Shown here one piece after another: positions 1 to 58,099 of a DNA stretch of 58,099 nt; position 1 is the stretch's first letter; the number at the start of each line of letters is the position of its first letter. The stretch covers positions 1-58,099 of the IMG/VR virus record IMGVR_UViG_3300049043_000087, one strand, 5' to 3'. A model generated the notes under the pieces. The model saw nothing but the letters and a program-made list of their open reading frames with translations. It had not been told where the DNA came from and made no database searches. The DNA is from a virus. Both the position numbers and the translations under genes were made by a program.

Positions 1-42
1 CAATACGTAAACTAACGAAAACCAAACATCTTACGTATTGCT
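1..42. other. Nanopore adapter junction (artefact)
   Basis: Positions 1-20 resemble the 3' read-end form of the Oxford Nanopore ligation adapter (CAATACGTAA then a degraded ACTGAACGAA), and 31-42 read TTACGTATTGCT, the last 12 bases of the read-start adapter. The two form an imperfect inverted pair. Recognition is from memory of the adapter sequences. These bases are library artefact, not virus. Confidence 0.85.
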
Positions 43-441
43 CTGCTGTGCCGTGCTGTGCTGTGCTGTGCTGTGCTGTGCTGTGCTGTGCTGTGCTGTG
101 CTGTGCTGTGCTGTGCTGTGCTGTGCTGCGCTGTGCCTGCGCTGTGCTGTGCTGTGCTGTGCTGTGCTGTGCTGTGCTGTGCTGTGCTGTGCTGTGCTGT
201 GCTGTGCTGTGCTGCGCTGTGCTGTGCTGCGCTGTGCTGTGCTGTGCTGTGCTGCGCTGCGCTGCGCTGCGCTGCGCTGCGCTGCGCTGCGCTGCGCTGC
301 GCTGCGCTGCGCTGCGCTGCGCTGCGCTGCGCTGCGCTGCGCTGCGCTGCGCTGCGCTGCGCTGCGCTGCGCTGCGCTGCGCTGCGCTGCGCTGCGCTGC
401 GCTGCGCTGCGCTGCGCTGCGCTGCGCTGCGCTCTGCCGCA
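43..441. repeat. Five-base simple repeat between adapters (probable artefact)
   Basis: About 80 tandem copies of a five-base unit. The first half is mostly GCTGT and from about position 250 it changes to GCTGC, with mixed units near the switch. A unit of five leaves every frame open, so long Cys/Ala/Leu or Gln/Arg/Ser/Ala reading frames appear on both strands; none is a gene. The block is bounded exactly by adapter sequence on both sides, so it is a separate short molecule or a base-calling product fused to the phage read. Confidence 0.85.
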
Positions 442-463
442 GCAATACGTAACTGAACGAAGT
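442..463. other. Nanopore read-end adapter, internal
   Basis: These 22 bases match the bottom strand of the Nanopore ligation adapter without a mismatch that I can see (core AATACGTAACTGAACGAAGT). They mark the join between the repeat molecule and the true start of phage sequence at about 464. Confidence 0.9.
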
Positions 464-1031
464 AATATCCACAAAACCATTTGCCATTGTTGAACCTGCC
501 ACCGCCCAGCATCGAACAAATTAAGCGGAACAGCTTCGACTTCGCGCTGAGTTTTCGTTGAATTTGTCGACTTGGTTGGCCTTGACCAGCAGGTGCAACA
601 ATGCATGCCACCTGCCTGAGTTTAATAAATGTCGGCTTAACAGTGCCTCTGGACTGCTGAATTTTCGTTCAGGTAGTGCAGGCAGGCGGCGGATTTCGAG
701 GTGGGAGGAGGAATGATTCCGCAAGGGAGGGAGCGCTCCAAGTGCGCGGTGTCGCAAAAATACTCCTAGGAGCAAGGATCACCGAGTAATCAAGGAAGAT
801 CCACAAATCGCTTGGGGACAGGGGGTTGAGGGCTCCCAGTGTGCGGTGTCGCGGCCCGTGGTGCATCATCCCCCGTCCTCGCCTCAAGCCGATGCCCCTG
901 ACGAGGGATGGCAGCGAGGGCGCGGGCAGGACGACGGGACATGGGAAGGGCGGTGTCGAATGTGCATGTGCGCGCGCACGCTGAGCAACACGAAAACTGA
1001 ACGCCTGCAAAAGTTTACGATTGCTGACAAG
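464..1031. other. Left-end region without a convincing gene
   Basis: No reading frame here looks like a protein. The minus-strand frame over 669-1067 is Arg/Pro-rich and has no family resemblance. A minus-strand stretch over about 490-600 has protein-like composition and could be the truncated end of a gene cut by the read end. A direct repeat of the type gtgcggtgtcgc occurs near 745-757 and 839-851, with a shorter relative near 949, and could be part of a promoter region for the + strand genes that follow. Confidence 0.4.
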
Positions 1032-1276
1032 ATGGCGTGCAATAAACCGCAGCGCACTCCTAATCACCCGACCAAATCACATGTAGTCAAGGCGTGTGAA
1101 GGAGGACAAGAAAAGATCATTCGCTTTGGTCAGCAGGGCGTCCAGGGAAGCCCTAAGAAGGAAGGGGAGTCAGAGGCGTACCGCAAGCGTCGAGAAAGCT
1201 TTAAGGCCCGGCATGCTCAGAACATTAAAAAGGAAGAATGTCTGCTGCCTGGTGGAGCTCAACTGTAAAATGGTAG
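1032..1276 (+). CDS. Small conserved cyanophage protein (DUF6321-like), frameshifted
   Basis: Short basic protein of about 80 residues starting MACNKPQRTPNHPTKSHVV, with the family-like motifs EKIIRFGQQG, a KKEGESEAYRKRRESFKARH core, and the end WSSTVKW. I recognise it as a small protein common in cyanophage genomes; its function is unknown. One indel in the AAAAAGG run near 1228 moves the C-terminus (MSAAWW...VKW, stop at 1276) to another frame; the uncorrected frame ends at 1268. The frame is open further upstream, but the conserved block begins at this ATG, so I chose it. Confidence 0.75.
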
Positions 1277-1299
1277 AATAAACCAAATGGTAGTTATGC

Positions 1300-1776
1300 A
1301 TGAACAGGGAAGTTGTTAAGGGTGCTGATGGTCGTTATTACAAGCCTTGCCTAGAATGCAATGAAAATACAAAGTTATTTAAGAAAAAACTATGCAGAAG
1401 AATCTCTGCGTTTGAAAAAACTTTGCAAAAAATGTAGCAATCAAAAAACTGAAAATTGCCATAGAGGGTGGCACAGAGGAATACGGATAAGCTGGTTCAA
1501 TAAATTTAAAGTATCCGCAGAAACAAGAGGCTTAGAGTGGGTTCTTTCAATGGATGATGTAGCGGATTTATATGAAAAACAAAAAGGAAAATGCGCTTTA
1601 ACAGGTTGGGATATAACTTTTCCGGAGATAGCCATCCTTCTTTCTCCTGTAGCATAGACAGAATTCAAAACAACATTGGCTACACAAAAGAAAATATTCA
1701 ATTGGTTGAGGGTAGGGTAAACATGATAAAAAACAAATATACTCAAGAATTTTTCTCGAAGTATGTAAGGCGGTAG
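1300..1776 (+). CDS. HNH endonuclease, two frameshifts
   Basis: Probable free-standing HNH (homing-type) nuclease of about 158 residues. The N-terminus MNREVVKGADGRYYKPCLEC contains a CxxC pair, and a second pair CKKC lies about 30 residues on, so a zinc-binding site is likely. The catalytic part follows as GKCALTGWDITF, then SIDRI and GYTKENIQLV, the pattern of phage HNH proteins in which an Asn/Arg-rich block follows the Cys motif. The frame changes near 1365 and near 1615; the stop is at 1776. Phages often carry such genes between structural genes as selfish insertions. Confidence 0.65.
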
Positions 1777-1819
1777 CCGCGCACAAGAGCTAAAGTGGTG
1801 ACGCCAATTTCATTTCATC

Positions 1820-1946
1820 ATGGCAAACCCCAAGTCATCTTCATCTGTAAAGCTCTGAGTCCAAGCCCAAGAAGACGCGTCAAGGCCAGGGTCAGAACAG
1901 CTTGCCTAACCACGGACGTAAAAAGATGCGCGGCCAAGGTAAATAA
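1820..1946 (+). CDS. Small basic cyanophage protein, frameshifted
   Basis: About 41 residues: MANPKSSSSVK, then after an indel near 1855 a very basic tail TRQGQGQNSLPNHGRKKMRG ending QGK. The Gly/Gln/Lys/Arg-rich tail is typical of a small protein seen repeatedly in cyanophages. No catalytic motif is visible; the charge suggests nucleic-acid or capsid-interior binding, which is inference only. The uncorrected frame stops at about 1858. Confidence 0.5.
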
Positions 1947-1994
1947 CAGTTGTATTTTTAAGTTGTGTAATATGGAAGTACTTGTTGTACTCCC

Positions 1995-2649
1995 ATGTCC
2001 AATCTGAAGGAGGCTGTTGCCTTAGTTCGTAAATACGAAGGCTTCAGTGAAAAGGCATTTCCTTCAGGTGAAGATGGTATTTACACCATCGGATATGGCA
2101 CACAGTATTATCCTGACGGTTCTCCCGTCAAACAAGGCCAGTGGTGTACCAAAGAAAAAGCTCTGGGAGTATCTAATTTGTGAAGTAAAAGCAATTTGCG
2201 GCTTGCTTGCTGATCTTCAAATTCATTTGGACAACTCCGTTGAGCAGGCATTAATTTCTTTTATACATTCCATTGGCTGGAAGGCATTCCTTTACAGTAA
2301 TGTCGTTGATTGTATTCAGCATGGCGACTGGGCCGGCGTTGCAGAAGAGATCACGCACTGGATTTTTGATGAGAACCACAGGGTCATCGGTGGCCTAATC
2401 GAACGTCGGCGGGAAGAAGTTGAGCTACTTTTGCGTGAAGTTGATGACAGCCCCTGGTCCTCAACTGAAGTTTTGATCAAGGCTTTCCGTAATTACACCG
2501 CTGCTCCGCATCAAATCAAAGCTATTCGACAGCTGGAGGATAACGTCAATCCTTACGTTTTAGCCGAATTTGCTAACGCATTCAAGGTTGATGAGGATCC
2601 TTGGTCTTTAATTGGTTCAGAAGAACTTGAATCTGTATTCGCCAGCTAG
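1995..2649 (+). CDS. Lysozyme / endolysin (GH24, T4-type), frameshifted
   Basis: Phage lysozyme that cleaves the glycan strands of peptidoglycan at lysis. Residues 12-36 carry the family signature: RKYEGF with the catalytic Glu15, then GIYTIGYGT with the conserved Thr31 after a short spacer. The remaining residues are helical, as expected. One indel near 2160 splits the gene: the N-terminal 60 residues are in one frame and the rest, from KEKLWEY to SVFAS, in another. Total length of about 217 residues is slightly longer than usual, with an acidic C-terminal extension (DPWSLIGSEELE). No signal peptide is visible, so it would need a holin; a holin-like peptide lies at 17.3 kb. Confidence 0.85.
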
Positions 2650-2673
2650 CATTAAAATAGTTTTAATCCGGCC

Positions 2674-2979
2674 ATGAAGAATGCAATGGAGAGATCAGTG
2701 GAACCACGGGAGTTTGAGTTGCCCCTGGAACTTCAATTCTCAATGCGTAAGGCCGAAATGGTTGCCAGGGAGATGACCTGGGATGAGTTGTATGCCGCCT
2801 GACTCAATCTCTACCATCAACGTCTGATGGAGTGGCAAGCAGTCAAAGAAATCCTGGCAGACGAAAATATCAAGCTGGACTTTGACGTTCCAACCGATCT
2901 GGAATTAGAAGAACTTGCCGCCGCCTGCGCGTTCTACGAAGACGGCGACGATGAAGATGACGAGCTTCAGCCGTTCTGA
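2674..2979 (+). CDS. NblA-like phycobilisome-degradation protein candidate, internal TGA
   Basis: A 101-codon frame with one in-frame TGA at codon 43 (2800-2802). The block before it, FELPLELQFSMRKAE then EMTWDELYAA, and after it LNLYHQRLMEWQAVKEILAD, has the layout of NblA: an ELxLExQFSxR start, an MTxxE turn, then an LLxLYxQxM amphipathic helix. NblA is the small adaptor that marks phycobilisomes for Clp proteolysis and is known from freshwater and some marine cyanophages. The acidic extension (about residues 65-101, many Asp/Glu) is longer than classic NblA of about 60 residues. The TGA is probably a read error. The match is by pattern only, and the gene may be an unrelated small cyanophage protein. 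Confidence 0.45.
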
Positions 2980-3506
2980 ATATCGTCTAACGCAATCAAA
3001 CGGTCCAGGTACCAGCGTGCCTTCTTCAGGGATTCCGTCCCACCTTTATGCTTCTCACGCCACAAGTACTTAACGACATTCCCCTTTAGATAACCTCGAA
3101 ATTCTTCTAAGGTCTGCTGGGCTTCGATTGATTCGATGCATTCGATCCCGCCATCGGTGTAGTGCGATGGGTGGTTCACAAGATCTTCTTGCACGTTAGG
3201 GCGTCCTTGGATCGTAAAGACGGGATTGTCATTGCTGGCCCAGGGTACCGGGCACATCCCGTCTTTGCAACCGCCAAAATTAAAGAGATCGGGAGAAGGA
3301 TCAGCTTCTATCGGCGCAAACCACGCCGTTTGAGCGATTCCTCCTTCATTTCCTCGCTTGGACCCTCCAGTTCCAAAACTAATGCTTTCGGTTTCGGGCT
3401 GGCTCCCATTGCTGCTCCCTCCTCCGCCGAAGGTATATACCCCGTCAAGCCCGGACGGCGACCCTCCGCTAATGACAGGTTCTGTCTCTCGTTCCCTTCT
3501 TGACAT
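2967..3506 (-). CDS. DUF3310 (SaV-like / gp1.7-like) protein
   Basis: 180-codon protein with a disordered Gly/Ser-rich N-terminal half and a C-terminal DUF3310 domain from about residue 110: VNHPSHYTDGGIECIESIEA, then FRGYLKGNVVKYLWREKHKG and a KKARWYLDRLI helix. The domain is related to the C-terminal part of T7 gp1.7, a nucleotide kinase, but no P-loop is visible here. A minus-strand frame from about 3655 (MMHNAASFLDAFVQDEV) runs into this gene out of phase, so the true start may lie there with one indel near 3500. The 3' end overlaps the convergent NblA-like gene by 13 bases. Confidence 0.75.
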   Translation of the reverse strand: MSRRERETEPVISGGSPSGLDGVYTFGGGGSSNGSQPETESISFGTGGSKRGNEGGIAQTAWFAPIEADPSPDLFNFGGCKDGMCPVPWASNDNPVFTIQGRPNVQEDLVNHPSHYTDGGIECIESIEAQQTLEEFRGYLKGNVVKYLWREKHKGGTESLKKARWYLDRLIALDDIQNG

Positions 3507-3691
3507 GCCGTTAATCCACGGTTGTACATGTCATATAAGGGTACATCATTTTCTTCGTTTGCGAGAGGTTGACCAAAATCCTCTTCTGTCAAACAACGGC
3601 ACTTAACTTCATCTTGTACGAACGCATCTAAGAACGATGCTGCATTATGCATCATTTCAAGCACTGGGACTACTTCTTTTACAATAATACT

Positions 3692-4082
3692 ATGGCAAGA
3701 TTCTTCGATCCCAACTACGATCCAAGGCAAGATTCTGGTAGCTCAGGCTCAAGAGATTACCGACCTGCATCCGGAACGTAATTACGACACGGACTTACGT
3801 CGTATCGCTGAATCTGAGCGTCCTGACATTGAAGCAATCAATAACGACCAGGGCCGTATCCGCCGTTTTTTTAAGGCTGCCAAGACAGCAAACAAATACC
3901 GCCAGGAGGCTTACATTGATGAACCCACCATTCGTGGTGAAACACCCAGGTCTCCTGCCATCATCAATGGCGCCGAAGTCCCCAGTACAGGGGATGAGTA
4001 TGGCACAGTAGGTAGCGTTGGTTACGCCAAAAAACCGCAGCCGCAATCAGGAACATTTTACGGGTTTGGTGCTTTCGGTTAG
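3692..4082 (+). CDS. Hypothetical cyanophage protein, frameshifted
   Basis: About 129 residues. It starts MARFFDPNYDPRQDSGSSGS, changes frame near 3750-3780, and continues in one open frame through DLRRIAESERPDIEAINNDQ and KAAKTANKYRQEAYIDEP to the Gly-rich end SGTFYGFGAFG. The charged middle and the Tyr/Gly-rich end resemble small virion-associated proteins, but I do not recognise a family. It is divergent from the DUF3310 gene and convergent with the next, overlapping the latter's stop by four bases. Confidence 0.55.
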
Positions 4083-4291
4083 TGCCAGCTGTCGCTAAAA
4101 TCTTCTAAATCCAGCGCATCTTGCATCTGGCCCAGTAGCTCCTGGAGCGTATTAAGAACCCAATTCACGTTCTCAGTACGGAATCCGGTCAACGAACCGG
4201 CCAACTCTTCGTTCTTTAGGAAGACCACCTGATCTTCCAGGATCTGCAGGATGTCAATGCGTTGCTCAAGATTTGTGCGATCCATACTCAT
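4079..4291 (-). CDS. Hypothetical protein, 70 aa
   Basis: MSMDRTNLEQRIDILQILED start; mostly helical and acidic with heptad-like Leu/Ile spacing, so possibly a short coiled coil. The start overlaps the dcd stop by four bases (ATGA), which indicates translational coupling to dcd. No known family recognised. Confidence 0.65.
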   Translation of the reverse strand: MSMDRTNLEQRIDILQILEDQVVFLKNEELAGSLTGFRTENVNWVLNTLQELLGQMQDALDLEDFSDSWH

Positions 4292-4884
4292 GCCTTGGAA
4301 TACACAACTTCTTGAGCCTGGTTCTGATACTTGCCCTTCCGGTCTTGGTACGACACCTCACAGGGAGTGCCGCGCAAGAACAACAGCTGAATGATGCCTT
4401 CGTTTGCGTAGATGCGGTTGAACTGACCAGTGGCGTTACTGATCTCCAGGGTCAGGTAGCCTTCCCAACCAGCCTCTGCCGGAGTGATGTTGGCGATGAT
4501 TCCAGAGCGTGCATAGCTGCTCTTGCCCATAGCAATTACAGTCACATCCTGGGGCAGCTTGAGCCGTTCTTCTGCGACTGCCAGGCAGTAACCATAAGGA
4601 GGCAACAGGAAGTACTTGCCCTTCTCGTCTTCCAATAGTTCGGAGTCCGATAGGATTTTGGGATTGAAATCTTTAGGATCCGATACACCTTCTTGGATCC
4701 GACCAAAAATCAGACACTGCTTGGGCGACAAGCGGATGTCATAGCCATAGGAGCTGAGTCCATAGCTCAAGATTCGGCGCCCGTCCTCTTCATTGATGAG
4801 ATGATCATTGAAGGGCTCGATCATCCCTTGTTCCAGGGCAAATTTCTTGATCTCAGCGTCGCAAAGAATTCCCATGGATTCCAT
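4288..4884 (-). CDS. dcd: dCTP deaminase
   Basis: 198 residues, intact, the usual length. Converts dCTP to dUTP and so feeds dTMP synthesis; the phage also carries thyX at 47.5 kb. Signature motifs are all present: SSYGYDIRL near residue 45, MGKSSYARSGI near 118, TPAEAGWEGYLTLEISNAT with the catalytic Glu region near 134-150, and EGIIQLLFL near 163. It is the second-last gene of a tight minus-strand run. Cyanophages with small dNTP pools often carry this enzyme. Confidence 0.93.
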   Translation of the reverse strand: MESMGILCDAEIKKFALEQGMIEPFNDHLINEEDGRRILSYGLSSYGYDIRLSPKQCLIFGRIQEGVSDPKDFNPKILSDSELLEDEKGKYFLLPPYGYCLAVAEERLKLPQDVTVIAMGKSSYARSGIIANITPAEAGWEGYLTLEISNATGQFNRIYANEGIIQLLFLRGTPCEVSYQDRKGKYQNQAQEVVYSKA

Positions 4885-4908
4885 TAATCGTCTTTAACTA
4901 TACCGAAC

Positions 4909-5496
4909 TCAGTAGATAACGCGGCCAAATTGCTCGTATGTTTCAATGAATTTCATGGTTGCAGCTGCTGAGTTTGTTTTTGGTTGCAGATACACCACAA
5001 ATGAGCTGCAGGTCTTATGCTCCCCAATCCCTTCGCTGGTGTACTTGATCAAACGGGGCACTGTTTTCAAGAAACAAATGGGAAAGTCAAAAATCTTCTG
5101 TTCGTATCGAATCATGTCCGGACAGTTGGTGAAATAAATGGCCTGCTCAACTTCATCCGCCAGCCACTTCTTATACAGCTGCCGGAACCACACAGCATGG
5201 GACGACACCAGGGTTGGGGATGAAGCCCTGGTCATCTTCCATTTATCCAGGCGCTTGTCAAAGAAGTAGCAACCGCTTGGCGGGAAGAGGTACACACGGC
5301 CAAACCATTGCTGGGCATTAAGCCCATCTTGTTGTGGACCAAAGAAATGCCCAGCCTGGACATATTCCTGTGCAATTTTGGAGCTAGCGGGATCAAGGTC
5401 AATCCCACCCATCACCAGGTTGGCCGCCTGGACCAACTCTGTGGGGGTGATGAGTTCTAAATCTTCTCGCCTGCCGGTGACGCGCCGTACCGTCAT
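4909..5496 (-). CDS. DNA N6-adenine methyltransferase-like (phage Dam family)
   Basis: 195 residues, intact. GGIDLDPASSKIAQ near residue 31 and the WFGRVYLFPPSG block near 63 fit the phage Dam-type methyltransferase family, where the second block is normally the catalytic (N/D)PPY/W. Here it reads FPPSG, so the catalytic Asn/Asp is replaced and the methyl-transfer activity is uncertain. The C-terminal half (KKWLADEVEQAIYFTNCPDM) follows family layout. It could protect phage DNA from host restriction. Its start overlaps the stop of the upstream gene by four bases. Confidence 0.75.
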   Translation of the reverse strand: MTVRRVTGRREDLELITPTELVQAANLVMGGIDLDPASSKIAQEYVQAGHFFGPQQDGLNAQQWFGRVYLFPPSGCYFFDKRLDKWKMTRASSPTLVSSHAVWFRQLYKKWLADEVEQAIYFTNCPDMIRYEQKIFDFPICFLKTVPRLIKYTSEGIGEHKTCSSFVVYLQPKTNSAAATMKFIETYEQFGRVIY

Positions 5497-5879
5497 GCCG
5501 CGTCCACAACCTTGTTATAATCTATTTCCAAATAGCGAATGCCCTGGTCATCATTGATGATGTAACCAGCTTTTTCCTCTGGATCAATCTTTTGAGCCGC
5601 TTCCAGAATGCGGCGGAATGTTTCCACCAGATCGTGGTTATTGTCTCGTTCCATCGCTTCTTTTGCGCTGTTGAGTTCTTCCAGCGTCATGTAAACTACC
5701 CCCCGGTCTTGATTGGGTTGGAAGCACATAACCCCTGGGCCTTCTGCTTGCCAAAACTTGAAGTACATGGCGCCCATGTCGCCAAGGATGAAGTCAACCG
5801 TTTGGTTGAGCATCTTTGCCTTGGTGTCGTCTATCTCACCCTGCAAGGCGTCATGGATTAGCTTCTCTCGACGGTTCAT
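5493..5879 (-). CDS. Hypothetical protein, 128 aa
   Basis: Intact frame MNRREKLIHDALQGEIDDTK to the acidic end NKVVDAA. Mixed helix and strand, acidic, no transmembrane segment. It overlaps both neighbours, so it is translated as part of the same operon as the Dam-like gene. No family recognised. Confidence 0.7.
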   Translation of the reverse strand: MNRREKLIHDALQGEIDDTKAKMLNQTVDFILGDMGAMYFKFWQAEGPGVMCFQPNQDRGVVYMTLEELNSAKEAMERDNNHDLVETFRRILEAAQKIDPEEKAGYIINDDQGIRYLEIDYNKVVDAA

Positions 5880-6336
5880 GTTCGATCAACCCCTGGCGGA
5901 CAAGGGACTCTAGGAGTTTAGGGAGCGGCTTATAGATGACAACCAACTTGCCAAGGTTGCCGCGTTTCTTTACAAGCTTACCGGTTTCGTCCCGAAGTTT
6001 GTCAAATTCTCCAGATCGGATAAGGTATTCGGCCACGCAACGGAGACGGCGTTTGAGGGGCAGCTCTGCCTGGGGAAATTTCCCACAGATTGTGTCAGGG
6101 TGCATGTCAACAAAAGCCAAACGCAACCGATTGGCTAGTGTCATACCGAAATTAACATCTTCTTCTTCATAATTCCGTACGTTTTCTAGGTATCGACGCA
6201 AGCACCCGTCATCGAAAGAACCAATCGGCGGAAGAAAATCCTCAACTTGCCGGAACAACGATTCAGGCAGCAGTTGCGAACAGTTCTCAACAGTGAGGGC
6301 AAACAGGTCCAATCCCTGGAAACGATTGGGAATCAT
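5851..6336 (-). CDS. Hypothetical protein, 161 aa
   Basis: Intact, MIPNRFQGLDLFALTVENCS start. Largely helical with Leu/Arg-rich segments (LANRLRLAFVDMHPDTICGK; LKRRLRCVAEYLIRSGEF) and a basic patch near residue 125 (KLVKKRGNLGKLVV), so nucleic-acid or protein binding is plausible but unproven. It overlaps the next gene by 29 bases and its start overlaps the stop of the HTH gene by four. Confidence 0.7.
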   Translation of the reverse strand: MIPNRFQGLDLFALTVENCSQLLPESLFRQVEDFLPPIGSFDDGCLRRYLENVRNYEEEDVNFGMTLANRLRLAFVDMHPDTICGKFPQAELPLKRRLRCVAEYLIRSGEFDKLRDETGKLVKKRGNLGKLVVIYKPLPKLLESLVRQGLIEHEPSREANP

Positions 6337-6740
6337 TCAAGTTTCTCCTGTGTTGTCTGGTATTTCCGGCCATAGAAATCAGACAAATCAATCTCTTTAT
6401 TTTTTGAGAAGGACATCACCAGTTGGTTCCAGGGGATGCGGATGACTGCTTTTTTGCCAGCATCAGGAGCGATGTTGACGTAGTGAAGACCCTCCGTCCA
6501 ACCCTTCTCAGGTTGCCTTCGGCCAACAGCAATCCAGTTCCTGATGCTTTGATCCGACACGGATAGGCGCCTGGCACACTCTTCAGTAGATATGTACTCA
6601 TCCGCAAAAGCCTGCGGATTCATGCGGTCGGTTTCTTGCGTTTGATACCGGCTATGCCACATGGAAGCCAGGATGTTTTTGACACCCTTAAGTTCATGAG
6701 CAATATCTTCTAAACCCTTACGGATTCCAAATGTTGCCAT
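6333..6740 (-). CDS. Helix-turn-helix DNA-binding protein
   Basis: 135 residues. Residues 49-70, YISTEECARRLSVSDQSIRN followed by WI, form a helix-turn-helix of the excisionase/MerR-like kind, followed by a GWTEGLHYVNI wing and RIPWNQLV, a layout used by excisionases and phage regulators. It is the first gene of the minus-strand dcd operon, divergent from the + strand tail genes that begin about 50 bases away, so a regulatory role over this divergent promoter region is plausible. It could also act with the integrase at 14.5 kb. Confidence 0.65.
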   Translation of the reverse strand: MATFGIRKGLEDIAHELKGVKNILASMWHSRYQTQETDRMNPQAFADEYISTEECARRLSVSDQSIRNWIAVGRRQPEKGWTEGLHYVNIAPDAGKKAVIRIPWNQLVMSFSKNKEIDLSDFYGRKYQTTQEKLE

Positions 6741-6794
6741 CGTGTCAAACGTTTTGTTTAGATGCTAGTGTGTGGGAAAACAATTTGCATCACC

Positions 6795-7169
6795 ATGGAA
6801 GATCAGGTTCCTTCCAGTAATCCTCCTCAATTCCAAGGCTTAAAGGAGCCTCCGATTCCTGGTGGGATAACCCCTGAGTTGCTTGAGCAGATGAAAGCCC
6901 GTGCGCGGGAAGAAGCCATTCGGATGACCATTCTCCAACAGCAGGCTGAAGTTCAAAAGCAAGAGGACTATCCCATTGCACAGCCAGAGGTTCCATCCAG
7001 GTTTCAGTTTCCACCTCAGCAACCTCAAGTTGTATATGTCCGCCGGAACCTGACGGTTGCCGAGCTAATCTTGGTTTTTGTAATCTCTTGTGGTGTAGTC
7101 ACCGGGCTACAAGCAGCCTGGAACTTTGCATCCAACAACTTACCGAGGATTGAAATTAAAGCCCGGTGA
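6795..7169 (+). CDS. Hypothetical protein with one C-terminal membrane segment
   Basis: Start chosen at MEDQVPSSNPPQFQGLKEPP because the residues upstream (from 6762) are atypical. A Pro/Gln-rich N-terminal 90 residues (LQQQAEVQKQEDYPIAQPEV) are followed by a single hydrophobic helix, VAELILVFVISCGVVTGLQA, near residues 94-113, and a short basic tail. Topology suggests a membrane-anchored protein with the tail outside or a virion-associated protein. It lies directly upstream of the tail-fibre genes. Confidence 0.6.
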   Translation: MEDQVPSSNPPQFQGLKEPPIPGGITPELLEQMKARAREEAIRMTILQQQAEVQKQEDYPIAQPEVPSRFQFPPQQPQVVYVRRNLTVAELILVFVISCGVVTGLQAAWNFASNNLPRIEIKAR

Positions 7170-7222
7170 GGTTGAACACACTGCGACTATAATTCATTTT
7201 ATTGGGTTATGTGATTTAATAG

Positions 7223-9863
7223 GTGGCTAACAGACGGATATCTGAGTTACAAGAACTCGCAGGTCTCGACTTAGCCGATAACGACCTGTTTACGGTTGTA
7301 GACACCGGGGAAGTTGACCCTGCAGATTAAAAATAAGAAGCTAACAATATCCGGCACCAAGGCATATCTTAACGTTTATTACCTGCCTAGAACCGGTGGA
7401 ACCATCAGTGGTTCTATCAGTGTTCAGGAAAACGTCACTGTCACCAGTGGTCTGACGGTTTCTGGCGCCACATCCCTCAATACGCTTGCCGTTAGTGGCG
7501 GTGTAACCTTCACCAGCCTTACGGTTCAAAACAATTTAACCGTTAGCGGTAATATCAGCGGTAACACAATTACCGGTAATTCAGCAAACTTCAGCACCGT
7601 TACAGGTCTATCAGGTGTTTTTGCATCTCAGCTTTCTGGGGCAACAATCACCGGTAATACTATCAATGCAACCAGTGGTATTTTTCAGCAGGTCAACACC
7701 GTTAATGCTGTCGTCAATACAAACTTAAACATTGGCAATATCCTTGCTGTAACAGGTGTTGCCACCTTTCAGTCCAACGTTCGAGTTACTGGAACCCTTA
7801 GCGGCCCCCATAACAGGCACGAGCGCCAACTTTACCAACATCACTGGTAGTGGCATTGTCGGCACCACCCAGATCTCTGGTGCCACCATTACAGGTGACA
7901 TTGGACGTTTTGCTCAACTCACAGCTGTACCAGCATCACTGGCAGTCCGGCACTTCGGTTGGCACTCACCGCAGATGCATCCGACGTTGCTGTCGCTTAC
8001 TGGTGCAGCATTACAGGCGACACCGATACACCCAACTAACTGGAATTTCCGGAGTGTTCACCTCCCAGTTGTCTGGGGCAATCATCACTGGTGACACAGG
8101 ACGTTTTACACAACTCACTGGAATCAGTGGTGTCTTTACCAGCCAAGTTTCTGGTGCAACCGTCACCGGTAACCTGGGCCAGTTCACGAATTTAACTGGG
8201 CATTGCTGCAGGATTCACTCAGCGTCACTGGTGCAACAATTACTGGAACCCGAGTCCAAGCTGATAGCGCAAACTTCACCACCAGCTTGACCGGCGTCAC
8301 GATCACTGGCACTACAGCCAACTTCCAGTCAGGTGTGTTGCACAACCCGCGTCTCTGGCGCCACCATCACAGGTGATACAGCACTGGTTACCCAAATCAC
8401 CGGAGTCAGTGGCGTCTTTACCAGTCAGGTTTCGGGCCTTGTAATCACTGGAAATACCGCTAATTTCACAACGCTTAATGCGGTAACGGCAACGGTTGAG
8501 ACTGGAATTGTTAAGCAAAACATTACGGTCACAGGCAATATCAATACCAGTGGCACTCTCTCTGTTGCGCAAACCGCAACAATTGCGTCTGGGCTAACAG
8601 TTACTACCGGAACAATTTCTGGCGTTACCTTTACAGGAACCACAGCTCAGTTCACTCAGATCACTGGCATCTCAGGTGTTTTTACCAGTAATATCTCCGG
8701 CCAAACAATTACTGGCAACACAATCAACGCCACGACCGGTAACTTTGGCACGCTCGTCACCAGTGGCCATACGGTTCAAGGAAACCTGACCGTTAGCGGC
8801 AACCTGTCGGTTCTTGGTTCTGGTGCATTTGCTTCTGGCGTTACGGTCACAGGAACCTTAAGCGGCACCACCGTTACCGGCACTGCCGCTCAGTTTACGC
8901 AGATCACTGGCATCTCGGGTGTTTTCACAACTCAAGTTTCAGGTGCAACCGTAACCGGCAACCTGATTCAAGGCACCGATATCACGGGTATTGCTGGCGG
9001 CTTTACTACGCTCACAGGTGCAACCGTTACAGGCACAACAGCCAACTTTCAGTCCGGCGTTTTTACAACTCAAGTTTCTGGTGCAACTGTTACAGGAAAC
9101 CTTGGTCAATTCACAAACTTAACTGGTATTGCTGGTGGTTTTACAACACTGACCGGAACCACCGTTACAGGAACAACTGCCAATTTCAGTTCAGGTGTTT
9201 TTACAACTCAGATCTCTGGAGCAACAGTCACTGGCAATCTTGGCCAGTTCACCAATCTGACAGGTATTGCTGCTGGATTTACCACAATCACAGGGGCAAC
9301 AGTTACCGGTACAACAGCAAACTTCGTTGCCGGAAATTTCACAACCTCTATTACAGGTGCCACGGTTACCGGTACAACAGCCAACTTTGTTGCTGGTAAT
9401 TTCACCGACAAGTCTGACTGGTACCACCATTACCGGTACTACTGCAAACTTCAGCAGTGGCGTATTCACCACTCAGCTTTCTGGTGCCACAATCACTGGT
9501 AATAACATCGTTGCCACTTCAGGTCAGTTTGTATCTGTTTCTGGAGATACGTTCACAGCTGGAGGCGCGGTATTTGTCAGTGGCTCTGGCGATGTACGCC
9601 CCCGTGGTTTGTTCTCGTTCCCAACAACTGTTGGTACCGCTGGTTTTGTTCTTTCTACAAATGGAAATGGCACAACATCTTGGGTAGTCCAAAGCGGAGG
9701 CGGCGGTAGCTCAGTTACCACAATCATGCAAAGCAAGATTATCATTGATGTCAACTTTGGTTTAACTTCTGGGTATAACGGTTTAAGTCAAGGACCGGTG
9801 ACAATTGCCTCTGGTTTTGCAGTTGATGTCCCTTCGGGTTCTCTCTGGAACATCCTTGTGTAG
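7223..9863 (+). CDS. Tail fibre-like protein 1 (TVSGATVTG repeats), several frameshifts
   Basis: About 880 residues once repaired. Starts at GTG with ANRRISELQELAGLDLADND and LFTVVDTGEVDP, the conserved head of cyanophage tail-fibre-like proteins; KNKKLTISGTKAYL and YYLPRTGG follow after an indel near 7318. The centre is dozens of imperfect repeats of the type SGATVTGTTANF / ITGISGVFTSQ, giving a beta-helical shaft. The end, GTAGFVLSTNGNGTTSWVVQ then SGGGGSSVT and VPSGSLWNIL, resembles fibre C-termini. Frame changes near 7318, 7800, 7960, 8205, 8335 and 9405 break it into several frames. It probably forms part of the receptor-binding apparatus. Confidence 0.75.
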
Positions 9864-9905
9864 AATTGATTTAAACTAGAAAGTAAGACCAACAGGGAAA
9901 CAGTA

Positions 9906-10840
9906 ATGGCTTACGGAACCCTAAAGATTGATAATATTACGTATACCAATGCAGGCGGTTGACGCCAGCACAACTGTTAGCGGTCTTGTTCAAGGTCAAT
10001 TTCCTAACTTGACAATCACAGGCACCATCTCAGGTGCTACTATTACAGGTAATACCGGTAATTACACAACCCTTACTGCTGTTACTGGAATCTTTACCAG
10101 TACACTCAGCGGCGCTACAACAACGGGTGTTACTGCCAACTTCCAATCCGGCGTTTTTACCACTCAAGTTTCTGGCGCCACTGTTGCCGGCCCAACTCAT
10201 ACAGGTACGACAGCCAACTTTGTTGCTGGTAATTTTACAACTTCAATTACGGGTGCAACAGTAACTGGCGGTATTGCTAATTTCAACAGTGCCAACTTTA
10301 CCGGCCCGGTTACAGGTGTAACTAGTTCGCGGAACAACAGCTGACTTTTTGTTTCTGGTACGTTTACAACCCGTGTTTCTGGTGCAACCGTAACCGGCAC
10401 GAGTTTTGGTGTTGGTACTGGTGGTATTACATTCTCCGACGGAACAACGCAAACAGGGGCGGTATCTACGGCCAATCTGGCAACCCTTACAGGGGCTCAA
10501 ACCTTCACTGGTGGTCAACGGGGTTCTGTTGTTAGCGTTTCTTATGCAACCGGCATTGCACTCAACTTAAGCTCAGGGCAATAATTTCCAAATCACATTA
10601 ACAGGCAACACAACCCTTCAAAATCCCACCAACTTGGTTTCTGGTCAAGCAGGTATAGTTACTATCATTCAGGGTAGTTCAGGTAACACCATGTCCTTTG
10701 CTACGGGCTGGCAATACCCAGGGGGATCTGGAAATACACCCTCTTTAACATCTTCAAGTGGAGCTGTCGATTTGTTGGTATACTACGTTAAAGATACAGC
10801 AAGTGTTGCTTATCGTTTAGTTCAAGACATTAAGGCTTGA
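9906..10840 (+). CDS. Tail fibre-like protein 2, frameshifted
   Basis: About 310 residues. The head MAYGTLKIDNITYTNAGG is a common start of short cyanophage fibre proteins; an indel near 9958 follows. The middle shares the SGATVTG/TTANF repeats of the preceding gene. The C-terminal domain, after indels near 10330 and 10575, reads NNFQITLTGNTTLQNPTNLV, GQAGIVTIIQG, TGWQYPGGSG and VDLLVYYVKDTASVAYRLVQ, which is a widespread fibre/neck C-terminal domain. The gap to the next gene is six bases, consistent with cotranscription. Confidence 0.75.
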
Positions 10841-10846
10841 TTTTTT

Positions 10847-13364
10847 ATGTCTGTTTTAAACACTTCAGCAGCCATTGGTTTTCTTGCTGCTACGCCATCA
10901 TCTGGTGGTGGATATTCTATCTCGAGGTCGCTACGTTTCAACAGTAGTGACAGTGCCTACTTGTCTAGAAATCCTGCTTCTGCCGGAAATAGAAATACAT
11001 GGACAGTTTTCATGCTGGTTAAAACTTGGCTGGCAAATTATTAGATGGAACGTCTAGTTTTTCAGTTTCAACAACTCTAGTGGAAACACCGGATTGGCGA
11101 TTAGGCGAGCTGGAATTGACGATCCGTTGGAAATAGGTTTCTTACTCAATCTGGTGCAACAGTTCCTTTAAATTTAGTCACGACACAAGTTTTCAGGGAT
11201 CCATCTGCTTGGTATCATCTTGTTTTCTTTCTTTGATCTTGGCAATGCCACTCAAGCAGACCGCGCTCAAATTTTTATAAACGGATCACGCATAACTGCA
11301 TTTTCTACAAACACAAATACAATTAGCACATCTTCGGTTGGACGTGATATTAACAACAACAGTCGATCATTACATTGGTTTCGGTAGCATATCCAGTACG
11401 TAGATGGCTACTTAGCTGACATTTACTTTATCGACGGCCAAGCACTAACCCCCACCAGCTTCGGTGAGTTCGACGCCACCACGGCATCTGGCAGCCCAAG
11501 GCATACACCGGCAGCTACGGCACCAACGGCTTCCACCTGCCGATTTCGCGGATAACAGCAGCAACACCGCCACCACATTAGGGAAGGACACTTCTGGCAA
11601 CGGCAATAACTGGACGCCAAACAATCTCAGCGTCACCGCAGGTGCAGGCAACGACTCCCTCGTAGACTCCCCCACTAATGGCACCGCATCCAGCGGCGGC
11701 GATGCTGGTGGAACCGTGGTGGGGAATTATTGCGACGTTGAATCCGCTTGGCATAGGCAGCAAATCATGCTGTATCTAACGGCAATTTAGATCTTACAGC
11801 TAGCTGATGCAACATTGGAGCAGTACGATTAGCACTATTGGCGTTTCAGAGCGGCAAATGGTACGCAGAATTTACACTTATCCACGGTCGAATAATACCA
11901 ACCGGTTGGCGTTATTGGCATTGTTCCGCCTTAACGGTTCTAATCAAAACTGGGAAGTAAGCAGACAGTCTGTAGATGGCTACAATAGCGGCAGCTACAA
12001 TGGAACATATCTGCTAGATGGCACTCGTGTCTTACTGGCTAACCATTGCGTCCAGTAGGCGATGTTATTGGTGTTGCCGTTGACGCTGGCAAGATTTAGT
12101 GAACGTTCAACATACATAGAATGGCAAGCTGGCTGATCTTGCTACTGGACATATACACGTACACAAATGTTTCAGGCAGTTGGTACTTCATGTTGTTGCA
12201 GTGCAAGTAGTTCTCGAGTCATTGATTGCAACTTCGGCCAACGCCCCTTCGCCTACGCCGCCCCCAGCGGCTTCAAGAGTCTCAACACCGCCAACCTGCC
12301 CACGCCAACGATCCTGGCGGGCAATACGGCGTTCGACACCAAGCTCTACACCGGCAACGGCAGCACCCAGACGATTAGTGGGCTTGCCTTCTCGCCTGAC
12401 TTTGTGTGGATTAAAGCAAGAAGCGGTGCTACATCGCGCATCATCAGCTTACGATGCTGTTCGTGGCGCCAGCTAACGTTCTTAGTCAAATCCAACAAAC
12501 GCAGAGGCATATAATGCTACAGATACTGTTACAGCATTTAACAGCGACGGATTTAACTTCGGCGGTGAACGCTGATCAACAAATGGTTAATGGCATCACC
12601 TACGCCGCCTGGTGCTGGGACGCGGTGGCAGTCCAACGGTCCACCAACACCCAGCAGGCAGCATCACTTCTACGGTGAGGGCGAACGCTAGTGCGGGGTT
12701 CAGTGTTGTTACTTGATACCGCGCAGCAGGTCTCAATGCTACCATTGGCCACGGACTTAGGAGTTGCTACCCTGCTTTGATTATTACTAAAAGCAGAGAG
12801 CTAGTGCGGACAAACTGGGTTGTTTATCATCAAGTCTTGGCGGAAACTACAGCATTTGCTTTAATTACTACAACGACGCTACCAGTTCTAGCGTATTAAG
12901 TTTGGGGTCATCGGCTCGCCTACCTCAACTGTATTTAGCTACAACAGACAGCTATCGTCATATGATCAGACTGGCAACTATGGTCGCCTACTGCTTCGCC
13001 CCAGTATCCGGGTACTCTACTGCGTTTGCAGCTAGACCGGCAATGGATCAACGCAGATGGACCCGTTTGTGTATTTCGGGTTTACGTCCGAGGCTGGATT
13101 ATTGTCAAGGCGAAGATATGCAACTGGATCGATTGGATACTGTTGCGATTACAGCCAGGATACCTATAACGCGTGTCAATAAACTCTTAGGCTGCATAAC
13201 TTGCTAGCGTTGCAGAAGACACAACTATTGACGCAAGTGGACTTTCTTAGCAACGGCTTTAAGAATTAGATGTAGTTAGCAGATCTAAGGCATCAAACGC
13301 GGTCAGACTTATATTGGTTTTGCCTGTGGCAGAGAACCCCTTCTCCATCGCCCGCGCCCGATGA
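10847..13364 (+). CDS. Concanavalin/LamG-like tail protein, heavily frameshifted
   Basis: About 830 residues of a large lectin-like fibre protein, reconstructed through many indels. Recognisable stretches in order are SRSLRFNSSDSAYLSRNPAS, DPSAWYHLVF, VDGYLADIYFIDGQALTPTS, KDTSGNGNNWTPNNLSVTAG, GNDSLVDSPTNGT, NFGQRPFAYAAPSGFKSLNT, SPDFVWIKARSGAT, YAAWCWDA and the end AENPFSIARAR. This order is that of a common phage protein with an N-terminal concanavalin-like domain followed by fibre domains, likely binding host surface sugars. It is the most error-rich part of the window. Confidence 0.7.
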
Positions 13365-13452
13365 CCCCACTAGTGAACAAGACCAGTGGGCAGGGCTTGA
13401 CACCGTGGTAATGTGGGAGGGCAGCGGCAGCGCCAACTGCCCTGCCCCATGA
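13361..13452 (+). CDS. Possible small protein, frameshifted
   Basis: After the ATG at 13361, which overlaps the stop of the fibre gene, a one-base shift gives DPTSEQDQWAGLDTVVMWEG ending SGSANCPAP with a stop at 13450-13452. The composition is protein-like and the gene fills the space before the PPPELV copy, but at 30 residues with a required indel it is tentative. Confidence 0.3.
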
Positions 13453-13473
13453 CCGCCGATTGGAGGATCGACG

Positions 13474-13830
13474 ATGACCCAAGATTACACGCATCCCATT
13501 GCGCCACCGCCGGAGCTGGTGCGAGCAGTGGTGTGCCTAAGCCATAGAGGACCCATGCGGCCCAATTGAACTGGATTGTCGTTACGGTTGCTGCTCAGTG
13601 GGGCGCCGACACAGGAGCTGGAGGCATGTTGCAACCGTTACGTTCTCACGATATGCGCCAGAGTCTTGCGTTAGATCGCATTCGCGACCTGCCCGCCGCC
13701 CGAAGCCCGCCGAGCCTGGAAAAGGAGCAGGCACTTGAATAGTTCTGGCATGATGTTGCTACGTGGACTTGGACGCGAGCGCGGTCACACCATCCGCCGC
13801 GCACTGGAGCAGCTTCCCGATGACAATTAG
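13474..13830 (+). CDS. PPPELV-family small protein, copy 1, degraded by frameshifts
   Basis: Starts MTQDYTHPIAPPPELV and ends TIRRALEQLPDDN, the same ends as the copies at 13.9 kb and 40.2 kb. The middle, AQWGAD...LEA and a Pro/Arg-rich PAARSPPSLEKEQALE, matches the others only after several frame changes, and a large part is unreadable. This may reflect sequencing error or a decaying paralogue. The family is common as multiple copies in marine cyanophages; function unknown. Confidence 0.5.
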
Positions 13831-13890
13831 TTTGCTTGCCTTGGTTTATCTCTTTGCTTTCACTCGCTTTGGCCATTTACAATGCAACCA

Positions 13891-14214
13891 ATGACTGACC
13901 ACAACACAATCACCCCACCGCCAGAGCTGGTGGACAAGTGGAATAACGCGGAGGCCAACACAGGATTATTACAATTGCTTGGCGGCATGGCGCAGACCAG
14001 GAGCTGGAGGCAGTTCTTGACTTCTGCAAGAATGGCTGACACCTGGGAAGTCGATAACCTCCGCGCCATCCGCCGCCCGAAGCCGCCGAACTTGAAGGAG
14101 CAGGCGCTGGAGGCACTTGACGATGTTGAGTTTAATTTCTGCACAGGAAAAACAACGGACATCATCCGCCGCGCCTTGGAACAACTCCCCGACCCCACTA
14201 GCGAAACACACTAA
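13891..14214 (+). CDS. PPPELV-family small protein, copy 2
   Basis: Start MTDHNTITPPPELVDKWNN chosen by alignment with the other copies; the frame is open from 13882. The conserved middle is WEVDNLRAIRRPKPPNLKEQ, identical over that stretch to the copy at 40.2 kb, and the end is IIRRALEQLPDPTSETH. The central part (LLGGMAQTRSWRQFLTSARM) looks out of frame compared with AAQWGADQELEAVLDF of copy 3, so a compensated pair of indels is likely. Helical, charged, no known domain. Confidence 0.65.
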   Translation: MTDHNTITPPPELVDKWNNAEANTGLLQLLGGMAQTRSWRQFLTSARMADTWEVDNLRAIRRPKPPNLKEQALEALDDVEFNFCTGKTTDIIRRALEQLPDPTSETH

Positions 14215-14462
14215 TGACTGAACCTTTCATCCCCAGCAGCGCCAGGGCATGTTGCGGAAGCGTTCAACGAATGATGAATTGCTGGCGTCTTTGTTGACTA
14301 CAGCGACGACAAGATTGGCCGTCGCCTCTGAGGCGCTGGCGGATCAGCGTAGGTGCCTGCTACCGCAGCCTTCCGACACATGGACTGGCGCTGCTGCTGA
14401 TTGTTCACGACAGCCAGCAAATCCTCACCATCGCCGCCGAACTGCGTGGCACACCCTCGTAG
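14214..14462 (+). CDS. Hypothetical small protein, frameshifted
   Basis: ATG overlaps the stop of the PPPELV copy (TAATG). Frame pieces read QGMLRKRSTNDELLASLL and, after further indels, LLLIVHDSQQILTIAAELRG with a stop at 14460-14462. A helical, Leu-rich protein of about 80 residues. Function unknown; its position after the PPPELV copies suggests one transcription unit. Confidence 0.4.
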
Positions 14463-14471
14463 ACGCTTCCC

Positions 14472-15319
14472 CTACAAGACCGGCATCTCATAATCTTTGG
14501 TTACATTTACGTAATGTTTCCAGATCACTTCTGAGCTATTGCCAGCCCACTTGGCTGCCTGGGCAACGGGAATTCCCGCTTCTATCCAGCGGCTGATTGC
14601 AGTGTGCCGCAGATCGTACGGCCTGTAGCGATTATTTATCAGCCCCGCAGAATGCAATTCCTTGGTGCGATCATAAAAGAAAGATTGGAATGCAAATCTG
14701 TTATATGGAAAAACAAATTCATCATCCTGTGGTAATGAATTAAAGATCTCCTGGCACCGAGCATTGACAGGAACTTGTCTTTTTTTGTTTGTTTTGGTTG
14801 AGTTTTTCAGGCCGTGGGTCAGTGTGTAATTTGAATGCACCAAAATTTTGTTATCTTTAATGTCTGACCACTTGATGGCCCTGACCTCCCAGTTCGCATT
14901 GCGGTCTGAAGCATTATTTCTGAATATGCTGACCAATTAAATTTCTGTTGCTTAGCTTTGAATGCTGCTAACAACAACGTTACTTCGTTTTTAGGAATGA
15001 CAATAATTTCCTCATCGGATTGAGGGGGCTTTGGCATCCTAAAAGTGCTGATGGGATTTTTGGGAAGATAAGCAATGTCTTCACTAGAAGCCCATCGGTA
15101 TAAGGATTTAACATACATGGCAACACGGCGGCTTGCTTTGATCGGTTGCTGCGTTAATACCCATGTCATGACCTGACGCCCCTCGCTCAGGTCGGTGATC
15201 GGGCACTTGTTGATCCACTTGGTTACTTGCTTATAGTCCGCTGCCATGGTCGTGGCGTAGACCGTGGTGCTGCGCTCCAACTTGAACTCATCCCAGGTCT
15301 GCTGAAGGGTGCGTGACAT
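14472..15319 (-). CDS. int: Tyrosine site-specific recombinase (integrase), frameshifted
   Basis: About 281 residues. An N-terminal SAM-like arm (TLQQTWDEFKLERSTTVYAT; residues 1-110) precedes the catalytic domain. Catalytic residues are visible: Arg in MRTG/EVRAIKWSDI, Lys in KTNKKRQVPV, HxxR in YDLRHTAISRWIEAG, a Trp in AKWAGNSSEVIW in place of the second His, and the nucleophile Tyr in KHYVNVTKDY. One indel near 14925, at the first Arg motif, splits it into two frames. It would integrate or excise phage DNA by strand exchange. It stands alone, opposite to its neighbours, between fibre-associated genes. I could not identify an att site nearby. Confidence 0.85.
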
Positions 15320-15417
15320 GGTAGTGGCAGGAAAACAAGTCCATCCAGCTTACACTATTACCCAAATGCAGAAAGCTTAGAGTTGGGTTAAACTAGAAGA
15401 ACTGAAAGAAGTTAGCT

Positions 15418-16042
15418 GTGTTTATTCTCGACGGGAAGCCCCTTTCTCCTGATGCGCCATTTTCTCATAATGGTGTTGTTTATCCTGCCAATTGGCTAAG
15501 GCTTAGTACGTGGGAAGAAAAGAACAAGCAATTGGAATCCAAGAAATCCCGGATCCCCAACTTGGGATCAGCGGTTTTATTGGGGATATGATCAAGATGG
15601 ACATTTAATTCCCAAAGATCATGCTCAATTAGTTGAAAGTTGGTCCAATCAGACAAGCCAAACTGCGTACACGATCCTTTTGCCGACAGATTGGATGATT
15701 GTACGTGAAGCGGATGACGGCACTCCTGCTGATGCAGATACAAAAACCTGGCGGCAATCTATCCGTAATTCTTGCGCAGGAAAAATTAGTGCAATCGAAG
15801 CTACGGCTACAACTGACGAATTAGCAACGTTTATTACAGGACCTGAATATCCTATTTGGCCGACGAAAGAAGATATTACAAGCCCTCACCCAAGTTGGCT
15901 TCTTAATGCTGTAACAGGTAAATGGGAAGCGCCAGTTGCATATCCAACTGATGGTCAGACTTACGAATGGAATGAAGCAAACCAGTCCTGGATATTAGTT
16001 CCTGAAATGCTTCCTGTAGAAGTACCTCCCATTGTTGGCTGA
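15418..16042 (+). CDS. Tail-associated protein, frameshifted
   Basis: About 207 residues. GTG start, FILDGKPLSPDAPFSHNGVV then YPANWLRLSTWEEK; an indel near 15535 shifts to QEIPDPQPWDQRFYWGYDQD and the rest is one frame: ILLPTDWMIVREADDGTPAD, KTWRQSIRNSCAGKI, then GKWEAPVAYPTDGQTYEWNE. The central block resembles DUF4376-type segments of phage tail-fibre assembly proteins. It sits between the fibre genes and the cell-wall hydrolase. Confidence 0.6.
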
Positions 16043-16044
16043 TA

Positions 16045-17165
16045 ATGACCATTAAATTCGTTGATGCTGCAGAGAACTTTAAAAACCTTCCGCATCAACA
16101 AGATGCATGGGAGTGGCTGCAAACTGTGGTCACTCCTAATGTTTTAGATACGTTTGCAACTAAATACCGTAACGAACAAAAAGAAGAGTTCTCTAATACC
16201 TGGGCAGGTGTTGTCGCAGCTGCCAAAAAAGCTGGAGCCAAGTTCCCTGAATGCGTTGCAGCACAGTGGGCACTTGAGTCGTCTTATGGGAAGCACACTG
16301 CATGCACGACATAACTACTTTGGTATCAAATCCAAAGATGGAGAAGGTTGCTTTGTTGAAACCAAAGAAGTTGTTGGCAGTCAAGAAAGTAACAATTAAA
16401 GACTGGTTTCAACGTTTCCCGATCTGTATTCCTGCATTGAATACCTGGTTAATCGCTGGTACAAGGACTTCAATAGCTACAAGGGTGTCAATCAGAGCCA
16501 ACAGCCGGAACGAATGCGCCAACCTCCTCGAAGCAGGAAAGTTACGCAACAGATCCGAACTACAGCACCAAGCTGATCCAGATCATGGATCGGGAGTTAA
16601 AGGTTCCCGATGCCAACGAACCCGGTGTTGTACTGGAAAAAGTACTGCCGGTTCCTTATGAGTACCAGCTAGATAACCAGTCTGGTACTGGATACCGGGA
16701 GTGTTTTTCATCTACCTGCGCCATGATCTGCCGTTACTACGGCAAGGTAAAAAGTGATGATGAGTACAACAAGATACGTGCGGAATACGGAGATAGCAAC
16801 AGACCGAAATGCTCAGCTACAAGCCATTCGTTTTCTAGGACTGCAAGCCAAGTTTGTTACCAATGGAAATGCAGCCTTGCTTAGAAAATGAAATCCGCAA
16901 CGGCAGGCCAATTGCAGTCGGTTGGTTACATAAAGGCAGCGCCAACTATCCCACTGGTGGAGGGCACTGGACCTGTTGCATAGGGTTTACGCAAGATTCA
17001 TTTATATTCCACGATCCCAACGGAGAAGCTGACATGGTAAATGGCGGTTATGTCAGTCATGACCGCAAAGCAGGTACTGCAGTTAAGTACAGCAAGAAAA
17101 ATTGGTTGCGACGCTGGGAATGTGACGGAAAAAACACAGGCTGGGCAATAATTGTCACAAAGTGA
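16045..17165 (+). CDS. Cell-wall hydrolase: glucosaminidase plus C39-like peptidase, frameshifted
   Basis: About 370 residues with two domains. Residues about 45-130 are glucosaminidase-like: FPECVAAQWALESSYGKHT with the catalytic Glu, then HNYFGIKSKDGEGCFVETKE. After a linker, a papain-fold C39-like peptidase: YQLDNQSGTGYRECFSSTCA with the nucleophile Cys, RPIAVGWLHKGSANYPTGGG followed by HWTCCIGF with the His, and FHDPNG. Frame changes near 16305, 16395, 16560 and 16805 break it. Such virion proteins cut peptidoglycan at entry or help lysis. Its stop overlaps the next gene by four bases. Confidence 0.75.
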
Positions 17166-17323
17166 AAAAGTATAAAGAGCCCCATATCAGGGTTAATATT
17201 TGCTGGAAAATTGGAAATGAAAGAAAATGCGCCACCCTAGACAAGAGTGACGCATATAAAACCCGTGAATGGGTTGAAAATAATGACGGTATTGTGTACT
17301 GGTTTCAGGCGTTGCCTGATTGA
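17162..17323 (+). CDS. Hypothetical protein, 53 aa
   Basis: GTG start overlaps the stop of the hydrolase (GTGA). VKKYKEPHIRVNICWKIGNE ... KSDAYKTREWVENNDGIVYW. Basic, mixed strand and helix. It ends one base before the stop of the convergent holin-like gene. No family recognised. Confidence 0.6.
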   Translation: MKKYKEPHIRVNICWKIGNERKCATLDKSDAYKTREWVENNDGIVYWFQALPD

Positions 17324-17488
17324 TCAGCGTTGCTTAGCGCGACCAATCACCAGGGCGCCAATTTCAATGATGCGGTAGAGCTTACGGACCAGCGCGTCAT
17401 CCTTTGGCGTGGGGGTCAGGGCTGTGATGGCCGAGCAGGCGGCGTGGATGGCAAGTGCCACTTCCAGGTATTCGTTGAGTTTGTGCAT
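17324..17488 (-). CDS. Holin-like small membrane protein, 54 aa
   Basis: MHKLNEYLEVALAIHAACSA followed by ITALTPTPKDDALVRKLYRI and IEIGALVIGRAKQR. An N-terminal hydrophobic helix, a TPTP turn and a second amphipathic helix with a basic tail. I recognise this pattern from many cyanophage and pelagiphage genomes, where it lies near lysis genes; the holin role is inference from topology and position next to the cell-wall hydrolase. Too short for default gene calling. Confidence 0.6.
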   Translation of the reverse strand: MHKLNEYLEVALAIHAACSAITALTPTPKDDALVRKLYRIIEIGALVIGRAKQR

Positions 17489-17506
17489 GGGTATATCCCG
17501 TTTCTT

Positions 17507-17998
17507 TTATTCTATGTCGTGTGGTTTATAGATATAGAAAGATTTCGTTTCTTCATCAATGGAATACAAAAGATTGGGATGATGGCGATTAATCCATTTC
17601 TTCCAAATCACCATCTGACGCTCGGCTTCTGCTGATTCGCAGTAAAACATCACCATATCTCCTGGTGGAATCACAGCCAGCCATGCGTACAAATGACGCA
17701 GTGCAATGGCATGTCCAGTATTACCGCCTAATCCAGTCAGATTGTTGTCTAATTGCTTGACGCGTTTACGCCTAGTGCGACGCATTAACCAATCGTTAAT
17801 CTGTCGCCGGCTTTTGCCCACGGCTAAACTGGCCATCCATGCGTAGCTTTTCCCAATACGAATCCATGGGATCAAACGAGTCACTGCTATTGCACCGTTC
17901 TTTAGATGCAGTGTTTTTACCAGCTTTTTTCTTTTGATCCGTTTGCATTGTTTCTTTTTAACTAAGGAAGAAAACGTTAGCTGTCGTACATCCGACAC
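17507..17998 (-). CDS. Hypothetical basic protein, 163 aa
   Basis: Very basic first 95 residues (KKKQCKRIKRKKLVK; ASLAVGKSRRQINDWLMRRT) and a C-terminal half with CESAEAERQMVIWKKWINRH. The SRRQINDWL segment looks like the recognition part of a helix-turn-helix. Similar proteins occur in marine cyanobacteria and phages, without known function. The start overlaps the next upstream gene by 22 bases, so a later Met (MASLAVGK) is possible. Confidence 0.55.
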   Translation of the reverse strand: MSDVRQLTFSSLVKKKQCKRIKRKKLVKTLHLKNGAIAVTRLIPWIRIGKSYAWMASLAVGKSRRQINDWLMRRTRRKRVKQLDNNLTGLGGNTGHAIALRHLYAWLAVIPPGDMVMFYCESAEAERQMVIWKKWINRHHPNLLYSIDEETKSFYIYKPHDIE

Positions 17999-18114
17999 TG
18001 GACCGCACCAGGATTTTCCTCACAATAGCGACGGAATTGTTCAGTCGGTGTTTCGATATAAATTTGGCAACGTTTCAAAAGCTTGCAAACAATCCAGTTA
18101 TAAAAACTAATCAT
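17977..18114 (-). CDS. Hypothetical protein, 45 aa
   Basis: MISFYNWIVCKLLKRCQIYI then ETPTEQFRRYCEENPGAVQC and RMYDS. The start overlaps the stop of the upstream frame by four bases (ATGA), which supports it as a real gene. Four Cys residues are present. No known family. Confidence 0.6.
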   Translation of the reverse strand: MISFYNWIVCKLLKRCQIYIETPTEQFRRYCEENPGAVQCRMYDS

Positions 18115-19033
18115 GGCCTATTAGTTAAAGCAACAAAGATTTCTGGGAACTTCTCGTCTGGATGGTGTTGGGTGCTCCAAGCTTCTTTCCATTCTGACAA
18201 GGTATGGTCGTGAACGGTATTGATAAATTCAGGATCTCCAAACTAGAGTAAGAAGAAGTTGTCATCTGTTGCTGCGGGACCACTACCAGATTGACTGCCA
18301 ATCAACCATTCAGATCCGCTCAATACAGTGACGGTGACTCCAGCATTGATCGCACATTCTGTTTCAGTAAACCCGTTCGGCTTCCCTGGTACTGTCGAAA
18401 TGCTGGTGTCAACTGTAATCGGTGAGTTGTACGTAACGGTTGTAACATCATCAATTGTTGTTTCCCGGAGGTAAAGGGTGAAATCTTCCAGGGCCAGCAG
18501 ATACTCAACAGCGGCAAACTCAACGATGACGCCAACGTTGTAGTCAAGCCGCTCGTTACGTGTTGTTGAAATGCACAGGAGATAATTACCAGCGTTAAGC
18601 GGGTAGTAGCGGTCATCTCCACGATCAAGACGCAACCTGGAGTAGGTGTTGTAAAGATCTGACTGGGCACTCATGGTGGTGTCCAGATATGGGAAGTACA
18701 CCTCACCTGTTGTCAGGCTTGTGCCTTGATGGATGGAATCCTCTTGGAAGATTGGTAGACCAACAATCGGAGTGTGATTGAGGTCATACATTGATGTTTG
18801 GATGTAGTTAGGCCGTGGCCCATCCTTTACAACAAGTATCCAACCCGGTTCAGTTAAATTAATTTGAAACCAATGGTTATAAGTACCGCCGCCATAACCA
18901 TTAAGACCAACCTGATTTAAAGGCCCAAGAGTACCCCTCAAATAACGCAACGACAGCTGCGAAAAGTAACCCAGATCCAGGGGTTTTCTTTTGTACGTTG
19001 ACGTTGTCCTGCTTGAGCTGAATTACGGGACAC
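18111..19033 (-). CDS. Tail-associated protein with internal amber, frameshifted start
   Basis: The main intact frame (18243-18950) encodes 235 residues from RYLRGTLGPLNQVGLNGYGG to TDDNFFLL. The frame is open upstream through TSTYKRKPLDLGYFSQLSLR, and a start GTG at 19033 (VSRNSAQ) is reached by one indel near 19015. Downstream of the TAG at 18243-18245 the same frame continues FGDPEFINTVHDHTLSEWKE to a TGA that overlaps the next start, so the TAG is probably a misread CAG, or a true amber. Beta-rich; resembles cyanophage tail proteins, function unproven. Confidence 0.6.
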
Positions 19034-19051
19034 TTTTATACAACTACCTTT

Positions 19052-19744
19052 TCACTCATTGTACTCGGGGCGATCTTTCACGTATTCAGGATGTGCAATC
19101 ACATTCTTGTACTCCTTTTCAATCACTGGTCTAATACCAGACTCACGTTGAGACTTGACGATTGAAGAGCATTAGCTTCTCAGCTTTGAAGTCCACCTCC
19201 AGGGAGTCACGCTCGCAGGCGGATAGCTGCGGTTAAAGCTGGAAACCATGTGCAAAGGGTTGGCACACGTGGGGTTACTGCACAGGCGCGTCACCACCAA
19301 GTTCCCCACGTCTCCCCAGGCACACTGGTAGATCGCCTTATGGATGTTGACGTTTTCGGATTTGTTCCTGCTGTAGCCCGACCTGTAGGAAGGCAGACAC
19401 ACCCTCTTGGGGGTTGTGCCACCAGGAGCTTCCATCTCCCAGCAGTCCTCAGGGAAACCAATGGTTACCTTCTTCCAGAGCTTGGCGTATTTGTGTTTGT
19501 AGTCGGGATGCAAGTAGTTGATATCGAAGCCACACACGTTGCTCAAGATCTTCTTCGCGCACTCGTAACACCAGTGTCCTTCTGAGTCTCGAATGAGATG
19601 GCCGTGAGGGCAAGCGAAGCCCCGGTAGTAGCCCAGCTTCTGGAGCTGATCCTCCTCCAGTGCCTCGATCCCTCCGACATGACGGAAGTTGGGCTGCCCG
19701 AACTCTTTCTCGACCTGCTGGAGCTTCTTAACCACGCTTGCCAC
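19052..19744 (-). CDS. HNH-type endonuclease, frameshifted C-terminus
   Basis: 190 readable residues plus a tail. CPHGHL and CYECAKKI form a zinc site near residues 45-66; GYSRNKSENVNIHKAIYQCA near 138 and LCSNPTCANPLHMVSSFNR near 165 form an HNH-like core with paired Cys and the conserved His/Asn. After SYPPA an indel near 19215 shifts to CERDSLEVDFKAEKLMLFN, and another near 19155 to QRESGIRPVIEKEYKNVIAH, ending at 19052. Probably a homing-type nuclease; its own promoter region lies upstream. Confidence 0.65.
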
Positions 19745-19987
19745 GGACTACCGGCGGGTAACTCATGACATTCTAAGGGGCAGTTTTGTAATGGGCCACT
19801 GCAGACTTGCAGACTTTGACCCCCTTTTTACCTTTATATAAGCTACATAACACTCTTACCCCTAACAATGTAATGTACGTCACGTAAGGATTGAAACCCC
19901 CCAAAGTCTGCATCTCTGCACCGACATCTGAGTCTCAGCCTGGGATTTCAGTACTTTGTATTCGTGCCTTCGTGCCTTCGTGCGGCA
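19745..19987. promoter_or_regulatory. Intergenic region with probable minus-strand promoter
   Basis: No gene. On the minus strand, TTATGTAGCTTATATAAAGG near 19831-19850 contains a good -10-like TATATAA element about 90 bases upstream of the HNH gene. Near 19963-19985 there are three short direct copies of CGTGCCTT/CGTGCGG. The sequence gcagacttgcagacttt near 19801 is also repetitive. Confidence 0.35.
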
Positions 19988-20018
19988 CAAAAAAAGACCC
20001 CTGCCGAAGCAGAGGCCT
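19988..20018 (-). terminator. Rho-independent terminator after the glycosyltransferase gene
   Basis: On the minus strand a GC-rich stem GGCCTCTGC-TTCG-GCAGGGGTC with a stable TTCG tetraloop is followed by seven T residues. It lies about 30 bases past the stop of the glycosyltransferase and ends the minus-strand primase-speD-glycosyltransferase unit. Confidence 0.85.
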
Positions 20019-20046
20019 TCTCCCACAGGACTTCACCCGCAGCACC

Positions 20047-21336
20047 TTAGGCCGGTACCAGCTCCCGCTCCTTCTTCTTCGCTTTCTTTTTAGGAGTCAC
20101 CAGCGCCTCAGCCTCGATCACAGGGTTGAGTGCCTCCTGGAACACCCCATCGAACTGAGCAGCGATGGTGTCCCATGCAAACTGCTCGTCAGTGGCCCGC
20201 AGGTAACAGAGTTCGGCAACGGCATCGAGCTTCTCGCGGTCCTCGTACAGTTCGTTGAGGATCTCCGTCAGGTGCTTGGCGGAGGGGCAGGGCATCTCCC
20301 GTGCAAAGTTGGTATCCACGTCAACGTGGTCGCAGCGGATGAGCTTGCCGTAGCCCTCGAAGATCTCCTTGCAGGACGTGTGATCGGGCACCACCTGGGC
20401 CACACGGCAGGCTGCGTGCTCGAAGTTCACCAGTCCCCAGCCTTCCCCTTTGCAGGTGTTGACGCCCACGTCAGCGGCCTGGTAGATCGTCTCCAGCATG
20501 TCCACCGGAACGGAAGGTGGGTTGGCCGTATTGGCGGTCATGATGATGCGACCGTTGGGATCGAGTCCCCGCTTCTGCATCTCCCGCGCAAAGACGGCCA
20601 TCACATCCCAGCCCTGGTCCTTGGTACCCATGTGCAGGTACAGGTAGGCATCCGGCTTACCAACAGCGAAATCAGCAAAGGCATCAATGGTGATGTCGAT
20701 CCGTTTGCGGAACTGATTCCGGTTGCCATTGAAGACGATGAATGCGTCCTCCTTAATCCCCAGCTTCTTACGAGCTGCAATCTTGTCCCCTGGCTTGAAC
20801 TGACCAGGAGTCACGCCATGGGGGATGACGGTGATGGGCTTCTGAACCCCACCTTTAATGAATTCGTGCGCCCCAAATTCGGTGTAGGACACCACTGCAT
20901 CCCAGGCGTTGGCGGTATCGGAGAGGGCACCAACCCAGTTGTAGGAGTCCATGGGCATGTAACCCACAAACTTGAAGTTCAGTTTCTGGCGCAGCTCGTG
21001 GATCTGGGAGTACTGGGTGTTGATGATCCAGCAGTCGTTAATTGTGAAGATGATGTCCGGCTTTTCGATCTCAACAATCTCCCGAATCCGCTCCTCACCA
21101 AAGGGAGCCTGCTGGAAGCGGTTGGATGCCGGGTAGATCTTGTATTCCTGTTGCAGAGGATCCGGATCACCGTGCCAGTTACAACCCAGGATCACAATCT
21201 CGTACTTATCTTTCAGTTTATCAATGACGTTGTGGGTTACACGCGCAAAACCGGTGGTGGCAATTACGTCACCAACCCATAGAAGCTTTGGTTTTTTTGT
21301 CACGGAAGATCGGATATTCTCCGATTTACTATACAC
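20047..21336 (-). CDS. Glycosyltransferase (GT4-like, GT-B fold)
   Basis: 429 residues, intact. The N-terminal Rossmann domain begins KPKLLWVGDVIATTGFARVT; the C-terminal GT1-type domain has FNGNRNQFRKRIDITIDAFA, YLHMGTKDQGWDV and the donor-site motif GEGWGLVNFEHAA with the conserved Glu pair spacing (EGWGL...E). PHGV near residue 183 is the usual hinge motif. Transfers a sugar from a nucleotide donor; acceptor unknown (host envelope glycan, virion protein or modified DNA base). A Lys-rich tail (KKKAKKKEREL) ends it. The start overlaps speD by eight bases, so both are in the same operon with the primase-helicase. Confidence 0.88.
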   Translation of the reverse strand: MYSKSENIRSSVTKKPKLLWVGDVIATTGFARVTHNVIDKLKDKYEIVILGCNWHGDPDPLQQEYKIYPASNRFQQAPFGEERIREIVEIEKPDIIFTINDCWIINTQYSQIHELRQKLNFKFVGYMPMDSYNWVGALSDTANAWDAVVSYTEFGAHEFIKGGVQKPITVIPHGVTPGQFKPGDKIAARKKLGIKEDAFIVFNGNRNQFRKRIDITIDAFADFAVGKPDAYLYLHMGTKDQGWDVMAVFAREMQKRGLDPNGRIIMTANTANPPSVPVDMLETIYQAADVGVNTCKGEGWGLVNFEHAACRVAQVVPDHTSCKEIFEGYGKLIRCDHVDVDTNFAREMPCPSAKHLTEILNELYEDREKLDAVAELCYLRATDEQFAWDTIAAQFDGVFQEALNPVIEAEALVTPKKKAKKKERELVPA

Positions 21337-21688
21337 AAACTGACGGAGTAATAGAACGGGTTAATTCCCGTTCCTCTGCAGTCTTGGCTTTGAGCTTGTA
21401 CTTCAGGAACTCAGCAGCCTTATGGGTGTTTGTCGTATCCCCACAGGTATAAAGATCGATGGCGGCGTACCCAATCTCAGGCCAGGTATGGATTGATGCG
21501 TGCGATTCAGCCAGGAGCGCCAGTAATGTCACGCCCTGCGGCTCAAACTTCTCGCCAAAGATCCTAAGGATCGTGGCCTTGGACATCAGGAGGGCAGCTT
21601 CCAGCCACTCCTCCAGTAGATCGTAGTTATTCAGTGCCTCTGGATCGCAGTCATACAGGTCCAGAATTAAGTGCCGCCCATTAGACAT
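21329..21688 (-). CDS. speD: S-adenosylmethionine decarboxylase
   Basis: 119 residues, intact, the prokaryotic short form. Makes the aminopropyl donor for spermidine. Key motif: LLAESHASIHTWPEIGYAAI, where the ESHASIHTWPE Ser is the cleavage site that becomes the pyruvoyl cofactor, followed by DLYTCGD with the conserved Cys. speD is a known auxiliary metabolic gene of marine cyanophages. It lies between primase-helicase and glycosyltransferase and overlaps both. Confidence 0.93.
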   Translation of the reverse strand: MSNGRHLILDLYDCDPEALNNYDLLEEWLEAALLMSKATILRIFGEKFEPQGVTLLALLAESHASIHTWPEIGYAAIDLYTCGDTTNTHKAAEFLKYKLKAKTAEERELTRSITPSVCV

Positions 21689-24320
21689 CTGTAATTTCTA
21701 GTTCATCCTCCATTGTCGCATCAGTTTTTGCATCCAGCTTCATTCCATAAAACTCTTTGTACTTTTCCTTATCAGATGACACCTCAACAATGGAGGGCCA
21801 ACCTTCATACTTCGGGCTGGACTCCCGCACTGCCACATTCACGACCCGCATGCCCCTGGTATTACGCACAGGGAAGACATCAATCTTCAGCTGGTGCCGG
21901 CACACGTCAATAAATAGGGGTTCAAAGCGGTTACGCGACATGATGCCAACGTTGCACTGACGGCAGAACTCGGCGTAGCTGGCGTACAACCACTTGTCCT
22001 GGTTGGCATAGATATGGGATGAACCCATCGGTGCGTTCTTGGTGAAGCCCACAGCTGAGCTGATGCCTGGATCAAAGATGATCTTGTGCTCCATCCAGTC
22101 CAGCAGCGGGTTGGAGCGGAGGTTCTGCATCTTCTCGTACTTCTTGAAGAACTTCACCTTCTTGGCGGTCTCCATCAGGTACTCGCGCATCTCCTCTTCA
22201 CTCATGTCCAGCAGCCAGTTCACCAGCCCTGGCAGCAACGGCGAGAACACACCTTGCGGCTCACCCTTGGAGTTGAACTTGATCAGCTCCTTTTGTTCGT
22301 TTGGCCCACCCGTGAACGGGCGGTCGAAAGGAATGGTGAGGCGACGACGGGCCAGACCAGAGGTGTAGTCCGTGGACTGAATAGCTTCGTTGGCGGTGAT
22401 CATCACCATCCCGTGGTACTGGAATGGATCCAGAGCTTCGCCCTGATACTTGCGTTCACTACGAATCCAGTCGTTACCGGTGATGGCCTTCAGGCGAGAG
22501 ACCGAACCACCCCAGCGGTCGGCATCCTGGAACAACAGAAGTTTCTTGCCCATGTAGGCAGCCGCCTCAAAGCGGTTCTTCTCCATGTTCTCGAAGTCGG
22601 TGGAGTAGGTATTACTCTTACCAACCAGTGCCACCGCCAGGTTTGCGTAGGTGGACTTACCCGACTTACCCGGACCCACAATCTCAACGAACTTCTGGAT
22701 CTCGTAGCGCCCGAGCAGGGTTGCCCGCAGCCAAGCCCGCAGAACCTGAGTGCGTTCCCAGCTGTCGTGCTGTGTGTTCTTCAGCCACTTAACAATCTCT
22801 TCACAGGTAGCAGCCGGATCGTATTGGTATGGCATCTGCTGAATCAGGTGCATCTCCCGGTTAAACGGCAGCAGTTCCCTAGCCCCCACATTCAGAACAC
22901 CATTGGTGAACAGGAGCAGATCGGTGCCGTCATACCACTCCTCAAAGGCCAGTACTGACTGCAGCTGAGTGCAAACATCGTTCATCAGGTTGGTGCTGAA
23001 GCCATTTGGCAGGAAGTCACCAAGCAGTTGCAGTTTGTTACGGATGTCACCAAGGATTTCGATCTTGGTTAATGGCGACCACAGACCACGAGCCTTCTTC
23101 TCATACTGGAAGAACTGGCCGTGCGGTTGACTAAAAAGGAGATTGCCCTTATACAGGTCCAGAACAACGTCGGTAACTACGTTTGATGAAGGGTTCCTTG
23201 TTCGTTGGTCTTTGCCTGGCTTGCCTTCAGGCACCGGCTTTTGCCGCATCTTCCACCCCGGCTCCTTTGGAGTTGGAGCGGTGGTTTCCACGAGAGCTTC
23301 AGGCGCCATTTGCAGATCCTCTTCTAATTCAGCAAGCAGTTTGGAAACGTGATCTAGCGTGTCATCATCAACGTTCATCGCACGGTGTTCTTGGGAAGGC
23401 TTCCATCCATGTTCCTGTGCAATATGAATGAGGGAGCCAAGGCCGCGACCCCCATTCTTCGAGAAGGAACGCCACCGTTTGTGGCACTCACCATCTTTGT
23501 ACTTCTCTGATTGCTTTGACCATTCATCCCAGTTATCGAGCAGGGATTCATCCAAGCTGTGGAGCGTCTGACCAATCGTGATCCAAATGTCGTAGTCATC
23601 CGCTGCTTCCGGCGGCAGAGCCCACATGGCTTCTGTTGCCAGCTTCATGTCCCGCTCTAGGGACACCTCAGCGTTGATAGCAAAGCCCGGCCCCACAATC
23701 CGGGTGCGTTCCCGAGCCGGAGTCCCTTGGCGCACGTTCTTATTGATGATGGCGTTCATCAGCCATTCCGGCAGCTCAGGCAGCTCATCAACCCACTCAA
23801 AACCCTGGCCCTCAGCTGTGTAGTAACCTTCAGTCTCAGGGTGCAGACCCATGAGAACACCCTGGTGCCGCTGCCACAGAATCTCAAGTTTTTCTTTATC
23901 GGCTTCTGCGTGCCAGGTGTATTTGTTGCGGACGAAATGCTTGTGCTTCTCCCGGTCTAGCTTGTACAGTTTCCGTTCACGTCCGATCTTGCCACTCAGA
24001 ATCGTCAGTGTTGGCGGCAGTGCTTCCTGGAAGGGAAGGTCAGAGATGCCCTCGATCAGCTGGTAGACGGTTGGCCCATCGACATCAACCCATACCAAAC
24101 CAAAGGGGTGGTTATAGACAGGACCCCCGAGCAGACCAATAGCGCGGCAATCACCCGATACAATTTCTTGCTCGATTTCGCGGACGCTGAACGGTTTGTT
24201 CTGCCAGCTGTTGATATACGGATCCTTCTTGGCACCAAGGGGAGTAAGGGGCCAGTCAATGGGGATGTAGCCGAGGTTGATCTCCCCAGGACGAAGAGCC
24301 TGTTGGTTCCGACTGGTCAT
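21681..24320 (-). CDS. Primase-helicase (prim-pol / D5-like, SF3)
   Basis: 879 residues, intact, the largest unbroken gene. The N-terminal 110 residues look prim-pol-like with WVDVDG (metal-binding acidic pair) and TLTILSGK. Residues about 235-300 fit the PriCT-2 domain (DIWITIGQTLHSLDESLLDN, RWRSFSKNGG). A D5-N region follows, then the SF3 helicase: Walker A GPGKSGKSTYAN near 575, Walker B LLLFQDAD near 625, motif C MVMITANEAIQSTDY near 668 and an Arg finger region SGLARRRLTIPF. It combines primer synthesis and unwinding for replication with the T7-like polymerase at 44-46 kb. The domain order is as in plasmid/phage D5 primases, not T7 gp4. Confidence 0.88.
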   Translation of the reverse strand: MTSRNQQALRPGEINLGYIPIDWPLTPLGAKKDPYINSWQNKPFSVREIEQEIVSGDCRAIGLLGGPVYNHPFGLVWVDVDGPTVYQLIEGISDLPFQEALPPTLTILSGKIGRERKLYKLDREKHKHFVRNKYTWHAEADKEKLEILWQRHQGVLMGLHPETEGYYTAEGQGFEWVDELPELPEWLMNAIINKNVRQGTPARERTRIVGPGFAINAEVSLERDMKLATEAMWALPPEAADDYDIWITIGQTLHSLDESLLDNWDEWSKQSEKYKDGECHKRWRSFSKNGGRGLGSLIHIAQEHGWKPSQEHRAMNVDDDTLDHVSKLLAELEEDLQMAPEALVETTAPTPKEPGWKMRQKPVPEGKPGKDQRTRNPSSNVVTDVVLDLYKGNLLFSQPHGQFFQYEKKARGLWSPLTKIEILGDIRNKLQLLGDFLPNGFSTNLMNDVCTQLQSVLAFEEWYDGTDLLLFTNGVLNVGARELLPFNREMHLIQQMPYQYDPAATCEEIVKWLKNTQHDSWERTQVLRAWLRATLLGRYEIQKFVEIVGPGKSGKSTYANLAVALVGKSNTYSTDFENMEKNRFEAAAYMGKKLLLFQDADRWGGSVSRLKAITGNDWIRSERKYQGEALDPFQYHGMVMITANEAIQSTDYTSGLARRRLTIPFDRPFTGGPNEQKELIKFNSKGEPQGVFSPLLPGLVNWLLDMSEEEMREYLMETAKKVKFFKKYEKMQNLRSNPLLDWMEHKIIFDPGISSAVGFTKNAPMGSSHIYANQDKWLYASYAEFCRQCNVGIMSRNRFEPLFIDVCRHQLKIDVFPVRNTRGMRVVNVAVRESSPKYEGWPSIVEVSSDKEKYKEFYGMKLDAKTDATMEDELEITDV

Positions 24321-24595
24321 ACCTTACTTTCTTCTTGAAGTTCTACTCTAAAGTTTCGATCAGGAAACGAAGCATCCTTAACCAGTTGATACGCATGAAG
24401 ATGCATCCGAGAGGGCAGATAAAAACAATCCCCATCCACCGCATTGGTCATGCGGATCTGGAGAGTATTTATCCACTCTCCCAGGGAAATATGAATTTCC
24501 ATCTGGGGTGGAGCTGAGTGTTTTCTTATCCTACGGCGACCAATCCGAGAGACCCTTACGCCTTTTCGCAAATTATTGCGACTCATTAGACTCAT
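24317..24595 (-). CDS. Hypothetical protein, 92 aa
   Basis: A basic start (LRKGVRVSRIGRRRIRKH) then MEIHISLGEWINTLQIRMTN and a mixed-strand remainder. The stop overlaps the primase start. An internal Met at MEIHISLG is an alternative start, giving 61 residues. No family recognised. Confidence 0.6.
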   Translation of the reverse strand: MSLMSRNNLRKGVRVSRIGRRRIRKHSAPPQMEIHISLGEWINTLQIRMTNAVDGDCFYLPSRMHLHAYQLVKDASFPDRNFRVELQEESKV

Positions 24596-24788
24596 CTAGA
24601 GTCGTGTGATCCGTACAGTGTTTATCTGCTTGAAATTTCTCCAACATCCTGTTGTAGATGTCGATTGGATTCTCACCTGTCTCAATTGCACACGAAGTTG
24701 CGACAGACCAAGCTGTCCTCCGGCGCCGCTCCTCAGGATCCGTTTTGCTCCAGGGGACCTTCTGGTTATCAGGAGTCCATTCCGTCAT
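24573..24788 (-). CDS. Hypothetical protein, 71 aa
   Basis: MTEWTPDNQKVPWSKTDPEE start, then an Arg run and a helical end with Cys and His (KHCTDHTTLDESN). It overlaps both neighbours by about 20 bases. No family recognised. Confidence 0.6.
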   Translation of the reverse strand: MTEWTPDNQKVPWSKTDPEERRRRTAWSVATSCAIETGENPIDIYNRMLEKFQADKHCTDHTTLDESNESQ

Positions 24789-25032
24789 TTTTGTACCAGG
24801 GTGCAGTTAATTGCATCGCGCCACCAAGCTCTTGCGACTCTCCCGTCTGCAGCTCAGGGTCAATCGGGTGCGCTGTATAGACAGGCTTGGCCGCCTCCTC
24901 CCGCTCAATCTCTGACTCAATTTGATTCTCAAGCTCAATCATCTTGAGACGAGCCTCCAGCTTGGATTCAAACCAAAGCTTCTTCCACCAGCGGACCAGC
25001 TCCGCCCACAGTTGTCCAAGGAATGCGCTCAT
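24769..25032 (-). CDS. Hypothetical amphipathic protein, 87 aa
   Basis: Trp-rich N-terminal helix FLGQLWAELVRWWKKLWFES, followed by a coiled-coil-like RLKMIELENQIESEIEREEA and an acidic tail. The start could be membrane-peripheral. Its ATG overlaps the stop of the upstream gene (ATGA). Confidence 0.6.
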   Translation of the reverse strand: MSAFLGQLWAELVRWWKKLWFESKLEARLKMIELENQIESEIEREEAAKPVYTAHPIDPELQTGESQELGGAMQLTAPWYKNDGMDS

Positions 25033-25221
25033 GTTTCGCTTATTTCGTTTAGCGCGGCTTCCGTTTTATGCAGCATCCTTTCCATGTAAGGTTGCCAAAA
25101 GCTGTATCCCCACTTCTCGCCATACGGAATATAAATTTGCCGTGCGCCAAGAGAAGCTTTGAATCAGCTCTAACTCTTGCTGGGTGAAGTAAATCTTTAT
25201 TGTGGGTTGCCCTTCGGTCAT
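25029..25221 (-). CDS. Hypothetical protein, about 63 aa, frameshifted
   Basis: MTEGQPTIKIYFTQQELELI, then an indel near 25150 to ARQIYIPYGEKWGYSFWQPY and MERMLHKTEAALNEISET, stopping in the ATGA overlap with the next gene. Without the correction the frame stops at 25067. The corrected reading restores perfect gene spacing, which supports it. Confidence 0.55.
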
Positions 25222-25223
25222 GG

Positions 25224-26078
25224 TTAGATCAGATTAGGATCATAGACATTGCAATTCTCCACCTGTTCATAGTACTCAGCCACAATCTTGTACCAATCCT
25301 CATGCAACATATCGAGGAAGCGCCTGGAGATCTTGAAGACCTGAGTGCGAACAGGAGTTGATACCAGGATTGCCCCCTGCTGGACCTTCATACCCAGGGT
25401 CTGCTGGATGGCAATGTCATAAGCCGCCAGCTGCTTGCAGGTCTTTTTGAACTTCATGTGACCACCCAAAAGGTCCCGCCATTCCGGCGAACCTTTATCC
25501 AAATCCTTAGGCCACTTACGGCTATAGGGTTTGACCGAGGTCTTCAAGTCAGCAAGCGTGAGCTTATTATTAGCCACACCAATGATATCGGGAGCACCAG
25601 CCCAACTTCTCCCGTCATTATCGCAACCCCACACACGAGCCACGTCATCAGCACCGATAGTAAAATTAAACCTGTCAAGTACCGGTGATTCAGCCCAAAG
25701 GACCTCCTGGAACTGGTCCAATATTGGCGGCATGCCCGACCAAAAATCCTTGTAATCATCAGGGATCTCAGGCGTTTTATTACCTTTAAGATACTGCTCC
25801 ATCCCATAGTGAATGGCCGTTCCCCTTTCCGCAGCAGCTTCTTTAACACCTGGATTTGCTTTCGACCACATCTCCAACTTCCGCTTGTTTGCTTCGGAAG
25901 CGGTTTCACCAATGATAGTGGTTACGGACGGTGCAGGTCCAGTGGGTAACGGAGTTGTGTAATGCCGTTTTCCGTTAAGCGTAATTCTGGCTGCGGTCCT
26001 GTTCAGGTCCCGCATCATCTCTGGTTGCTCGTCCCTGGCTTGAATCCAAGGATCAGATGTATTAACTTTAGCAACCAT
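25224..26078 (-). CDS. PD-(D/E)XK exonuclease (Cas4/RecB-like)
   Basis: 284 residues, intact. The nuclease core is visible: AAAERGTAIHYGMEQYL (motif I His), WAGAPDIIGVANNKLTLADL followed by KTS (metal-binding Asp and the D-x-K motif as LADLKTS), and KKTCKQLAAYDIAIQQ (the Gln/Tyr motif). Such phage nucleases resect DNA for recombination or replication or degrade host DNA. It is the promoter-proximal gene of the long minus-strand unit ending at 20.0 kb; about 50 bases separate it from the divergent + strand photosynthesis-related genes. Confidence 0.82.
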   Translation of the reverse strand: MVAKVNTSDPWIQARDEQPEMMRDLNRTAARITLNGKRHYTTPLPTGPAPSVTTIIGETASEANKRKLEMWSKANPGVKEAAAERGTAIHYGMEQYLKGNKTPEIPDDYKDFWSGMPPILDQFQEVLWAESPVLDRFNFTIGADDVARVWGCDNDGRSWAGAPDIIGVANNKLTLADLKTSVKPYSRKWPKDLDKGSPEWRDLLGGHMKFKKTCKQLAAYDIAIQQTLGMKVQQGAILVSTPVRTQVFKISRRFLDMLHEDWYKIVAEYYEQVENCNVYDPNLI

Positions 26079-26130
26079 TGAAGGTTTTGTATATTATTTA
26101 TAGCTTACTTAAAGTGTCAACAAACTGCGA

Positions 26131-26232
26131 ATGAAAGATTTTACGTACGCGATCTTCGCCATCTTGGGCGCTATGCTTATTGTTGTAGGTATTGATACTT
26201 ACCTGGTTTTCTCAGGTCACCTTCTGAAATAA
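26131..26232 (+). CDS. Small membrane peptide upstream of hli, 33 aa
   Basis: MKDFTYAIFAILGAMLIVVG then IDTYLVFSGHLLK: one hydrophobic helix covering nearly the whole peptide. The stop TAA overlaps the hli start (TAATG), so the two are translationally coupled. Size and topology recall small photosystem or cytochrome subunits, but I do not recognise a specific one. Easily missed by gene callers. Confidence 0.65.
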   Translation: MKDFTYAIFAILGAMLIVVGIDTYLVFSGHLLK

Positions 26233-26501
26233 TGAACAAGTTTTGGTTAGGCTTTCAAGGCTACTGGTCTTGCTTTAGCTGGATGCTTTCCGCACTGTTC
26301 ACCTGGATACTAGAAACGTGTCCTGACTTAAAATTCTGGGAAGGACATACGGACATCGACGATCATCTTTGGTACGCCGAGCGGGTGAACGGTCGTATCG
26401 CAATGCTGGTCCTAAGTGCCGTACTCCTATACGAATTCACAACCCATACCAGTATTTGGAGTCTGATCGATGGCATCAAATCTCACGCGCTTCTACCTTG
26501 A
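26232..26501 (+). CDS. hli: High-light-inducible protein
   Basis: 89 residues. The C-terminal half carries the single chlorophyll-binding helix of the family: DHLWYAERVNGRIAMLVLSA, with the ERxNGRxAM motif that ligates chlorophyll. Protects photosystem II under stress by binding free chlorophyll and quenching; phage copies keep photosynthesis running during infection. The N-terminal segment (FWLGFQGYWSCFSWMLSALF) is an additional aromatic hydrophobic stretch unusual for the shortest hli proteins, so it could have two membrane segments. Strong evidence for a cyanobacterial host. Confidence 0.9.
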   Translation: MNKFWLGFQGYWSCFSWMLSALFTWILETCPDLKFWEGHTDIDDHLWYAERVNGRIAMLVLSAVLLYEFTTHTSIWSLIDGIKSHALLP

Positions 26502-26631
26502 TGTAGATGACGATTGTCGTACCGGCTGCCTGAATGGCAAGGTATTTGAAGATGTTGAAACAAATAAAGCCGACAAATTCGAGAAGCGTTTACAAGAACG
26601 TGAAATCTCCTATATTCGGGTAGATCTGTAA
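26470..26631 (+). CDS. Hypothetical protein, 53 aa
   Basis: MASNLTRFYLDVDDDCRTGC then LNGKVFEDVETNKADKFEKR and LQERE...RVDL. Starts inside the end of hli (32-base overlap) and ends seven bases before the glycosyltransferase. Small alpha/beta layout with two Cys. No family recognised. Confidence 0.6.
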   Translation: MASNLTRFYLDVDDDCRTGCLNGKVFEDVETNKADKFEKRLQEREISYIRVDL

Positions 26632-26638
26632 ATCTTCA

Positions 26639-27505
26639 ATGTCAGGCAAGCGCATTGCAGTACTCACACTGTGGCGGGATAGTAGTGAAATTATTAGTCA
26701 CGCGCTTGCCCAGTACGAATGGATGGAGAATGAACTGATCCCTCGTGGATACCGGTTTATCTACGCTTTCCTGGAGAACGATTCCCAGGACATGACAGCC
26801 GGAATGCTGTTGCGTTGGATGGAGGATCGCAAGGGATTCTTGATGTCTGAGAAGACCGGATCCCGTAAATGGGGTAGCGTTCAGTCCACAGAACGCACCA
26901 AATGGCTGGCCCGTTATCGCAACGTGTGCCTCAGCTCCCTGGACTTCTGGGCGTTTGACTACCTGCTGGTTGCAGATAGCGACGTTCATTACCGCCCTGA
27001 CCTGATCGAAACGATGGTCATGGAGCTGGAGAATGACCCAACCCTGGGGATGATTACCCCCAATACGGTGCAGGATGTCACCGATGCCATTGATGATACC
27101 GGGCTTCCCGTCCTACTACGACAGCTGGGCGCTCGTTGATACGAATGGAAAGCAGGGGATGACCTTTGCTGCCAACCCATTCCTTGACAAACGTGATCGT
27201 GCCAACTTGGGACGAAGGTTTCCCGGTGGACGTATCGAGTGCGTTCGGCTCGATTGCCATGATCCGGCGCTCAATCCTGGAGGAGAATGACATTGCATGG
27301 GACGGCGAGAACGGTTGCGAGCACTGGGGTTTGTGCAAGGGCATCCGTGATGCGGGCTATGACATCATCGTGGACCCCGAGCTGCACGCCGAGATCAAAC
27401 ACCAAAGAGCCCGTCATCCCCAACGCGGACGTCGTTACGTTCCACAAGAACCGCCTGAAGGAAGCGCAGCGCCAGTTCCTCAGCAAAGGTGATGACGAAT
27501 TCACC
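26639..27505 (+). CDS. Glycosyltransferase, Anp1/GT62-like, frameshifted
   Basis: KRIAVLTLWRDSSEIISHAL start, YAFLENDSQDMTAGMLLRWM, and DYLLVADSDVHYRPDLIETM with the metal-binding DSD motif near residue 112. The C-terminal part FGSIAMIRRSILEENDIAWD, then CEHWGLCKGIRDAGYDIIVD, matches the Anp1-type fold (nucleotide-sugar GT-A). Frame changes near 27115, 27215 and 27400 break it; the correct C-terminus continues VVTFHKNRLKEAQRQFLSKG. As read, the last frame runs without stop into the next gene, so the two may be one bifunctional protein. Confidence 0.7.
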
Positions 27506-28189
27506 ATGACCTTTGGCATTTGCACTGGTTATGACAATGCCGAGCATCTGATCAAGTGCGTTGATTCCATCCGCAACCAGCAGCTGGATGACTACCAGAT
27601 CCTGGTGGTTGGCCCCGAGGTTCCCGACCTGATCTATGACGAGCTGGCAGGCAATGACATTGAGTTCATCGAGTTTGATGAAACTACCCGGCCCCTTTGG
27701 ATCACCAAGAAAAAGAATTTGATTGCACAGAAAGCAGACTTTGACCGCCTGTGTCTGATGCACGATTACATGTGGCTGACACCCAAGTGGGCAAAGGAGC
27801 TGCGTGAGTTTGAGAAAGTCCACCCCTGGTCTGTGCTTGCGTTCCCACAACAGCGTTCAGATGGCGGCAGGTTCTGGTACGACTGGAGCGGCTTTCCGTG
27901 GCCCCCGCCATCTGGATGACCGGCAGTTCTATAGGTACACCGACTGGACGCACAACGACGAGGTCTACATCTCAGGCAACATCTTCTGCGTCAATCGCCA
28001 CCTGCTGCTTGACCACCCATTCGATGAAAGCCTGGGGCACATGCAAGAAGAAGATCTTGAATGGAGCCGCCGGTATTGCTCCGTATGTGCAGTTCAAGTG
28101 CGCCTTTAATTCAATGGTGTGCCACCAGAAGGAGCACCGTGATCAACATTTCTTTGATAAGTTAGATTCCACAGGTGGCATCAAATGAT
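27506..28189 (+). CDS. Glycosyltransferase family 2-like, frameshifted
   Basis: MTFGICTGYDNAEHLIKCVD, SIRNQQLDDYQILVVGPEVP start a GT-A fold typical of GT2; RPLWITKKKNLIAQKADFDR and LCLMHDYMWLTPKW (DxM/D-type acidic motif) follow. Indels near 27892 and 28070 shift to RYTDWTHNDEVYISGNIFCV then HMQEEDLEWSRR (the catalytic-base ED/E and QxxRW-like region) and IAPYVQFKCAFNSM. Ends overlapping the FkbM gene. It could be the second domain of the preceding protein. Confidence 0.7.
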
Positions 28190-28788
28190 TATCTTTGACG
28201 TTGGCGCAAACGTAGGCCAGGACTCTAAGCACTACGCAGAAGATCCTGACAATACGGTCTACGCATTTGAACCCACCCCTCAACTCCTGCGTGATCACCT
28301 GTATCCGTTTGCCAAGGAGCACCCGAATTACATTGTGATTCCCAAAGCCGTCACTGATTACGACGGCACAGTCACGTTCCACATTGCAGGGCAGCACGAC
28401 TGGGGTTGCAGTTCCATCCATAAGTTTAACGACGACTTGGATAAGAGCTGGCCTGGCCGCACTGACTTCAAAACAACAGAAGAAATTGAGGTTGAGTGCA
28501 TCACCATGCGTACGTTTCTCCTTGAAAACGGCATTGATCAGATTGATTACATGCACTGCGACACTCAAGGAAATGATCTTGTTGTCCTCCGTTCTTTTGG
28601 AGACTGTATGCAACCGGTTTAATGAGTGGGAAAGTTGAGTGTATAACCAGAATCCGCTGTATAAAGGTATTGATAACAGTTGCAATAACGTCACGCGTTT
28701 CTTGAAGGCCAATAGCTTTCACGTCAAGCGCTTGGAAAGCGACGATCCGTTTAACAACGAGCTGAACATTACGTTTGCCCGGCTATGA
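28185..28788 (+). CDS. FkbM-family methyltransferase, frameshifted
   Basis: About 200 residues. The AdoMet site is clear at the start: MIIFDVGANVGQDSKHYAED then VYAFEPTPQL with the acidic ribose-binding Glu. Later blocks IDYMHCDTQGNDLVVLRSFG match FkbM motifs (DxQGxE-like). Indels near 28612-28640 shift to NQNPLYKGIDNSCNNVTRFL and DDPFNNELNITFARL, ending in an ATGA overlap with the next gene. Probably O-methylates a sugar or related glycan made by the neighbouring enzymes. Confidence 0.8.
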
Positions 28789-29523
28789 ATAAGCTCATCT
28801 GTTTTGATCTTGACGGTGTCCTGGTTGACAGCAAAGAGATCCACTTTCAGGCGCTGAATGAAGCCCTGGCAGCAGTCCACCCCAAGTATGTGATCTCCCG
28901 TGAGGAGCACCTCAAGACGTACGACGGCCTACCCACCAGCGTGAAGCTGGACATGCTGACCCAAACCAAAGGCCTCCCCAGCCAGGAGCACCAACGAATC
29001 TGGGAGCTAAAGCAGCAGCTGACGACTGACTACTTCAATGAGTTTGAAATGGATTGGCAGTTAATTCAGCTGTTGATTGAGATCAAGTCTCGGGGTATCA
29101 GAGGTTGCCGTTGCGTCTAACTGCATCCGCAAGTCGGTACAGAATGCGCTGTACTCTCTGCACTTGTTCCCGTTTATTGATTATTTCGTCAGTGCAGACG
29201 AAGTGCCGCGCAAGAAACCATCCCCTGATTTGTACTGGCAGTGCATGATCCAGTGCAATGCAACTCCATCAAATACGGTGGTGTTCGAGGATTCCCACGT
29301 CGGCCAACAAGCAGCTTTGGACTCCGGCGCCCATGTGATCTGCGTCAAGAACCGCCTGGATCTAACCGCAGAAAAAATTCAAAAAGGTATTAACATTCTC
29401 ACAGAACAAGTGCTCAGCGAAACCCAAACCACATATGGAAGATCTCAATGTATTGATCCCTATGGCGGGTCGAGGCTCCAGGTTTGCAGCTGCTGGCTAC
29501 ACCTTTCCCAAACCATTGATTGA
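28785..29523 (+). CDS. HAD-family hydrolase (phosphatase), frameshifted
   Basis: Motif I ICFDLDGVLVDSKEIHFQAL with the nucleophile Asp, motif II VAVASN, motif III PRKKPSPDLYWQCM and motif IV VVFEDSHVGQQAAL are all present, with a helical cap between I and II. Beta-phosphoglucomutase-like subgroup by sequence; probable sugar-phosphate phosphatase or mutase. One indel near 29095. The frame continues about 90 bases into the next gene; an indel near the end may hide an earlier stop at about 29435. Confidence 0.8.
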
Positions 29524-30157
29524 TGTGCGTGGCAAGCCCATGATTCAGTGGGTGGTTGAGAATGTGGGCATCAAAGCCAAGTACACGTTCATTGCTCAGC
29601 AAGATCACATTGAGCAGTACAGTCTGCCCAGCTTGATGAATCTGATCGCCCCTGGCTCTACTGTGATTCCAGTCAATGGCGTCACCGAGGGTGCTGCATG
29701 CACAGCCCTACTGGCGTGGGATCTGATTGACAATGACAGCCCCCTGCTGATTCTTAACAGCGACCAGTACCTGGAGTGGGATCCGATCCATAGCCTGTAC
29801 CAACTGGAGAACAGCGATGTTGATGGTGCGATCTTTACTTTCCACAGCACCCACCCGAAGTGGAGCTACGTCAAGCGCAAGCCTGGTACCACTGACATCG
29901 TTGAGGTAGCCGAGAAGAAACCCATCAGTCACGATGCAACCTGCGGTGTGTACTGGTGGCGCAAGGGATCTGACTTTGTCAGGTACGTTAATCAGATGAT
30001 CGAAGCAGATGATCGAACCCTTGGTGAGTTTTATATTTGCCCTGCGTACAATTACGCCATTAAGGACGGTAAAAAAATTTCTGCAGTCCCAGTTCGGGCC
30101 ATGCACGGGCTCGGCACACCAGAAGATCTTGATGTGTTTCTGAAGGAGTTTGCATGA
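29435..30157 (+). CDS. Sugar nucleotidyltransferase
   Basis: 240 residues, intact. NVLIPMAGRGSRFAAAGYTF and PKPLIDVRGKPM are the nucleotide-binding signature (GxGxRF...KPLI) of the GlmU/RmlA fold; LLILNSDQYLEWDP carries the metal-binding Asp, and DGAIFTFHSTHPKWSYVKRK follows. Activates a sugar phosphate to NDP-sugar, presumably the donor for the two glycosyltransferases upstream. The stop overlaps the next gene (ATGA). Confidence 0.85.
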   Translation: MEDLNVLIPMAGRGSRFAAAGYTFPKPLIDVRGKPMIQWVVENVGIKAKYTFIAQQDHIEQYSLPSLMNLIAPGSTVIPVNGVTEGAACTALLAWDLIDNDSPLLILNSDQYLEWDPIHSLYQLENSDVDGAIFTFHSTHPKWSYVKRKPGTTDIVEVAEKKPISHDATCGVYWWRKGSDFVRYVNQMIEADDRTLGEFYICPAYNYAIKDGKKISAVPVRAMHGLGTPEDLDVFLKEFA

Positions 30158-30636
30158 TTACCTTTCTTAGCACCATCGCCCATCGCGGCAACTTGCGTGG
30201 CCCAGAGCCGGAGAACGAAAACAATCCAGACTATATCGATAAAGCAATTGAAGAGTTGTTCTTAGTTGAAGTTGATATCCGCTTCGTTGAGGGCAGCTTC
30301 TACCTGGGGCACGACAGCCCCGAGCACTTTGTTGATCTGCACTGGCTCAAGGAACGGAGTGAATTTCTGATCCTCCACTGCAAGAACTTGCCCTGCCTGT
30401 ATCTTCTTAAGGATCAGTTCCATTGTTTCTGGCATGACAATGACAGCTACACACTGACTACCGAGAAAAAGATCTGGACATATCCAAATCAGGCAGTTGG
30501 CCCTGACTGCATCATTGTTGACCTGGAGCCACCGATCAAAGAAAAGATTGACACCTGGAAGGCCAAAGGTTGTTATGGAGTTTGCAGCGATTATGCTGAC
30601 GTGATAGGTACGGACTTTATTACTGGTATTGTTTAG
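30154..30636 (+). CDS. Glycerophosphodiester phosphodiesterase-like protein
   Basis: 160 residues. IAHRGNLRGPEPENENNPDY carries the HRG...PEN(E) motif, and LFLVEVDIRFVEGSFYLGHD the ExD...HD motif of PLC-like TIM-barrel phosphodiesterases, with catalytic His and metal Glu/Asp. It is shorter than bacterial GDPD of about 230-250 residues and lacks clear later motifs, so it may be a trimmed form. Lies at the end of the sugar cassette; a glycerol-phosphate or sugar-phosphate substrate is inference. Confidence 0.65.
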   Translation: MITFLSTIAHRGNLRGPEPENENNPDYIDKAIEELFLVEVDIRFVEGSFYLGHDSPEHFVDLHWLKERSEFLILHCKNLPCLYLLKDQFHCFWHDNDSYTLTTEKKIWTYPNQAVGPDCIIVDLEPPIKEKIDTWKAKGCYGVCSDYADVIGTDFITGIV

Positions 30637-30657
30637 TTAACCGCACATTGAATTGTT

Positions 30658-30858
30658 ATGGCCCTGCAAGAATACGAAGACGCCCTGGTTGCTGGTTACG
30701 ATTTCCTCAACAACCACAATCAATTACTCCACAGTTTGAAACTGTCTCGACTCAATGCTGATAATCGCACCTATACTGAGAACACCCAAGGAATCGGAAA
30801 TGGCCCTATCGAATCAAGTGAGGGAGTCAGTGAAGCAGGCGACGGATTCGTTGCGTGA
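30658..30858 (+). CDS. Hypothetical protein, C-terminus uncertain
   Basis: MALQEYEDALVAGYDFLNNH and NQLLHSLKLSRLNADN look like a real helical start. The end (ESSEGVSEAGDGFVA) lies in another frame of the next gene, so an indel near 30790 is likely and the gene probably stops near 30800. No family recognised. Confidence 0.45.
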   Translation: MALQEYEDALVAGYDFLNNHNQLLHSLKLSRLNADNRTYTENTQGIGNGPIESSEGVSEAGDGFVA

Positions 30859-31000
30859 TGCACTGGCTTTTGCTGCACGGGCCAAACATCCGGTCACAAT
30901 CACGATGCTTTCCGACATTCTTTCCAGGCTTGATTCCCTGGAGCATGTAGATGAAATCATGGAACGGTTTGGAGCTAATGCCGCAAAACGAGAAGTTTAG
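30800..31000 (+). CDS. Hypothetical helical protein, 66 aa
   Basis: MALSNQVRESVKQATDSLRD, ALAFAARAKHPVTITMLSDI, LSRLDSLEHVDEIMERFG. Heptad-like, probably a coiled coil. Start chosen because a GGAATCGGAA stretch precedes it; the frame is open back to 30755. Overlaps the next gene by 23 bases. Confidence 0.6.
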   Translation: MALSNQVRESVKQATDSLRDALAFAARAKHPVTITMLSDILSRLDSLEHVDEIMERFGANAAKREV

Positions 31001-31157
31001 GCAGCCAACCGAACAAGAACGGTTAGAAGAATACTTTTGGAAGCTGGAAAGCCTGATCCCTAATCCACCAAGGGATTGGGCTAAGGCGTCTAAACCATGT
31101 AAGTGGGATAAAATATTAAAAGAAAGAATGAATAATCCAGATGGCTCAGGACGATAG
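30978..31157 (+). CDS. Hypothetical protein, 59 aa
   Basis: MPQNEKFRQPTEQERLEEYF, WKLESLIPNPPRDWAKASKP then CKWDKILKERMNN. Charged and helical. Overlaps both neighbours in frames that differ, a tight + strand cluster. No family recognised. Confidence 0.6.
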   Translation: MPQNEKFRQPTEQERLEEYFWKLESLIPNPPRDWAKASKPCKWDKILKERMNNPDGSGR

Positions 31158-31426
31158 TAAGTATACAAAACCAGGGTTACGCGAGAGCATCAAAGATCGC
31201 GTGATGGCTGGATCAAAGGGCGGTAAGCCAGCGGCAGTGGAGCGCACGCAAGGCCCAGCTTGTTGCACAGGAGTATGAGAAATCAGGTGGGGGATATAAG
31301 GGAGGTAAGGGAGAGAAGCAAAAATCCCTGGAGGAATGGGGGAAGGAGAAGTGGATGACCAAAGATGAATATGAAAAGCGCAGTAAAGCCAAAGCTGCCG
31401 CCAAGAAATATCAGGAAAACAAATAA
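31141..31426 (+). CDS. DUF5872-like protein, N-terminal type, frameshifted
   Basis: About 94 residues: PGLRESIKDRVMAGSKGGKP, then after an indel near 31230 QWSARKAQLVAQEYEKSGGG, YKGGKGEKQKSLEEWGKEKW and a Lys-rich end. The SKGGKPGQWSARKAQL...YKxxGGGYKG pattern is that of the first half of DUF5872 proteins found in phages and giant viruses. A separate gene at 33255 resembles the second half. Confidence 0.65.
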
Positions 31427-31443
31427 GACGGTAATTATCGGGA

Positions 31444-32481
31444 ATGGAACTATTTCAACGTTTTCTTAATGCATATAAGCAAGCAGATAAAAAGCTTGGA
31501 GGATTTCTTCCGGGAGGAGGAACAGGTAATGTTTTAAGTAACGCAGTTCGTTCTGTAAATCCTTCCGAGGTTGCAGCTTTTTATGGTGCAAATATATTAA
31601 ATGCAGCACACAGACGAGCAAGTGAAGTTTTGCAGGCGCGGATTAATTCTGCATCAGAAGCAACAACCCTGCAGGAATTACCACGGTTAATGGATGCTGC
31701 ATCTAAACGAATGACAGCTGCAGGTTTTCCAGGAGCCTGGAGCCCTTTCGTACCGGGTTATGAAACAGGAGAAATTCGCGGAAATCGCGCAGGCACAAAA
31801 ATTGATTTAAACCAAGGGTTTGCAGAGATTGTTTGGAGGGCCTGCATTTAGCAATGCCAATGTTTTAATGGGAGAGACAGAGCCAACTGTTTATGCAACA
31901 ACTAAAACACCAGGTTGGGTAATTGCCCATGAATTAGGGCATGCTGTTGATGCAATAAAGCGTCCTTATGATTATTCGCTTCCAAGAGAATATGATCTTA
32001 CGGGTGGAGACAAAGAACTCATGGAAGGAGTCAAAAAATTTCAAGCCAGAGATGCTATTCGCGCTTCTAGTCCTGGCGCCGTAGTCCTTGGTTTTGGGAG
32101 TTAAAAACCAACGAAGATAAATCTTTATTAGGAGCAGGAATCGAAGGGGCGCTTAGCGGACTCGGAGCTAATCAACAATTGTTAAGAAAAGAAATAATGG
32201 CAGATAGGTTTGGCATACCTATTGCAAAAGAAGCAGGAGTGCCTTGGAGCGCACGAGGAAATGCCTTGGCAAAAAGTACTTATGCACTTGGTGCAACAAC
32301 TCCAGGTTTTGCTCAAGGTGTGATTGGAGAATTGCTTAATCGAGGCGTTAATGCACTTACTGGTTTAACAGGAGCAGGCATGCGTGCAGCACAGAACAAT
32401 CAATTAAATAAAACAGAAGCTGCACTAGCAAAATATGGATACAATCCTGAACAGATACAGCATGACACCAACAGGCAATGA
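31444..32481 (+). CDS. HExxH metallopeptidase-like protein with shared N-terminal signature, frameshifted
   Basis: About 345 residues. N-terminus MELFQRFLNAYKQADKKLGG followed by FLPGGGTGN resembles that of the protein at 34.9-35.8 kb. A zinc-peptidase motif follows near residue 160: PGWVIAHELGHAVDAIKRPY (HExxH), with IMADRFGIP further on offering a possible third ligand Glu/Asp. The C-terminal part is Ala/Gly-rich (GALSGLGANQ; LNRGVNALTGLTGAG). Indels near 31830 and 32098. AT-rich compared with its flanks. Perhaps a virion-packaged protease. Confidence 0.6.
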
Positions 32482-32546
32482 AATAAAAATTGAAAAAGAA
32501 ATGAAGCCGAAAAAGCCCTTTATAATTTTATTAGAAATCTAAAATA

Positions 32547-33255
32547 ATGGACCCACGTCAAGCAGCTAAACAGTTTTTAAAAAAACTTTAACCTAGAAGG
32601 AGCGCAAGATAAAATTATTAGCTCAAGGCAATTAGCCCGAGATAGTGGAGGATACGAACTCCCAGGTGCAGCGTGGAGAAGTGTCAACAAAGAAATTGAA
32701 GAAGAACAAAAACAAATTCCATTAATCACTAAAAATAATATTGTCAACAAACCAAGCCTACAAGCATTAAAACGACAGCAATTAGATGGAAAAATTGCTG
32801 CACAAAAACAAGAGTTAAGAGTTCAAGCTCATGAAGCTTTATCTTCTAATCCTGCAGTCAATTTAAACACTGATCAAGTTATCAGTGATAGTTGATTACC
32901 AGGTCAAGCCAGTGCGGCGGCACATGCTTATAAAGAAAACATTCTTTCTTATGCAATTGAAGCATCTAGGATAAGAAAAATTTCAATTCAAGATGCAGTA
33001 GGAGAAGCTGTAAAAAATGTATCTCCTGCTCAATATTTAGGAAACGTTCCTTTAAATGCAGGAGAAACTACCCAGATTGCAACAGCAGCAAGCAATCCAT
33101 ATTTCCAAAGATTGATTGAATCAGACGAGCTTGGATATAGCCCAAGAGAAGCCTTGGAAGAATACAATCGAATTGATCCTAGATTTTTACATGGTTCAGA
33201 TAATTTACGTAGACAAGCAAGACAAGATGAGTGGGATGAGTGGGAGATGTTCTAA
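32547..33255 (+). CDS. Hypothetical AT-rich protein, frameshift and internal TGA
   Basis: About 236 residues: MDPRQAAKQFLKKL, one-base shift in an A-run near 32590, then SSRQLARDSGGYELPGAAWR, KRQQLDGKIAAQKQELRVQA, an in-frame TGA at 32893-32895, then YKENILSYAIEASRIRKISI, QYLGNVPLNAGETTQIATAA and YSPREALEEYNRIDPRFLHG to DEWDEWEMF. Helical. The stop overlaps the next start (TAATG). Same AT-rich style as the preceding gene, suggesting one acquired block. No family recognised. Confidence 0.5.
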
Positions 33256-33461
33256 TGGCGGACAAGGCTATACAAAAGGGATATACAAAGCGGTACTTAC
33301 CGGAATCCGCCTGGGCATCCCTGTCAAAAGAAGAACGGCAAGAGACAGACCAGAAGAAACGCTCTGGTAGCCGAGAAGGTAAACAGTTTGTGAAGAACAC
33401 AGAAGCGGCAGAGAAAGCAGGACGTGCAGCGCGTGCAGCCAAACGTTACAAGAACAAATAA
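33255..33461 (+). CDS. DUF5872-like protein, C-terminal type
   Basis: 68 residues: MADKAIQKGYTKRYLPESAW, ASLSKEERQETDQKKRSGSR, EGKQFVKNTEAAEKAG and a basic end. The RYLPxxAWxxLSxxE...GKQFVKNT pattern matches the second half of DUF5872-type proteins, whose first half resembles the gene at 31.1 kb. Very basic; likely binds nucleic acid (inference). Confidence 0.6.
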   Translation: MADKAIQKGYTKRYLPESAWASLSKEERQETDQKKRSGSREGKQFVKNTEAAEKAGRAARAAKRYKNK

Positions 33462-33495
33462 AACCTCTATAATCAATAAAGAAATATTTTCTATC

Positions 33496-33645
33496 ATGGC
33501 TGACGGTAAAAAGTTTGTCCCTGGCAAAGGCATGGTTTCCGGTGGCAAGGCAGCCCCTGAAAAAGGCGCCAAGAAAGAAGCGGTTCCCCCAAAGAAAGGA
33601 GCAATGCCTCCCAAAAAGGGTGCGGCCCCCAAGAAGAAGAAGTGA
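33496..33645 (+). CDS. Lys/Pro-rich small protein, 49 aa
   Basis: MADGKKFVPGKGMVSGGKAA, PEKGAKKEA, then three PPKKGA-type repeats and a KKKK end. Low complexity and strongly basic, similar to the tail of histone H1; DNA condensation or packaging is possible but unproven. Confidence 0.6.
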   Translation: MADGKKFVPGKGMVSGGKAAPEKGAKKEAVPPKKGAMPPKKGAAPKKKK

Positions 33646-33709
33646 TTTCACACCAACTTCTAATTTGCTCCTAATTTGAAATAGATTAGGAGTTCATTCA
33701 GGAGTTGGC

Positions 33710-34384
33710 GTGACCACACTTGTTGCAAACGTTCCGCCCGTCAAGGTGTGGGTGCGGCGCGAGTATTTGCGTGACCTGCGTGACGGCCATGGGGAATACA
33801 CCCCTGGCTACTGGGTCACCTGCAAATCACTGACGGGCCGTGCCCTGTACTTTGAGACGTACCTGACGGAGTACGGAGCGTTGTATGACAAGCTGCCCAT
33901 CAGTGCGTTTTTGTCCTGGGATCCTGACCACCCGGACAAACCCGTGGCACCTACCCCAGATCTAGAGCTGACTGACCTGCAGTTCTGGAATGGGTTTGAC
34001 CATGGGCTTACGGTCATTGAAAAGAACTTGATCTTCAACATGGAGTTTCAGGTGATGACACGAAGCCAAGGTGTAATGAAGGGCACATACCTATTTACGG
34101 TTGACAATTATCATCCTCACAGGAACGAACCCGATTTCTACTTTGCGGAGTTTCCAGATGAGCACAAATCCCATAACATCGTGGCTCTGGACAACGGTCA
34201 AATTGGTGCTTATCCCAATAACCGTTGTCGCATGTGCGATCCATCATTGACCAACCACACCCTGAAGAACCCTGACTTCAAGGTATCCACTCGTTATTTT
34301 GACGTGGAGCATGCACCAAAGTGGGGACGCCTTGGAGAAACAGACGATTACTTTTGGAAAACTCCAAATGAAGCTGTAAAATAA
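33710..34384 (+). CDS. Conserved hypothetical protein, 224 aa
   Basis: GTG start; TTLVANVPPVKVWVRREYLR, GHGEYTPGYWVTCKSLTGRA, LFTVDNYHPHRNEPDFYFAE, CRMCDPSLTNHTLKNPDFKV and STRYFDVEHAPKWGRLGETD. Intact, globular, rich in aromatic residues, with a CxxC and clustered His. I recall the type from cyanophages but know no function. Confidence 0.65.
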   Translation: MTTLVANVPPVKVWVRREYLRDLRDGHGEYTPGYWVTCKSLTGRALYFETYLTEYGALYDKLPISAFLSWDPDHPDKPVAPTPDLELTDLQFWNGFDHGLTVIEKNLIFNMEFQVMTRSQGVMKGTYLFTVDNYHPHRNEPDFYFAEFPDEHKSHNIVALDNGQIGAYPNNRCRMCDPSLTNHTLKNPDFKVSTRYFDVEHAPKWGRLGETDDYFWKTPNEAVK

Positions 34385-34627
34385 TTTTAGTTCCCGCTCT
34401 CTTTTGATCGGGCAGCTGGGGTGACTCGTTAGGCAGATAGCCTAGAAGGAGAGCCAAGATAGAGATCAGGTCCCTGCTTGCACACCTGATCCATCTACTT
34501 AAAGGGTACAACAAGGAACGTTGTATTAAACGAAGAGTCCCTTAGGCCACACCGTAGATTATTGTAGGTGGACACTCTCGCCCTGCTTCAAAGTTAGTTA
34601 TATTTATTACAGCAACATTTGGTTTTA
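34385..34627. other. Gap without a convincing gene
   Basis: About 240 bases between the 224-aa gene and the small HNH gene. No frame with a start codon looks coding on either strand; a short start-less + strand frame (HLIHLLKGYNKERCIKRR) ends near 34545. No strong hairpin with a T-run is visible. Confidence 0.4.
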
Positions 34628-34876
34628 GTGCCCAGCTCCAAAGATAAGTTGCTGGAAAACAGACAAAAGCTTTTGGAGTACAAAAAAGCTTTGCAGTGCG
34701 AGCAGTGTGGTATATCCGATCATCGTCTTCTTGAGTTTCACCACGTTGGAGATAAAGATCACAATATTTCAAACATGGTGAATCACGGTTACGGCTGGAA
34801 TCGTATAGAAGAAGAGATTAAGAAGTGCATTCCACTCTGCTGCAACTGCCACCGCCTGGAGCATTGGAATGATTAA
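34628..34876 (+). CDS. Small HNH endonuclease
   Basis: 82 residues. QCEQCGISDHRLLEFHHVGD has the first zinc CxxC and the catalytic HH, and CIPLCCNCHRLEHWND the second CxxCH. Near-minimal HNH nuclease. GTG start at 34628 or TTG at 34619; no ATG. Convergent with the next gene (four-base overlap). Confidence 0.7.
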   Translation: MPSSKDKLLENRQKLLEYKKALQCEQCGISDHRLLEFHHVGDKDHNISNMVNHGYGWNRIEEEIKKCIPLCCNCHRLEHWND

Positions 34877-35762
34877 TACGGAATAGTTATATTTATATCA
34901 TAAGGTGTTGGTTTAATAGGTAATGCATATAACAAAGCACGACCTAAAGCTGTAGCTGGGCTTTTGAATTGAGATTTGGTTTCTTTCATTTGACCGTACT
35001 GACCAGACGGGGTCGTAGAAGTTGGCGCTTTAGACGCAAAATATCCTTTAGTTGGATTCCAAATACTTTGTATTTCCTCAATTGCTTTAACCGGTTGAAA
35101 TTTACCAGACACAAGATCTGGATCTTCAGATGGATTTACCATGTCATAGGTATCTTTAAAAGTAATAGATTTACCTGGATCAACATTTACGTTATAAGAA
35201 CCAAGCGTATTAGTAACACTTGTGCCGACATCAGGGCGATTATAAGGTCGTCAGACCAGATATCAACCAACCCTGGTCCATATGCAGGGACAGACCCCAT
35301 TACGAAATCAGGCAAGTTTCTATTTTTAATACCCTTTGCAACTGTTTGTTTTAAAAAGTTTTCAAGAGGAGTATTAATATTTTTTGGGTCACCTGTTTTA
35401 ATTTGTTGTTGCATACTTGCAATTATTTCTTCCGGTACTTTTAGTGGGTTTGGAATCATTGCTTTTGCTAAAGGTTGTTGAGTAGCAGCGGCTCTCAAAT
35501 CCATTAATGTTGATGGATCTAACTGTAAGTTTGTATTACCAACTCCAGTAAGATAACGAGCAAATAGATTAACTCGATCTGGCAGCTGATTTAACGCAGC
35601 ACCAACCATATTTTTTGTAGCCGCATTTATTTTTTCTTTTGTGGACTCAACAGCGCTTGCAGCACCCCCTGGCAATAAACCTCCAAACACATTTTTATCT
35701 ACTTGACCATAACCACGACCAACTTTATTTAAAAATTGTTGAAAGATATTTGGGTCAGCCAT
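34873..35762 (-). CDS. Hypothetical protein with the FLN...LPGG N-terminal signature, frameshifted
   Basis: About 296 residues after joining two frames at an indel near 35253. Start MADPNIFQQFLNKVGRGYGQ, VDKNVFGGLLPGG, which matches the N-terminus of the HExxH protein at 31.4 kb (FQxFLN, DKxxGGxLPGG). The middle (NLPDFVMGSVPAYGPGLVDI) and the end (NTLGSYNVNVDPGKSITFKD; ALGRALLYALPIKPTPYDIN) are unlike that protein. AT-rich. The upstream Dps-like gene overlaps its start. Confidence 0.6.
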
Positions 35763-36312
35763 TACCCATTCCTCAGGGTAGCTTTTATAAACCAAGCTGC
35801 TTTAAAGGCCTGACCAACAAGGTCAGCAAGGTAATTAGCAATATCAATGGCACCAACTTTTTGTGCAATAGGTTCAAGCTTTTTGCACTTTATACCCAGC
35901 TCTTCCAAGTTCTTATAGTACACAGCAAGCATTTCTGTTCCCTTGTAGCTGGTAACGTGCTGAATACCAGGGCCTGCATCAGCGAGCCCACGGGCGCACA
36001 TGGGCAGCAGATAGTCCATGGAGCGAATGAACTCAGCTAACGTATCAAACTGTTCCAGATGAGCCTCGTACTGGTCCTTAAGGAACCCATGCACCCCGAG
36101 GAAGTTAGACCCCTCGTAGTTCAGGTGAATGAGATGGATTGTGTCTCAAGTTCCTTGAGGTAGGAGCAGAGGGAGATGCACTGCTGAATGAAGGCCCCGA
36201 CATCACCATTCTTTGATTTACCAGGAGCTTTGGGTTTGTCCTGGGGCTGAGGCGCCGCTTGAGTAGGTTCAGGTTGAGGCGCAGGAACCGCTTGAGTACC
36301 AGGAGTATACAT
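35762..36312 (-). CDS. Dps-like ferritin-fold protein, frameshifted
   Basis: About 183 residues. A Pro/Gln-rich N-terminal 35 residues (PAPQPEPTQAAPQPQDKPKA) precede a four-helix domain. After an indel near 36133 the frame reads IHLIHLNYEGSNFLGVHGFL, KDQYEAHLEQFDTLAEFIRS, the Dps pattern HxN..G..F...H..L...Y......D..AE with the inter-subunit metal ligands His, Asp and Glu. Dps dodecamers bind and oxidise iron and protect DNA. The assignment is from this motif only. In a phage it might protect genome or host from peroxide. Confidence 0.6.
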
Positions 36313-36388
36313 AATCTTTATGGTCTTGGTTTTAGTTTACCATTCCTAAAATCTATGAAATTAAAATAAAACTAACAACAATAACCAA

Positions 36389-36727
36389 ATGAAAAGCCAA
36401 GAAAACTTTTTTGTAAATTACACATCCCTGGACGCCCCAGCATCAGGAGTATCAACCCTGGTTCAATTGGCACCCAGTTTAAATACAAAAAACTACGTAT
36501 TGTTTGTGACAGTTGCCAACATCAACACCAACGTTATCATTGCGTTAAATGGTTCAATTGATGGCAGTAACTGGTCAAAGATTATTGCCAACCAAACAAT
36601 TACAAGCAACGGCACTACTCATTACAACGTAGCGAACCATCCAGTTAAATACGTACAACCAGTGTTTGTTTCGGAATCAGGCGGTACCGCTGCCACCGTG
36701 TTATTCAGTCTTGGCGCTGGAGATTAA
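36389..36727 (+). CDS. Hypothetical beta-rich protein, 112 aa
   Basis: MKSQENFFVNYTSLDAPASG, NYVLFVTVANINTNVIIALN, GSIDGSNWSKIIANQTITSN and a Gly-rich end. Alternating hydrophobic pattern and Asn/Thr/Gly richness suggest a beta sandwich, as in virion decoration proteins. Convergent with the zinc-ribbon gene. Confidence 0.55.
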   Translation: MKSQENFFVNYTSLDAPASGVSTLVQLAPSLNTKNYVLFVTVANINTNVIIALNGSIDGSNWSKIIANQTITSNGTTHYNVANHPVKYVQPVFVSESGGTAATVLFSLGAGD

Positions 36728-36945
36728 AGTGCGGGTTGCGTAATCCAACCTTCAATCAAATGCCCATAATCCCTGGGCTCAGTAACAGGTATTTGTGTTG
36801 ATTTGCACACATCACAAGTACCGTAGTGGTAGGTGGCACAGTGTTGTTTAGGTGCAATTACATCACACTGATACCACCTGCCGTACTTGGTACCGCACTT
36901 ATCACAGACCCAGGTGGGATAGTCAGCTTTCTTTTTCCGCGCCAT
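36724..36945 (-). CDS. Zinc-ribbon protein, 73 aa
   Basis: Basic start MARKKKADYP, then WVCDKCGTKYGRWYQCDV and TCDVCKSTQIPVTEPRDYGH: two CxxC pairs about 30 residues apart form a zinc ribbon. Likely nucleic-acid or protein binding. The start overlaps the upstream gene by 23 bases. Confidence 0.65.
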   Translation of the reverse strand: MARKKKADYPTWVCDKCGTKYGRWYQCDVIAPKQHCATYHYGTCDVCKSTQIPVTEPRDYGHLIEGWITQPAL

Positions 36946-37294
36946 TGATTAGGTCCAAGAACTGCTTGGCTTTATCGTACTCACGTTTTGTGTAGTTGTA
37001 GTTATCGGTTGCAGCTTGCAACAGTGCTTTAAACAATTGATCACCAGAAAGATCACAGCTGAATTCAGCCAAGGTGTCAGCAAAATACTGAGTTGCTTTT
37101 TCAAAAGCCAACAACTCAGTTTCACTTACAAGTTGAGTTACTGCGTTGGATGTGTCGTGCAAGTTCTCACGACTGTCTTTGGTAGCCATGGGTTTGTTTA
37201 AAGAAGCAACGGGTTGATGAGCTTTGTACCATTTCTGCCATTCTTTTATGGCTTCGATGGGAGTGCCGTCATGCCAATTTTGGTCAATGTCCAT
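36923..37294 (-). CDS. Hypothetical protein, 123 aa
   Basis: MDIDQNWHDGTPIEAIKEWQ, KWYKAHQPVASLN, then a helical end with FSCDLSGDQLFKALLQAATD. Intact and acidic; no domain recognised. Preceded by a terminator and so probably has its own promoter. Confidence 0.6.
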   Translation of the reverse strand: MDIDQNWHDGTPIEAIKEWQKWYKAHQPVASLNKPMATKDSRENLHDTSNAVTQLVSETELLAFEKATQYFADTLAEFSCDLSGDQLFKALLQAATDNYNYTKREYDKAKQFLDLINGAEKES

Positions 37295-37301
37295 GATTAG
37301 A

Positions 37302-37330
37302 AAGGACGCCCCACCAGTGTGGGACGCCCT
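37302..37330 (-). terminator. Probable terminator
   Basis: On the minus strand GGGCGTCCCACACTGGTGGG, then GCGTCC and TTTCT: an imperfect GC-rich stem (CCCAC/GTGGG) with flanking GGCGTCC copies and a short T-rich tail. It lies just after the 84-aa gene (stop 37346) and before the 123-aa gene. Confidence 0.55.
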
Positions 37331-37345
37331 AGGAGTTTTGTGTGT

Positions 37346-37600
37346 TTACTGTAAACCTTCAGAAATAAATGTGGGCTGCAGTTCACCAGCTTCCACACGT
37401 CTGATAGCTTCTTTCATTTCAAACCAGCGATCACGCATAACATAACCGGCTTCTTTAATGCAGAAGTCCTGCCACAAACCAGTGTACCGATGGTGCAAAG
37501 GATGAATTGGATCCTGGCGACCAGAGCATGCGTACATGTGTTCCATGAAGATCACACGTTTTTCTTGCTCTTTCAGATCCCAGTCAACAAGGTTATTCAT
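37346..37600 (-). CDS. Hypothetical protein, 84 aa
   Basis: MNNLVDWDLKEQEKRVIFME, HMYACSGRQDPIHPLHHRYT, GLWQDFCIKEAGYVMRDRWF. Start chosen because the residues before this Met belong to the overlapping upstream gene in another frame. Two Cys and clustered His; no family recognised. Overlap with upstream gene is eight bases. Confidence 0.65.
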   Translation of the reverse strand: MNNLVDWDLKEQEKRVIFMEHMYACSGRQDPIHPLHHRYTGLWQDFCIKEAGYVMRDRWFEMKEAIRRVEAGELQPTFISEGLQ

Positions 37601-37790
37601 TGTGAGCGATTGAAGTGACGGAAGTAAAGACGCCAACCACATCAGGGCTGGCTTCAAAGAGTAGCTCATCCAGCTCGTCCTGGAGTGCGGCTGCAACCTG
37701 TGTTGGTGTTTTGCCGACAAACGGATCGTAATCCACTTCCAAGTCCACCGCAAAAGACACGGTTAACTTTGGCACTGCAATCGGGTTCAT
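37593..37790 (-). CDS. Hypothetical protein, 65 aa
   Basis: MNPIAVPKLTVSFAVDLEVD, YDPFVGKTPTQVAAALQDEL, DELLFEASPDVVGVFTSVTS. Beta-alpha-beta layout and acidic. Coupled to the next gene by an eight-base overlap. No known function. Confidence 0.65.
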   Translation of the reverse strand: MNPIAVPKLTVSFAVDLEVDYDPFVGKTPTQVAAALQDELDELLFEASPDVVGVFTSVTSIAHNE

Positions 37791-37861
37791 TGATAGCTAT
37801 AAAGACCTGTCCAGATTAGCAGGAAATTAAATTTGCTTCCATCAGATCTGCCCTGATGAAT

Positions 37862-38332
37862 TCAAAATGTGTTTCCTTTTTGAAGTAAAGTGACAACACG
37901 TAGCGCGTGTCCACCAAGGTTGGCCACGCAATGCTCAATCTGATTATTAAATAAGTAGAAAGTTCGTGGTTGATAGCGCAGCTCTAGTACATCTTTATTG
38001 TGATCATCAGCCTGGTAACCAAACAAGGTATGGCTAGGGTGATCTAAGTTTAGTTGCATGTTGATACATGACTGCCTGTAAGCATCTACATGCCAGTCAT
38101 AAAACGTAAACGGCGGAATCCGTAGTAGTCCTAGCCGATCAATAGGGTGGATTGCGTCTACTTCTGATAACGCTGGTTCTGCATCAATCCAAATTGGACT
38201 GATCCTCAACGCAATCAAAACCAAAGTGTTTTTGCCAGTCCTGTGGTTCACGGACTAAGGTTCTTGCAGATATTTAAAGAGCCTGGCAGATTTTGTTTTA
38301 AGCGGTGCGTAACAATCTTCTGGCAGGATCAT
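37862..38332 (-). CDS. 2OG-Fe(II) oxygenase-like protein, frameshifted
   Basis: About 156 residues from MILPEDCYAPLKTKSARLFK; indels near 38258 and 38185 separate that start and LVREPQDWQKHFGFD from the main frame. The jelly-roll core shows FTFYDWHVDAYRQSCINMQL (HxD iron ligands), FYLFNNQIEHCVANLGGHAL followed by RV (distal His and Arg). This fits the small cyanophage 2-oxoglutarate-dependent oxygenases. Substrate unknown. The start overlaps the stop of the 39-aa gene (ATGA). Confidence 0.6.
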
Positions 38333-38448
38333 TGGTTGTTAATTAGGCGTTCCAGGGAATGGGCTTGCTGTTGCTGGTAAAAACCAAGCCGTTCTTGAAT
38401 CACATTGTAATAGTTGATGGCAGCATCAACCATTTCTTCTGCTGTCAT
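38329..38448 (-). CDS. Hypothetical protein, 39 aa
   Basis: MTAEEMVDAAINYYNVIQER followed by LGFYQQQQAHSLERLINNQ. Helical. ATGA overlaps at both ends link it to its neighbours, which supports it despite its size. Confidence 0.55.
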   Translation of the reverse strand: MTAEEMVDAAINYYNVIQERLGFYQQQQAHSLERLINNQ

Positions 38449-38594
38449 CTGAGATGCCAAGTTTTCATTTTGAAAGCATAGCGGCCGTCAGTATCGTGAC
38501 ACCCCACTCCTGCTTGCTACCAACAATGGCAGAAAGAGGAGTCCCATCATGCGCTGAACCCAGCCAGTAACTTGGAAACGTTCCCGTCAATCAT
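38445..38594 (-). CDS. Hypothetical protein, about 50 aa, frameshifted
   Basis: MIDGNVSKLLAGFSA, one-base shift, then HDGTPLSAIVGSKQEW and, after another shift, GCHDTDGRYAFKMKTWHLR with the stop in an ATGA overlap with the next gene. The corrected reading is plausible but needs two indels in 150 bases. Confidence 0.4.
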
Positions 38595-38629
38595 GGGACT
38601 CCTTACGTATTTATTAATTGTATGGTGTG

Positions 38630-38959
38630 TTATTTATCAGCCCGCATCATGTAGTACCAGTAGGCACGAGCAGCGTTCTGATGGAAACGTTTGCCTTGTA
38701 GCAGCTTTAGTTTCTTGTATTCAAGATCATCAGCATTGCTGTTCTGGTACGCAGGCATCTGATCACCGTCGTACAACATGGAGGTTTCCAGCTCATTGAT
38801 CTGCAGTTGTAAGTTGCAGTCATCAACGGCATGGTTGTGGCAGCTCATTTTGATGTGAGCATCCTCCAGGTCAGTCGGAGGTTCCAGCTTCTCGTAGAAC
38901 TTCTCCCAAATGTTCGGGTGCTTCCAAGGCAACCAAGCCTTTATCCACTCCTGGTTCAC
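38630..38959 (-). CDS. Hypothetical protein, 109 aa
   Basis: Trp-rich start NQEWIKAWLPWKHPNIWEKF, then CHNHAVDDCNLQLQINELET and an aromatic end (ARAYWYYMMRADK). Helical. The start overlaps the stop of the Gp157-like gene. Confidence 0.6.
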   Translation of the reverse strand: MNQEWIKAWLPWKHPNIWEKFYEKLEPPTDLEDAHIKMSCHNHAVDDCNLQLQINELETSMLYDGDQMPAYQNSNADDLEYKKLKLLQGKRFHQNAARAYWYYMMRADK

Positions 38960-39600
38960 AGAAGATTCGTTTGGTGCGGATGCTGTATTCCTGGTAAGAC
39001 TTTGACTCCATGAGGGAGGCGGCGACCGGCTTTGTACCAGTTGCGGATGGCATCTAAATTCGGAATGATTTCAGTTTTGGTTTTGGGTTCGATCTTCTCT
39101 TCGAGGATCTTTCCACTCAAAGAACGTACCACGGTTTGTTTGGTTGTGGTTACTTCTTGTTCCACGCAGTAGGACTGCCGTTCTTCTTTTGTCCAGTCAT
39201 CCAACTCAGATGAAATTTCAACAGTGAAGTCGCGTTTTTTTATCAACACAAACTGATAGTTGCGCCCTGTTATTTTGTTTTCATCTTTAGGCAGTGCCCG
39301 CCTAAGCCAACTCAACAATCCCTTCAGTCCACGGAGCTGGGATTCGTGGTGACGCTTGGCTTGGGCCAGGAGTTCCGATTCCCTTTTGATGTGCTCAAGA
39401 GCTTGCTCATGAGATTCCATGGCGTAGTGGACACGATCCACTTTCTCAGAGCGTAAGGAAGCGCAATTTTCCAGCTCTGCTCGCGCCAAGTCCTGAGATT
39501 CAGGAGTGAGGAGAGGAAGAGAGCGCTCCAAGGCACCATAGTGTTCGTACAGCTGAATGATGGTGAGTTCGTTCAGCTTAGTTTGCGTGGCTTGAGCCAT
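38956..39600 (-). CDS. Gp157-like (Siphovirus Gp157 / PF05565-type) protein
   Basis: 214 residues from MAQATQTKLNELTIIQLYEH; residues upstream of this Met are unlikely coding because a membrane peptide gene ends there. Long coiled coil over residues 40-105 (RSEKVDRVHYAMESHEQALE; LLAQAKRHHESQLRGLKGLL), then a beta-rich domain (YQFVLIKKRDFTVEI) and IPNLDAIRNWYKAGRRLPHG at the end, the layout of Gp157-type proteins. These are linked to phage recombination or resistance; role here unknown. Second gene of the unit headed by the membrane peptide. Confidence 0.7.
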   Translation of the reverse strand: MAQATQTKLNELTIIQLYEHYGALERSLPLLTPESQDLARAELENCASLRSEKVDRVHYAMESHEQALEHIKRESELLAQAKRHHESQLRGLKGLLSWLRRALPKDENKITGRNYQFVLIKKRDFTVEISSELDDWTKEERQSYCVEQEVTTTKQTVVRSLSGKILEEKIEPKTKTEIIPNLDAIRNWYKAGRRLPHGVKVLPGIQHPHQTNLL

Positions 39601-39602
39601 GA

Positions 39603-39722
39603 TCAGATGGTGTTGAAATGGGATTGAAATTTGTTGAGTGTGTAGGCCAGCAGCGCTGCGGCTGCTGTCCAAAGTAAATCTTTCAGTACAGGAAGTACGT
39701 AAGAAAGAAGTGCTTCAAACAT
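39603..39722 (-). CDS. Small membrane peptide, 39 aa
   Basis: MFEALLSYVLPVLKDLLWTA followed by AAALLAYTLNKFQSHFNTI: one hydrophobic helix with a short polar tail. First gene after the hairpin leader at 39757, with CTCAACTC immediately before ATG. Role unknown. Confidence 0.6.
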   Translation of the reverse strand: MFEALLSYVLPVLKDLLWTAAAALLAYTLNKFQSHFNTI

Positions 39723-39750
39723 GAGTTGAGATGTAGTGGAAAGCTGGTCA

Positions 39751-39772
39751 GTTTAACGTCGTGACCAGGACG
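39751..39772 (-). promoter_or_regulatory. CGTC-N8-GACG hairpin leader element
   Basis: Minus strand CGTC-CTGGTCAC-GACG followed by TTAAACTG, 35 bases before the ATG at 39722. Same architecture as elements at 43156, 44298, 47205, 52568 and 54448. The spacing and repeated placement suggest a promoter or 5'-leader signal. Confidence 0.6.
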
Positions 39773-39794
39773 GCCCTCGGCTACTGGAGATTGT

Positions 39795-40033
39795 TTAGTC
39801 TACGGACTCTGTCAAGTCCTCAGGCCAGTCAGGCATGTCATTGCCTAACGCTTCAGCACAGGCAGCATAAAGGGCATCCATCACAAAAGACTTCTGCCCT
39901 CCTCTTCTCCCCAGCTGTTCCAGAGTTCTAGATCAGGATCGGTTTCGTCCCATTCGATGTGAATGGTGCAGCTACCGTCTTCCTCATCAATCACTTCCAG
40001 ATTTAGCTTTTCGATCCAGTTCTTGTTCGACAT
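39795..40033 (-). CDS. Hypothetical acidic protein, frameshifted
   Basis: MSNKNWIEKLNLEVIDEEDG, SCTIHIEWDETDPDLELWNS, WGEEG and, after one indel near 39900, FVMDALYAACAEALGNDMPD and WPEDLTESVD. About 79 residues and strongly acidic, typical of small phage inhibitors of host enzymes, though that is only composition-based. Confidence 0.55.
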
Positions 40034-40039
40034 GGCCAA

Positions 40040-40204
40040 TCAGTACGTTTTGGGCGTAGTCTCATGATGCATCTTAAGGTCTGCAGCTAGCTTGACCAGC
40101 TCCCAGTGGGTGTCTTCTGGGACTTCAAGGTCATAGCGTGTGTGAGTAGTCATGCGTGATTTGAGTGCAAGTTGACGTGCGTAATCAAGAATGTCGTCAG
40201 TCAT
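40040..40204 (-). CDS. Hypothetical protein, 54 aa
   Basis: MTDDILDYARQLALKSRMTT, HTRYDLEVPEDTHWELVKLA. Start chosen at the Met that overlaps the stop of the PPPELV gene by eight bases; the open frame extends to 40243. No family recognised. Confidence 0.55.
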   Translation of the reverse strand: MTDDILDYARQLALKSRMTTHTRYDLEVPEDTHWELVKLAADLKMHHETTPKTY

Positions 40205-40556
40205 CAGGAAGCTGCTCCAGTGCTCGTCGGATGATTTGTTCATGTGCAGGTTGGTAGCACTGGTTTTCGCCTATGGCGGCAAAGTGCATTTTTAGTGCAT
40301 CCAGTGCCTGCTCCTTCAAGTTCGGTGGTTTTGGACGGCGGATGGCGCGGAGGTTATCGACCTCCCAAGGTGTCAGCCATTTTTTACAAAAGTCGAGAAC
40401 TGCCTCCAGCTCCTGGTCAGCTCCCCATTGGGCGGCGCGTATGGACAAATCCATATCACTTTCACCTAATAATGATGGTTTGCCATCGTTCCAGAATTGA
40501 GAAATCCACTGCTGCACCAGTTCCGGCGGTGGGGTGATGGGATGTTGTTGTGTCAT
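40197..40556 (-). CDS. PPPELV-family small protein, copy 3 (intact)
   Basis: 119 residues: MTQQHPITPPPELVQQWISQ, AAQWGADQELEAVLDFCKKW, WEVDNLRAIRRPKPPNLKEQ, ending IIRRALEQLPDD. Best-preserved member of the family with copies at 13.5 and 13.9 kb on the other strand. Amphipathic helices separated by a basic Pro-rich linker. Function unknown; here it sits among early genes, unlike the tail-side copies. Overlaps the upstream gene by four bases. Confidence 0.75.
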   Translation of the reverse strand: MTQQHPITPPPELVQQWISQFWNDGKPSLLGESDMDLSIRAAQWGADQELEAVLDFCKKWLTPWEVDNLRAIRRPKPPNLKEQALDALKMHFAAIGENQCYQPAHEQIIRRALEQLPDD

Positions 40557-41038
40557 TTCTTGACGGCTGCTTGGAGTTGAGGCAAAGCTGTACCAGGAAA
40601 TGGCACGTAGCCTGCGTCCATCATGTTAAAGAACAAATCCCAGGCGTCATGCTGGGTAAACACCTCCCTTGGTTTGTAAGTACGCCAATGAGTCAGCGGC
40701 GCTTGTGATCCTGACTTGGTATGCAGCAGGACAAAACGTCCATTACTGGTGGCATCAGAAGGGGGTGCGTACCACCAGGCCACACACCTATCAGGCGTAC
40801 CACTGGGGCTGGCATTCCTGGCTTCCGTGCGTTTGCACAGCAGCTCCTGTACTTCTGAATCCAGGTCAGGTGGATGCACCAAGGTCTGAAGCCCTGCGAT
40901 TTCTTGTTGGAACAAAGCCACATTGTTGAGCTGACGCTGAAAGGACCCGCATGAACACCAAGGTTCAGATGCCGGAGCGGTGCTTTCGTTGTCCACCAAC
41001 TCAGCGTCCAGATCAACGGGCCGATTTGGAAGCCGCAT
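40553..41038 (-). CDS. Hypothetical protein, 161 aa
   Basis: MRLPNRPVDLDAELVDNEST, CSCGSFQRQLNNVALFQQEI, PDRCVAWWYAPPSDATSNGR, VFTQHDAWDLFFNMMDAGYV. The frame is open back to 41266, but that part is the shadow of the upstream gene, so the Met at 41038 is preferred. No family recognised. Confidence 0.6.
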   Translation of the reverse strand: MRLPNRPVDLDAELVDNESTAPASEPWCSCGSFQRQLNNVALFQQEIAGLQTLVHPPDLDSEVQELLCKRTEARNASPSGTPDRCVAWWYAPPSDATSNGRFVLLHTKSGSQAPLTHWRTYKPREVFTQHDAWDLFFNMMDAGYVPFPGTALPQLQAAVKK

Positions 41039-41075
41039 CCCGTCCGGCGCAACCAGATGGCCCAGGTCCGTTTGG

Positions 41076-41492
41076 TCAGATTTGGAGCAAGGCTGTGAGT
41101 TTGTTGATGTCTGATAAGTGTATAAAACGGTCTGCCCAGTGCTTTTGAAGCTGAGCGTTTGGGGTGATGTGTCCGAGGGAGTGTCCATAGGTCCAGCCTT
41201 TGTAAAGGATATACGCGTTGTATCTCCACATCCCCGGACCCCGGTAGTCAGGTCCCAGGTATGCAAAGAAGTTTTTAAGACGCGTGGTGTAATCGTTAAA
41301 CGCGTGTTGGATCAGTGGCCGGTTGTAAGTTTGCTCACTACCATCCAAGCGCACCACAAGGCAAGAATCATCTCGGAGATAAATGCCGGCGACACCAGTG
41401 TCATCAAAGTCCTGGAACGCACGGCGTAGGTTCGACCGCGTGTAGATACAAGTTTGTGCGGCGTTAAGTTCTTGTTGAGTTTGGGTTGACAT
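41076..41492 (-). CDS. Hypothetical protein, 138 aa
   Basis: MSTQTQQELNAAQTCIYTRS, DDTGVAGIYLRDDSCLVVRL, NDYTTRLKNFFAYLGPDYRG, GMWRYNAYILYKG. Intact alpha/beta protein. The start follows CAACTCAACTCAGCCC, the CA-rich leader type. No family recognised. Confidence 0.6.
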   Translation of the reverse strand: MSTQTQQELNAAQTCIYTRSNLRRAFQDFDDTGVAGIYLRDDSCLVVRLDGSEQTYNRPLIQHAFNDYTTRLKNFFAYLGPDYRGPGMWRYNAYILYKGWTYGHSLGHITPNAQLQKHWADRFIHLSDINKLTALLQI

Positions 41493-41516
41493 GGGCTGAG
41501 TTGAGTTGGGATGAGA

Positions 41517-41715
41517 TCAGATGAAGAGGTCCTTGTTTGGATCTTCTTGCGTTTTGGTTTGTTTTGCATTGGAGTAAGCACTCTTTGCAACACGGTAGGT
41601 GGCATAAGCCAAAGCACCCCAGGCAACGGGATTCCCTACAACTGCAAGGATCACCAGCTCCTACCAAACCAAAGGTGCCAGCGGTAGCAATTGCCGCTTT
41701 TTCTTTAGGATTCAT
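41517..41715 (-). CDS. Small membrane protein, frameshifted
   Basis: MNPKEKAAIATAGTFGLVGA G, one-base shift near 41650, then VILAVVGNPVAWGALAYATY, RVAKSAYSNAKQTKTQEDPN and KDLFI. The corrected reading gives a Gly/Ala-rich membrane helix pair followed by a polar tail; the uncorrected reading is Cys-rich nonsense. About 66 residues. Confidence 0.5.
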
Positions 41716-41757
41716 TTGTTTGACTAGAATTAAAATAAATTGTTCAGTGGTGTACAA

Positions 41758-42024
41758 ATGGAAATCAAGTACGTTCCACTCAGTAAGTTCCAGATCGAAC
41801 CTTCAATGGAGGATAAGTTCTGGGAAGAGAAAGTCAAAAGGTCAATAGAAGAATGCAATTCAGTCAGTACCTTGAAAGAAATGGCGACCCTGCTTGCGCG
41901 GATCGCCACTCAACGTCAAGGTGTGATTCGTGGGCTAGTGCAGGATATGTTCATCTTCAACAATGTTGCAGTTGAACAAGAAGATCTGACCAACCCAGAG
42001 ATCCCGAACGGGAATAAACTTTAG
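41758..42024 (+). CDS. Hypothetical protein, 88 aa, lone + strand gene
   Basis: MEIKYVPLSKFQIEPSMEDK, FWEEKVKRSIEECNSVSTLK, EMATLLARIATQRQGVIRGL. Helical and charged. It is one of very few + strand genes in the early arm; divergent from the membrane protein and convergent with the DUF5895-like gene (four-base overlap). Start chosen at ATG 41758 rather than 41740. Confidence 0.6.
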   Translation: MEIKYVPLSKFQIEPSMEDKFWEEKVKRSIEECNSVSTLKEMATLLARIATQRQGVIRGLVQDMFIFNNVAVEQEDLTNPEIPNGNKL

Positions 42025-43121
42025 AGGGAGTCGTCCTCACCAGTCATTTCATCCCGAGCGGGAAGAGCTTTGACATCTACAGGATCCGTGGTGCGGGACA
42101 CAGGAAGAATCTCAACACCCGGCTTGATACCGTAGGCACCACCCAGCTTGTCAGCATCTTGCTTGGCATGGATGTTGATGTAATCATTGAACAGTTCCTG
42201 GAACTTCCAGGTGGACTCACGATCCTCATCGGGAATCGAAAGCTTGTTCAGTGATTCGATTGCGTCTTCCTGAGTGCTGTAATCAGGGATGTCAAAAGAT
42301 TCAATTGCGCAGATCTCAACGTTGTTGGCGCCGCGCATCTCATTGGCAAGTATTGGAGCAAATACGGTAGTGGCGTAGAACTTTTCATTAAAGCTCAGAG
42401 GGACTTCAGCATCCAATGCTTTGCTTAGGCACTTGGACATTTCCTTTTCATACAGGCGCACCTTCTCAGATACGTCAGTGCCATTAAGACCTTTGAGGGT
42501 CAGCACCATCGGAATCTTGTGGGCACGCTTATTATCCTGGGTCAGGATGTATACCAGGTATTTGGTACGCACGCTGTAGCGGCGCTTGTACATTTCACCT
42601 TTGCTGTTAGCCAGATCAGCAGCCACCTTGTCGTCATCGAACAAGGCCTTGACTTCTGGATTCTCAAAGGTGCCAATGGTCTGACGCATGCCGCTGGTTT
42701 CTTCCACCATCAGGGGAGAACGCAGCAGGATCTGGAGGCGAGGCTCAGTAAAGTTCAGACCTTCTTCAATGGAAGTGTTGGGTGCCATGCCAAAGGTCTG
42801 CTTGTAGTTCCAGATGACAGAACCTTTAGCAAAGTCAGATTCCTCTGCAGTCCAACCGCAGGTATCCAGATCGGACTTACGTACAAACCAACCACGGGTT
42901 TTGGACTTGTTAAGCGGTTGGATGGTCACCAGGTTCTGGTAACCCGATACAAATTCTTTGGACTGGAACATCTTGAAAGATTCCAGGCCACGGGTAGCAA
43001 GTGCCGAAGTTTTCTTCACAGTCATTTTGTTGGTGGTTTTCAGAGAGGGTGCAGAAGTGGTTTCAGATTCGAGTTCTTCCATCCAGGATTCACTCATCAT
43101 GTCAGTCGGAGCCGTAGTCAT
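42021..43121 (-). CDS. DUF5895-like protein, 366 aa
   Basis: Intact. A low-complexity Ser/Thr-rich start (residues 1-45), then SGYQNLVTIQPLNKSKTRGW, FVRKSDLDTCGWTAEESDFA, IWNYKQTFGMAPNTSIEEGL and RYSVRTKYLVYILTQDNKRA. I associate this with DUF5895, found in cyanobacteria and cyanophages; memory-based and not certain. Next to ssb and headed by its own hairpin leader, so a single-strand-DNA or recombination role is possible. Expected to be highly expressed. Confidence 0.6.
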   Translation of the reverse strand: MTTAPTDMMSESWMEELESETTSAPSLKTTNKMTVKKTSALATRGLESFKMFQSKEFVSGYQNLVTIQPLNKSKTRGWFVRKSDLDTCGWTAEESDFAKGSVIWNYKQTFGMAPNTSIEEGLNFTEPRLQILLRSPLMVEETSGMRQTIGTFENPEVKALFDDDKVAADLANSKGEMYKRRYSVRTKYLVYILTQDNKRAHKIPMVLTLKGLNGTDVSEKVRLYEKEMSKCLSKALDAEVPLSFNEKFYATTVFAPILANEMRGANNVEICAIESFDIPDYSTQEDAIESLNKLSIPDEDRESTWKFQELFNDYINIHAKQDADKLGGAYGIKPGVEILPVSRTTDPVDVKALPARDEMTGEDDSL

Positions 43122-43148
43122 GGTTGGTTCTGAGTTGGAACACGGATG

Positions 43149-43170
43149 CTTTTAACGTCATCCCAGGACG
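43149..43170 (-). promoter_or_regulatory. CGTC-N7-GACG hairpin leader element
   Basis: Minus strand CGTC-CTGGGAT-GACG followed by TTAAAA, 35 bases upstream of the ATG at 43121. One base shorter in the loop than its relatives. Confidence 0.55.
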
Positions 43171-43175
43171 GGTGC

Positions 43176-43460
43176 TTACTCTAATTCGTCTTGTTGCAAT
43201 GGCAAAGACGTTTGTTTCTTTTCTTGACATTGGAAGTGTTCTTCCGCAATGTCACGCATGCAGCCATAGATTACATCATCGTAATGACCACATCCCCGCA
43301 GAAAATCTACAATGTGTCGAATGATGTTATCTGTAAACACCTCCTGGAATGTTGTTAGGTTTTGGCTATTGCCATCCTGGTGCAACAAATAGAAAGTGTC
43401 ATGAGGAAGTTCTTTATCCAGAGGAAGAACAAACTCAAACTCAGGTTTTTGATTTTCCAT
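43176..43460 (-). CDS. Hypothetical protein, 94 aa
   Basis: MENQKPEFEFVLPLDKELPH, DTFYLLHQDGNSQNLTTFQE, VDFLRGCGHYDDVIYGCMRD, ending acidic. Its start overlaps the ssb stop (four-base type), so it is cotranslated with ssb. No family recognised. Confidence 0.65.
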   Translation of the reverse strand: MENQKPEFEFVLPLDKELPHDTFYLLHQDGNSQNLTTFQEVFTDNIIRHIVDFLRGCGHYDDVIYGCMRDIAEEHFQCQEKKQTSLPLQQDELE

Positions 43461-44266
43461 TAGAAAGGTGCCTCCTCTAGTTCAGGTGCAGCGCCGTATC
43501 GACCAGGCAACTCGGGCAGGCCCGAATTAACAGACCAAGGATCCCCCTCCTCTTCCGAGCCACGCCCGCCCCACAGGGGAGCTGCTGTATCCGACGACAA
43601 GGTAGTCGACGGTTTGATCTCCTGCGTGTTCGGTGTTTGATTCCCCTTGGGAGCCAAGGTCATAGAGATTAGCTGGATCTTGGTCTGGCTTTTCTTTTCA
43701 CCACTGGTATTATCCTTCCAGGAATCAGTGACCAGCCTGCCCTGGATTGTAAGACCAGTTCCCTTGCGTGTGAAATTAACCAGGAGTTCTGCGTTGTTTA
43801 ACTTATCCTCTGCCGTATTAATGGCATAGAAGTTAAACAGATCAGCTTGGTTACGCCCAGTGTTTACAGACAGTGTTTGATTACAGATCATCAACCCACT
43901 TTCCGTAGTTTTAAACACCCTGGCATCGTCCGTAGCAATGTCTTTAACGCAACGGCCGCTGAGGATGACGGTGTTAAGCATCGGGAACTGATCGTTGACC
44001 TGTACAGCAGTGCCGCCATGGAGCGAGTGTGTTCTGCTGTCGACATCAAAGCGTAGCTTGGCGCCGTGAATGTAGATGTAGTTTCCTTTACGGAGCCTAG
44101 AGAAACGCTCGGCGTTCTTTCCATAGATGTTGAGATCAAGTTGAGTTTGAGCTTTGTTACCCACGGGCGGCAGGATGACCGTGCAGCGCATGGCAGTTGA
44201 TGAAGCTGAGGTAAAAACCTCGCGCGGATCTTCGGACAGATACGCGTATATAGAAGCAAAGTTCAT
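43460..44266 (-). CDS. ssb: Single-stranded DNA-binding protein with two OB folds
   Basis: 268 residues, intact. Residues 1-90 look like a first OB fold (STAMRCTVILPPVGNKAQTQ; LRKGNYIYIHGAKLRFD). Residues about 95-205 are a canonical SSB fold: MLNTVILSGRCVKDIATDDA, FNFYAINTAEDKLNNAELLV, KGTGLTIQGRLVTDSWKDNT, QTKIQLISMTLAPKG. A disordered Gly/Pro/Glu linker ends in ELEEAPF, like the acidic tip of bacterial SSB that recruits partners. Coats ssDNA at the fork with the polymerase encoded just downstream in the map. It has its own hairpin leader. Confidence 0.85.
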   Translation of the reverse strand: MNFASIYAYLSEDPREVFTSASSTAMRCTVILPPVGNKAQTQLDLNIYGKNAERFSRLRKGNYIYIHGAKLRFDVDSRTHSLHGGTAVQVNDQFPMLNTVILSGRCVKDIATDDARVFKTTESGLMICNQTLSVNTGRNQADLFNFYAINTAEDKLNNAELLVNFTRKGTGLTIQGRLVTDSWKDNTSGEKKSQTKIQLISMTLAPKGNQTPNTQEIKPSTTLSSDTAAPLWGGRGSEEEGDPWSVNSGLPELPGRYGAAPELEEAPF

Positions 44267-44291
44267 GTGTTCGGAAGTTAGGTAAAAGGCA

Positions 44292-44313
44292 GTTTAACGT
44301 CGTACCTGGGACG
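44292..44313 (-). promoter_or_regulatory. CGTC-N8-GACG hairpin leader element
   Basis: Minus strand CGTC-CCAGGTAC-GACG followed by TTAAACTG, 32 bases upstream of the ssb ATG and directly after the corrected end of the polymerase gene. Confidence 0.6.
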
Positions 44314-44318
44314 TGGCA

Positions 44319-46176
44319 TCAGTGCGTGTTAGCCCAGCTACACCGACCCTTGAGTCGCCGTCAATCTTACAGCGAAATCCAAAAAATTCCTGTGCTTGCG
44401 GAAACGCACGCAAAGCTTGCTCTTGAATCACGGGCGTTAGATCCTTAGGACAGGACAGTTGGATCTCATCGTGAATCATGGCGTGTTGAATCCAATCATG
44501 CTCATGTCTTAATCCCAGTTCCATTAAGTTGTTATGTAAGTTAATGACAACTTGTTTCATGATGAGTGCGCCTGCAGCTTGCAGTAGAAGATTTAATCCT
44601 TTGAATTCAGACCTACAGAACAATGCACGCTATCCAAACCCCGTAGAAATCCACGGGATTGGATTGTTAATGCAATGTTTTCCTTCAAAGATTTAAGAGC
44701 TGGTACACCCTTCATGAATGAATTGATTGCAGCACTTCCTTTCTGACGTAATGTATCTGCATCTTTTTCATTCGGATCAATGATGGTTCCTGCTTTCATA
44801 GCGCCACATCCATAGAGCATTCCATACAGCAAACGCTTGCTTACGTCTCTGTTATCCACACCAAACTGCTGCTGGTTGTAAGTATGAATGTCAATAGATT
44901 CATCTGTTACCAGACGAGCGTATTCACCGTCATCCCAGATGGCTAGGTATCCGGCCAAGCAACGTAACTCAAGAGCCTTAGCATCGACCCCAATAAGGTC
45001 CCAATTATGAGGAGCGTGGAAAAGGTTTCGACATTCTTTTCCATATGGGGAGTAAGATGCTGGGACCTGACCCATATTTGGATTGCGGTGTGCGCAGCGC
45101 CCGCTAATGCAACCGTTAGTAACCAGATCGCCGTGCATACATAGGTCATTGTTGTTGACAAGCTTGAGCCAGGCATTGTTTCCATCAGCAATTTGACCAA
45201 GGCGTTTCTTGACCAGCATGTATTCAGCTAAGGGTCCAGCTTCGGGGTAGGGCAAAGCCGCGAGTATATCGTCATCAAGTATTGGATTTCCTTTTTCCGT
45301 TGTTTTGTCCGGCGTCCATCCGTACTTTTGTTTAAGTCGGTCAGCAATCTAGTACGAGATCCCGGATTGAATTCCTCAAAGCGAACCTTCGTGAAGGGCT
45401 GACCTTTAACATAGCCTCGTGTTTTGTTATTGACCTTAGGGATAAAGGTATCTTCATGCCGTATTGGCGGAAACAGTTCCTTTAGGCGGCTCTCAAGTTC
45501 CGCTTGCTTTGTTCTAAGGTCATCCACAAGATCAAGGCATGCATCAACATCAAAAGGAAAACCTGCTCGCACTTGTCGGTTAATTGCCAAGGCAAAGTCA
45601 TGCTCCAGTTTGAGCGCGGGTTCCGGATAGTTTTGGTTAACAATGAACTGCCAAAGCTTGCGAGTAACTGCAACGTCCTGGACGCAGTAGTCCAACATCT
45701 CTTGAGAATATGAGGAGAAGTCCTTGAACTCGATCTTATGATCGGCCAAGCGCCATCCCCATGCCTCAAGAGATGCGGTACCACGCCGCTTCGCTGGAAC
45801 TTGCGGATATTGTTCACTGTCTAATATCCTCTAAAACTTCTTTTGGCCAGATCAATCTGGTACAAATAAGCGTGTCGATAATGCGGCATTTGACGGAGAA
45901 TGAATGTAGTTTTTGTAGAACAGGGATGTCATAAAAAATTATGTTGTGCCCAATGAGAACATCAGCGGTTGCCAGATGAGCAAGAGCAGCATCAATGCTG
46001 TCAGGCCCATAAGTAAAAGTTTTTGCTCGTGTAATGTCATGGAGGACAATGCAAAAAACTTCTGTAGCTTGGTCATAAAGCCCATTGGTTTCGATGTCAA
46101 AAATCAACCAGGTTTCATTTTCTGAACCGGGCTTCATCTTGAATTGAGAGTTCTTCACCGGCAAGAGTTTTGTCAT
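44319..46176 (-). CDS. DNA polymerase I family (T7-like) with 3'-5' exonuclease, frameshifted
   Basis: About 615 residues. N-terminal exonuclease: WLIFDIETNGL (Exo I), VLIGHNIIFYD (Exo II) and SQEMLDYCVQDVAVTRKLWQ (Exo III). Polymerase: DLIGVDAKALELRCLAGYLA (motif A), SKRLLYGMLYGCGAMKAGTI (motif B) and IHDEIQLSC (motif C). Motif A has DAKALELR where T7 has DASGLELR. Indels near 45780, 45345-45260 and 44615 split it into four frames; near the end another indel gives the canonical WANTH terminus and a stop at 44319. Main replicative polymerase, paired with the primase-helicase and ssb. Confidence 0.88.
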
Positions 46177-46348
46177 TGTTGTTAATCCACGCCAAGATCG
46201 ACTGAGCCCCTGCCCTGTAGGGATGGGAGAAAATCCTGTTCAGAGCTACTTCTGAATCTAACGGAATTAACAGAAATTGTTTGTCAGAAGGACAGGCAGT
46301 AATGGCGTACGGCCTGCCCTCTTTCCACGTAGCAATAACGTAAGACAT
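46115..46348 (-). CDS. Hypothetical protein, 77 aa
   Basis: MSYVIATWKEGRPYAITACP, SDKQFLLIPLDSEVALNRIF, SHPYRAGAQSILAWINNNDK. Alpha/beta. It overlaps the polymerase start by about 60 bases; the polymerase may instead start at a later Met (MKPGSENETW), which would reduce the overlap. Confidence 0.6.
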   Translation of the reverse strand: MSYVIATWKEGRPYAITACPSDKQFLLIPLDSEVALNRIFSHPYRAGAQSILAWINNNDKTLAGEELSIQDEARFRK

Positions 46349-46404
46349 ACAAAAGATGAAAGACGGACAGATAATATCTAATCCATCAAGACATGCAAGG
46401 TGTT

Positions 46405-47172
46405 TTACGTTATCTCCTGATTTGATTTGCCGTATCCCACAAATCCACCTTCTTTCTTGCGTTGAGAGATAGCTTTGCTTGCGTCAGAGCCAGCACGCTG
46501 GGAGCCATGAACCAGCAATGCAAACGGTTTGTCACCTAAGCAATGACTGTCATCATGGTCAATTTCTAAACCACGTTTAACAGCTTCTGCTTCTGTGTAA
46601 ACAACGTAAGCAATACGTTGAAATACCTTTGGATGTTTAGGAATTAAGTAGTCAAGCGTACCACCACAAGATGCAGTGAAATAAAAGTTAGCTGGAATCT
46701 GATCAACTAGGTTTAACCACATGCCAAGGGATTTGGTGTAAGCATAAAACTTTTGTTGAGGCCTTGTTTGTGCAGCCATAAGCCAAGCCTTCATGTAGTT
46801 CTCAGTCCAGAAATCGCCAGCTTCATGGACCCGCACCAAATCTTTGGGTGGCATCATGGTCAACGACACATCAATAAGTTTGCAAAGCAAAGCAGCCTGG
46901 TCTTCACCGGAATACATGACTTCTCGCAACAAATCCCAGTTGTGCCAACGAGCATCACGTACGTTAGGCCTAACTTCTGCCATAGCAGAAAAACAACGGA
47001 ACTCATCTGCAATAGTGCCAGTGAGCTGCGGTAAATCTGTAATAGCACCTGTGGTTCTATCTGCAAATGTTTTGCAAACGCCAGCGTTTGGGCATGAGTA
47101 ACCAGATGGCAAGCTAAAGATCAAACGATTCTTGAGCTTACCGTTACCGGTAGAAAACTTAAGGAGTTTCAT
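46405..47172 (-). CDS. Gp88-like phage protein
   Basis: 255 residues, intact. Start KLLKFSTGNGKLKNRLIFSL, PSGYSCPNAGVCKTFADRTT: the TGNxKL...FSLPxGxSCPxAxxC pattern of the Gene product 88 family. Also VHEAGDFWTENYMKAWLMAA and YFTASCGGTLDYLIP. Cys-rich, perhaps metal-binding; function of the family unknown. Has its own hairpin leader and a CAATTCAATTCAACTC-ATG start context. Confidence 0.7.
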   Translation of the reverse strand: MKLLKFSTGNGKLKNRLIFSLPSGYSCPNAGVCKTFADRTTGAITDLPQLTGTIADEFRCFSAMAEVRPNVRDARWHNWDLLREVMYSGEDQAALLCKLIDVSLTMMPPKDLVRVHEAGDFWTENYMKAWLMAAQTRPQQKFYAYTKSLGMWLNLVDQIPANFYFTASCGGTLDYLIPKHPKVFQRIAYVVYTEAEAVKRGLEIDHDDSHCLGDKPFALLVHGSQRAGSDASKAISQRKKEGGFVGYGKSNQEIT

Positions 47173-47198
47173 GAGTTGAATTGAATTGAATGAAAGCA

Positions 47199-47220
47199 GT
47201 TTAACGTCATACTCAGGACG
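47199..47220 (-). promoter_or_regulatory. CGTC-N8-GACG hairpin leader element
   Basis: Minus strand CGTC-CTGAGTAT-GACG followed by TTAAACTGC, 33 bases upstream of ATG 47172. This exact element, over 25 bases, recurs at 52562-52583 and 54442-54463. Confidence 0.7.
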
Positions 47221-47348
47221 ATAAACATGTGATTGTATGGGGTGCAGAAGAGCAGCGTTAACCCCAAAGGAATCAGGGTTTCTGGAGGCTGCACCTTCTT
47301 GTGGTTATGTTACCGCATGAACAACATCATTTACAGATGTTGACATAT

Positions 47349-47370
47349 AGTTTTGGTATCAATAAATACC
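47349..47370 (+). promoter_or_regulatory. Inverted repeat before a + strand microgene
   Basis: GGTAT-CAATAA-ATACC, a perfect five-base inverted repeat ending three bases before ATG 47374. It could sequester the start region or be an operator. Confidence 0.35.
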
Positions 47371-47373
47371 AAA

Positions 47374-47490
47374 ATGAAACAAGCATTGATTGTTTATTTA
47401 ATAGATAAAAAGAAAAAAATAACACGCAAAGAAACTGAATCTAAACGCGCCATCAAAGAACTAGAAAAACATAAAGCTGCAATTTACTGA
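47374..47490 (+). CDS. Lys-rich microprotein, 38 aa
   Basis: MKQALIVYLIDKKKKITRKE followed by TESKRAIKELEKHKAAIY. A short strand then a charged helix. Opposite to its neighbours; 3' end overlaps thyX by seven bases. Tentative but well composed. Confidence 0.5.
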   Translation: MKQALIVYLIDKKKKITRKETESKRAIKELEKHKAAIY

Positions 47491-48125
47491 TTCATTGAAC
47501 ACACAGTTTCTCCAATGATTGGGAACTGTTCACAGAAAATAGTTCTAATTTGTTCTGCAATTTGTCGGTGTTCGAGTTGGGTTCCTGGGTCACAGCGTAG
47601 TTGGATGTAATGAATCCATGAGCGGAGTGTACCGTTCATGTAGAGTTTAGTTTGAGTGCCTAGCGGAAGAATGTTCCTAGCGCACTCTTTGGCAATGCCA
47701 GTGCTGATCATCTCCTTGTAGAGGTGCTCAGCATCTTCAAACAACTGGCTGATACGCCGGTAATAACCAGCGATCTCTTCGGGGGACAGATCATCAATAC
47801 TGTTCTGTCTGTTCTTGTGGTCTTGCCTACGCAGATGCGGGATTTCAGCAGAGCCAAGCTCCCTGGTATCTGCATAACGTTGACTGAATTCCTGGAAACT
47901 AAATGAACGATGTCTCAGGATTTGCGCCGAGATTGAACGAGTTGTTTCAATTTCAACACACATGTTTGCCATTTCAAATGGCGACCAATGTTTATGGTTG
48001 ATCAGGTATTGCAACAGCTTGGGTGCTGTGTCCATGTTGTCCTGATTTCTTGGAGCACTGACGCGTGCCATGTAAACAATCAGTTCTTCTGCATTGGGCG
48101 TAGCAGAGATGAGTTCAACCTTCAT
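47484..48125 (-). CDS. thyX: Flavin-dependent thymidylate synthase
   Basis: 213 residues, intact, start MKVELISATPNAEELIVYMA. The ThyX motif RHRSFSFQEFSQRY lies near residues 79-92, and HKHWSPFEMANMCVEIETTR before it; LRSWIHYIQLRCDPGTQLEH near 170 binds the substrate. Makes dTMP from dUMP with FAD, NADPH and methylene-tetrahydrofolate. Fits with dcd at 4.3 kb. Overlaps the next upstream gene by four bases. Confidence 0.93.
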   Translation of the reverse strand: MKVELISATPNAEELIVYMARVSAPRNQDNMDTAPKLLQYLINHKHWSPFEMANMCVEIETTRSISAQILRHRSFSFQEFSQRYADTRELGSAEIPHLRRQDHKNRQNSIDDLSPEEIAGYYRRISQLFEDAEHLYKEMISTGIAKECARNILPLGTQTKLYMNGTLRSWIHYIQLRCDPGTQLEHRQIAEQIRTIFCEQFPIIGETVCSMNQ

Positions 48126-48325
48126 AGTGAATTGCAATGTAGGAAGTAATGATACTTGGCACCCCAAGGATCTGTGTACTGAACCACGTCACAGTTGTTG
48201 TATTTATCTACAACCTTGAACTTAGGTTCAGCTTCAATTGTTTTACCAAACATTGCATAAAACAAAAGAAGAAAAACTAATGAAGCAATTACTGCAACAA
48301 CAACCATTTGAGTACGGTCGTCCAT
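48122..48325 (-). CDS. Small membrane protein, 67 aa
   Basis: MDDRTQMVVVAVIASLVFLL followed by LFYAMFGKTIEAEPK: one N-terminal membrane helix; then a polar domain (YNNCDVVQYTDPWGAKYHYF, LHCNSL) with two Cys. Coupled to thyX and the next gene by short overlaps. Confidence 0.7.
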   Translation of the reverse strand: MDDRTQMVVVAVIASLVFLLLFYAMFGKTIEAEPKFKVVDKYNNCDVVQYTDPWGAKYHYFLHCNSL

Positions 48326-48621
48326 TATTCTCCTGGCACCGATACATTTTTCATCATGCTCTCAAGATCACGTTCGTGACAGATACGAAATGATGCGTGT
48401 TCTCTTGGTGACTTGAGATGATCCCATTGAATTACCAACATGTTTTGCTTGGCCTTGCGTGTAGTAAGTTTGGTTTTAAATCCAACGACCACACCATACC
48501 GTTGTGTACGGTATTGAGCAGTACGCTCTTTGCTTTCTTTTCGGGTAGCAATAATCCCATGGGTCTTGGGGCGTTCCGCAACGCGATCACCAACCCGAAA
48601 GACAACAGGTTTTCGTTTCAT
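48325..48621 (-). CDS. Hypothetical basic protein, 98 aa
   Basis: VVFRVGDRVAERPKTHGIIA, RYGVVVGFKTKLTTRKAKQN, MLVIQWDHLKSPREHASFRI. The beta-rich GDRV...GVVVGF...VQWD pattern resembles small SH3-like barrels (KOW-like). Nucleic-acid binding is plausible. Confidence 0.6.
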   Translation of the reverse strand: MKRKPVVFRVGDRVAERPKTHGIIATRKESKERTAQYRTQRYGVVVGFKTKLTTRKAKQNMLVIQWDHLKSPREHASFRICHERDLESMMKNVSVPGE

Positions 48622-48968
48622 GATTCGTACCAGGTGCAGTCAGAGGATTCAGAAGTGTCGTATTCAGGGAAATCATATGCACACTGTTCGCCATTGTTGT
48701 GTTTGCAATCAGTACACATATATGGTTCCTGTTGTGTTTGAGCTGGCGTAGTGTTAAGCAGTTTATAAAACTGACTAACCAAAAACAAATTCCGCTTTGC
48801 TTCCTCAAAGAAGTCAGATGTAACTTCATGGGTAGTAAAGCGTTCCTTGCAATAATCACATTGTTTACGCCGACGCGTAGAAAAATGTGTTTGCCTGCTT
48901 TCGATAACACGCAAACCAGGTTGTTTGCAGTGTGGACATTCAGGAAGAAGAGTCTTCTGAAACGCCAT
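48618..48968 (-). CDS. NrdR-like zinc-ribbon protein without ATP cone
   Basis: 116 residues. LPECPHCKQPGLRVIESRQT and RRRKQCDYCKERFTTHE match the zinc ribbon of NrdR, the repressor of ribonucleotide reductase genes. The following ATP-cone of NrdR is absent; instead there is FFEEAKRNLFLVSQFYKLLN and a second Cys cluster CTDCKHNNGEQCAYDF. Possibly a DNA-binding protein acting at NrdR boxes. Confidence 0.6.
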   Translation of the reverse strand: MAFQKTLLPECPHCKQPGLRVIESRQTHFSTRRRKQCDYCKERFTTHEVTSDFFEEAKRNLFLVSQFYKLLNTTPAQTQQEPYMCTDCKHNNGEQCAYDFPEYDTSESSDCTWYES

Positions 48969-49384
48969 TAGTTTGGATCAATAGAACAAGGTGTGTTATC
49001 AGTAGCTTCCTGTTCTTCTGCTTCTCGTTTCTCTTTAGGAACAGGAATCTTATCCAGTTGCAGTGAATCCAAGATATACAAAGTGGATTCTTCTCCTTTA
49101 ATGCGGAACATATCTGGAATAATCTCCATTGGATTTTGGAGATAGTAATCAATTAGATACAGTTCACACATTTTGAACATAGTTTCCATTGGCAACTCAT
49201 CAACGATGTTTGCCACGGAAGCTTCAAGGACGGCAGGCCATGTATGCCTGGGAATCATGTCGCATACTTTAAGGACAAGATCCATGTCCACCTCAGCAGG
49301 CTGAGGGATTTCTTCCTGTTGTGTTAATACATCTTTATAAGCTTGAGGCAGTTGACTTTCCATTGTTTCTGGGTTGAGTTTCAT
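48968..49384 (-). CDS. Hypothetical protein, 138 aa
   Basis: MKLNPETMESQLPQAYKDVL, VLKVCDMIPRHTWPAVLEAS, YYLQNPMEIIPDMFRIKGEE, then an acidic end. Helical and intact. First gene after the terminator at 49391; probable head of the thyX operon. Confidence 0.65.
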   Translation of the reverse strand: MKLNPETMESQLPQAYKDVLTQQEEIPQPAEVDMDLVLKVCDMIPRHTWPAVLEASVANIVDELPMETMFKMCELYLIDYYLQNPMEIIPDMFRIKGEESTLYILDSLQLDKIPVPKEKREAEEQEATDNTPCSIDPN

Positions 49385-49388
49385 AAGA

Positions 49389-49416
49389 AAGAGCCCCCGC
49401 TTATAGCAGGGGCTTG
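49389..49416 (-). terminator. Rho-independent terminator
   Basis: Minus strand AGCCCCTGCTATAAGCGGGG followed by GCTCTTTCTT: strong stem with a short AT loop and a T-rich tail, 20 bases past the 120-aa gene and just before ATG 49384. Confidence 0.8.
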
Positions 49417-49433
49417 AACATTCCGGCTTGATA

Positions 49434-49796
49434 TTAGGCGGGTTGAGCGGATGTGTCCACTACCTGCTCCATCAAGCCAGCTTCTTTAAGGCGATCGAGC
49501 ATGCCGCACATAATGTTGGCATGGGTATGGGTTTGTTCCATGAACATGCGTGCTCGGTCTGCTGACATAGTGTGGACCCTACCGTCGGGTTCCACATACT
49601 TCCAGCTGCCATCAGGCTGGGGATCACCCTGGAGGGCAAGACGTTCTGAGTTTCGAACGTACCGTAGCTCGAGGTTGTGATAGTCCTTAAGACCGTCAGC
49701 CGCTGTCCAGGTTGCGCCAATGTTGTAGCGTTGCTCATCATCAGAATACGCGTGGAACTCTGGAATGAGATGACGAAAAGCAGAAAGGAATTCCAT
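49434..49796 (-). CDS. Hypothetical protein, 120 aa
   Basis: MEFLSAFRHLIPEFHAYSDD, NIGATWTAADGLKDYHNLEL, YVEPDGRVHTMSADRARMFM. Intact. Lies 20 bases downstream of the tRNA and is bounded by the terminator. No family recognised. Confidence 0.65.
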   Translation of the reverse strand: MEFLSAFRHLIPEFHAYSDDEQRYNIGATWTAADGLKDYHNLELRYVRNSERLALQGDPQPDGSWKYVEPDGRVHTMSADRARMFMEQTHTHANIMCGMLDRLKEAGLMEQVVDTSAQPA

Positions 49797-49815
49797 CGTC
49801 GTAATAAGTTGTAGT

Positions 49816-49893
49816 TGGTACCCGAGGTGAGATTCGAACTCACGCTAGAGCGATTTTAAGTCGCTTGCCTCTTCCGCTTGGGCTACTGGGCGT
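49816..49893 (-). tRNA. tRNA-Leu (anticodon UAA), short variable loop
   Basis: Minus strand. T arm GTGAG-TTCGAAT-CTCAC, anticodon arm AGCGA-CTTAAAA-TCGCT with UAA at positions 34-36, D region GCCCAAGCGGAAGAGGC, and an encoded CCA after CTCGGGT-A. The 5' acceptor ACGCCCAG pairs imperfectly with CTCGGGT, with one extra base, probably a read error. The variable region is only about five bases, whereas bacterial tRNA-Leu is normally class II with a long arm, so identity is by anticodon. Confidence 0.8.
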
Positions 49894-49899
49894 ACCTGG

Positions 49900-50104
49900 A
49901 CTTACCTCTACATCAATGGATGTTGAGTGCCAGGTATGGTCATGGGGTAACGGCTCAGTGCCATAATCCCATGTGTACGTGAGTCTTCCTCATCTGCGAG
50001 GATCTTCTTCAATCAGATATGTGCTGGTGGTGAATTGTCATGGATAAATTCACCAATGTTTGCCATGGCCATAGCCGAAGAGCTGGCTTATCGGTGTAGC
50101 TCGG
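49900..50104. other. Region with at most a broken microgene
   Basis: A minus-strand start MAMANIGEFIHDNSPPAH near 50076 runs out of frame after 18 residues; fragments in other frames follow but none is convincing. Otherwise no feature is seen between the tRNA and the terminator. Confidence 0.3.
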
Positions 50105-50109
50105 TCATA

Positions 50110-50147
50110 TTAAAAGGGGATCCTGTAGCGAGGATAGGATCCCCCAA
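50110..50147 (-). terminator. Rho-independent terminator
   Basis: Minus strand GGGGATCCTATCCTCGCTAC then AGGATCCCC followed by TTTTAAT: nine-base stem with a 12-base loop and a T-run. Ends the gene at 50158-50523. Confidence 0.8.
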
Positions 50148-50157
50148 TGCTGTATGG

Positions 50158-50523
50158 TCAGCCCACAGAGCTTAGCGCCTTGTCTCGGGTTTTGCAACGC
50201 TACCCGGAAGGCTTCTGTGTACTGCTGCTTGAGATGATCAGAGAGAACAGAGTTGGACAAGCCACGGATCTGTTCTACTGACATGAAGCCATTGTTGACC
50301 TTGAGCTGGATGGTAAACTGAGGTTTGCCATCAATCATGCAGAGCACAATAAAGTGCTGTTTTCTGCGGACGCCCTCAGCATATCCAGAGGCAGAGCCCG
50401 ACGCAGTTGCGTCACGGCCTGACCCCAAAGGGCAAGCTGATGGGTGTCATGGGGCTGGAAGAATGTCCAGATCTCCTGGCCCTGCTCAACCTTGATAGGT
50501 TCTGGAAACAGATCTTGAGGCAA
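50158..50523 (-). CDS. Hypothetical protein, about 120 aa, frameshifted
   Basis: MPQDLFPEPIKVEQGQEIWT, PLDMLRASAENSTLL, then after an indel near 50340 IVLCMIDGKPQFTIQLKVNN and LSDHLKQQYTEAFRVALQNP. A further indel near 50175 would give the end DKALSSVG and a stop at 50158, just before the terminator. No family recognised. Confidence 0.5.
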
Positions 50524-50621
50524 GCCCTCGTTGGGATTACTGATCTTCCAGGATTCTGCTTGAACATAATCATGGAACTCAGCAATACGCCAACGTTTGG
50601 GAGGCTCAGAGTGTTTCCTTG

Positions 50622-51273
50622 TTATGAGAGGATGCGAGCAAGCATGGATACAGTGTCATTCCAATCACTGAAGTGATGAACATGACAGTTGAGGTCTTGA
50701 CTCCAGTTGTATCTGTCTCTGTTTGATTCCTGTTGTTTCTCATGGAACTTGGCAAGCATGCCAAAGAATGAACCAACAGGACATATGCTGACGCAGCCAT
50801 TCTGCCGCCTTGTCAGAACTATAGTTCCTGAACCTGGCACGCAGGCCCAGGTCATACATCTGTTTCTGATAGCAAATCGACAGGGCAGTCCAGGCCAGAT
50901 GCGTCTGAACATGTAGGACGTCCCCAGCGAGTCGCACCTGACCGGCGTCCGACACCGCACATCGATCTCCCGTCTGATAACCGACAGGCAGGCTATTGCT
51001 GATGCAGCAATGGATAGCTGAAGTTCTTCCTGCATCCATTTACGGAAGTATGGAGTATTAAAGATATGGCTGTCTTGCACTTTATCGATGTATCGCAGTT
51101 CATGAGTCCAGTTGACATAACTGGCATAGTGAGTTGCTGCTTTAGCAACAGACAAACAAGTTGTCAACTGGTCTAATTGCCAGCCAACTCTGCTTATCTT
51201 CTGGGATGTGCTTGTTAGAAGTTTCAACAGCTTTCCAGATCTCGTTGGCATTGCATGCGTGCAAATGTCTCAC
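50622..51273 (-). CDS. Hypothetical protein, about 215 aa, frameshifted
   Basis: GTG start overlapping the upstream stop (GTGA). Pieces in order: ACNANEIWKAVETSNKHIPE, then VAKAATHYASYVNWTHELRY, MQEELQLSIAASAIACLS, LHVQTHLAWTALSICYQKQM, YSSDKAAEWLRQH, GMLAKFHEKQQESNRDRYNW and SQDLNCHVHHFSDWNDTVSM. Indels near 51165, 50960 and 50790. Helical, Trp-rich. No family recognised. Confidence 0.5.
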
Positions 51274-51347
51274 GCGAATCTTTCCCAAGTAGGGATACTT
51301 TCTTCTAATGCTTTACGGAATTCGTCTACCGCTTGGTGAGACTTCAC
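51270..51347 (-). CDS. Microprotein, 25 aa
   Basis: GTG start; VKSHQAVDEFRKALEESIPT then WERFA. Helical. GTGA-type overlap with the next gene supports translation. Tentative. Confidence 0.4.
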   Translation of the reverse strand: MKSHQAVDEFRKALEESIPTWERFA

Positions 51348-51355
51348 GGCTCTTC

Positions 51356-51451
51356 TCAGTAGTAAGAAGCAAGGTGATCAGCACGCACCTTGGCCCTGGT
51401 GTAACCATTAAAAATATCTGGTTCGGTTAACTGTAGTTCTGGTGTACACAT
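51356..51451 (-). CDS. Microprotein, 31 aa
   Basis: MCTPELQLTEPDIFNGYTRA then KVRADHLASYY. A polar start and an amphipathic helix. It overlaps the end of the upstream gene by 25 bases. Tentative. Confidence 0.4.
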   Translation of the reverse strand: MCTPELQLTEPDIFNGYTRAKVRADHLASYY

Positions 51452-51916
51452 AAAATGTGGCTACGGCCTACCTGTACCGGCGTGCATTCATCAATCTTGT
51501 CCGGCGTCGAGCGACTAAGAACCTTACGTGCAGAAGCCGTATCTTTAAAACGCAGGTAGCGAAACCATAAACATAATCTTCGCCCTGCGGCGGTAGCCAC
51601 ACGCAGCGTACCAACACTGTTCGGTAGTGGTAGAGGATTGCTTTTGTAAGTAAGCGAGCACGGAGTTGCAACATCCACAGGCGTAGTAAATTTCTGAAAT
51701 CGATAACGTGCCTCATTGCCATTGATGTTATCGATTGCGTCTTGTCTGTAATGATTCTCTTATAACTGAATGTGGAATGAGATGAGGAATGTTTCCTGAA
51801 CTGGATACTTAGATTTCTTGGCAGGATTCTGTTTGCGTTGTTGACGAGCCAGTGCTTTGAGCTGGGTCATACGCCAACAGTTCAGTTTGTAGGTTGGAAG
51901 GTAGTTGGAATTGCAT
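51427..51916 (-). CDS. Hypothetical protein, frameshift and internal TAA
   Basis: A start at 51916 (MQFQLP) is placed right after a hairpin leader; an indel shifts to MTQLKALARQQRKQNPAKKS (from 51870). The same frame continues after a TAA at 51760-51762 with ENHYRQDAIDNINGNEARYR, FQKFTTPVDVATPCSLTYKS and KDTASARKVLSRSTPDKIDE to 51427. About 160 residues if joined. Basic. No family recognised. Confidence 0.4.
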
Positions 51917-51949
51917 GGTAAGTTTGGAGTTGAGTTCGGAGTTCGGCGA

Positions 51950-51972
51950 GCAGTTTAATGCTCATGCTCAGG
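51950..51972 (-). promoter_or_regulatory. Variant hairpin leader element
   Basis: Minus strand TGTCCTGAGCATGAGCA followed by TTAAACTGC: a diverged member of the CGTC-N8-GACG family with the distal TTAAACTGC intact. About 41 bases before ATG 51916. Confidence 0.5.
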
Positions 51973-51980
51973 ACAGCTGA

Positions 51981-52073
51981 TCAGTTCATGAACCCAGTGG
52001 CCAGGTAAACTCTGCCCTTAGGTCCACGAACAATGATGTACCAGCGTTTGAATTCGATAGAGAATCCAATCAT
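51981..52073 (-). CDS. Microprotein, 30 aa
   Basis: MIGFSIEFKRWYIIVRGPKG then RVYLATGFMN. Beta-rich. The start overlaps the upstream stop (ATGA), supporting expression. Confidence 0.5.
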   Translation of the reverse strand: MIGFSIEFKRWYIIVRGPKGRVYLATGFMN

Positions 52074-52330
52074 GGATCTAGATTCCAATCGGATGTGTCG
52101 ACAAGTTGCCAGTTAAGATCGAGTGAATGGAGATAGCTACAGAACCCATCTTCGTCAGTAGGGATCTGTTCGCCATCATCCAATTTGAAAGATGCTGAGC
52201 GAAGAGCTGGAGCCCATTCCTCAGGATCAAAATATGATCCTCGATAAAGGAGGCGCATATCCTCCACAACCGCTGTAACTGTGACATTAGTTCCGTTGAC
52301 TGAAGTGTCTTCAATAGCAAGGACTGACAT
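52070..52330 (-). CDS. Hypothetical protein, 86 aa
   Basis: MSVLAIEDTSVNGTNVTVTA, VVEDMRLLYRGSYFDPEEWA, PTDEDGFCSYLHSLDLNWQL. Acidic alpha/beta protein, intact. No family recognised. Confidence 0.6.
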   Translation of the reverse strand: MSVLAIEDTSVNGTNVTVTAVVEDMRLLYRGSYFDPEEWAPALRSASFKLDDGEQIPTDEDGFCSYLHSLDLNWQLVDTSDWNLDP

Positions 52331-52359
52331 AAGTCATACCTCAGTAAGCTGACGTGGTT

Positions 52360-52534
52360 TCATAAATTCAGAATCAGGTCCAAGTACTTTTCAACAAGAT
52401 CAGGAAATGCATCAAGCAAACGCTGACGATTTACTGGATCTGCAAATTGCAAAGTTTGTGCCGAATGCACTAACGAATGAACCGCCACTAGCCTGCATGA
52501 GACAGAGCATGGCAAAAAACTGTGTTTGATTCAT
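52360..52534 (-). CDS. Hypothetical protein, about 58 aa, frameshifted
   Basis: MNQTQFFAMLCLMQASGGSF V, shift near 52465, then HSAQTLQFADPVNRQRLLDA and FPDLVEKYLDLILNL. First gene after an exact hairpin leader. No family recognised. Confidence 0.45.
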
Positions 52535-52561
52535 GGATTGAATTGCAATGTGATGTGAGCA

Positions 52562-52583
52562 GTTTAACGTCATACTCAGGACG
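52562..52583 (-). promoter_or_regulatory. CGTC-N8-GACG hairpin leader element
   Basis: Minus strand CGTC-CTGAGTAT-GACG followed by TTAAACTGC, identical to the copies at 47.2 and 54.4 kb, 34 bases upstream of ATG 52534. Confidence 0.7.
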
Positions 52584-52588
52584 GATCT

Positions 52589-52813
52589 TCAGAATAATTT
52601 AATATTCCGTTTACTCAATCCTGTGCCAGGCAATGACACAGAGCCAAGCAGGCCGCTAGGGCGAGCGTTGACTGTGAATTGAAATGGTCCAAGTTTGAAT
52701 GACTTGGTATAACTTTTGATGCCACGCTCGGGGGTGATGTTGACACCAGCAATGGTGCGATCAAAGTTAATGCTGATTTCTTTTGAGTCATTAGTCAAGG
52801 AGTTTGATTGCAA
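52589..52813 (-). CDS. DUF4236-like small protein, 74 aa
   Basis: KEISINFDRTIAGVNITPER, GIKSYTKSFKLGPFQFTVNA, RPSGLLGSVSLPGTGLSKRN. The KxxKLGP...VSLPGTGLS pattern resembles DUF4236, a short beta-repeat domain of bacteria and phages. The end overlaps the hairpin leader region. Resemblance by motif only. Confidence 0.55.
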   Translation of the reverse strand: MQSNSLTNDSKEISINFDRTIAGVNITPERGIKSYTKSFKLGPFQFTVNARPSGLLGSVSLPGTGLSKRNIKLF

Positions 52814-52862
52814 TGATTGTGAAACAGATCAGTGCTGTTACTAGGACTAAAGCTTCTGCCAT
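52791..52862 (-). CDS. Membrane microprotein, 23 aa
   Basis: MAEALVLVTALICFTIIAIK then LLD: a single membrane helix and almost nothing else. It overlaps the start of the next gene (22 bases). A real but tiny gene by composition and packing; function unknown. Confidence 0.5.
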   Translation of the reverse strand: MAEALVLVTALICFTIIAIKLLD

Positions 52863-52864
52863 GC

Positions 52865-52921
52865 TCATCGAAGTTCGTCAGGCAGGAGCATGTTGGTGTC
52901 TTTCTCGTTCATGTTGGACAT
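52865..52921 (-). CDS. Microprotein, 18 aa
   Basis: MSNMNEKDTNMLLPDELR with a stop two bases before the next ATG. Could be a leader peptide for the membrane microprotein rather than a functional product. Confidence 0.3.
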   Translation of the reverse strand: MSNMNEKDTNMLLPDELR

Positions 52922-52931
52922 GACGAATGTT

Positions 52932-53072
52932 TCAGCCGTCAGGTGAAATAAATCCACCAACAAATCCCATACCGTATTTATCTGCAGACTCACGCATCTT
53001 GGCAGTGAGTTGCATGAAGGCAAGCTTCTGTGAATCTAATGAATTAGGAATGGTTGGTTTGTTGGATGACAT
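52932..53072 (-). CDS. Hypothetical protein, 46 aa
   Basis: MSSNKPTIPNSLDSQKLAFM, QLTAKMRESADKYGMGFVGG. Helical, intact. Start at 53072 is preceded by CATCTCAACTC and, 30 bases up, a hairpin; residues upstream in the open frame are non-coding. Confidence 0.55.
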   Translation of the reverse strand: MSSNKPTIPNSLDSQKLAFMQLTAKMRESADKYGMGFVGGFISPDG

Positions 53073-53101
53073 GAGTTGAGATGGTGATAGGTGAATGGAG
53101 T

Positions 53102-53132
53102 CTACCAGTAATGTCAAGGACGTACTACTGGT
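53102..53132 (-). promoter_or_regulatory. Leader hairpin TACCAGTA/TACTGGTA
   Basis: Perfect eight-base inverted repeat TACCAGTA-N15-TACTGGTA, 30 bases upstream of ATG 53072, in the position that the CGTC-N8-GACG element has elsewhere; the loop contains GTCAAGGACG. Confidence 0.5.
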
Positions 53133-53399
53133 ATGTAATAAATCCTTCTTATCGAATAAAGGATTTCTCCCTGGTACTCCCCTTCGGGGGTCTGGGGGCT
53201 GCTCACATCGGATACGCTCCTCCTGCAGGGACTCACTGGGCCAATGATTGTTTAGGGGATTCCGCTTGGTTCAGGCCCAACCGGAAACACCGACCATTTT
53301 GTTGAAGCAAACAAAATGGTTAGCAACGATGAAGCAAGGGGCGCCTGGCCGCACCAGGCTTAGGTTCTAATGCGAACCAGCCCTTTGCTTTACCAACAA
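53133..53399. ncRNA. Structured non-coding region with tandem hairpins (candidate RNA)
   Basis: About 265 bases without a gene but with several hairpins in a row: AAATCCTT-N11-AAGGATTT (53140-53166), CTCCCC-TTCG-GGGGTC near 53177-53192, ACCATTTTGTT-N6-AACAAAATGGT near 53292-53320, and GCCTGG-CCGCA-CCAGGC near 53343-53360. The spacing and diversity go beyond one terminator. It could be a non-coding RNA on either strand, a transcription attenuator, or a replication-related locus. Confidence 0.4.
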
Positions 53400-53655
53400 T
53401 CACTTGTGTGCTTCCTGGTGTTCTTTCCATGCAGCAGTGTGCATTTCATCCATAGTTATGGGTGGTTCACCAGTCAGATCATCATCTGATGGTTCGTCCC
53501 ACCTCAGTTGCTCTTTCGAGCAGACCAATAGCTTCCAAGATCAGCTCTGGAGCTTCATAAGGAAGTGTTTTGTCTGGCCAATCGCGTTTGTCTTCGCGTT
53601 GGTAGATAGCACTGAGTTCTTTAAGGATGAGATAAATGCGACGTTCTTCACGCAT
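53400..53655 (-). CDS. Hypothetical protein, about 84 aa, frameshifted
   Basis: MREERRIYLILKELSAIYQR, EDKRDWPDKTLPYEAPELIL, EAIGLLERATEV, one shift near 53505, then RWDEPSDDDLTGEPPITMDE and MHTAAWKEHQEAHK. Charged and helical. Preceded by a nine-codon leader frame and a strong hairpin. Confidence 0.5.
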
Positions 53656-53668
53656 GGCAAAAGGTTAT

Positions 53669-53730
53669 CTGTGTACCGTCTGAGCGTTGGTACACAGTTG
53701 TTATTCAAAGTGCAGTTCAGTTTGTGACAT
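53669..53730 (-). promoter_or_regulatory. Leader peptide frame plus hairpin (attenuator candidate)
   Basis: A nine-residue frame MSQTELHFE (53701-53730), itself preceded by GCAATTCAACTC, is followed by a perfect hairpin CTGTGTACC-N11-GGTACACAG that ends 13 bases before ATG 53655. The layout resembles a translational or transcriptional attenuator; there is no T-run after the stem. Confidence 0.4.
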
Positions 53731-53861
53731 GAGTTGAATTGCAGTGGGGTTAAAGCAAAGCCTGGTATTCATCCACGAAGTTTGCTACGATACATAAGTA
53801 AAACTTATATGCTGATTGGTGCTTTAATCATTAGATTAAGCCAAGGATTGAAAGCCACGAG

Positions 53862-54169
53862 TCAGGGTGGTCCGGTTCGACCTTCTTCGTCGTCTGGCGT
53901 GAAGCAGACGCTGTCGAACGACCACTCCTCGATGTCTTCGTTGGTTGGGACATCGTACCAACCTTCGAGTTTCTCTTCGGTGTGGACTGGTTTCCAGTAG
54001 CAGCGCAGGGTTCCTCGCTTGTTTCTGTAGACACAACCAGTGGTTGGTGCTCCAGGTTTGTCTGGATCCCAGTTGATGTCAGCTTGAAATTGTTCTTGGG
54101 CTTCCTCTTCGGAGAAGGGGACGTAGCCAAAGCTTTCTGCAATGGCTTGGAGCTTGTTGGATGAAGCAT
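53862..54169 (-). CDS. Hypothetical acidic protein, about 103 aa, hidden by a start-codon indel
   Basis: The convincing frame is not the longest one here. It reads ASSNKLQAIAESFGYVPFSE, EEAQEQFQADINWDPDKPGA, CVYRNKRGTLRCYWKPVHTE, GWYDVPTNEDIEEWSFDSVC then FTPDDEEGRTGPP, with a stop at 53862. The ATG at 54169 (after CTC) is one base out of phase, probably a lost G (ATGGCTTCA). The two longer overlapping frames are Ser/Arg-rich and implausible. Confidence 0.6.
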
Positions 54170-54236
54170 GAGATGAACTCCGTGATAATAATTAGAGATG
54201 ATTGTGATAATGATAATGATGATGTCTGGTTCTTGA

Positions 54237-54296
54237 TTAGCTTTCGTCATCGTATTCCTCAGCATTAATTACGTTGAATCCAATGAACTGTACCAT
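54237..54296 (-). CDS. Possible microprotein, 19 aa
   Basis: MVQFIGFNVINAEEYDDES overlaps the end of the 46-aa gene in another frame. It may be a separate microgene or the true C-terminus of that gene after an indel. Confidence 0.3.
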   Translation of the reverse strand: MVQFIGFNVINAEEYDDES

Positions 54297-54409
54297 TGTC
54301 GTTCGACGAGGGTCCATTCGGATTGATCTGATTCACGCATAGCCTGCTCTTGTTCATATGCCATGTCAGCCATGGCATCTAGCAAGTCAGCGTTGTAGTT
54401 GTTGTCCAT
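54269..54409 (-). CDS. Hypothetical acidic protein, 46 aa
   Basis: MDNNYNADLLDAMADMAYEQ, EQAMRESDQSEWTLVERQWY. Start preceded by CAATTCAACCC and the hairpin leader at 54448. Highly acidic helix; possibly an inhibitor of a host protein (composition only). Confidence 0.55.
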   Translation of the reverse strand: MDNNYNADLLDAMADMAYEQEQAMRESDQSEWTLVERQWYSSLDST

Positions 54410-54441
54410 GGGTTGAATTGAATTGATAAAAGGAACGAGCA

Positions 54442-54463
54442 GTTTAACGTCATACTCAGGACG
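54442..54463 (-). promoter_or_regulatory. CGTC-N8-GACG hairpin leader element
   Basis: Minus strand CGTC-CTGAGTAT-GACG followed by TTAAACTGC, identical to two other copies; 39 bases upstream of ATG 54409. Confidence 0.7.
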
Positions 54464-54500
54464 GGGTGATACCACCCCAGATTTGAGTGAATTCAATAAA

Positions 54501-54773
54501 TTAATTCACATCTCTCCATGCAATGCCACGGGCAATGTTGGAGATACTGCAACCAGTAACACCAAACTTCTTACCGATAACGTTATAGAAGTTAGTAACT
54601 GTGCCGCAGGAACGCCTGAGGTTCTCATCCTTCAAGATCATCTTGATTTCCTTGACGGATTGAGGGTTGAGTTTAGAGGGTCCATCCCAATTACGAAAGC
54701 TACGCTTGGGATAACGCTTGATTGCTTCCTGTCCACTCCCCCGATCATCCCTGGCACCTATAACAGCCTTCAT
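54501..54773 (-). CDS. Helix-turn-helix protein, 90 aa
   Basis: A basic N-terminus (AIKRYPKRSFRNWDGPSKLN) then LNPQSVKEIKMILKDENLRR and IGKKFGVTGCSISNIARGIA followed by WRDVN: a helix-turn-helix like those at the ends of phage HNH proteins and small regulators. Likely DNA-binding. The start overlaps the upstream gene (ATGA). Confidence 0.6.
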   Translation of the reverse strand: MKAVIGARDDRGSGQEAIKRYPKRSFRNWDGPSKLNPQSVKEIKMILKDENLRRSCGTVTNFYNVIGKKFGVTGCSISNIARGIAWRDVN

Positions 54774-54934
54774 CTGTGGTGCTGGCTGTTGGATGGGGGA
54801 TAGGGGGAGTTGAGTGGGAAGCCAAGAGTTACAGAGGTACCGTCTTTTATGACGGAGATCGTGACCTCGTTATCCCTGGTAATAACCGAGACGTGGTCCG
54901 GTTGTTGGATGTCCAGTTGGCTGAGAGCTTCCAT
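54770..54934 (-). CDS. Hypothetical protein, 54 aa
   Basis: MEALSQLDIQQPDHVSVITR, DNEVTISVIKDGTSVTLGFP. Beta-rich core (VSVITRDNEVTISVIKDG) and a Pro/Ser tail. Start preceded by CTACAACTC and a hairpin at 54963. Confidence 0.6.
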   Translation of the reverse strand: MEALSQLDIQQPDHVSVITRDNEVTISVIKDGTSVTLGFPLNSPYPPSNSQHHR

Positions 54935-54962
54935 GAGTTGTAGTGGTTAGCAAATAGAGAGT

Positions 54963-54994
54963 AGCTAGTCCCTGCAAGAATGCAAGCACTAGCT
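54963..54994 (-). promoter_or_regulatory. Leader hairpin AGCTAGT/ACTAGCT
   Basis: Perfect seven-base inverted repeat with an inner TGCTTGCA/TGCAGG imperfect stem, 29 bases upstream of ATG 54934, in the same position as the other leader hairpins. Confidence 0.5.
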
Positions 54995-55018
54995 GTGGTT
55001 TGTTAGATCGACGAGACA

Positions 55019-55240
55019 CTAGGGGTGTGGCACAAAGTCCGAGTGGGTTAGCAGTTGGTGGACTGACAGGCAGTCCTCAGCAATCTCGTCTTTGGTGCAG
55101 CCGTCCCAGTCATCAGTTTGGTTCTCGATCACCTCGCAGCCAAGGTCTTCGAGTTGGTCGATGAACTGATTCCAGTTATGGGCTTCACCCCATACGTGGG
55201 CGTAGCGCCCAGTACAGTCAGTGACTAATGCGATGAACAT
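55019..55240 (-). CDS. Hypothetical protein, 73 aa
   Basis: MFIALVTDCTGRYAHVWGEA, HNWNQFIDQLEDLGCEVIEN, QTDDWDGCTKDEIAEDCLSV. Start chosen at the Met in the TAATG overlap with the upstream gene. Acidic, four Cys. No family recognised. Confidence 0.65.
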   Translation of the reverse strand: MFIALVTDCTGRYAHVWGEAHNWNQFIDQLEDLGCEVIENQTDDWDGCTKDEIAEDCLSVHQLLTHSDFVPHP

Positions 55241-55416
55241 TAGTAGGCTCCGATATATTTGGTGATGTCGACGCCCATAGCTGCGCCAACCGTCATGGCA
55301 GCAATTGCTACGCAAAAGATGCCGACGAAGAGATTGGACAGGGGCGTCTCACCGTGTGTCTCATATGAGTCAAGGTGTATGTAACGATTGACTCCAAGTT
55401 TGATGATGTGTTTCAT
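55240..55416 (-). CDS. Small membrane protein, 58 aa
   Basis: MKHIIKLGVNRYIHLDSYET, HGETPLSNLFVGIFCVAIAA, MTVGAAMGVDITKYIGAY: a polar N-terminal 25 residues and one membrane helix. First gene after the GCAGGA hairpin. Not covered by longer frames. Confidence 0.6.
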   Translation of the reverse strand: MKHIIKLGVNRYIHLDSYETHGETPLSNLFVGIFCVAIAAMTVGAAMGVDITKYIGAY

Positions 55417-55445
55417 GTGATGAGATGTTGGGTAGTAAATAGTGT

Positions 55446-55463
55446 GCAGGATGTGAGTCCTGC
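55446..55463 (-). promoter_or_regulatory. Leader hairpin GCAGGA/TCCTGC
   Basis: Minus strand GCAGGA-CTCACA-TCCTGC, 30 bases upstream of ATG 55416; related to CAGGA-CTTACTA-TCCTG at 56571. An adjoining inverted repeat TGCTCTT-N7-AAGAGCA at about 55466-55486 may end the upstream SLOG unit. Confidence 0.55.
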
Positions 55464-55530
55464 TGGTGCTCTTCTATACAAAAGAGCAAGAGCAGAAATC
55501 AATTGTTTAAAAGAAATGCATTTACATTGG

Positions 55531-56020
55531 CTAACGTTTGAGGATCTCTAAGTTTCGAATTGGAATCCGATAAGTTTGAGCCATTCTTAACGCTTGTCCT
55601 GTTCCTCCTGTAATTTGTCCTCCAGGCGTATATGCAACAACCATCTTTACGGGATCATTCATGTTTGAACCTAGAAGTTGCATTGCGTTCCTTGCCATTA
55701 AAGAACGAGCAAATTCAGACAGTCGTTCAGGAGCTGGATGGAATTGGTTAACGGTAGCAATTGCTTGATTCCAGCTAGGCAGTTTGCTTGAATCTATGTA
55801 AGAAATATGATCTGCATAACGAGAATTAAAACTATTTGAAGGAAGATAAATCTGTTTAGATAAAGGATTAAGAAACACCGCGTTCAAAAGCCGTGTCTGC
55901 TCCTGCAGCACCTCCTGATCTTAACGTGTATCCCATTCCTTCTAACTTAGAAGCTAAACGTGTCATAACACTTAAGATTTGAGGCGGTGTTGAACGAGCA
56001 CCGATTCCTGCGTAATACAT
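55531..56020 (-). CDS. SLOG (DprA/LOG-like) nucleotide-binding protein, frameshifted
   Basis: About 163 residues. Start MYYAGIGARSTPPQILSVMT, KLEGMGYTLRSGGAAGADTA FERG carries the Rossmann-like GxGxR and GGAxGAD motifs of SLOG proteins. One indel near 55890, then SKQIYLPSNSF, NQFHPAPERLSEFARSLMAR and DPVKMVVAYTPGGQITGGTG QALRMA, the second conserved glycine-rich block. The family binds nucleotides or nucleotide-like ligands; phage members have no established role. AT-rich compared with neighbours. Confidence 0.75.
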
Positions 56021-56054
56021 GCTTACTGAAATAAATTAATTTTAACAAAGGAAA

Positions 56055-56090
56055 GGACACGTCCATATAAATACGAACGTGTCCTAAATG
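56055..56090 (-). terminator. Rho-independent terminator
   Basis: Minus strand GGACACGT-N14-ACGTGTCC followed by TTTCCTTTG: perfect eight-base stem. It separates the OB-fold gene (stop 56115) from the SLOG gene. Just upstream a direct repeat TGTCCGTACGT occurs twice in tandem (56088-56109). Confidence 0.7.
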
Positions 56091-56114
56091 TCCGTACGTT
56101 GTCCGTACGTTAGA

Positions 56115-56543
56115 TCAGAGTGCGATCTCCTCCAGTGTGGGCTGAACCACGCCAGAGGTTTCTGCCTTTGATGCAGGCTTACGACCGAACTCGTAATCCT
56201 TCACAAGCAGCTGGATCTCTGGACGTTTCAGTACCTGGAGTTGGTTCTGATCATCCATGTAGGTAGTACGAATACCATTGATACGGCCGTAAACCCGAAG
56301 CTCCTGACCGACAACGAGGTTGCCGTTGGAGTATGCGGTGTTGAGGCCGTTGTTATTCGTGAAAGTGAGAGTGATGCTGACCATGGAGTTCAGGTTGTGA
56401 ATCATCTTCACACCAATGAACTGGCTGTTGTCCTCTTCGTTGGTGAATTGCTTGATGAAAGCAATCCGACCTTGGAACTGGACATGAGCCGAGTCAGCAT
56501 ACTGCTTGAGGTCAGCAGTGTCAGTAGCAGGAGTAGTAGCCAT
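56115..56543 (-). CDS. OB-fold single-strand DNA-binding-like protein, 142 aa
   Basis: MATTPATDTADLKQYADSAH, VQFQGRIAFIKQFTNEEDNS, QFIGVKMIHNLNSMVSITLT, NLVVGQELRVYGRINGIRTT, then VLKRPEIQLLVKDYEF and an acidic end PTLEEIAL. Five-strand barrel pattern with a late basic strand suggests an SSB-like OB fold. It would be a second such protein beside ssb at 43.5 kb. Has its own leader hairpin at 56571. Confidence 0.6.
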   Translation of the reverse strand: MATTPATDTADLKQYADSAHVQFQGRIAFIKQFTNEEDNSQFIGVKMIHNLNSMVSITLTFTNNNGLNTAYSNGNLVVGQELRVYGRINGIRTTYMDDQNQLQVLKRPEIQLLVKDYEFGRKPASKAETSGVVQPTLEEIAL

Positions 56544-56570
56544 TGGGTTGAACTGAGTTGAGTTGAAGTA

Positions 56571-56587
56571 CAGGATAGTAAGTCCTG
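56571..56587 (-). promoter_or_regulatory. Leader hairpin CAGGA/TCCTG
   Basis: Minus strand CAGGA-CTTACTA-TCCTG followed by TACTTCAACTCAACTC, 28 bases upstream of ATG 56543. Related to the hairpin at 55446. Confidence 0.55.
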
Positions 56588-56650
56588 CAGTAAACCCACC
56601 ACCGATACGAATTCGTATCAATGGAAGGGTTAAGTGCAAGCTTCACTTGC

Positions 56651-56851
56651 CTAGGTACGAATCCTTGATGCAGTAGTACGTGTCACCAAAGGATGGTCTG
56701 GCTGTAAGATGAGACTGTGCTTAGGTAAATCGTTACATGTGCGTTGGTAGTGATTGTTCAGTAGCTTCTGTCCGCCTACGGACAGCAACATACCGGCACC
56801 AATGCCCATCACGATTGCAAGCACGGAATCAATCATGTGATTGTTAGTCAT
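56651..56851 (-). CDS. Small membrane protein, 66 aa
   Basis: MTNNHMIDSVLAIVMGIGAG followed by MLLSVGGQKLLNNHYQRTCN: one N-terminal membrane helix, then a polar tail (LQPDHPLVTRTTASR). Start overlaps the upstream stop by eight bases. Confidence 0.6.
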   Translation of the reverse strand: MTNNHMIDSVLAIVMGIGAGMLLSVGGQKLLNNHYQRTCNDLPKHSLILQPDHPLVTRTTASRIRT

Positions 56852-57079
56852 TGTAGTTAGGAAATGAAATGTGATCTGAGCTGTAGCAGTATGAGTAGAA
56901 CTCCTGCATTTCTGCATGCAGTTCTTTCACATGACGGAAATACCGTGGCCGAGAGTACGTGTCTCGATGTCGATCCACTTCTCGTGATGCCACGGTGTTG
57001 GAAATGAAGCTGAGTTGATTGCGCCGCCGTACCACACAATGCGGGTACGGTCGTCGCACTCAGGTTGATAGGTGAGCAT
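56844..57079 (-). CDS. Hypothetical protein, about 77 aa, frameshifted
   Basis: MLTYQPECDDRTRIVWYGGA, INSASFPTPWHHEKWIDIET, RTLGHGISV, then after one indel near 56935 HVKELHAEMQEFYSYCYSSD and HISFPNYND. The uncorrected frame stops after 50 residues. No family recognised. Confidence 0.5.
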
Positions 57080-57120
57080 GGTCTTGAAGCAAGTAATGCC
57101 ATTCTGATGAATGGCAATTG

Positions 57121-57147
57121 CTGGAGGAGGGTTTGCACCTCCTCTCC
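57121..57147 (-). terminator. Weak hairpin, possible terminator
   Basis: Minus strand GAGGAGG-TGCAAAC-CCTCCTC, just after the stop of the 50-aa gene. GC-rich stem but no T-run follows, so termination is uncertain. Confidence 0.35.
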
Positions 57148-57159
57148 CGCTTTAACGGA

Positions 57160-57312
57160 TCAGCTGTGAACCTGTTCCTTACGAATAAGGAAACGTTCAC
57201 CTTCCTCTGGTTCCTGGGATTGAACGTATTTGTCAGCCGCTTCACGGCTACCAAACACACCCATAAAGTGATCCTGGTACAGATCACAGAGGATAACGAC
57301 GTAAACCGACAT
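57160..57312 (-). CDS. Hypothetical protein, 50 aa
   Basis: MSVYVVILCDLYQDHFMGVF, GSREAADKYVQSQEPEEGER, FLIRKEQVHS. Small alpha/beta protein. Preceded by the GCCC-CCAGCGG leader repeat. Similar short proteins (VYVVxxxxYxDxxxxGVFxS) occur in many phages. Confidence 0.6.
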   Translation of the reverse strand: MSVYVVILCDLYQDHFMGVFGSREAADKYVQSQEPEEGERFLIRKEQVHS

Positions 57313-57326
57313 GGCTTACTCCAGTT

Positions 57327-57352
57327 GTGCGGTGCCCATCTCCGCTGGGGGC
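57327..57352 (-). promoter_or_regulatory. Leader repeat GCCCCCAGCGGAGATGGGC
   Basis: Minus-strand 26-base element that differs from the one at 57561-57586 by one base. It can fold as GCCC...GGGC with CCAGCGGA in the loop. Ends 15 bases upstream of ATG 57312. Confidence 0.6.
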
Positions 57353-57392
57353 TAGGAGTTGTTTGGCAGGCCTGAAGCCTGTTGGAGGATTA

Positions 57393-57548
57393 TCAATGTT
57401 TGACAGGAGAAATGTTAGGCATGATTGCATTGGCCAACTTGATGCGACCAATGGTAATCAATGCACTGATCTTCTCCTTGCTCTTATCATTGTCCAACGC
57501 CTTGGCGGCGTTGTTAAGTTGTTGAGCAATGCCCTTACGGATGCCCAT
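57393..57548 (-). CDS. Hypothetical protein, 51 aa
   Basis: MGIRKGIAQQLNNAAKALDN, DKSKEKISALITIGRIKLAN, AIMPNISPVKH. Basic amphipathic helix pair. Preceded by the second GCCC-CCAGCGG leader repeat. Missed by length cut-offs. Confidence 0.6.
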   Translation of the reverse strand: MGIRKGIAQQLNNAAKALDNDKSKEKISALITIGRIKLANAIMPNISPVKH

Positions 57549-57560
57549 GTTGTCTCCGAT

Positions 57561-57586
57561 GTGCGGTGCCCATTTCCGCTGGGGGC
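57561..57586 (-). promoter_or_regulatory. Leader repeat GCCCCCAGCGGAAATGGGC
   Basis: Second copy of the element at 57327, ending 13 bases upstream of ATG 57548. One difference, G to A in the loop. Confidence 0.6.
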
Positions 57587-57590
57587 AATA

Positions 57591-57633
57591 CTGAGTGGGG
57601 GATTCGATCCCCCGGCATCACGCCTGGTACTCA
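57591..57633 (-). other. tRNA-like double hairpin (truncated tRNA?)
   Basis: Minus strand: outer stem CTGAGT/ACTCAG encloses a T-arm-like hairpin GGGGG-ATCGAAT-CCCCC and a small GGC-GTGAT-GCC hairpin. The inner loop differs at one base from the tRNA consensus TTCGAAT. D and anticodon arms are missing, so it is no functional tRNA; it may be a deletion relic or a regulatory/terminator structure between genes. No CCA is encoded. Confidence 0.45.
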
Positions 57634-57813
57634 GAAAGGAATGAAATCAACTTCAAGAAGCTCTTGCTCCCATTCTTCAAAGGTCTTGAAGTATGCGGTC
57701 GCATCTTCTTCAGTTTCAAAATCTTGTTCGCATCCTTGGAAGTATGCGTCTGCAAATGTGTAGTCTGTGTTGGGTTCAAACGGTGAACGTTTGATCTGAA
57801 CGAAGTAAGTCAT
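57631..57813 (-). CDS. Hypothetical acidic protein, 60 aa
   Basis: MTYFVQIKRSPFEPNTDYTF, ADAYFQGCEQDFETEEDATA, YFKTFEEWEQELLEVDFIPF. Intact, acidic, start preceded by CAATTCATTCTA. Its stop lies at the edge of the tRNA-like structure. No family recognised. Confidence 0.6.
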   Translation of the reverse strand: MTYFVQIKRSPFEPNTDYTFADAYFQGCEQDFETEEDATAYFKTFEEWEQELLEVDFIPF

Positions 57814-58068
57814 TAGAATGAATTGAATAATTGATTCGTGAGAATCAAGGCTGTTCAGTGTAACTCCTGTTAACTTCAGCAGTTCACTGTTCTATACCGC
57901 AGCTCCATCGGGGAGAGCGAAACCTAGTTTCAGGCGCGATAAGAGTTCGTATCACGGCTGATTTAGGCAAGGAATGTCAGGGTTCGCTAACATTTCATGG
58001 TAAATGAAATGTGACGACCCCGCAGTTCTTTTTTTCTCCCCACATACTCAGTCGCGTGGCGGGTGGGA
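57814..58068. other. Right-end region without a gene
   Basis: About 255 bases to the read end with no convincing frame. Short inverted segments occur: TTGATTCGTGAGAATCAA near 57831 and CATTTCATGGTAAATGAAATG near 57990, and an eight-T run near 58028 after ACCCCGCAG. Could hold the promoter of the minus-strand early unit. Confidence 0.4.
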
Positions 58069-58099
58069 GCAATACTGTAACTGAACGAAGACATTACAA
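58069..58099. other. Nanopore read-end adapter
   Basis: GCAATACTGTAACTGAACGA then AGACATTACAA: the read-end ligation adapter with one inserted base, as at 442-463. Confirms that the window ends at a read end and not at a natural genome end. Confidence 0.85.

Follow-up and report, generated by a model that had tools for sequence, protein, structure and literature searches.

To our knowledge, there are very few phages for which the signals that load non-structural proteins into the particle have been worked out in detail. The polyvalent proteins of phages, some of which contain metallopeptidase domains, are thought to enter the host together with the DNA. For T4, it has been reported that the capsid targeting sequence (CTS) is sufficient to direct foreign cargo first into the head and then into the host cell (PMC9026906). 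The phage analyzed here belongs to a lineage of cyanophages whose nearest isolate is Synechococcus phage S-EIV1 (KJ410740); the replication genes, Dps and terminase of S-EIV1 are homologous to those of the lineage, and the portal of one relative (L010) is 70% identical to that of S-EIV1.

In the window, by which we mean the whole stretch of 58,099 nt of viral DNA that was analyzed, two genes encoding unlike proteins were found to start with the same short module, hereafter called the tag. When a motif profile built without both window sequences was run on the record, exactly two tag sites were detected, with the E values given below. The two genes, their parts and their neighbours were as follows.

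31141..31426, + strand: basicORF, a small Lys-rich protein next to slot 1 on its 5' side, disrupted by one indel; a homologous neighbour is found in L013, L126, L081, L042 and others
31444..31536, + strand: tag of gene A, MELFQRFLNAYKQADKKLGGFLPGGGTGNVL; from the translation and the motif profile (E 1e-13)
31537..32546, + strand: cargo A, a HExGH metallopeptidase-like domain of ~330 aa; aligned with 8 intact relatives
31928..31942, + strand: HELGH, putative zinc-binding motif of cargo A, read from the sequence; H158, E159 and H162 are invariant in the alignment
32191..32208, + strand: EIMADR (ExxADR motif) of cargo A, with the Glu as candidate third zinc ligand; E237 and A240-D241-R242 are invariant
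33255..33461, + strand: KRYLP ORF, a small basic protein, 3' neighbour of slot 1; an open frame with a homologous neighbour in slot-1 loci
34873..35654, - strand: cargo B, ~260 aa, with a predicted colicin-M-like fold; from alignment, model and VIA-align
35655..35762, - strand: tag of gene B, MADPNIFQQFLNKVGRGYGQVDKNVFGGLLPGGAAS; from the translation and the motif profile (E 5e-17)
35762..36312, - strand: gene of the Dps/ferritin type, immediately upstream of gene B (slot 2), with one indel; the relative L015:6081-6638 matches PF00210 and phrog_3636

The opening module reads MELFQRFLNAYKQADKKLGGFLPGGG in gene A and MADPNIFQQFLNKVGRGYGQVDKNVFGGLLPGGA in gene B, and the full-length products are ~362 aa and 296 aa, respectively. 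Frameshifts were located near 31828, 32100 and 32480 in gene A and near 35190 in gene B, and other genes of the window were frameshifted too. Since the frames of genes A and B are intact in close relatives, these breaks probably stem from sequencing indels. The Dps gene and gene B overlap (stop/start), and the same order was observed in the slot-2 loci.

It had been claimed in the original prediction that the two proteins share an N-terminus and diverge fully behind it. Our analysis agreed with both points, as a module of ~35 residues was shared with nothing after it, and no homology beyond the module was detected by profile-profile comparison. In this comparison, A against D and B against one metallopeptidase family aligned only over the first ~40 columns, which indicated that the cargoes are unrelated, and full-length homology of proteins A and B was ruled out by the same confinement. 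The earlier wording of the spacer deviates slightly from the actual residues, which are DKKLGG in gene A and DKNVFGG in gene B; the tag of gene A also lacks four helix residues that are present in the tag of gene B. Both genes had been described as AT-rich, and the GC contents of 41.8% for gene A and 37.2% for gene B, compared to 47.9% for the window, bore this out.

The module is composed of an amphipathic-looking helix, xLFQxFLNxVxxG, followed by the core Y-x3-DK-x(1-2)-[LF]-GG-x-LPGG. The first homology searches gave 12 viral loci with relatives of protein B and one with a relative of protein A. Degenerate DNA patterns for DKxxFGGxLPGG and DKxLGGxLPGG matched 39 and 50 stretches of IMG/VR, respectively, and all of these matches were in frame. 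When the matches from 2.9 million scanned viral contigs were collapsed with the earlier loci, 73 distinct viral proteins with the core motif were obtained, which removed the concern, raised with the original prediction, that the motif might be confined to the two window proteins. The residue at position -4, which was absent from the search patterns, was Tyr in 70 of the 73 proteins and Trp in 2, and the core was situated within the first 35 residues in 56 of them. Every synonym was used at the four-fold degenerate Gly/Pro codons of the motif, indicating that selection acts on the protein. As a cellular control, only the DKxLGGxLPGG pattern was run on 257 Gb of cellular genomes. It gave 15 chance-like matches, compared to the 50 viral stretches matched by the same pattern. 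The motif was read in frame in 11 of the 15, the frames being short or unrelated, and none of these 11 cellular matches had Tyr or Trp at -4.

In some proteins the core was internal, C-terminal or present as tandem copies, and a removable leader is therefore not its only form. A double-glycine bacteriocin leader, which was also considered, was set aside because the core also occurs inside and at the end of proteins. In the AlphaFold model of the L007 protein, the tag of B was predicted as a helix (residues 5-26) followed by a low-confidence Gly-rich stretch, FGGLLPGG. No relatives of protein A or B were detected at significant E among the annotated phages of INPHARED. In the same collection, a 36-residue consensus gave nothing beyond weak matches; of these 14, 10 were to Gordonia tape measures (GRAWKAVDNFLGGHLPDW, E ~8), and they are suggestive only. 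No credible occurrence of the motif was found in PDB sequences, and nothing relevant was found in the literature on an LPGG phage motif.

Most members of the S-EIV1-like lineage have the tagged gene in one of two slots. In slot 1 the order is terminase–basicORF–TAG–KRYLP–portal, with the terminase upstream and the portal downstream in L126 and L081, and in slot 2 the tagged gene is situated just after the Dps gene. All cargo types occur in both slots. Most genomes have one tagged gene; the window and two relatives, G005 and G008, have two. Slots 1 and 2 are both occupied in the window and in G005, the window phage having cargo A in slot 1 and cargo B in slot 2. In G008, slot 2 holds one of the pair and the second is located farther downstream.

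Three slot-1 loci with unrelated cargoes, L126 (cargo A), L108 (cargo B) and L081 (cargo D), were compared at the DNA level with the gene start at query position 401. The DNA was 84-93% identical from at least 300 bases upstream through nt 92-113 of the gene, and the identity came back to 82-93% from near the stop codon. Comparison of five slot-2 loci gave the same swap pattern, the breakpoints lying around nt 105-118; as an exception, L094 had little downstream match. In both slots, the DNA match ended at codon ~31-38, the cargo was unrelated, and the match returned after the stop. The tag is thus a recombination border, and what lies behind it is exchanged between phages by recombination at the tag end. 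This swapping strongly supported the central claim of the original prediction, namely one N-terminal targeting module on different cargoes. Because the flanking homology returned immediately behind the stop codon of the cargo, there is no immunity gene that is moved along with it.

An untagged form of the B family was found in the sister group L008-L012, in which a B homologue (41-45% identical) without the core motif lies between basicORF and KRYLP. It begins with MDLAGKLMDG and, in L008, L010 and L012, directly precedes a portal-like gene (phrog_20475). A gene can therefore occupy the slot without having the tag. In S-EIV1 (KJ410740), the tag motif was found nowhere in the genome and no tagged gene was present in either slot. 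These two cases indicated that the tag can be gained or lost.

Clustering with the tag masked gave 18 cargo groups, and the S-EIV1-like lineage was dominated by three cargoes, the B/C family (28), D (9) and A (9). The signature of cargo A is HELGHAxD...ExxADR and that of cargo D is HELGHLNP...EEDRAERF. In both, the HExxH motif and a downstream Glu were invariant (H158-E159-x2-H162 and E237 with ADR in A; H116-E117-x2-H120 and E167/E168 in D). Judged by these motifs, A and D represent two HExGH metallopeptidase families and are putative peptidases. An M48 identity of cargo A was rejected, since none of the 8 cargo-A genomes matched the Peptidase M48 profile (PF01435) at E up to 1 while the control genomes were positive. 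The model of cargo A was poor (mean pLDDT 47.5), and its weak Foldseek matches included IrrE/PprI-like zincins.

The model of cargo B was obtained by AlphaFold on the L007 protein, which is 90% identical to the window B piece (mean pLDDT 71.8). The top three VIA-align matches were pectocin M2, pectocin M1 and PaeM (Z 4.7, 4.3 and 4.2), over 105-123 residues with 18-22% identity, and syringacin M was found further down. VIA-align placed ColM-type chains at ranks 1-3 and 6 of 528 (Z 3.7-4.7), and Foldseek placed them at ranks 2-5 and 9 (E ~1); the scores were weak throughout. From this model, a colicin-M-like fold of cargo B is probable. The colicin M profile PF14859 matched none of the 29 B members at E up to 5, no Pfam match was obtained, and no PDB sequence matched the B family. 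Colicin M requires DxYDx5HR (PMC5821083, PMC8469651). At the position of this motif, [DE]x[YF][DNK] was kept in most B members, and the catalytic HR was absent from all 29 B sequences. Given the missing HR, hydrolysis of lipid II by cargo B is regarded as no more than possible.

Outside the S-EIV1-like lineage, the core was found on a variety of proteins. It was carried by T4-gp48-like tail-tube caps (L082; phrog_230, PF11091), there as an N-terminal copy, and by a microvirus DNA pilot protein (L076; phrog_27063), the microvirus case being one contig. The known gp48 N-termini of HTVC008M, Mosig and P-TIM68 were without the motif. A further copy of cargo D with the core was located internally in a tape-measure protein (L090; PF20155, TMP_3). 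Other carriers were an endolysin/lysozyme-like protein (L051), PG_binding_1 proteins (L072, L096) and a protein that, read by eye, ends in LysM-like sequence (L077). One core-bearing gene adjoins a portal gene (L083) and another is near a DNA-ejection gene (L079). Since unrelated phages have the core in their DNA-ejection and tail proteins, it may be a general signal of proteins delivered by the virion, one that has had no name before. It was tentatively considered, with distinctly less than even confidence, that the core could be a general genome-delivery motif of siphoviruses, podoviruses, T4-like myoviruses and microviruses, which would recognize one common feature of the host envelope or delivery channel and would have become a plug-in tag for interchangeable enzymes in the S-EIV1-like cyanophages.

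The explanation to which we give slightly better than even confidence is that the shared N-terminus, behind which the swapping of cargo was observed at the DNA level, is a modular tag that, as we infer, delivers virion-borne, envelope-directed proteins. The tag would dock the protein to the route by which the genome leaves the virion (head core, portal or tail lumen). The cargo, interchangeably the HExGH metallopeptidases A and D or the colicin-M-fold domain B, would exit the virion with the DNA and then act in the host envelope. The core alone would have a related job in the tape measure, the gp48-like tail-tube cap, the microvirus pilot protein, the virion lysozyme and podovirus internal proteins. 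Packaging or injection of the tagged proteins is likely, judged by the company in which the core is found, namely the tape measure, tail-tube cap and microvirus pilot protein and the DNA-ejection and portal neighbours. Three findings fit poorly with a simple packaging tag: the internal, C-terminal and tandem cores, the single tagged gene of most genomes and the untagged B in the same slot. We know of no assembly pathway common to microviruses and tailed phages, and this one-contig case would speak for a common host target over a common virion dock.

The strongest rival arises from the same occurrence of the motif in a microvirus pilot protein and in tailed phages. The module might have nothing to do with virion loading and act after ejection, with the helix and the Gly-rich hydrophobic loop inserting into or binding a component of the host envelope. 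This would explain the presence of one core in proteins that line or traverse the envelope channel, both in tailed phages and in a microvirus. The tape measure, tail-tube cap and pilot protein that carry the core have no assembly partner in common, the model displayed a helix and then a flexible GG-x-LPGG, and most cargoes or hosts of the motif are enzymes that act on the cell wall or proteins that bind it. We nevertheless consider this envelope-contact reading rather unlikely. A clear transmembrane stretch is missing from the motif, its conserved Tyr, Asp and Lys would rather suggest that it contacts a specific protein, and the tag opens genes in head/packaging neighbourhoods. The wall-acting cargoes, with the colicin-M-like fold and lysozyme, and the mostly single gene per genome with swapped catalytic domains, as in endolysins, would also be consistent with a late lysis effector whose tag is an export or inner-membrane signal. 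This role in lysis is less likely and we give it little credence, since no recognizable signal peptide or SAR-like helix was found, separate lysozymes are encoded by the isolate S-EIV1, and an export leader is at odds with the internal copy in the tape measure and the N-terminal copy in the tail-tube cap.

The clean N-terminal/C-terminal swap pattern and the colicin-M-like domain recall the CDI and colicin families, in which a conserved trafficking tag is joined to swapped toxic domains. A polymorphic toxin of phage-phage or phage-host conflict is, however, very improbable here, as homology was back within tens of bases of the cargo stop and hence no adjacent immunity gene was swapped. Finally, the tag as a recombination border might be a recently recombined DNA patch at a recombination hot spot without any function. 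This is hardly credible, because it is contradicted by the codon data, the protein being conserved while synonymous codons vary freely, and because the motif occurs in unrelated phage types at other positions.

The delivery tag, with its compact size and its natural and repeated exchange of cargo, makes it possible to study directly which features single out a protein for delivery, and it is a possible tool for sending enzymes into cyanobacteria. The cargoes suggest that a colicin-M-like fold and new metallopeptidases may be part of cyanophage entry. Should its function be the same in tailed phages and microviruses, the motif would indicate a common, so far nameless step of genome entry.

Compared with the known systems, polyvalent proteins are large and multi-domain, whereas the proteins found here are small, with a single cargo following a fixed short tag, and gave no match to a polyvalent-protein Pfam domain. 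A conserved N-terminus with exchanged C-terminal domains is also a property of polymorphic toxin systems, and here the exchange has DNA-level breakpoints; in those systems, however, the cognate immunity gene is swapped with the toxic domain, which was not so here. The likeness of cargo B to the colicin M family (PF14859) among the polymorphic toxins consists of the predicted fold and [DE]xY[DNK] at the motif position; unlike that family, cargo B has no Pfam match, HR, immunity gene or TonB box. The T4 CTS of the internal proteins IPI-III is likewise a short N-terminal module on otherwise diverged proteins. It differs in being ~10 residues long, in needing the T4 core and in being cut by gp21, whereas the tag has ~35 residues with a conserved core and is not known to contain a cleavage site; in addition, the core of the tag is also internal or C-terminal and occurs across phage types, and the CTS serves several proteins while mostly one gene per genome is tagged here. 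The best reading of this comparison is that the tag may be functionally like the T4 CTS and unrelated to it by sequence.

The core motif of the N-terminal tag (Y-x3-DK-x(1-2)-[LF]-GG-x-LPGG) was repeated in tandem, with up to three copies per protein, in loci L096 (5009-5818), L113, L058 and L088, and the L096 protein combined the tandem copies with a peptidoglycan-binding domain. Further features in the window and in other phages were as follows.

Window 28143-30636: sugar or nucleotide-sugar metabolism-like gene group, adjoining slot 1 (between basicORF and the KRYLP ORF)
L038:17153-18619 (S-EIV1 17153-18619): gene annotated as sulfate adenylyltransferase, in slot 2, after Dps
L037:24080-26620 (KJ410740 54080-56620): S-EIV1 large terminase gene
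L127, near 20747: tape measure of Gordonia phage GTE5 with a core-like sequence

By resemblance, the window group comprised an FkbM-type methyltransferase, a HAD phosphatase and a nucleotidyltransferase, and gene content at the matching region varied among relatives. The annotation of the S-EIV1 slot-2 gene looks doubtful; in L100, a relative lay downstream of the tagged gene. By eye only, an insertion resembling an intein (CLVGDTMVLTNHG...HNFIANGFNVLNC) seemed to be present in the S-EIV1 terminase gene.

The window contig started with 80 copies of a TGCTG pentamer (39-437), probably an assembly or long-read artefact, and its first kb had 61% GC. Small frameshifts split several genes (PolA-like, integrase-like, Dps and both tagged genes), as expected for uncorrected long-read sequence.

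GRAWKAVDNFLGGHLPDW in Gordonia phage tape measures resembled the core motif, a sequence likeness that, with E about 8, is no more than a hint.

Follow-up and report, generated by a model that had tools for sequence, protein, structure and literature searches.

What is the short repeat that precedes several genes in this virus of cyanobacteria, and what does it do there? The window, that is the whole stretch of 58,099 nucleotides analysed, was predicted to carry six minus-strand CGTC...GACG hairpins, and all six were found in their places, three of them again sharing 25 identical bases. TTAAAC follows the hairpin in five of them; the sixth, whose hairpin begins at 43170, has a 7-base loop and TTAAAA instead. 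The string CGTC-N6-10-GACG-N0-3-TTAAAC occurred five times, versus 0.00 times expected from 100 dinucleotide shuffles. The near-constant gap before the gene is likewise real, the first ATG lying 32-39 bases past the 3' end of the hairpin.

The original prediction read the element as a hairpin plus fixed TTAAACTGC, with a kept stem and a varying loop. It was right that the element is real and that structure is under selection, but the reading was incomplete, since the loop pairs with bases 3' of TTAAAC. There is hardly any doubt that the leader element folds into a compact H-type RNA pseudoknot, located in mRNA leaders and intercistronic gaps; it is 27-29 letters long. The stem S1 is N-G-W-C (usually CGTC/GACG) and is followed by the loop C-Y-[S2]-H, the linker UUAAAC and S2', so that loop bases pair with bases directly 3' of TTAAAC.

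All window copies are on the minus strand. The first (54437..54463, hairpin 54463-54448) combines S1 CGUC/GACG and S2 GAGUA/UGCUC with the linker UUAAAC and precedes the ATG at 54409 of a 46-aa ORF. Copy 2 (52556..52583, hairpin 52583-52568; S1 CGUC/GACG, S2 UGAGUA/UGCUCA) starts 5 nt past the stop of the upstream ORF and precedes an ATG at 52534. The diverged copy predicted near 51950 proved to be a degenerate element (51948..51975) with S1 UGUC/GA(G)CA, including a bulged G, and an intact S2, GAGCA/UGCUC; the gene after it is PcfJ-like and frameshifted in the window. Copy 3 (47194..47220, hairpin 47220-47205, CGTC/GACG; S2 GAGUA/UGCUU) lies before the ATG at 47172 of a GP88 gene (46405..47172, minus strand; PF17338, E 5.4e-39), and copy 4 (44287..44313, hairpin 44313-44298, CGTC/GACG; S2 AGGUA/UGCCU) before the ATG at 44266 of a gene for a single-strand DNA-binding protein, SSB (43460..44266, minus strand; PF00436, E 9.3e-13; phrog_44, E 5.6e-30). 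Copy 5 (43144..43170, hairpin 43170-43156, CGTC/GACG; S2 GGAU/AUCC; linker UUAAAAGC) again starts 5 nt past the stop of the upstream ORF and is followed by the ATG at 43121 of a DUF5895 gene (42021..43121, minus strand; PF19247, E 1.2e-12). The longest S2, the 7-bp CUGGUCA/UGACCAG, is found in copy 6 (39744..39772, hairpin 39772-39757; S1 CGUC/GACG), upstream of the ATG at 39722 of a 39-aa ORF.

The stem is not fixed, because relatives carry compensated stems: with the element, CGTC/GACG was present in at least 118 viral-contig stretches, GGAC/GTCC in 90 and CGAC/GTCG in at least 120, versus 2 in a broken-stem control scan of viral contigs. Rather than being lost without compensation, the stem is swapped upstream of the same downstream gene (CGTC/GACG, GGAC/GTCC, TGTC/GACA, GGTC/GACC). 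Nor does the loop vary freely: it covaries with what follows TTAAAC, and S2 occurs in dozens of covarying pair combinations. Among 80 distinct sequences, 94.6% of cells were paired (76.0% when shuffled), the covariation score was 0.554 (0.210 shuffled, at most 0.108 when slid) and 6 of 9 pairs had compensatory changes. S1 was paired in 182 (59 expected) and S2 in 150 (69 expected) of 192 anchor-set sequences picked without requiring pairing, and a structural descriptor gave 434 matches in 3.8 Mb of fetched sequence and 0 in the same sequence reversed. Both S1 and S2 thus covary, two interleaved helices being backed by compensatory changes, which contradicts a hairpin alone with fixed stem and free loop. 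The search by hairpin that had been suggested is inadequate because it misses the second helix, and the structure would escape capture. No covariance model of Rfam 15 matched over the element, in agreement with its description as new, and the motif string was found in open-access papers only in coincidental primers.

Copies are intergenic, 15 of 376 lying inside ORFs versus 462 of 1128 random sites; this position and the two-helix covariation support the predicted RNA structure in a leader. The element is carried by tailed phages that infect cyanobacteria, Firmicutes, Actinobacteria and Proteobacteria, among them Vibrio and Moraxella phages, by crAss-like phages, by one microvirus and by an Acinetobacter plasmid. 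Downstream lie over 100 unrelated genes, in 134 protein clusters, with the scaffold gene recurring in Gram-positive phages. Since the same element precedes at least 100 unrelated proteins in unrelated phages, it probably targets host machinery or acts mechanically. For the same reason a phage-specific regulator site, one of three options offered originally, is unlikely, and a riboswitch or operator of a single gene was ruled out. Matches to CGTC-N8-GACG-TTAAACTG in GTDB genomes had the second helix in only 19 of 61 cases and are mostly chance. None of 5,426 E. coli genomes gave an element match; a BLAST match on an E. coli plasmid lacked TTAAAC and was discarded as chance.

The closest likeness is to coremin, an Xrn1-resistant RNA (xrRNA) of plant viruses with the published sequence GUCCGAAGACGUUAAACUAC (PMC10520033). 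Coremin's core GUCC...GACGUUAAACU recurs without change in 63 distinct phage copies. The 4-bp hp1 of coremin (xrRNA-C; Benyvirus, Cucumovirus and other RNA viruses), CGUC/GACG with its GUC/GAC core, is the commonest phage form, and the coremin spacer UUAAACU directly after hp1, whose C and U are essential, is also found in the phage element, where these two bases hardly ever vary and T directly follows TTAAAC in 363 of 365 copies. Both have C as first and A as penultimate loop base, an intergenic or UTR site and a sequence-conserved spacer. However, the loop rule of coremin (YGAD/YGNNAD, i.e. YG..AD) is obeyed by only 1 of 163 distinct phage copies: the phage octaloop keeps the penultimate A but has U or C instead of G at position 2. 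In coremin, variants with 6-8-base loops, CGAGUAA included, stopped Xrn1, and the loop CCGAAA, with G at position 3, failed. Coremin further requires a second hairpin, hp2, directly downstream, whereas the phage element has the S2 loop-linker helix, which appears to replace it; no stable hp2-like fold follows the window copies (z -1.7 to +1.1), and a downstream hairpin is present after a few Gram-positive copies. The phage element also differs in belonging to DNA phages of bacteria, in a stem sequence free to covary and in its position upstream of ORFs, coremin being mainly in 3' UTRs. Coremin resists Xrn1; exonuclease resistance of the phage element is putative, by analogy. The likeness could be convergence or partly chance.

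By this analogy, we give an even chance to the reading that the element acts in phages, in the manner of coremin, as a roadblock to 5'-3' decay by RNase J or a similar enzyme, leaving a stable 5' end upstream of the protected gene. Phage or host endonucleases would cut the polycistronic transcript upstream of the knot, which would fold into a mechanically rigid structure, braced by S2 in the role of coremin's second hairpin, and stop an exonuclease advancing from 5' to 3', which in most of the hosts concerned would be RNase J. The product would be a stable mRNA, monocistronic or covering a short operon, with a new 5' end directly before the knot, about 50 nt upstream of the start codon, and genes needed in quantity, such as ssb and capsid scaffold, would be protected. 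RNase J is encoded in 16 of 23 hosts with the element versus 13 of 29 chance-match genomes (Fisher p 0.096), only a slight excess. Vibrio, Moraxella and Acinetobacter are relatives of RNase J-poor groups, and the gammaproteobacterial phage copies argue against strict RNase J dependence. These copies, like the leader position, would be accounted for by a general 5' mRNA stabiliser that blocks 5'-end-dependent endonucleases (RNase E/G/Y, RppH-primed decay) and not an exonuclease, so that RNase J is dispensable. Gram-positive phages already use 5' stabilisers, e.g. in phage SP82 early mRNA, and there, as in the aprE leader, a leader structure is thought to guard against 5' decay; those stabilisers are based on a hairpin or on ribosome binding, whereas the phage element is a conserved pseudoknot family. 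Since a plain hairpin would be enough, and the conserved UUAAAC linker, the A-U middle stem pair and the identity to coremin are left unexplained, we consider this alternative rather unlikely. An RNA-stabilising 5' element nevertheless fits best among the three options of the original prediction.

The spacing raises the question of a role at the ribosome: the knot often starts 5 nt past a stop and ends 20-24 nt ahead of a start codon, scanning ribosomes of eukaryotes are stalled by coremin as well, and only 6 of 38 window genes have Shine-Dalgarno sites, so the knot might stop post-termination ribosomes from drifting into the next leader or position the 30S subunit. We hold this to be unlikely, since upstream stops are 37-279 nt distant in 5 of 7 window copies, copies with Shine-Dalgarno sites lie at other distances from the start (median 58 nt) and genes of this phage without the element lack such sites too. 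A Shine-Dalgarno substitute was dropped because the genes of this phage generally lack these sites, and a stop-codon readthrough pseudoknot, considered for copies 5 nt past a stop, was rejected, since no stop lies close upstream in 5 of 7 window copies. An operator for a host or phage regulatory protein that represses or activates a phage regulon is improbable. Several copies per phage look regulon-like, the invariant unpaired linker suggests recognition and ssb follows one copy, which recalls the H-type pseudoknot in the T4 gene 32 leader. That pseudoknot, however, is the autogenous operator of gp32 at a single gene; the phage element has a conserved linker, occurs in many phages and, with its 134 downstream clusters, is not restricted to the gene of a binding protein. 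Because its carriers are unrelated phages with hosts in many phyla, a microvirus included, a shared phage protein is implausible, and a host protein would have to be conserved from cyanobacteria to crAss hosts. Very improbable is a ligand-binding riboswitch or small pseudoknot ribozyme (preQ1-like or pistol-related): the fold is compact and H-type with conserved loop bases, and the P1/pseudoknot region of the pistol ribozyme also has a short stem, a loop-to-downstream pseudoknot and UUAAA after the stem, but the catalytic core and an expression platform are absent, neither pistol nor any other Rfam family matched and the downstream genes share no pathway. We likewise give very little weight to a promoter or other DNA-binding site, which had been among the options. 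The fixed distance from starts, the annotation of the phiJB copy as 'putative promoter P5R' and a slight TATAAT excess at -10 (12/354 versus a background of about 2) are in its favour, but the two-helix covariation is strand-specific and includes non-palindromic pseudoknot pairs and G-U pairs, and nothing is conserved upstream except a TAA stop codon at -8 to -6. TATAAT-like sites are uncommon, with no offset exceeding 12/354, sigma-70-like sites show no enrichment in the region (13 versus 20.4 expected) and no conserved -35/-10 was found upstream of or within the element. The statement that it is not a terminator held: there is no T-run, and no copy was among the matches to intrinsic terminators (GC stem, then T-run).

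To return to the coremin-like roadblock, phages may use the knot to protect chosen messages from decay. It is a little less than evenly probable that a family of exonuclease-resistant RNAs with a coremin core is widespread in DNA viruses of bacteria and serves as internal mRNA-protection signals in their polycistronic transcripts; if so, xrRNA-based mRNA sculpting would be common to viruses of bacteria and eukaryotes. Should the element block RNase J, phages would have their first exonuclease-resistant RNA within the literature searched. This would account for the fine-tuning of ssb, scaffold and other gene levels inside phage operons and would raise the question of a common or convergent origin with coremin. 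A short knot that is absent from Rfam, covaries strongly and occurs in phages of several bacterial phyla is in any case a testable and portable regulatory part. The xrRNAs of flaviviruses and tombusviruses/solemoviruses, for which a pseudoknot is likewise proposed as mechanical block, have larger three-way-junction or ring folds and no sequence likeness to the phage element; in vitro, one of them stops the bacterial enzyme RNase J1 (PMC5760640). Viral xrRNAs also occur in tandem arrays, which the two tandem copies of crAss cr7_1 resemble.

The original prediction had placed six copies of a CGTC-N8-GACG hairpin followed by TTAAAC, and one degenerate copy, on the minus strand of the window, and all were found at these sites (hairpins at 39757, 43156, 44298, 47205, 52568 and 54448, the degenerate copy at 51950; whole elements within 39744-54463). 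The pattern CGTC-N6-10-GACG-N0-3-TTAAAC occurs five times in the window, with 0.00 occurrences expected. Side-by-side comparison of the window copies revealed that the loop can base-pair with the stretch directly 3' of TTAAAC. Therefore, the hairpin stem CGUC/GACG is a first helix (S1), loop and downstream bases form a second helix (S2), UUAAAC is the linker, and the element is a pseudoknot. The S2 pairings in the window copies are CUGGUCA/UGACCAG, AGGUA/UGCCU, UGAGUA/UGCUCA, GAGUA/UGCUC, GAGUA/UGCUU and GGAU/AUCC. An ordinary nested folding program is unable to draw such a structure and often favours S2 over S1.

For scans of viral contigs, three compensated S1 stems and one broken stem were used. 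The compensated stems CGTC/GACG, GGAC/GTCC and CGAC/GTCG were found in at least 118, 90 and at least 120 stretches, respectively, compared to 2 stretches for the broken-stem control CGTC/GTCC. A full 5-bp S2 was present in 160/186, 48/56 and 49/69 of the respective non-redundant matches and in 0/2 of the broken-stem set. With an anchor that imposes no pairing, S1 paired in 182 of 192 sequences (59 expected from shuffled partners) and S2 in 150 of 192 (69 expected). Among 80 distinct sequences, in which certain invariant columns stem from the anchor used to select them, 94.6% of the cells were paired compared to 76.0% after shuffling, covariation amounted to 0.554 compared to 0.210 (shuffled) and at most 0.108 (slid), and two-sided changes were seen in 6 of 9 pairs. 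A looser descriptor gave 434 matches, and 0 in the reversed sequence; it added the stems CUC/GAG, CAC/GUG, GUG/CAC and GAG/CUC, and the middle S1 pair of its matches is invariably A-U or U-A. Uncompensated loss of the stem in relatives, which had been named as evidence that would speak against a selected structure, was not what we saw, but the opposite: before a single gene family, S1 and S2 both vary and the pairing is restored by compensatory changes. Cyanophages (L002:251, L006:6433(-), L018:2949(-)) also showed CGCC/GGCG stems and a variant with a short loop, CGTC-AAGCTG-GACG-TTAAAC-G[YAGC], whose S2 has 4 bp.

Both helices were found in named phage records of Synechococcus, Nostoc, Geobacillus (D6E), Lactobacillus, Anoxybacillus, Moorella, Corynebacterium, Moraxella, Mycobacterium (linker AAAAAC) and Roseobacter/Lentibacter (linker CTAAAC), in ~88 records of Staphylococcus phages and in a Vibrio phage. 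Further, a form with a 3-bp S1 is present in Cylindrospermopsis and Paracoccus records, in the crAss-like cr7_1 and in one Microviridae genome; cr7_1 carries tandem pseudoknots 42 nt apart with the stems GAG/CTC and GAC/GTC (L224:1950-2030). In the alphaproteobacterial Rhizobium and Ruegeria phages (L436:1201-1228, L449:1001-1029) a variant linker ends in AAAG or AAAAAG and is followed by GCTCA, which pairs with TGAGC. A small Acinetobacter plasmid (L450:1001-1028) has a copy with a 10-base loop, oriented against the 3' end of a replication gene. Escherichia phage vB_EcoM_SA91KD (L446:1001-1028) has a perfect S2 (TGAGCA/TGCTCA) and AATAAAC with a doubtful S1, possibly an E. coli phage variant of the element. 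A search of 5,426 E. coli genomes gave 0 matches at the sensitivity used, and neither the window nor 13 of the phage loci gave an Rfam 15 match to the element.

The element lies in leaders. Its 5' end is 47-60 nt upstream of the ATG in each window copy, where the genes that follow encode a 39-aa ORF, DUF5895, SSB, GP88 and three further short ORFs. The degenerate copy sits before a PcfJ-like gene (50192-51916, minus strand; ~570-608 aa in relatives), which is intact in relatives and frameshifted here, being split into at least four frame segments; this is as expected if the element decays along with its gene. Likeness of the window to the freshwater cyanophage S-EIV1 is limited to ~1 kb at 77%, and a tRNA-Leu (anticodon TAA) is located at 49816-49891 (minus strand) within the phage early region. 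Among non-redundant copies in viral loci, 15/376 lie inside a long ORF, compared to 462/1128 random sites. The element ends 20-24 nt upstream of the start codon in 139/353 copies; on its own 5' side, a TAA stop codon (-8 to -6) is the sole signal. Clustered by sequence, the proteins encoded downstream form 134 clusters; in phages of Gram-positive bacteria the downstream gene repeatedly encodes a capsid scaffold, and these scaffolds belong to at least two PHROG families. In the public record of Staphylococcus phage phiJB the element (L445:290-330) bears the label 'putative promoter P5R', but it resembles an RNA pseudoknot rather than a promoter.

Coremin, published as GUCCGAAGACGUUAAACUAC, is an Xrn1-resistant RNA (xrRNA) of plant viruses, in which C and U of the spacer are essential and loops of 6-8 bases are tolerated (PMC10520033). 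Stem and linker of the phage element are identical to those of coremin, and a GUCC...GACGUUAAACU core is common to 63 distinct phage copies. However, the strict loop rule of coremin holds in 1/163 phage copies and its second hairpin was not found after the window copies; therefore, we do not claim that the phage element belongs to coremin. S2 may stand in for that hairpin. In the open-access literature we found no paper linking xrRNA or coremin to phages, although a description elsewhere is possible, and the letters of the motif were absent from every relevant paper there.

The pseudoknot structure, its distribution, its place in leaders and the identity of its core to that of coremin are established; a putative function is the blocking of exonucleases, to which, by analogy, we give an even chance. 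In bacteria the element would then be a roadblock to RNA decay in the 5'-3' direction, which is mechanically plausible since another xrRNA halts the bacterial RNase J1 (PMC5760640). RNase J is only slightly commoner in element-carrying hosts (16/23) than in chance-match genomes (13/29; p 0.096), and the copies in gammaproteobacterial phages count against a strict dependence on RNase J. Apart from this putative block, the element could be a general stabiliser of 5' ends, which seems rather unlikely, or act as a ribosome insulator, which we hold to be unlikely; that it is an operator is quite improbable. Some Firmicutes loci have a further hairpin, CGTGG...CCACG-TAAAA or CGTCC...GGACG-TAAAA, 3' of the element (L448:1001-1060, L055 near 5459(-), L098 near 2462(-)), perhaps a second knot or a hairpin like hp2, the second hairpin of coremin.

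Follow-up and report, generated by a model that had tools for sequence, protein, structure and literature searches.

The CGTC element that recurs before minus-strand genes of the window (the whole stretch of DNA analysed, 58,099 nucleotides of IMG/VR record IMGVR_UViG_3300049043_000087), here called class I, is an H-type pseudoknot whose two helices both covary strongly. We consider it somewhat probable that class I is a coremin-like xrRNA, an interchangeable leader "guard" that would block the 5'-3' exoribonuclease RNase J. The original prediction had placed the CGTC element in a slot shortly before start codons, where it is indeed present, but had taken it for a plain hairpin, a description that the covariation corrects to a pseudoknot.

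Fold, placement and spread of class I

The source virus infects freshwater cyanobacteria and has these small RNA knots directly before its genes. The six copies in the window are as follows.

54436–54463, minus strand: class I pseudoknot before the 54409 gene (S1 CGTC/GACG, S2 TGAGTA with TGCTCG; exact pattern, structural scan and covariation)
52556–52583, minus strand: class I before a small ORF with ATG at 52534 (exact pattern and structural scan; class I in 5/5 leaders)
47193–47220, minus strand: class I before the 47172 gene (phrog_1392, unknown function; exact pattern)
44286–44313, minus strand: class I with loop CCAGGTAC before the SSB gene at 43460–44266 (structural scan; SSB by phrog_44)
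43144–43170, minus strand: class I variant before the 43121 gene (7-nt loop CTGGGAT, S2 GGAT with ATCC)
39745–39772, minus strand: class I before an ORF with ATG at 39722 (loop CTGGTCAC, S2 TGGTCA with TGACCA; class I in 21/21 leaders)

Class I consists of a 4-bp stem (S1) with an 8-nt loop. Loop nucleotides 2–7 base-pair with the hexamer 3' of UUAAAC, and the resulting pseudoknot has S1 4 bp, L1 1 nt, S2 6 bp, L2 1 nt and L3 6 nt. S1 was fully paired at 124 of 132 sites chosen blind to S1, compared with a mean of 85 after the 3' strands were re-dealt, and its variants include CGTC/GACG, TGTC/GACA, GGAC/GTCC, AGTC/GACT, CGAC/GTCG and TCTC/GAGA. Both helices were assessed in an alignment of 73 rows (68 rows made up of all non-CGTC/GACG sites and 30 random CGTC/GACG sites, plus five of the six window copies; the copy with the 7-nt loop was excluded because of its length, and rows failing S1 were retained), in which two-sided changes occurred in 9 of the 10 pairs and 90.8% of cells paired, compared with 24–47% in slid registers. 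Only 44 of the 73 sequences form the outermost pair of S2.

An ATG follows 20–30 nt downstream, at about 26 nt, at 93 of 178 class I sites, compared with 3/178 on the opposite strand, and a stop codon precedes within 10 nt at 104/178 sites. The median distance of 7 nt to that stop codon would suit stimulation of stop-codon readthrough or frameshifting, as by pseudoknots just 3' of a slippery site or stop; however, the upstream gene and the next ATG share a reading frame at 35 of 120 sites, which is the third expected by chance, a further stop lies between in 16 of these 35, and class I also stands before tRNAs. With no frame bias, this role was rejected and is hardly credible.

The phages that carry class I infect cyanobacteria, Firmicutes, Actinobacteria and alphaproteobacteria, and also include crAss-like phages (Bacteroidales). 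In the annotated isolates D6E, phiEF-1.1, staphylococcal StauST398-3 and B166, class I immediately precedes a gene, annotated as scaffold or hypothetical, that is followed by the major capsid gene, and in Molivia and cr124_1 it lies directly 5' of tRNAs. Class I might instead act like a phage translational operator, bound by a protein of phage or host origin that controls translation of the next gene, and its fixed place before the ATGs of several genes, including SSB, is what a regulon would look like. Such a role is nevertheless unlikely, given the same fold across all these phage groups and the copies directly before tRNAs, which a translational operator leaves unexplained.

Different structures in one leader slot

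The proposal that different structures take the same slot was borne out in relatives, where orthologs of one gene carry different structured RNAs 20–40 nt before their start codons. Leaders were assigned by an automatic classifier, followed by inspection of the rows left as "other" (6/36 for SSB, 10/36 for the 47172 gene, 4/13 for the 43121 gene and 2/17 for the 54409 gene); class I or coremin-type cores were seen in all of the inspected rows but L091 (54409 gene) and L197 (43121 gene, cut at a wrong start). By classifier and inspection together, the SSB gene has class I or a coremin-type element in 36/36 leaders, and the 36 ortholog leaders of the 47172 gene have class I, or class II once. 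The 54409 gene has class I in 11 of its 17 leaders, class II in five and neither in one, and the 31 leaders of the 49796 gene comprise 20 with a tRNA, eight with class II and three with neither. In the window, this last slot holds two features.

49895–49934, minus strand: class II element, a hairpin (CCTGG/CCAGG) carrying TAAGT as its 3' bulge and separated from the tRNA by 3 nt
49816–49891, minus strand: tRNA-Leu(taa), filling the slot before the 49434–49796 gene (ARAGORN, Rfam)

Relatives have other tRNAs or class II in place of tRNA-Leu(taa). A 51-nt class II stretch folds at −17 kcal/mol (z −3.0), and class II covaries in relatives. The location of both classes at cistron borders and a few nucleotides before tRNA genes, together with their strongly conserved letters (TTAAAC and TAAGY), could also point to processing signals, with an endonuclease or self-cleavage at or beside them separating cistrons and tRNAs. 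Against this, a search of Rfam 15 with the whole window, a 91-nt class I stretch and three class I/II loci gave no ribozyme match, only tRNAs reaching the gathering threshold and all else being at chance level, and the coremin match indicates blocking, not cutting; we regard the processing reading as improbable.

Four further inverted repeats

Four other perfect hairpins had been predicted to occupy the slot where the CGTC element is missing. All four inverted repeats were found on the minus strand, ending 27–30 nt 5' of the ATGs at 53072, 54934, 55416 and 56543.

53103–53133, minus strand: inverted repeat TACCAGTA/TACTGGTA (the 53102 repeat), 8-bp arms, 15-nt loop
54963–54994, minus strand: inverted repeat AGCTAGT/ACTAGCT, 7-bp arms, folding as a 13-bp hairpin at −20.8 kcal/mol
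55446–55463, minus strand: inverted repeat GCAGGA/TCCTGC, 6 bp, 6-nt loop, a conserved hairpin whose stem letters change
56571–56587, minus strand: inverted repeat CAGGA/TCCTG, 5 bp, 7-nt loop, of the same kind as 55446

Fold z-scores of the 68-nt leaders were −2.5 (53102), −4.0 (54963), −2.7 (55446) and −1.2 (56571), and the minimum-energy fold of the 56571 leader is a structure other than the predicted hairpin. For the 30 minus-strand genes between 37 and 58 kb whose leader gap measures 25 nt or more, there were 16 slot stems of 5 bp or more where dinucleotide shuffles gave 10.0 (P 0.007), and four of 7 bp or more where they gave 0.7. The excess over shuffled sequence was thus as predicted, but it vanished against random same-strand places of the region (13.9 expected, P 0.32) and random intergenic same-strand places (15.4 expected, P 0.49). 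Across the 21 kb as a whole, perfect inverted repeats occur at no less than double their frequency in shuffled sequence, so that the excess belongs to the region rather than to the slot. This comparison would fit the view that hairpins are simply common here and that the four were picked by eye, which is very unlikely as a general account, in that the 55446 hairpin, class I and class II all covary across relatives; it is refuted for these three and stands for 53102.

The 55446 repeat is a real hairpin with compensatory stem change. A stem of 6 bp or more is present in 15 of 19 ortholog leaders, against 1.7 expected, and the compensatory changes sought in relatives were found with place and shape constant, the stem appearing as GCAGGA/TCCTGC, GCAGTCCT/AGGACTGC, CAGCTCT/AGAGCTG or ATCAACC/GGTTGAT. 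The 56571 hairpin recurs in one other ortholog only, L128, with GCAGGA/TCCTGC. A candidate motif common to 55446 and 56571, CAGGACTNACNATCCTG, was rejected, its 31 IMG/VR stretches being about what chance would give by a rough estimate.

The claim that position and shape are kept while sequence is not thus holds for 55446 but not for 53102 and 54963, where the dyads are not generally kept and mRNA hairpins are not supported, the overlapping DNA letters or spacing being kept instead.

53099–53117, minus strand: conserved TTGACA-N7-TAGACT, overlapping the 53102 hairpin; a promoter-like or other motif
54958–54985, minus strand: conserved TTGCAT-N16-TACTCT, overlapping the 54963 hairpin; sigma-70-like spacing, weak hexamers

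It is fairly likely that these two are not RNA elements but overlap promoter-like or other conserved DNA, their dyads being operators or chance. At 53102, a stem of 6 bp or more occurs in 4/33 ortholog leaders, barely above the shuffled mean of 3.1, and TTGACA-N7-TAGACT-like letters occur in 13/33 by a strict pattern; at 54963, promoter-like spacing of 16–17 nt is found in 11 of 12 leaders, compared with a dyad of 6 bp or more in only six of the 12. On the other side, the 54963 hexamers are weak against the sigma-70 consensus and went unflagged by a consensus scan, the 7-nt spacing at 53102 is unlike sigma-70, and the 54963 stem folds very stably.

Comparison with coremin and other small RNAs

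The coremin motif (xrRNA-C) is an Xrn1-resistant RNA of BNYVV and other RNA viruses, located in intergenic regions and UTRs, with a loop rule for Xrn1 stalling, YGNNAD, defined by mutation (PMC10520033). Class I shares its 4-bp hp1 CGUC/GACG and its spacer GACGUUAAACU (PMC10520033). All six window copies have CGTC/GACG, matching hp1 with its GUC/GAC core; five have the spacer UUAAACU identical to coremin, followed by G where coremin has A, and the 43144 copy has UUAAAAG. The window loops (CTGAGTAT, CCAGGTAC, CTGGTCAC and CTGGGAT) likewise begin with a pyrimidine and have A next to last, but are 7–8 nt long without G at position 2, unlike YGAD, YGNNAD or longer YG...AD loops. The window copies lack hp2 and have a 4–6-bp pseudoknot with the loop instead, and the phage elements differ in belonging to dsDNA phages of bacteria, in standing before start codons or tRNAs and in their variable S1 sequence.

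Elements closer to coremin also occur in phages. In 11 contigs with CGTC-N4-7-GACGTTAAACTAC, every 6-nt loop (6/6) obeys YGNNAD, and coremin-type elements (hp1, YGNNAD loop, spacer UUAAACU) are present on phage contigs L182, L183, L185, L189, L191, L192 and L113. L113 has the loop CGAAAT twice, with UUAAACUAU, and the element of L191 sits in the SSB leader, a position that class I occupies in the window. With regard to hp2, and by inspection only, the spacer is followed in L113 by a tRNA-like sequence (T-arm letters) and in L185 and L192 by a hairpin about 18 nt on.

Flaviviral xrRNA (PMC5760640) is likewise small and pseudoknotted and has been proposed to act as a brace against a 5'-3' exonuclease; it differs from class I in its larger ring fold. 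Among the papers listed by a search of mostly open-access literature, none linked xrRNA or coremin-like RNAs to phages; the spacer string GACGUUAAACU appeared only in the plant-virus coremin paper, and the other element strings only in unrelated papers.

The preQ1-I riboswitch, the BWYV-type frameshift pseudoknot and the pistol ribozyme are, as class I is, small hairpins whose loop pairs with downstream letters, and are set apart from it in that no Rfam 15 family, beyond tRNA and chance-level hits, matched the window, the class I stretch or the three loci. Cluster K mycobacteriophages have start-associated and extended start-associated repeats that keep a constant short spacing to many start codons downstream; these are inverted repeats of conserved sequence with no known pseudoknot, and are set apart from class I by that description.

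Proposed function and significance

The roadblock reading of class I draws on its covarying fold, its strand, its fixed stop-to-start place, its presence in many unrelated phages, the sequence identity of its stem and spacer with those of coremin, the true coremin loops in phage contigs and the swapping in the slot. A polycistronic phage mRNA would first be cleaved upstream, RNase E being the probable enzyme in cyanobacteria; RNase J, moving 5'-3', would meet the class I knot and halt, and the downstream cistron would retain its ribosome-binding region, or a following tRNA its 5' side. We infer resistance of class I to RNase J, and class II and the 55446-type hairpin may serve the same job. 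PMC5760640 reports that flaviviral xrRNA halts purified bacterial RNase J1, which its authors call an enzyme that xrRNAs never naturally encounter, and RNase J of Synechocystis is a 5' exonuclease thought to follow RNase E (PMC7283877).

Several observations stand against the roadblock. The octaloop breaks the coremin YG loop rule and no hp2 follows the spacer; the outermost S2 pair is absent from many of the aligned sequences; and knot-capable sequences occur in a Vibrio phage group, antisense to annotated ORFs in the member examined, and on two Acinetobacter plasmids. Gammaproteobacteria mostly are not known to have RNase J, nor is E. coli. BLAST with 30-nt queries, a weak sieve, matched 1 of 5,426 E. 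coli genomes with the first query (a plasmid match that lacks S1 and lies antisense within ORFs) and 18 of 5,426 with the second, none covering 80% of the query and the ten matches listed all within coding genes. This outcome fits a role tied to RNase J, with counter-cases in Vibrio and Acinetobacter. RNase J scored over the cut-off in 9/13 element-carrying genomes and in 9/14 controls, and so did not discriminate.

xrRNAs are weapons of RNA viruses against Xrn1. With a little less than even confidence, we propose that they extend beyond eukaryotic RNA viruses: phages of cyanobacteria, Firmicutes, Actinobacteria, alphaproteobacteria and Bacteroidales may possess a coremin relative with a pseudoknot, and in some cases true coremin, which blocks the path of RNase J and sets the 5' ends of mRNAs and tRNAs, and in S-EIV1-like phages an undescribed class II and tRNAs may serve the same slot, making leaders swappable guards. 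If true, the same trick would work against an unrelated bacterial enzyme, across many phyla, before capsid, replication and tRNA genes. PMC5760640 suggests that such RNAs are possibly more widespread than appreciated, and named phages are now available for testing the wider occurrence raised there. If borne out, the elements would provide a portable RNA-stabilising tag for RNase J bacteria and would help to explain differential expression within phage operons.

Pseudoknot of the CGTC element

The CGTC element (class I), of which the window holds six minus-strand copies, each preceding an ATG, is, as judged from covariation, an H-type pseudoknot, with a 4-bp stem S1 (CGTC/GACG) and a helix S2 formed between its loop and letters downstream. 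IMG/VR has 27 stretches with an exact match to the 24-mer CGTCCTGAGTATGACGTTAAACTG; for CGTC-N8-GACGTTAAACTGC the number is at least 119. Loop and 3′ letters covary (GAG/CTC, GGG/CCC, AGG/CCT, AAG/CTT, GGT/ACC). With the letters TGC of S2 preset by the search pattern behind most loci, and loop positions 2-4 and their partners free, S2 is paired at 5 or 6 of its 6 positions in 89% of 140 distinct loop/3′ combinations, versus 65% (maximum 73%) with permuted 3′ parts. S1 pairs completely in 124 of 132 sites chosen on loop and spacer letters alone (re-dealt mean 85). Among 73 sequences, both-sided changes were counted at 9 of 10 pairs, slid registers gave far lower values, and 0 of 500 shuffles matched the covariation score. 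Another loop class, CGTC-AAGCTG (or GAGCTG)-GACG-TTAAAC-G(C/T)AGC, occurs in six phage contigs (L007, L013, L092, L114, L146 and L178), where GCTG could pair with CAGC or TAGC.

Position could be counted at 178 of 204 sites, those with sufficient flank. An open-frame ATG lies 20-30 nt downstream in 93 of them (3 on the opposite strand), and a stop codon precedes the element by at most 10 nt in 104. Of 120 downstream genes, 35 share the frame of the gene upstream; readthrough was therefore rejected as the purpose of class I. The minus-strand leaders between knot and ATG are A/C/T-rich (CAATTCAACTC), and an obvious Shine-Dalgarno sequence is absent from them.

The nearest annotated phage to this 58-kb IMG/VR virus record is Synechococcus phage S-EIV1 (KJ410740), with a single DNA match (77.3% over 4% of the query). 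By inspection, S1 (3 or more bp) and S2 (4 or more bp) could form in all 21 annotated phage matches fetched. These matches belong to the following hosts or groups, and class I occurs additionally in Rhizobium and B. megaterium phages:
Synechococcus, Nostoc, Microcystis, Moorella, Paracoccus, Christensenellales
Mycobacterium, Arthrobacter, Corynebacterium, Cellulosimicrobium, Lactobacillus, Staphylococcus
crAss-like phages, microvirus, D6E, unassigned faecal phage, Vibrio phage

Class I in D6E, phiEF-1.1 and two phages of Staphylococcus lies 3′ of a gene that is portal, head or hypothetical, and directly precedes a scaffold or hypothetical gene, after which comes the major capsid gene; the gene before it in B. 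megaterium phage poppyseed is the head-to-tail joining gene, and in Molivia and cr124_1 its 3′ end lies 1-4 nt before tRNA genes. A scan of 84,980 genomes returned 13 stretches, none with a gamma- or betaproteobacterial label.

Other structures in the leader slot

The four inverted repeats of the original prediction (53102, 54963, 55446 and 56571) are all present, 27-30 nt upstream of ATGs. The proposed excess of slot stems held against shuffled sequence (stems of 5 or more bp, 16 in 30 leaders versus 10.0, P 0.007; mean folding energy from -60 to -12, -8.67 versus -6.55, sd 0.48) and disappeared when the comparison was with sites drawn at random from the 37-58 kb region, where 13.9, or 15.4 between genes, would be expected. 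Because one window cannot settle the question, orthologous leaders of related contigs were compared.

Conservation of shape under changing sequence was borne out for 55446, which comparison indicates is a real hairpin: of the 19 leaders compared, 15 have a stem of 6 or more bp, in several different sequences, where shuffling gives a mean of 1.7; the longest stem scored is a neighbouring hairpin in 4 of the 15. The dyads at 53102 and 54963 did not behave in this way. At 54963, 11 of the 12 leaders retain TTG(N3)-N16/17-TA(N3)T and only 6 a dyad of 6 or more bp, so that this site is probably a promoter with a dyad; its hexamers are weak, and a promoter consensus scan gave no flag there. Of the 33 leaders compared at 53102, 4 have stems of 6 or more bp, against a mean of 3.1 after shuffling. 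A strict pattern for TTGACA-N7-TAGACT (53099-53117) matches 13 of the 33, and several others have close variants. This motif, whose 7-nt spacing is unlike sigma-70, precedes a 46-aa ORF in many relatives. The 56571 stem is a candidate for the same behaviour, its single other ortholog having a stem of the same kind. A palindrome GATACGAATTCGTATC followed by GGTGGTGGGTTTACTGCAG (56588-56630) precedes the 56571 hairpin; in relatives, this block precedes the ortholog of the 55416 gene.

A bulged hairpin (class II), CTNGG-C-[variable hairpin]-G-TAAGY-CCNAG with TAAGY as a conserved 3′ bulge, gave 146 candidates, versus 25-51 with permuted bulge letters, in a search that demanded the outer stem P1 and left the inner helix free; seven related P1 stems account for 86. 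The inner helix has three predicted pairs, and in a set of 37 sequences each shows two-sided changes in 13-18. An open ATG lies 20-40 nt downstream in 57 of the 146, and other candidates directly precede tRNA genes. Rfam gave no match for class II in the window and related loci. Among relatives, class I, class II and tRNAs interchange before the same gene. Further features of the window are:
39-437, TGCTG array of about 80 copies
43460-44266, minus strand, SSB gene (phrog_44), among the minus-strand genes of 37-58 kb
49895-49934, minus strand, class II copy, the one case in the window directly before a tRNA gene (tRNA-Leu)

Comparison with coremin and possible function

Coremin, a plant-virus RNA motif, is described as stalling Xrn1 and as having a 4-bp first hairpin (hp1) with a YGAD or YGNNAD loop, followed by spacer UUAAACUAC (PMC10520033); the searches described there covered RNA viruses, and a term search of its text found neither "phage" nor "bacteri". 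Both hp1 and GACGUUAAACU of coremin recur in the phage element. The window copies lack two defining features, the loop letters and the second hairpin; they are nevertheless proposed to work like coremin. Unlike them, coremin-type phage contigs follow the loop and spacer rules: CGTC-N4-7-GACGTTAAACTAC was found in 11 contigs, with YGNNAD in all 6 six-nt loops, YGNNNAD in 2 of 4 seven-nt loops and a lone four-nt loop that does not fit. The isolate Lactobacillus phage LR2 carries loop CGCAAT. In L191, a relative of the window, hexaloop CGAAAT lies between the polymerase (named by eye) and SSB genes, the slot occupied by class I in the window. In contig L113, class I is followed in tandem by a coremin with loop CGAAAT, and this pair precedes tRNA-like sequences at two places:
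L113, position 726, reverse strand, class I and coremin tandem
L113, position 1794, reverse strand, class I and coremin tandem

Cyanobacterial RNase J is reported to have 5′ exonuclease activity and probably trims RNase E products (PMC7283877), and RNase J1 is reported to be stopped by a flaviviral xrRNA (PMC5760640). Counting against a roadblock are the putative Vibrio and Acinetobacter copies of the element and the non-discriminating RNase J count (9 of 13 element-bearing genomes versus 9 of 14 controls). In the proposed mechanism, RNase E would cut and RNase J would then trim from the 5′ end; a knot with a stop codon just upstream and the ribosome-binding region downstream would be placed to spare the next cistron. 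We infer that class I most likely serves as a roadblock protecting the downstream cistron.
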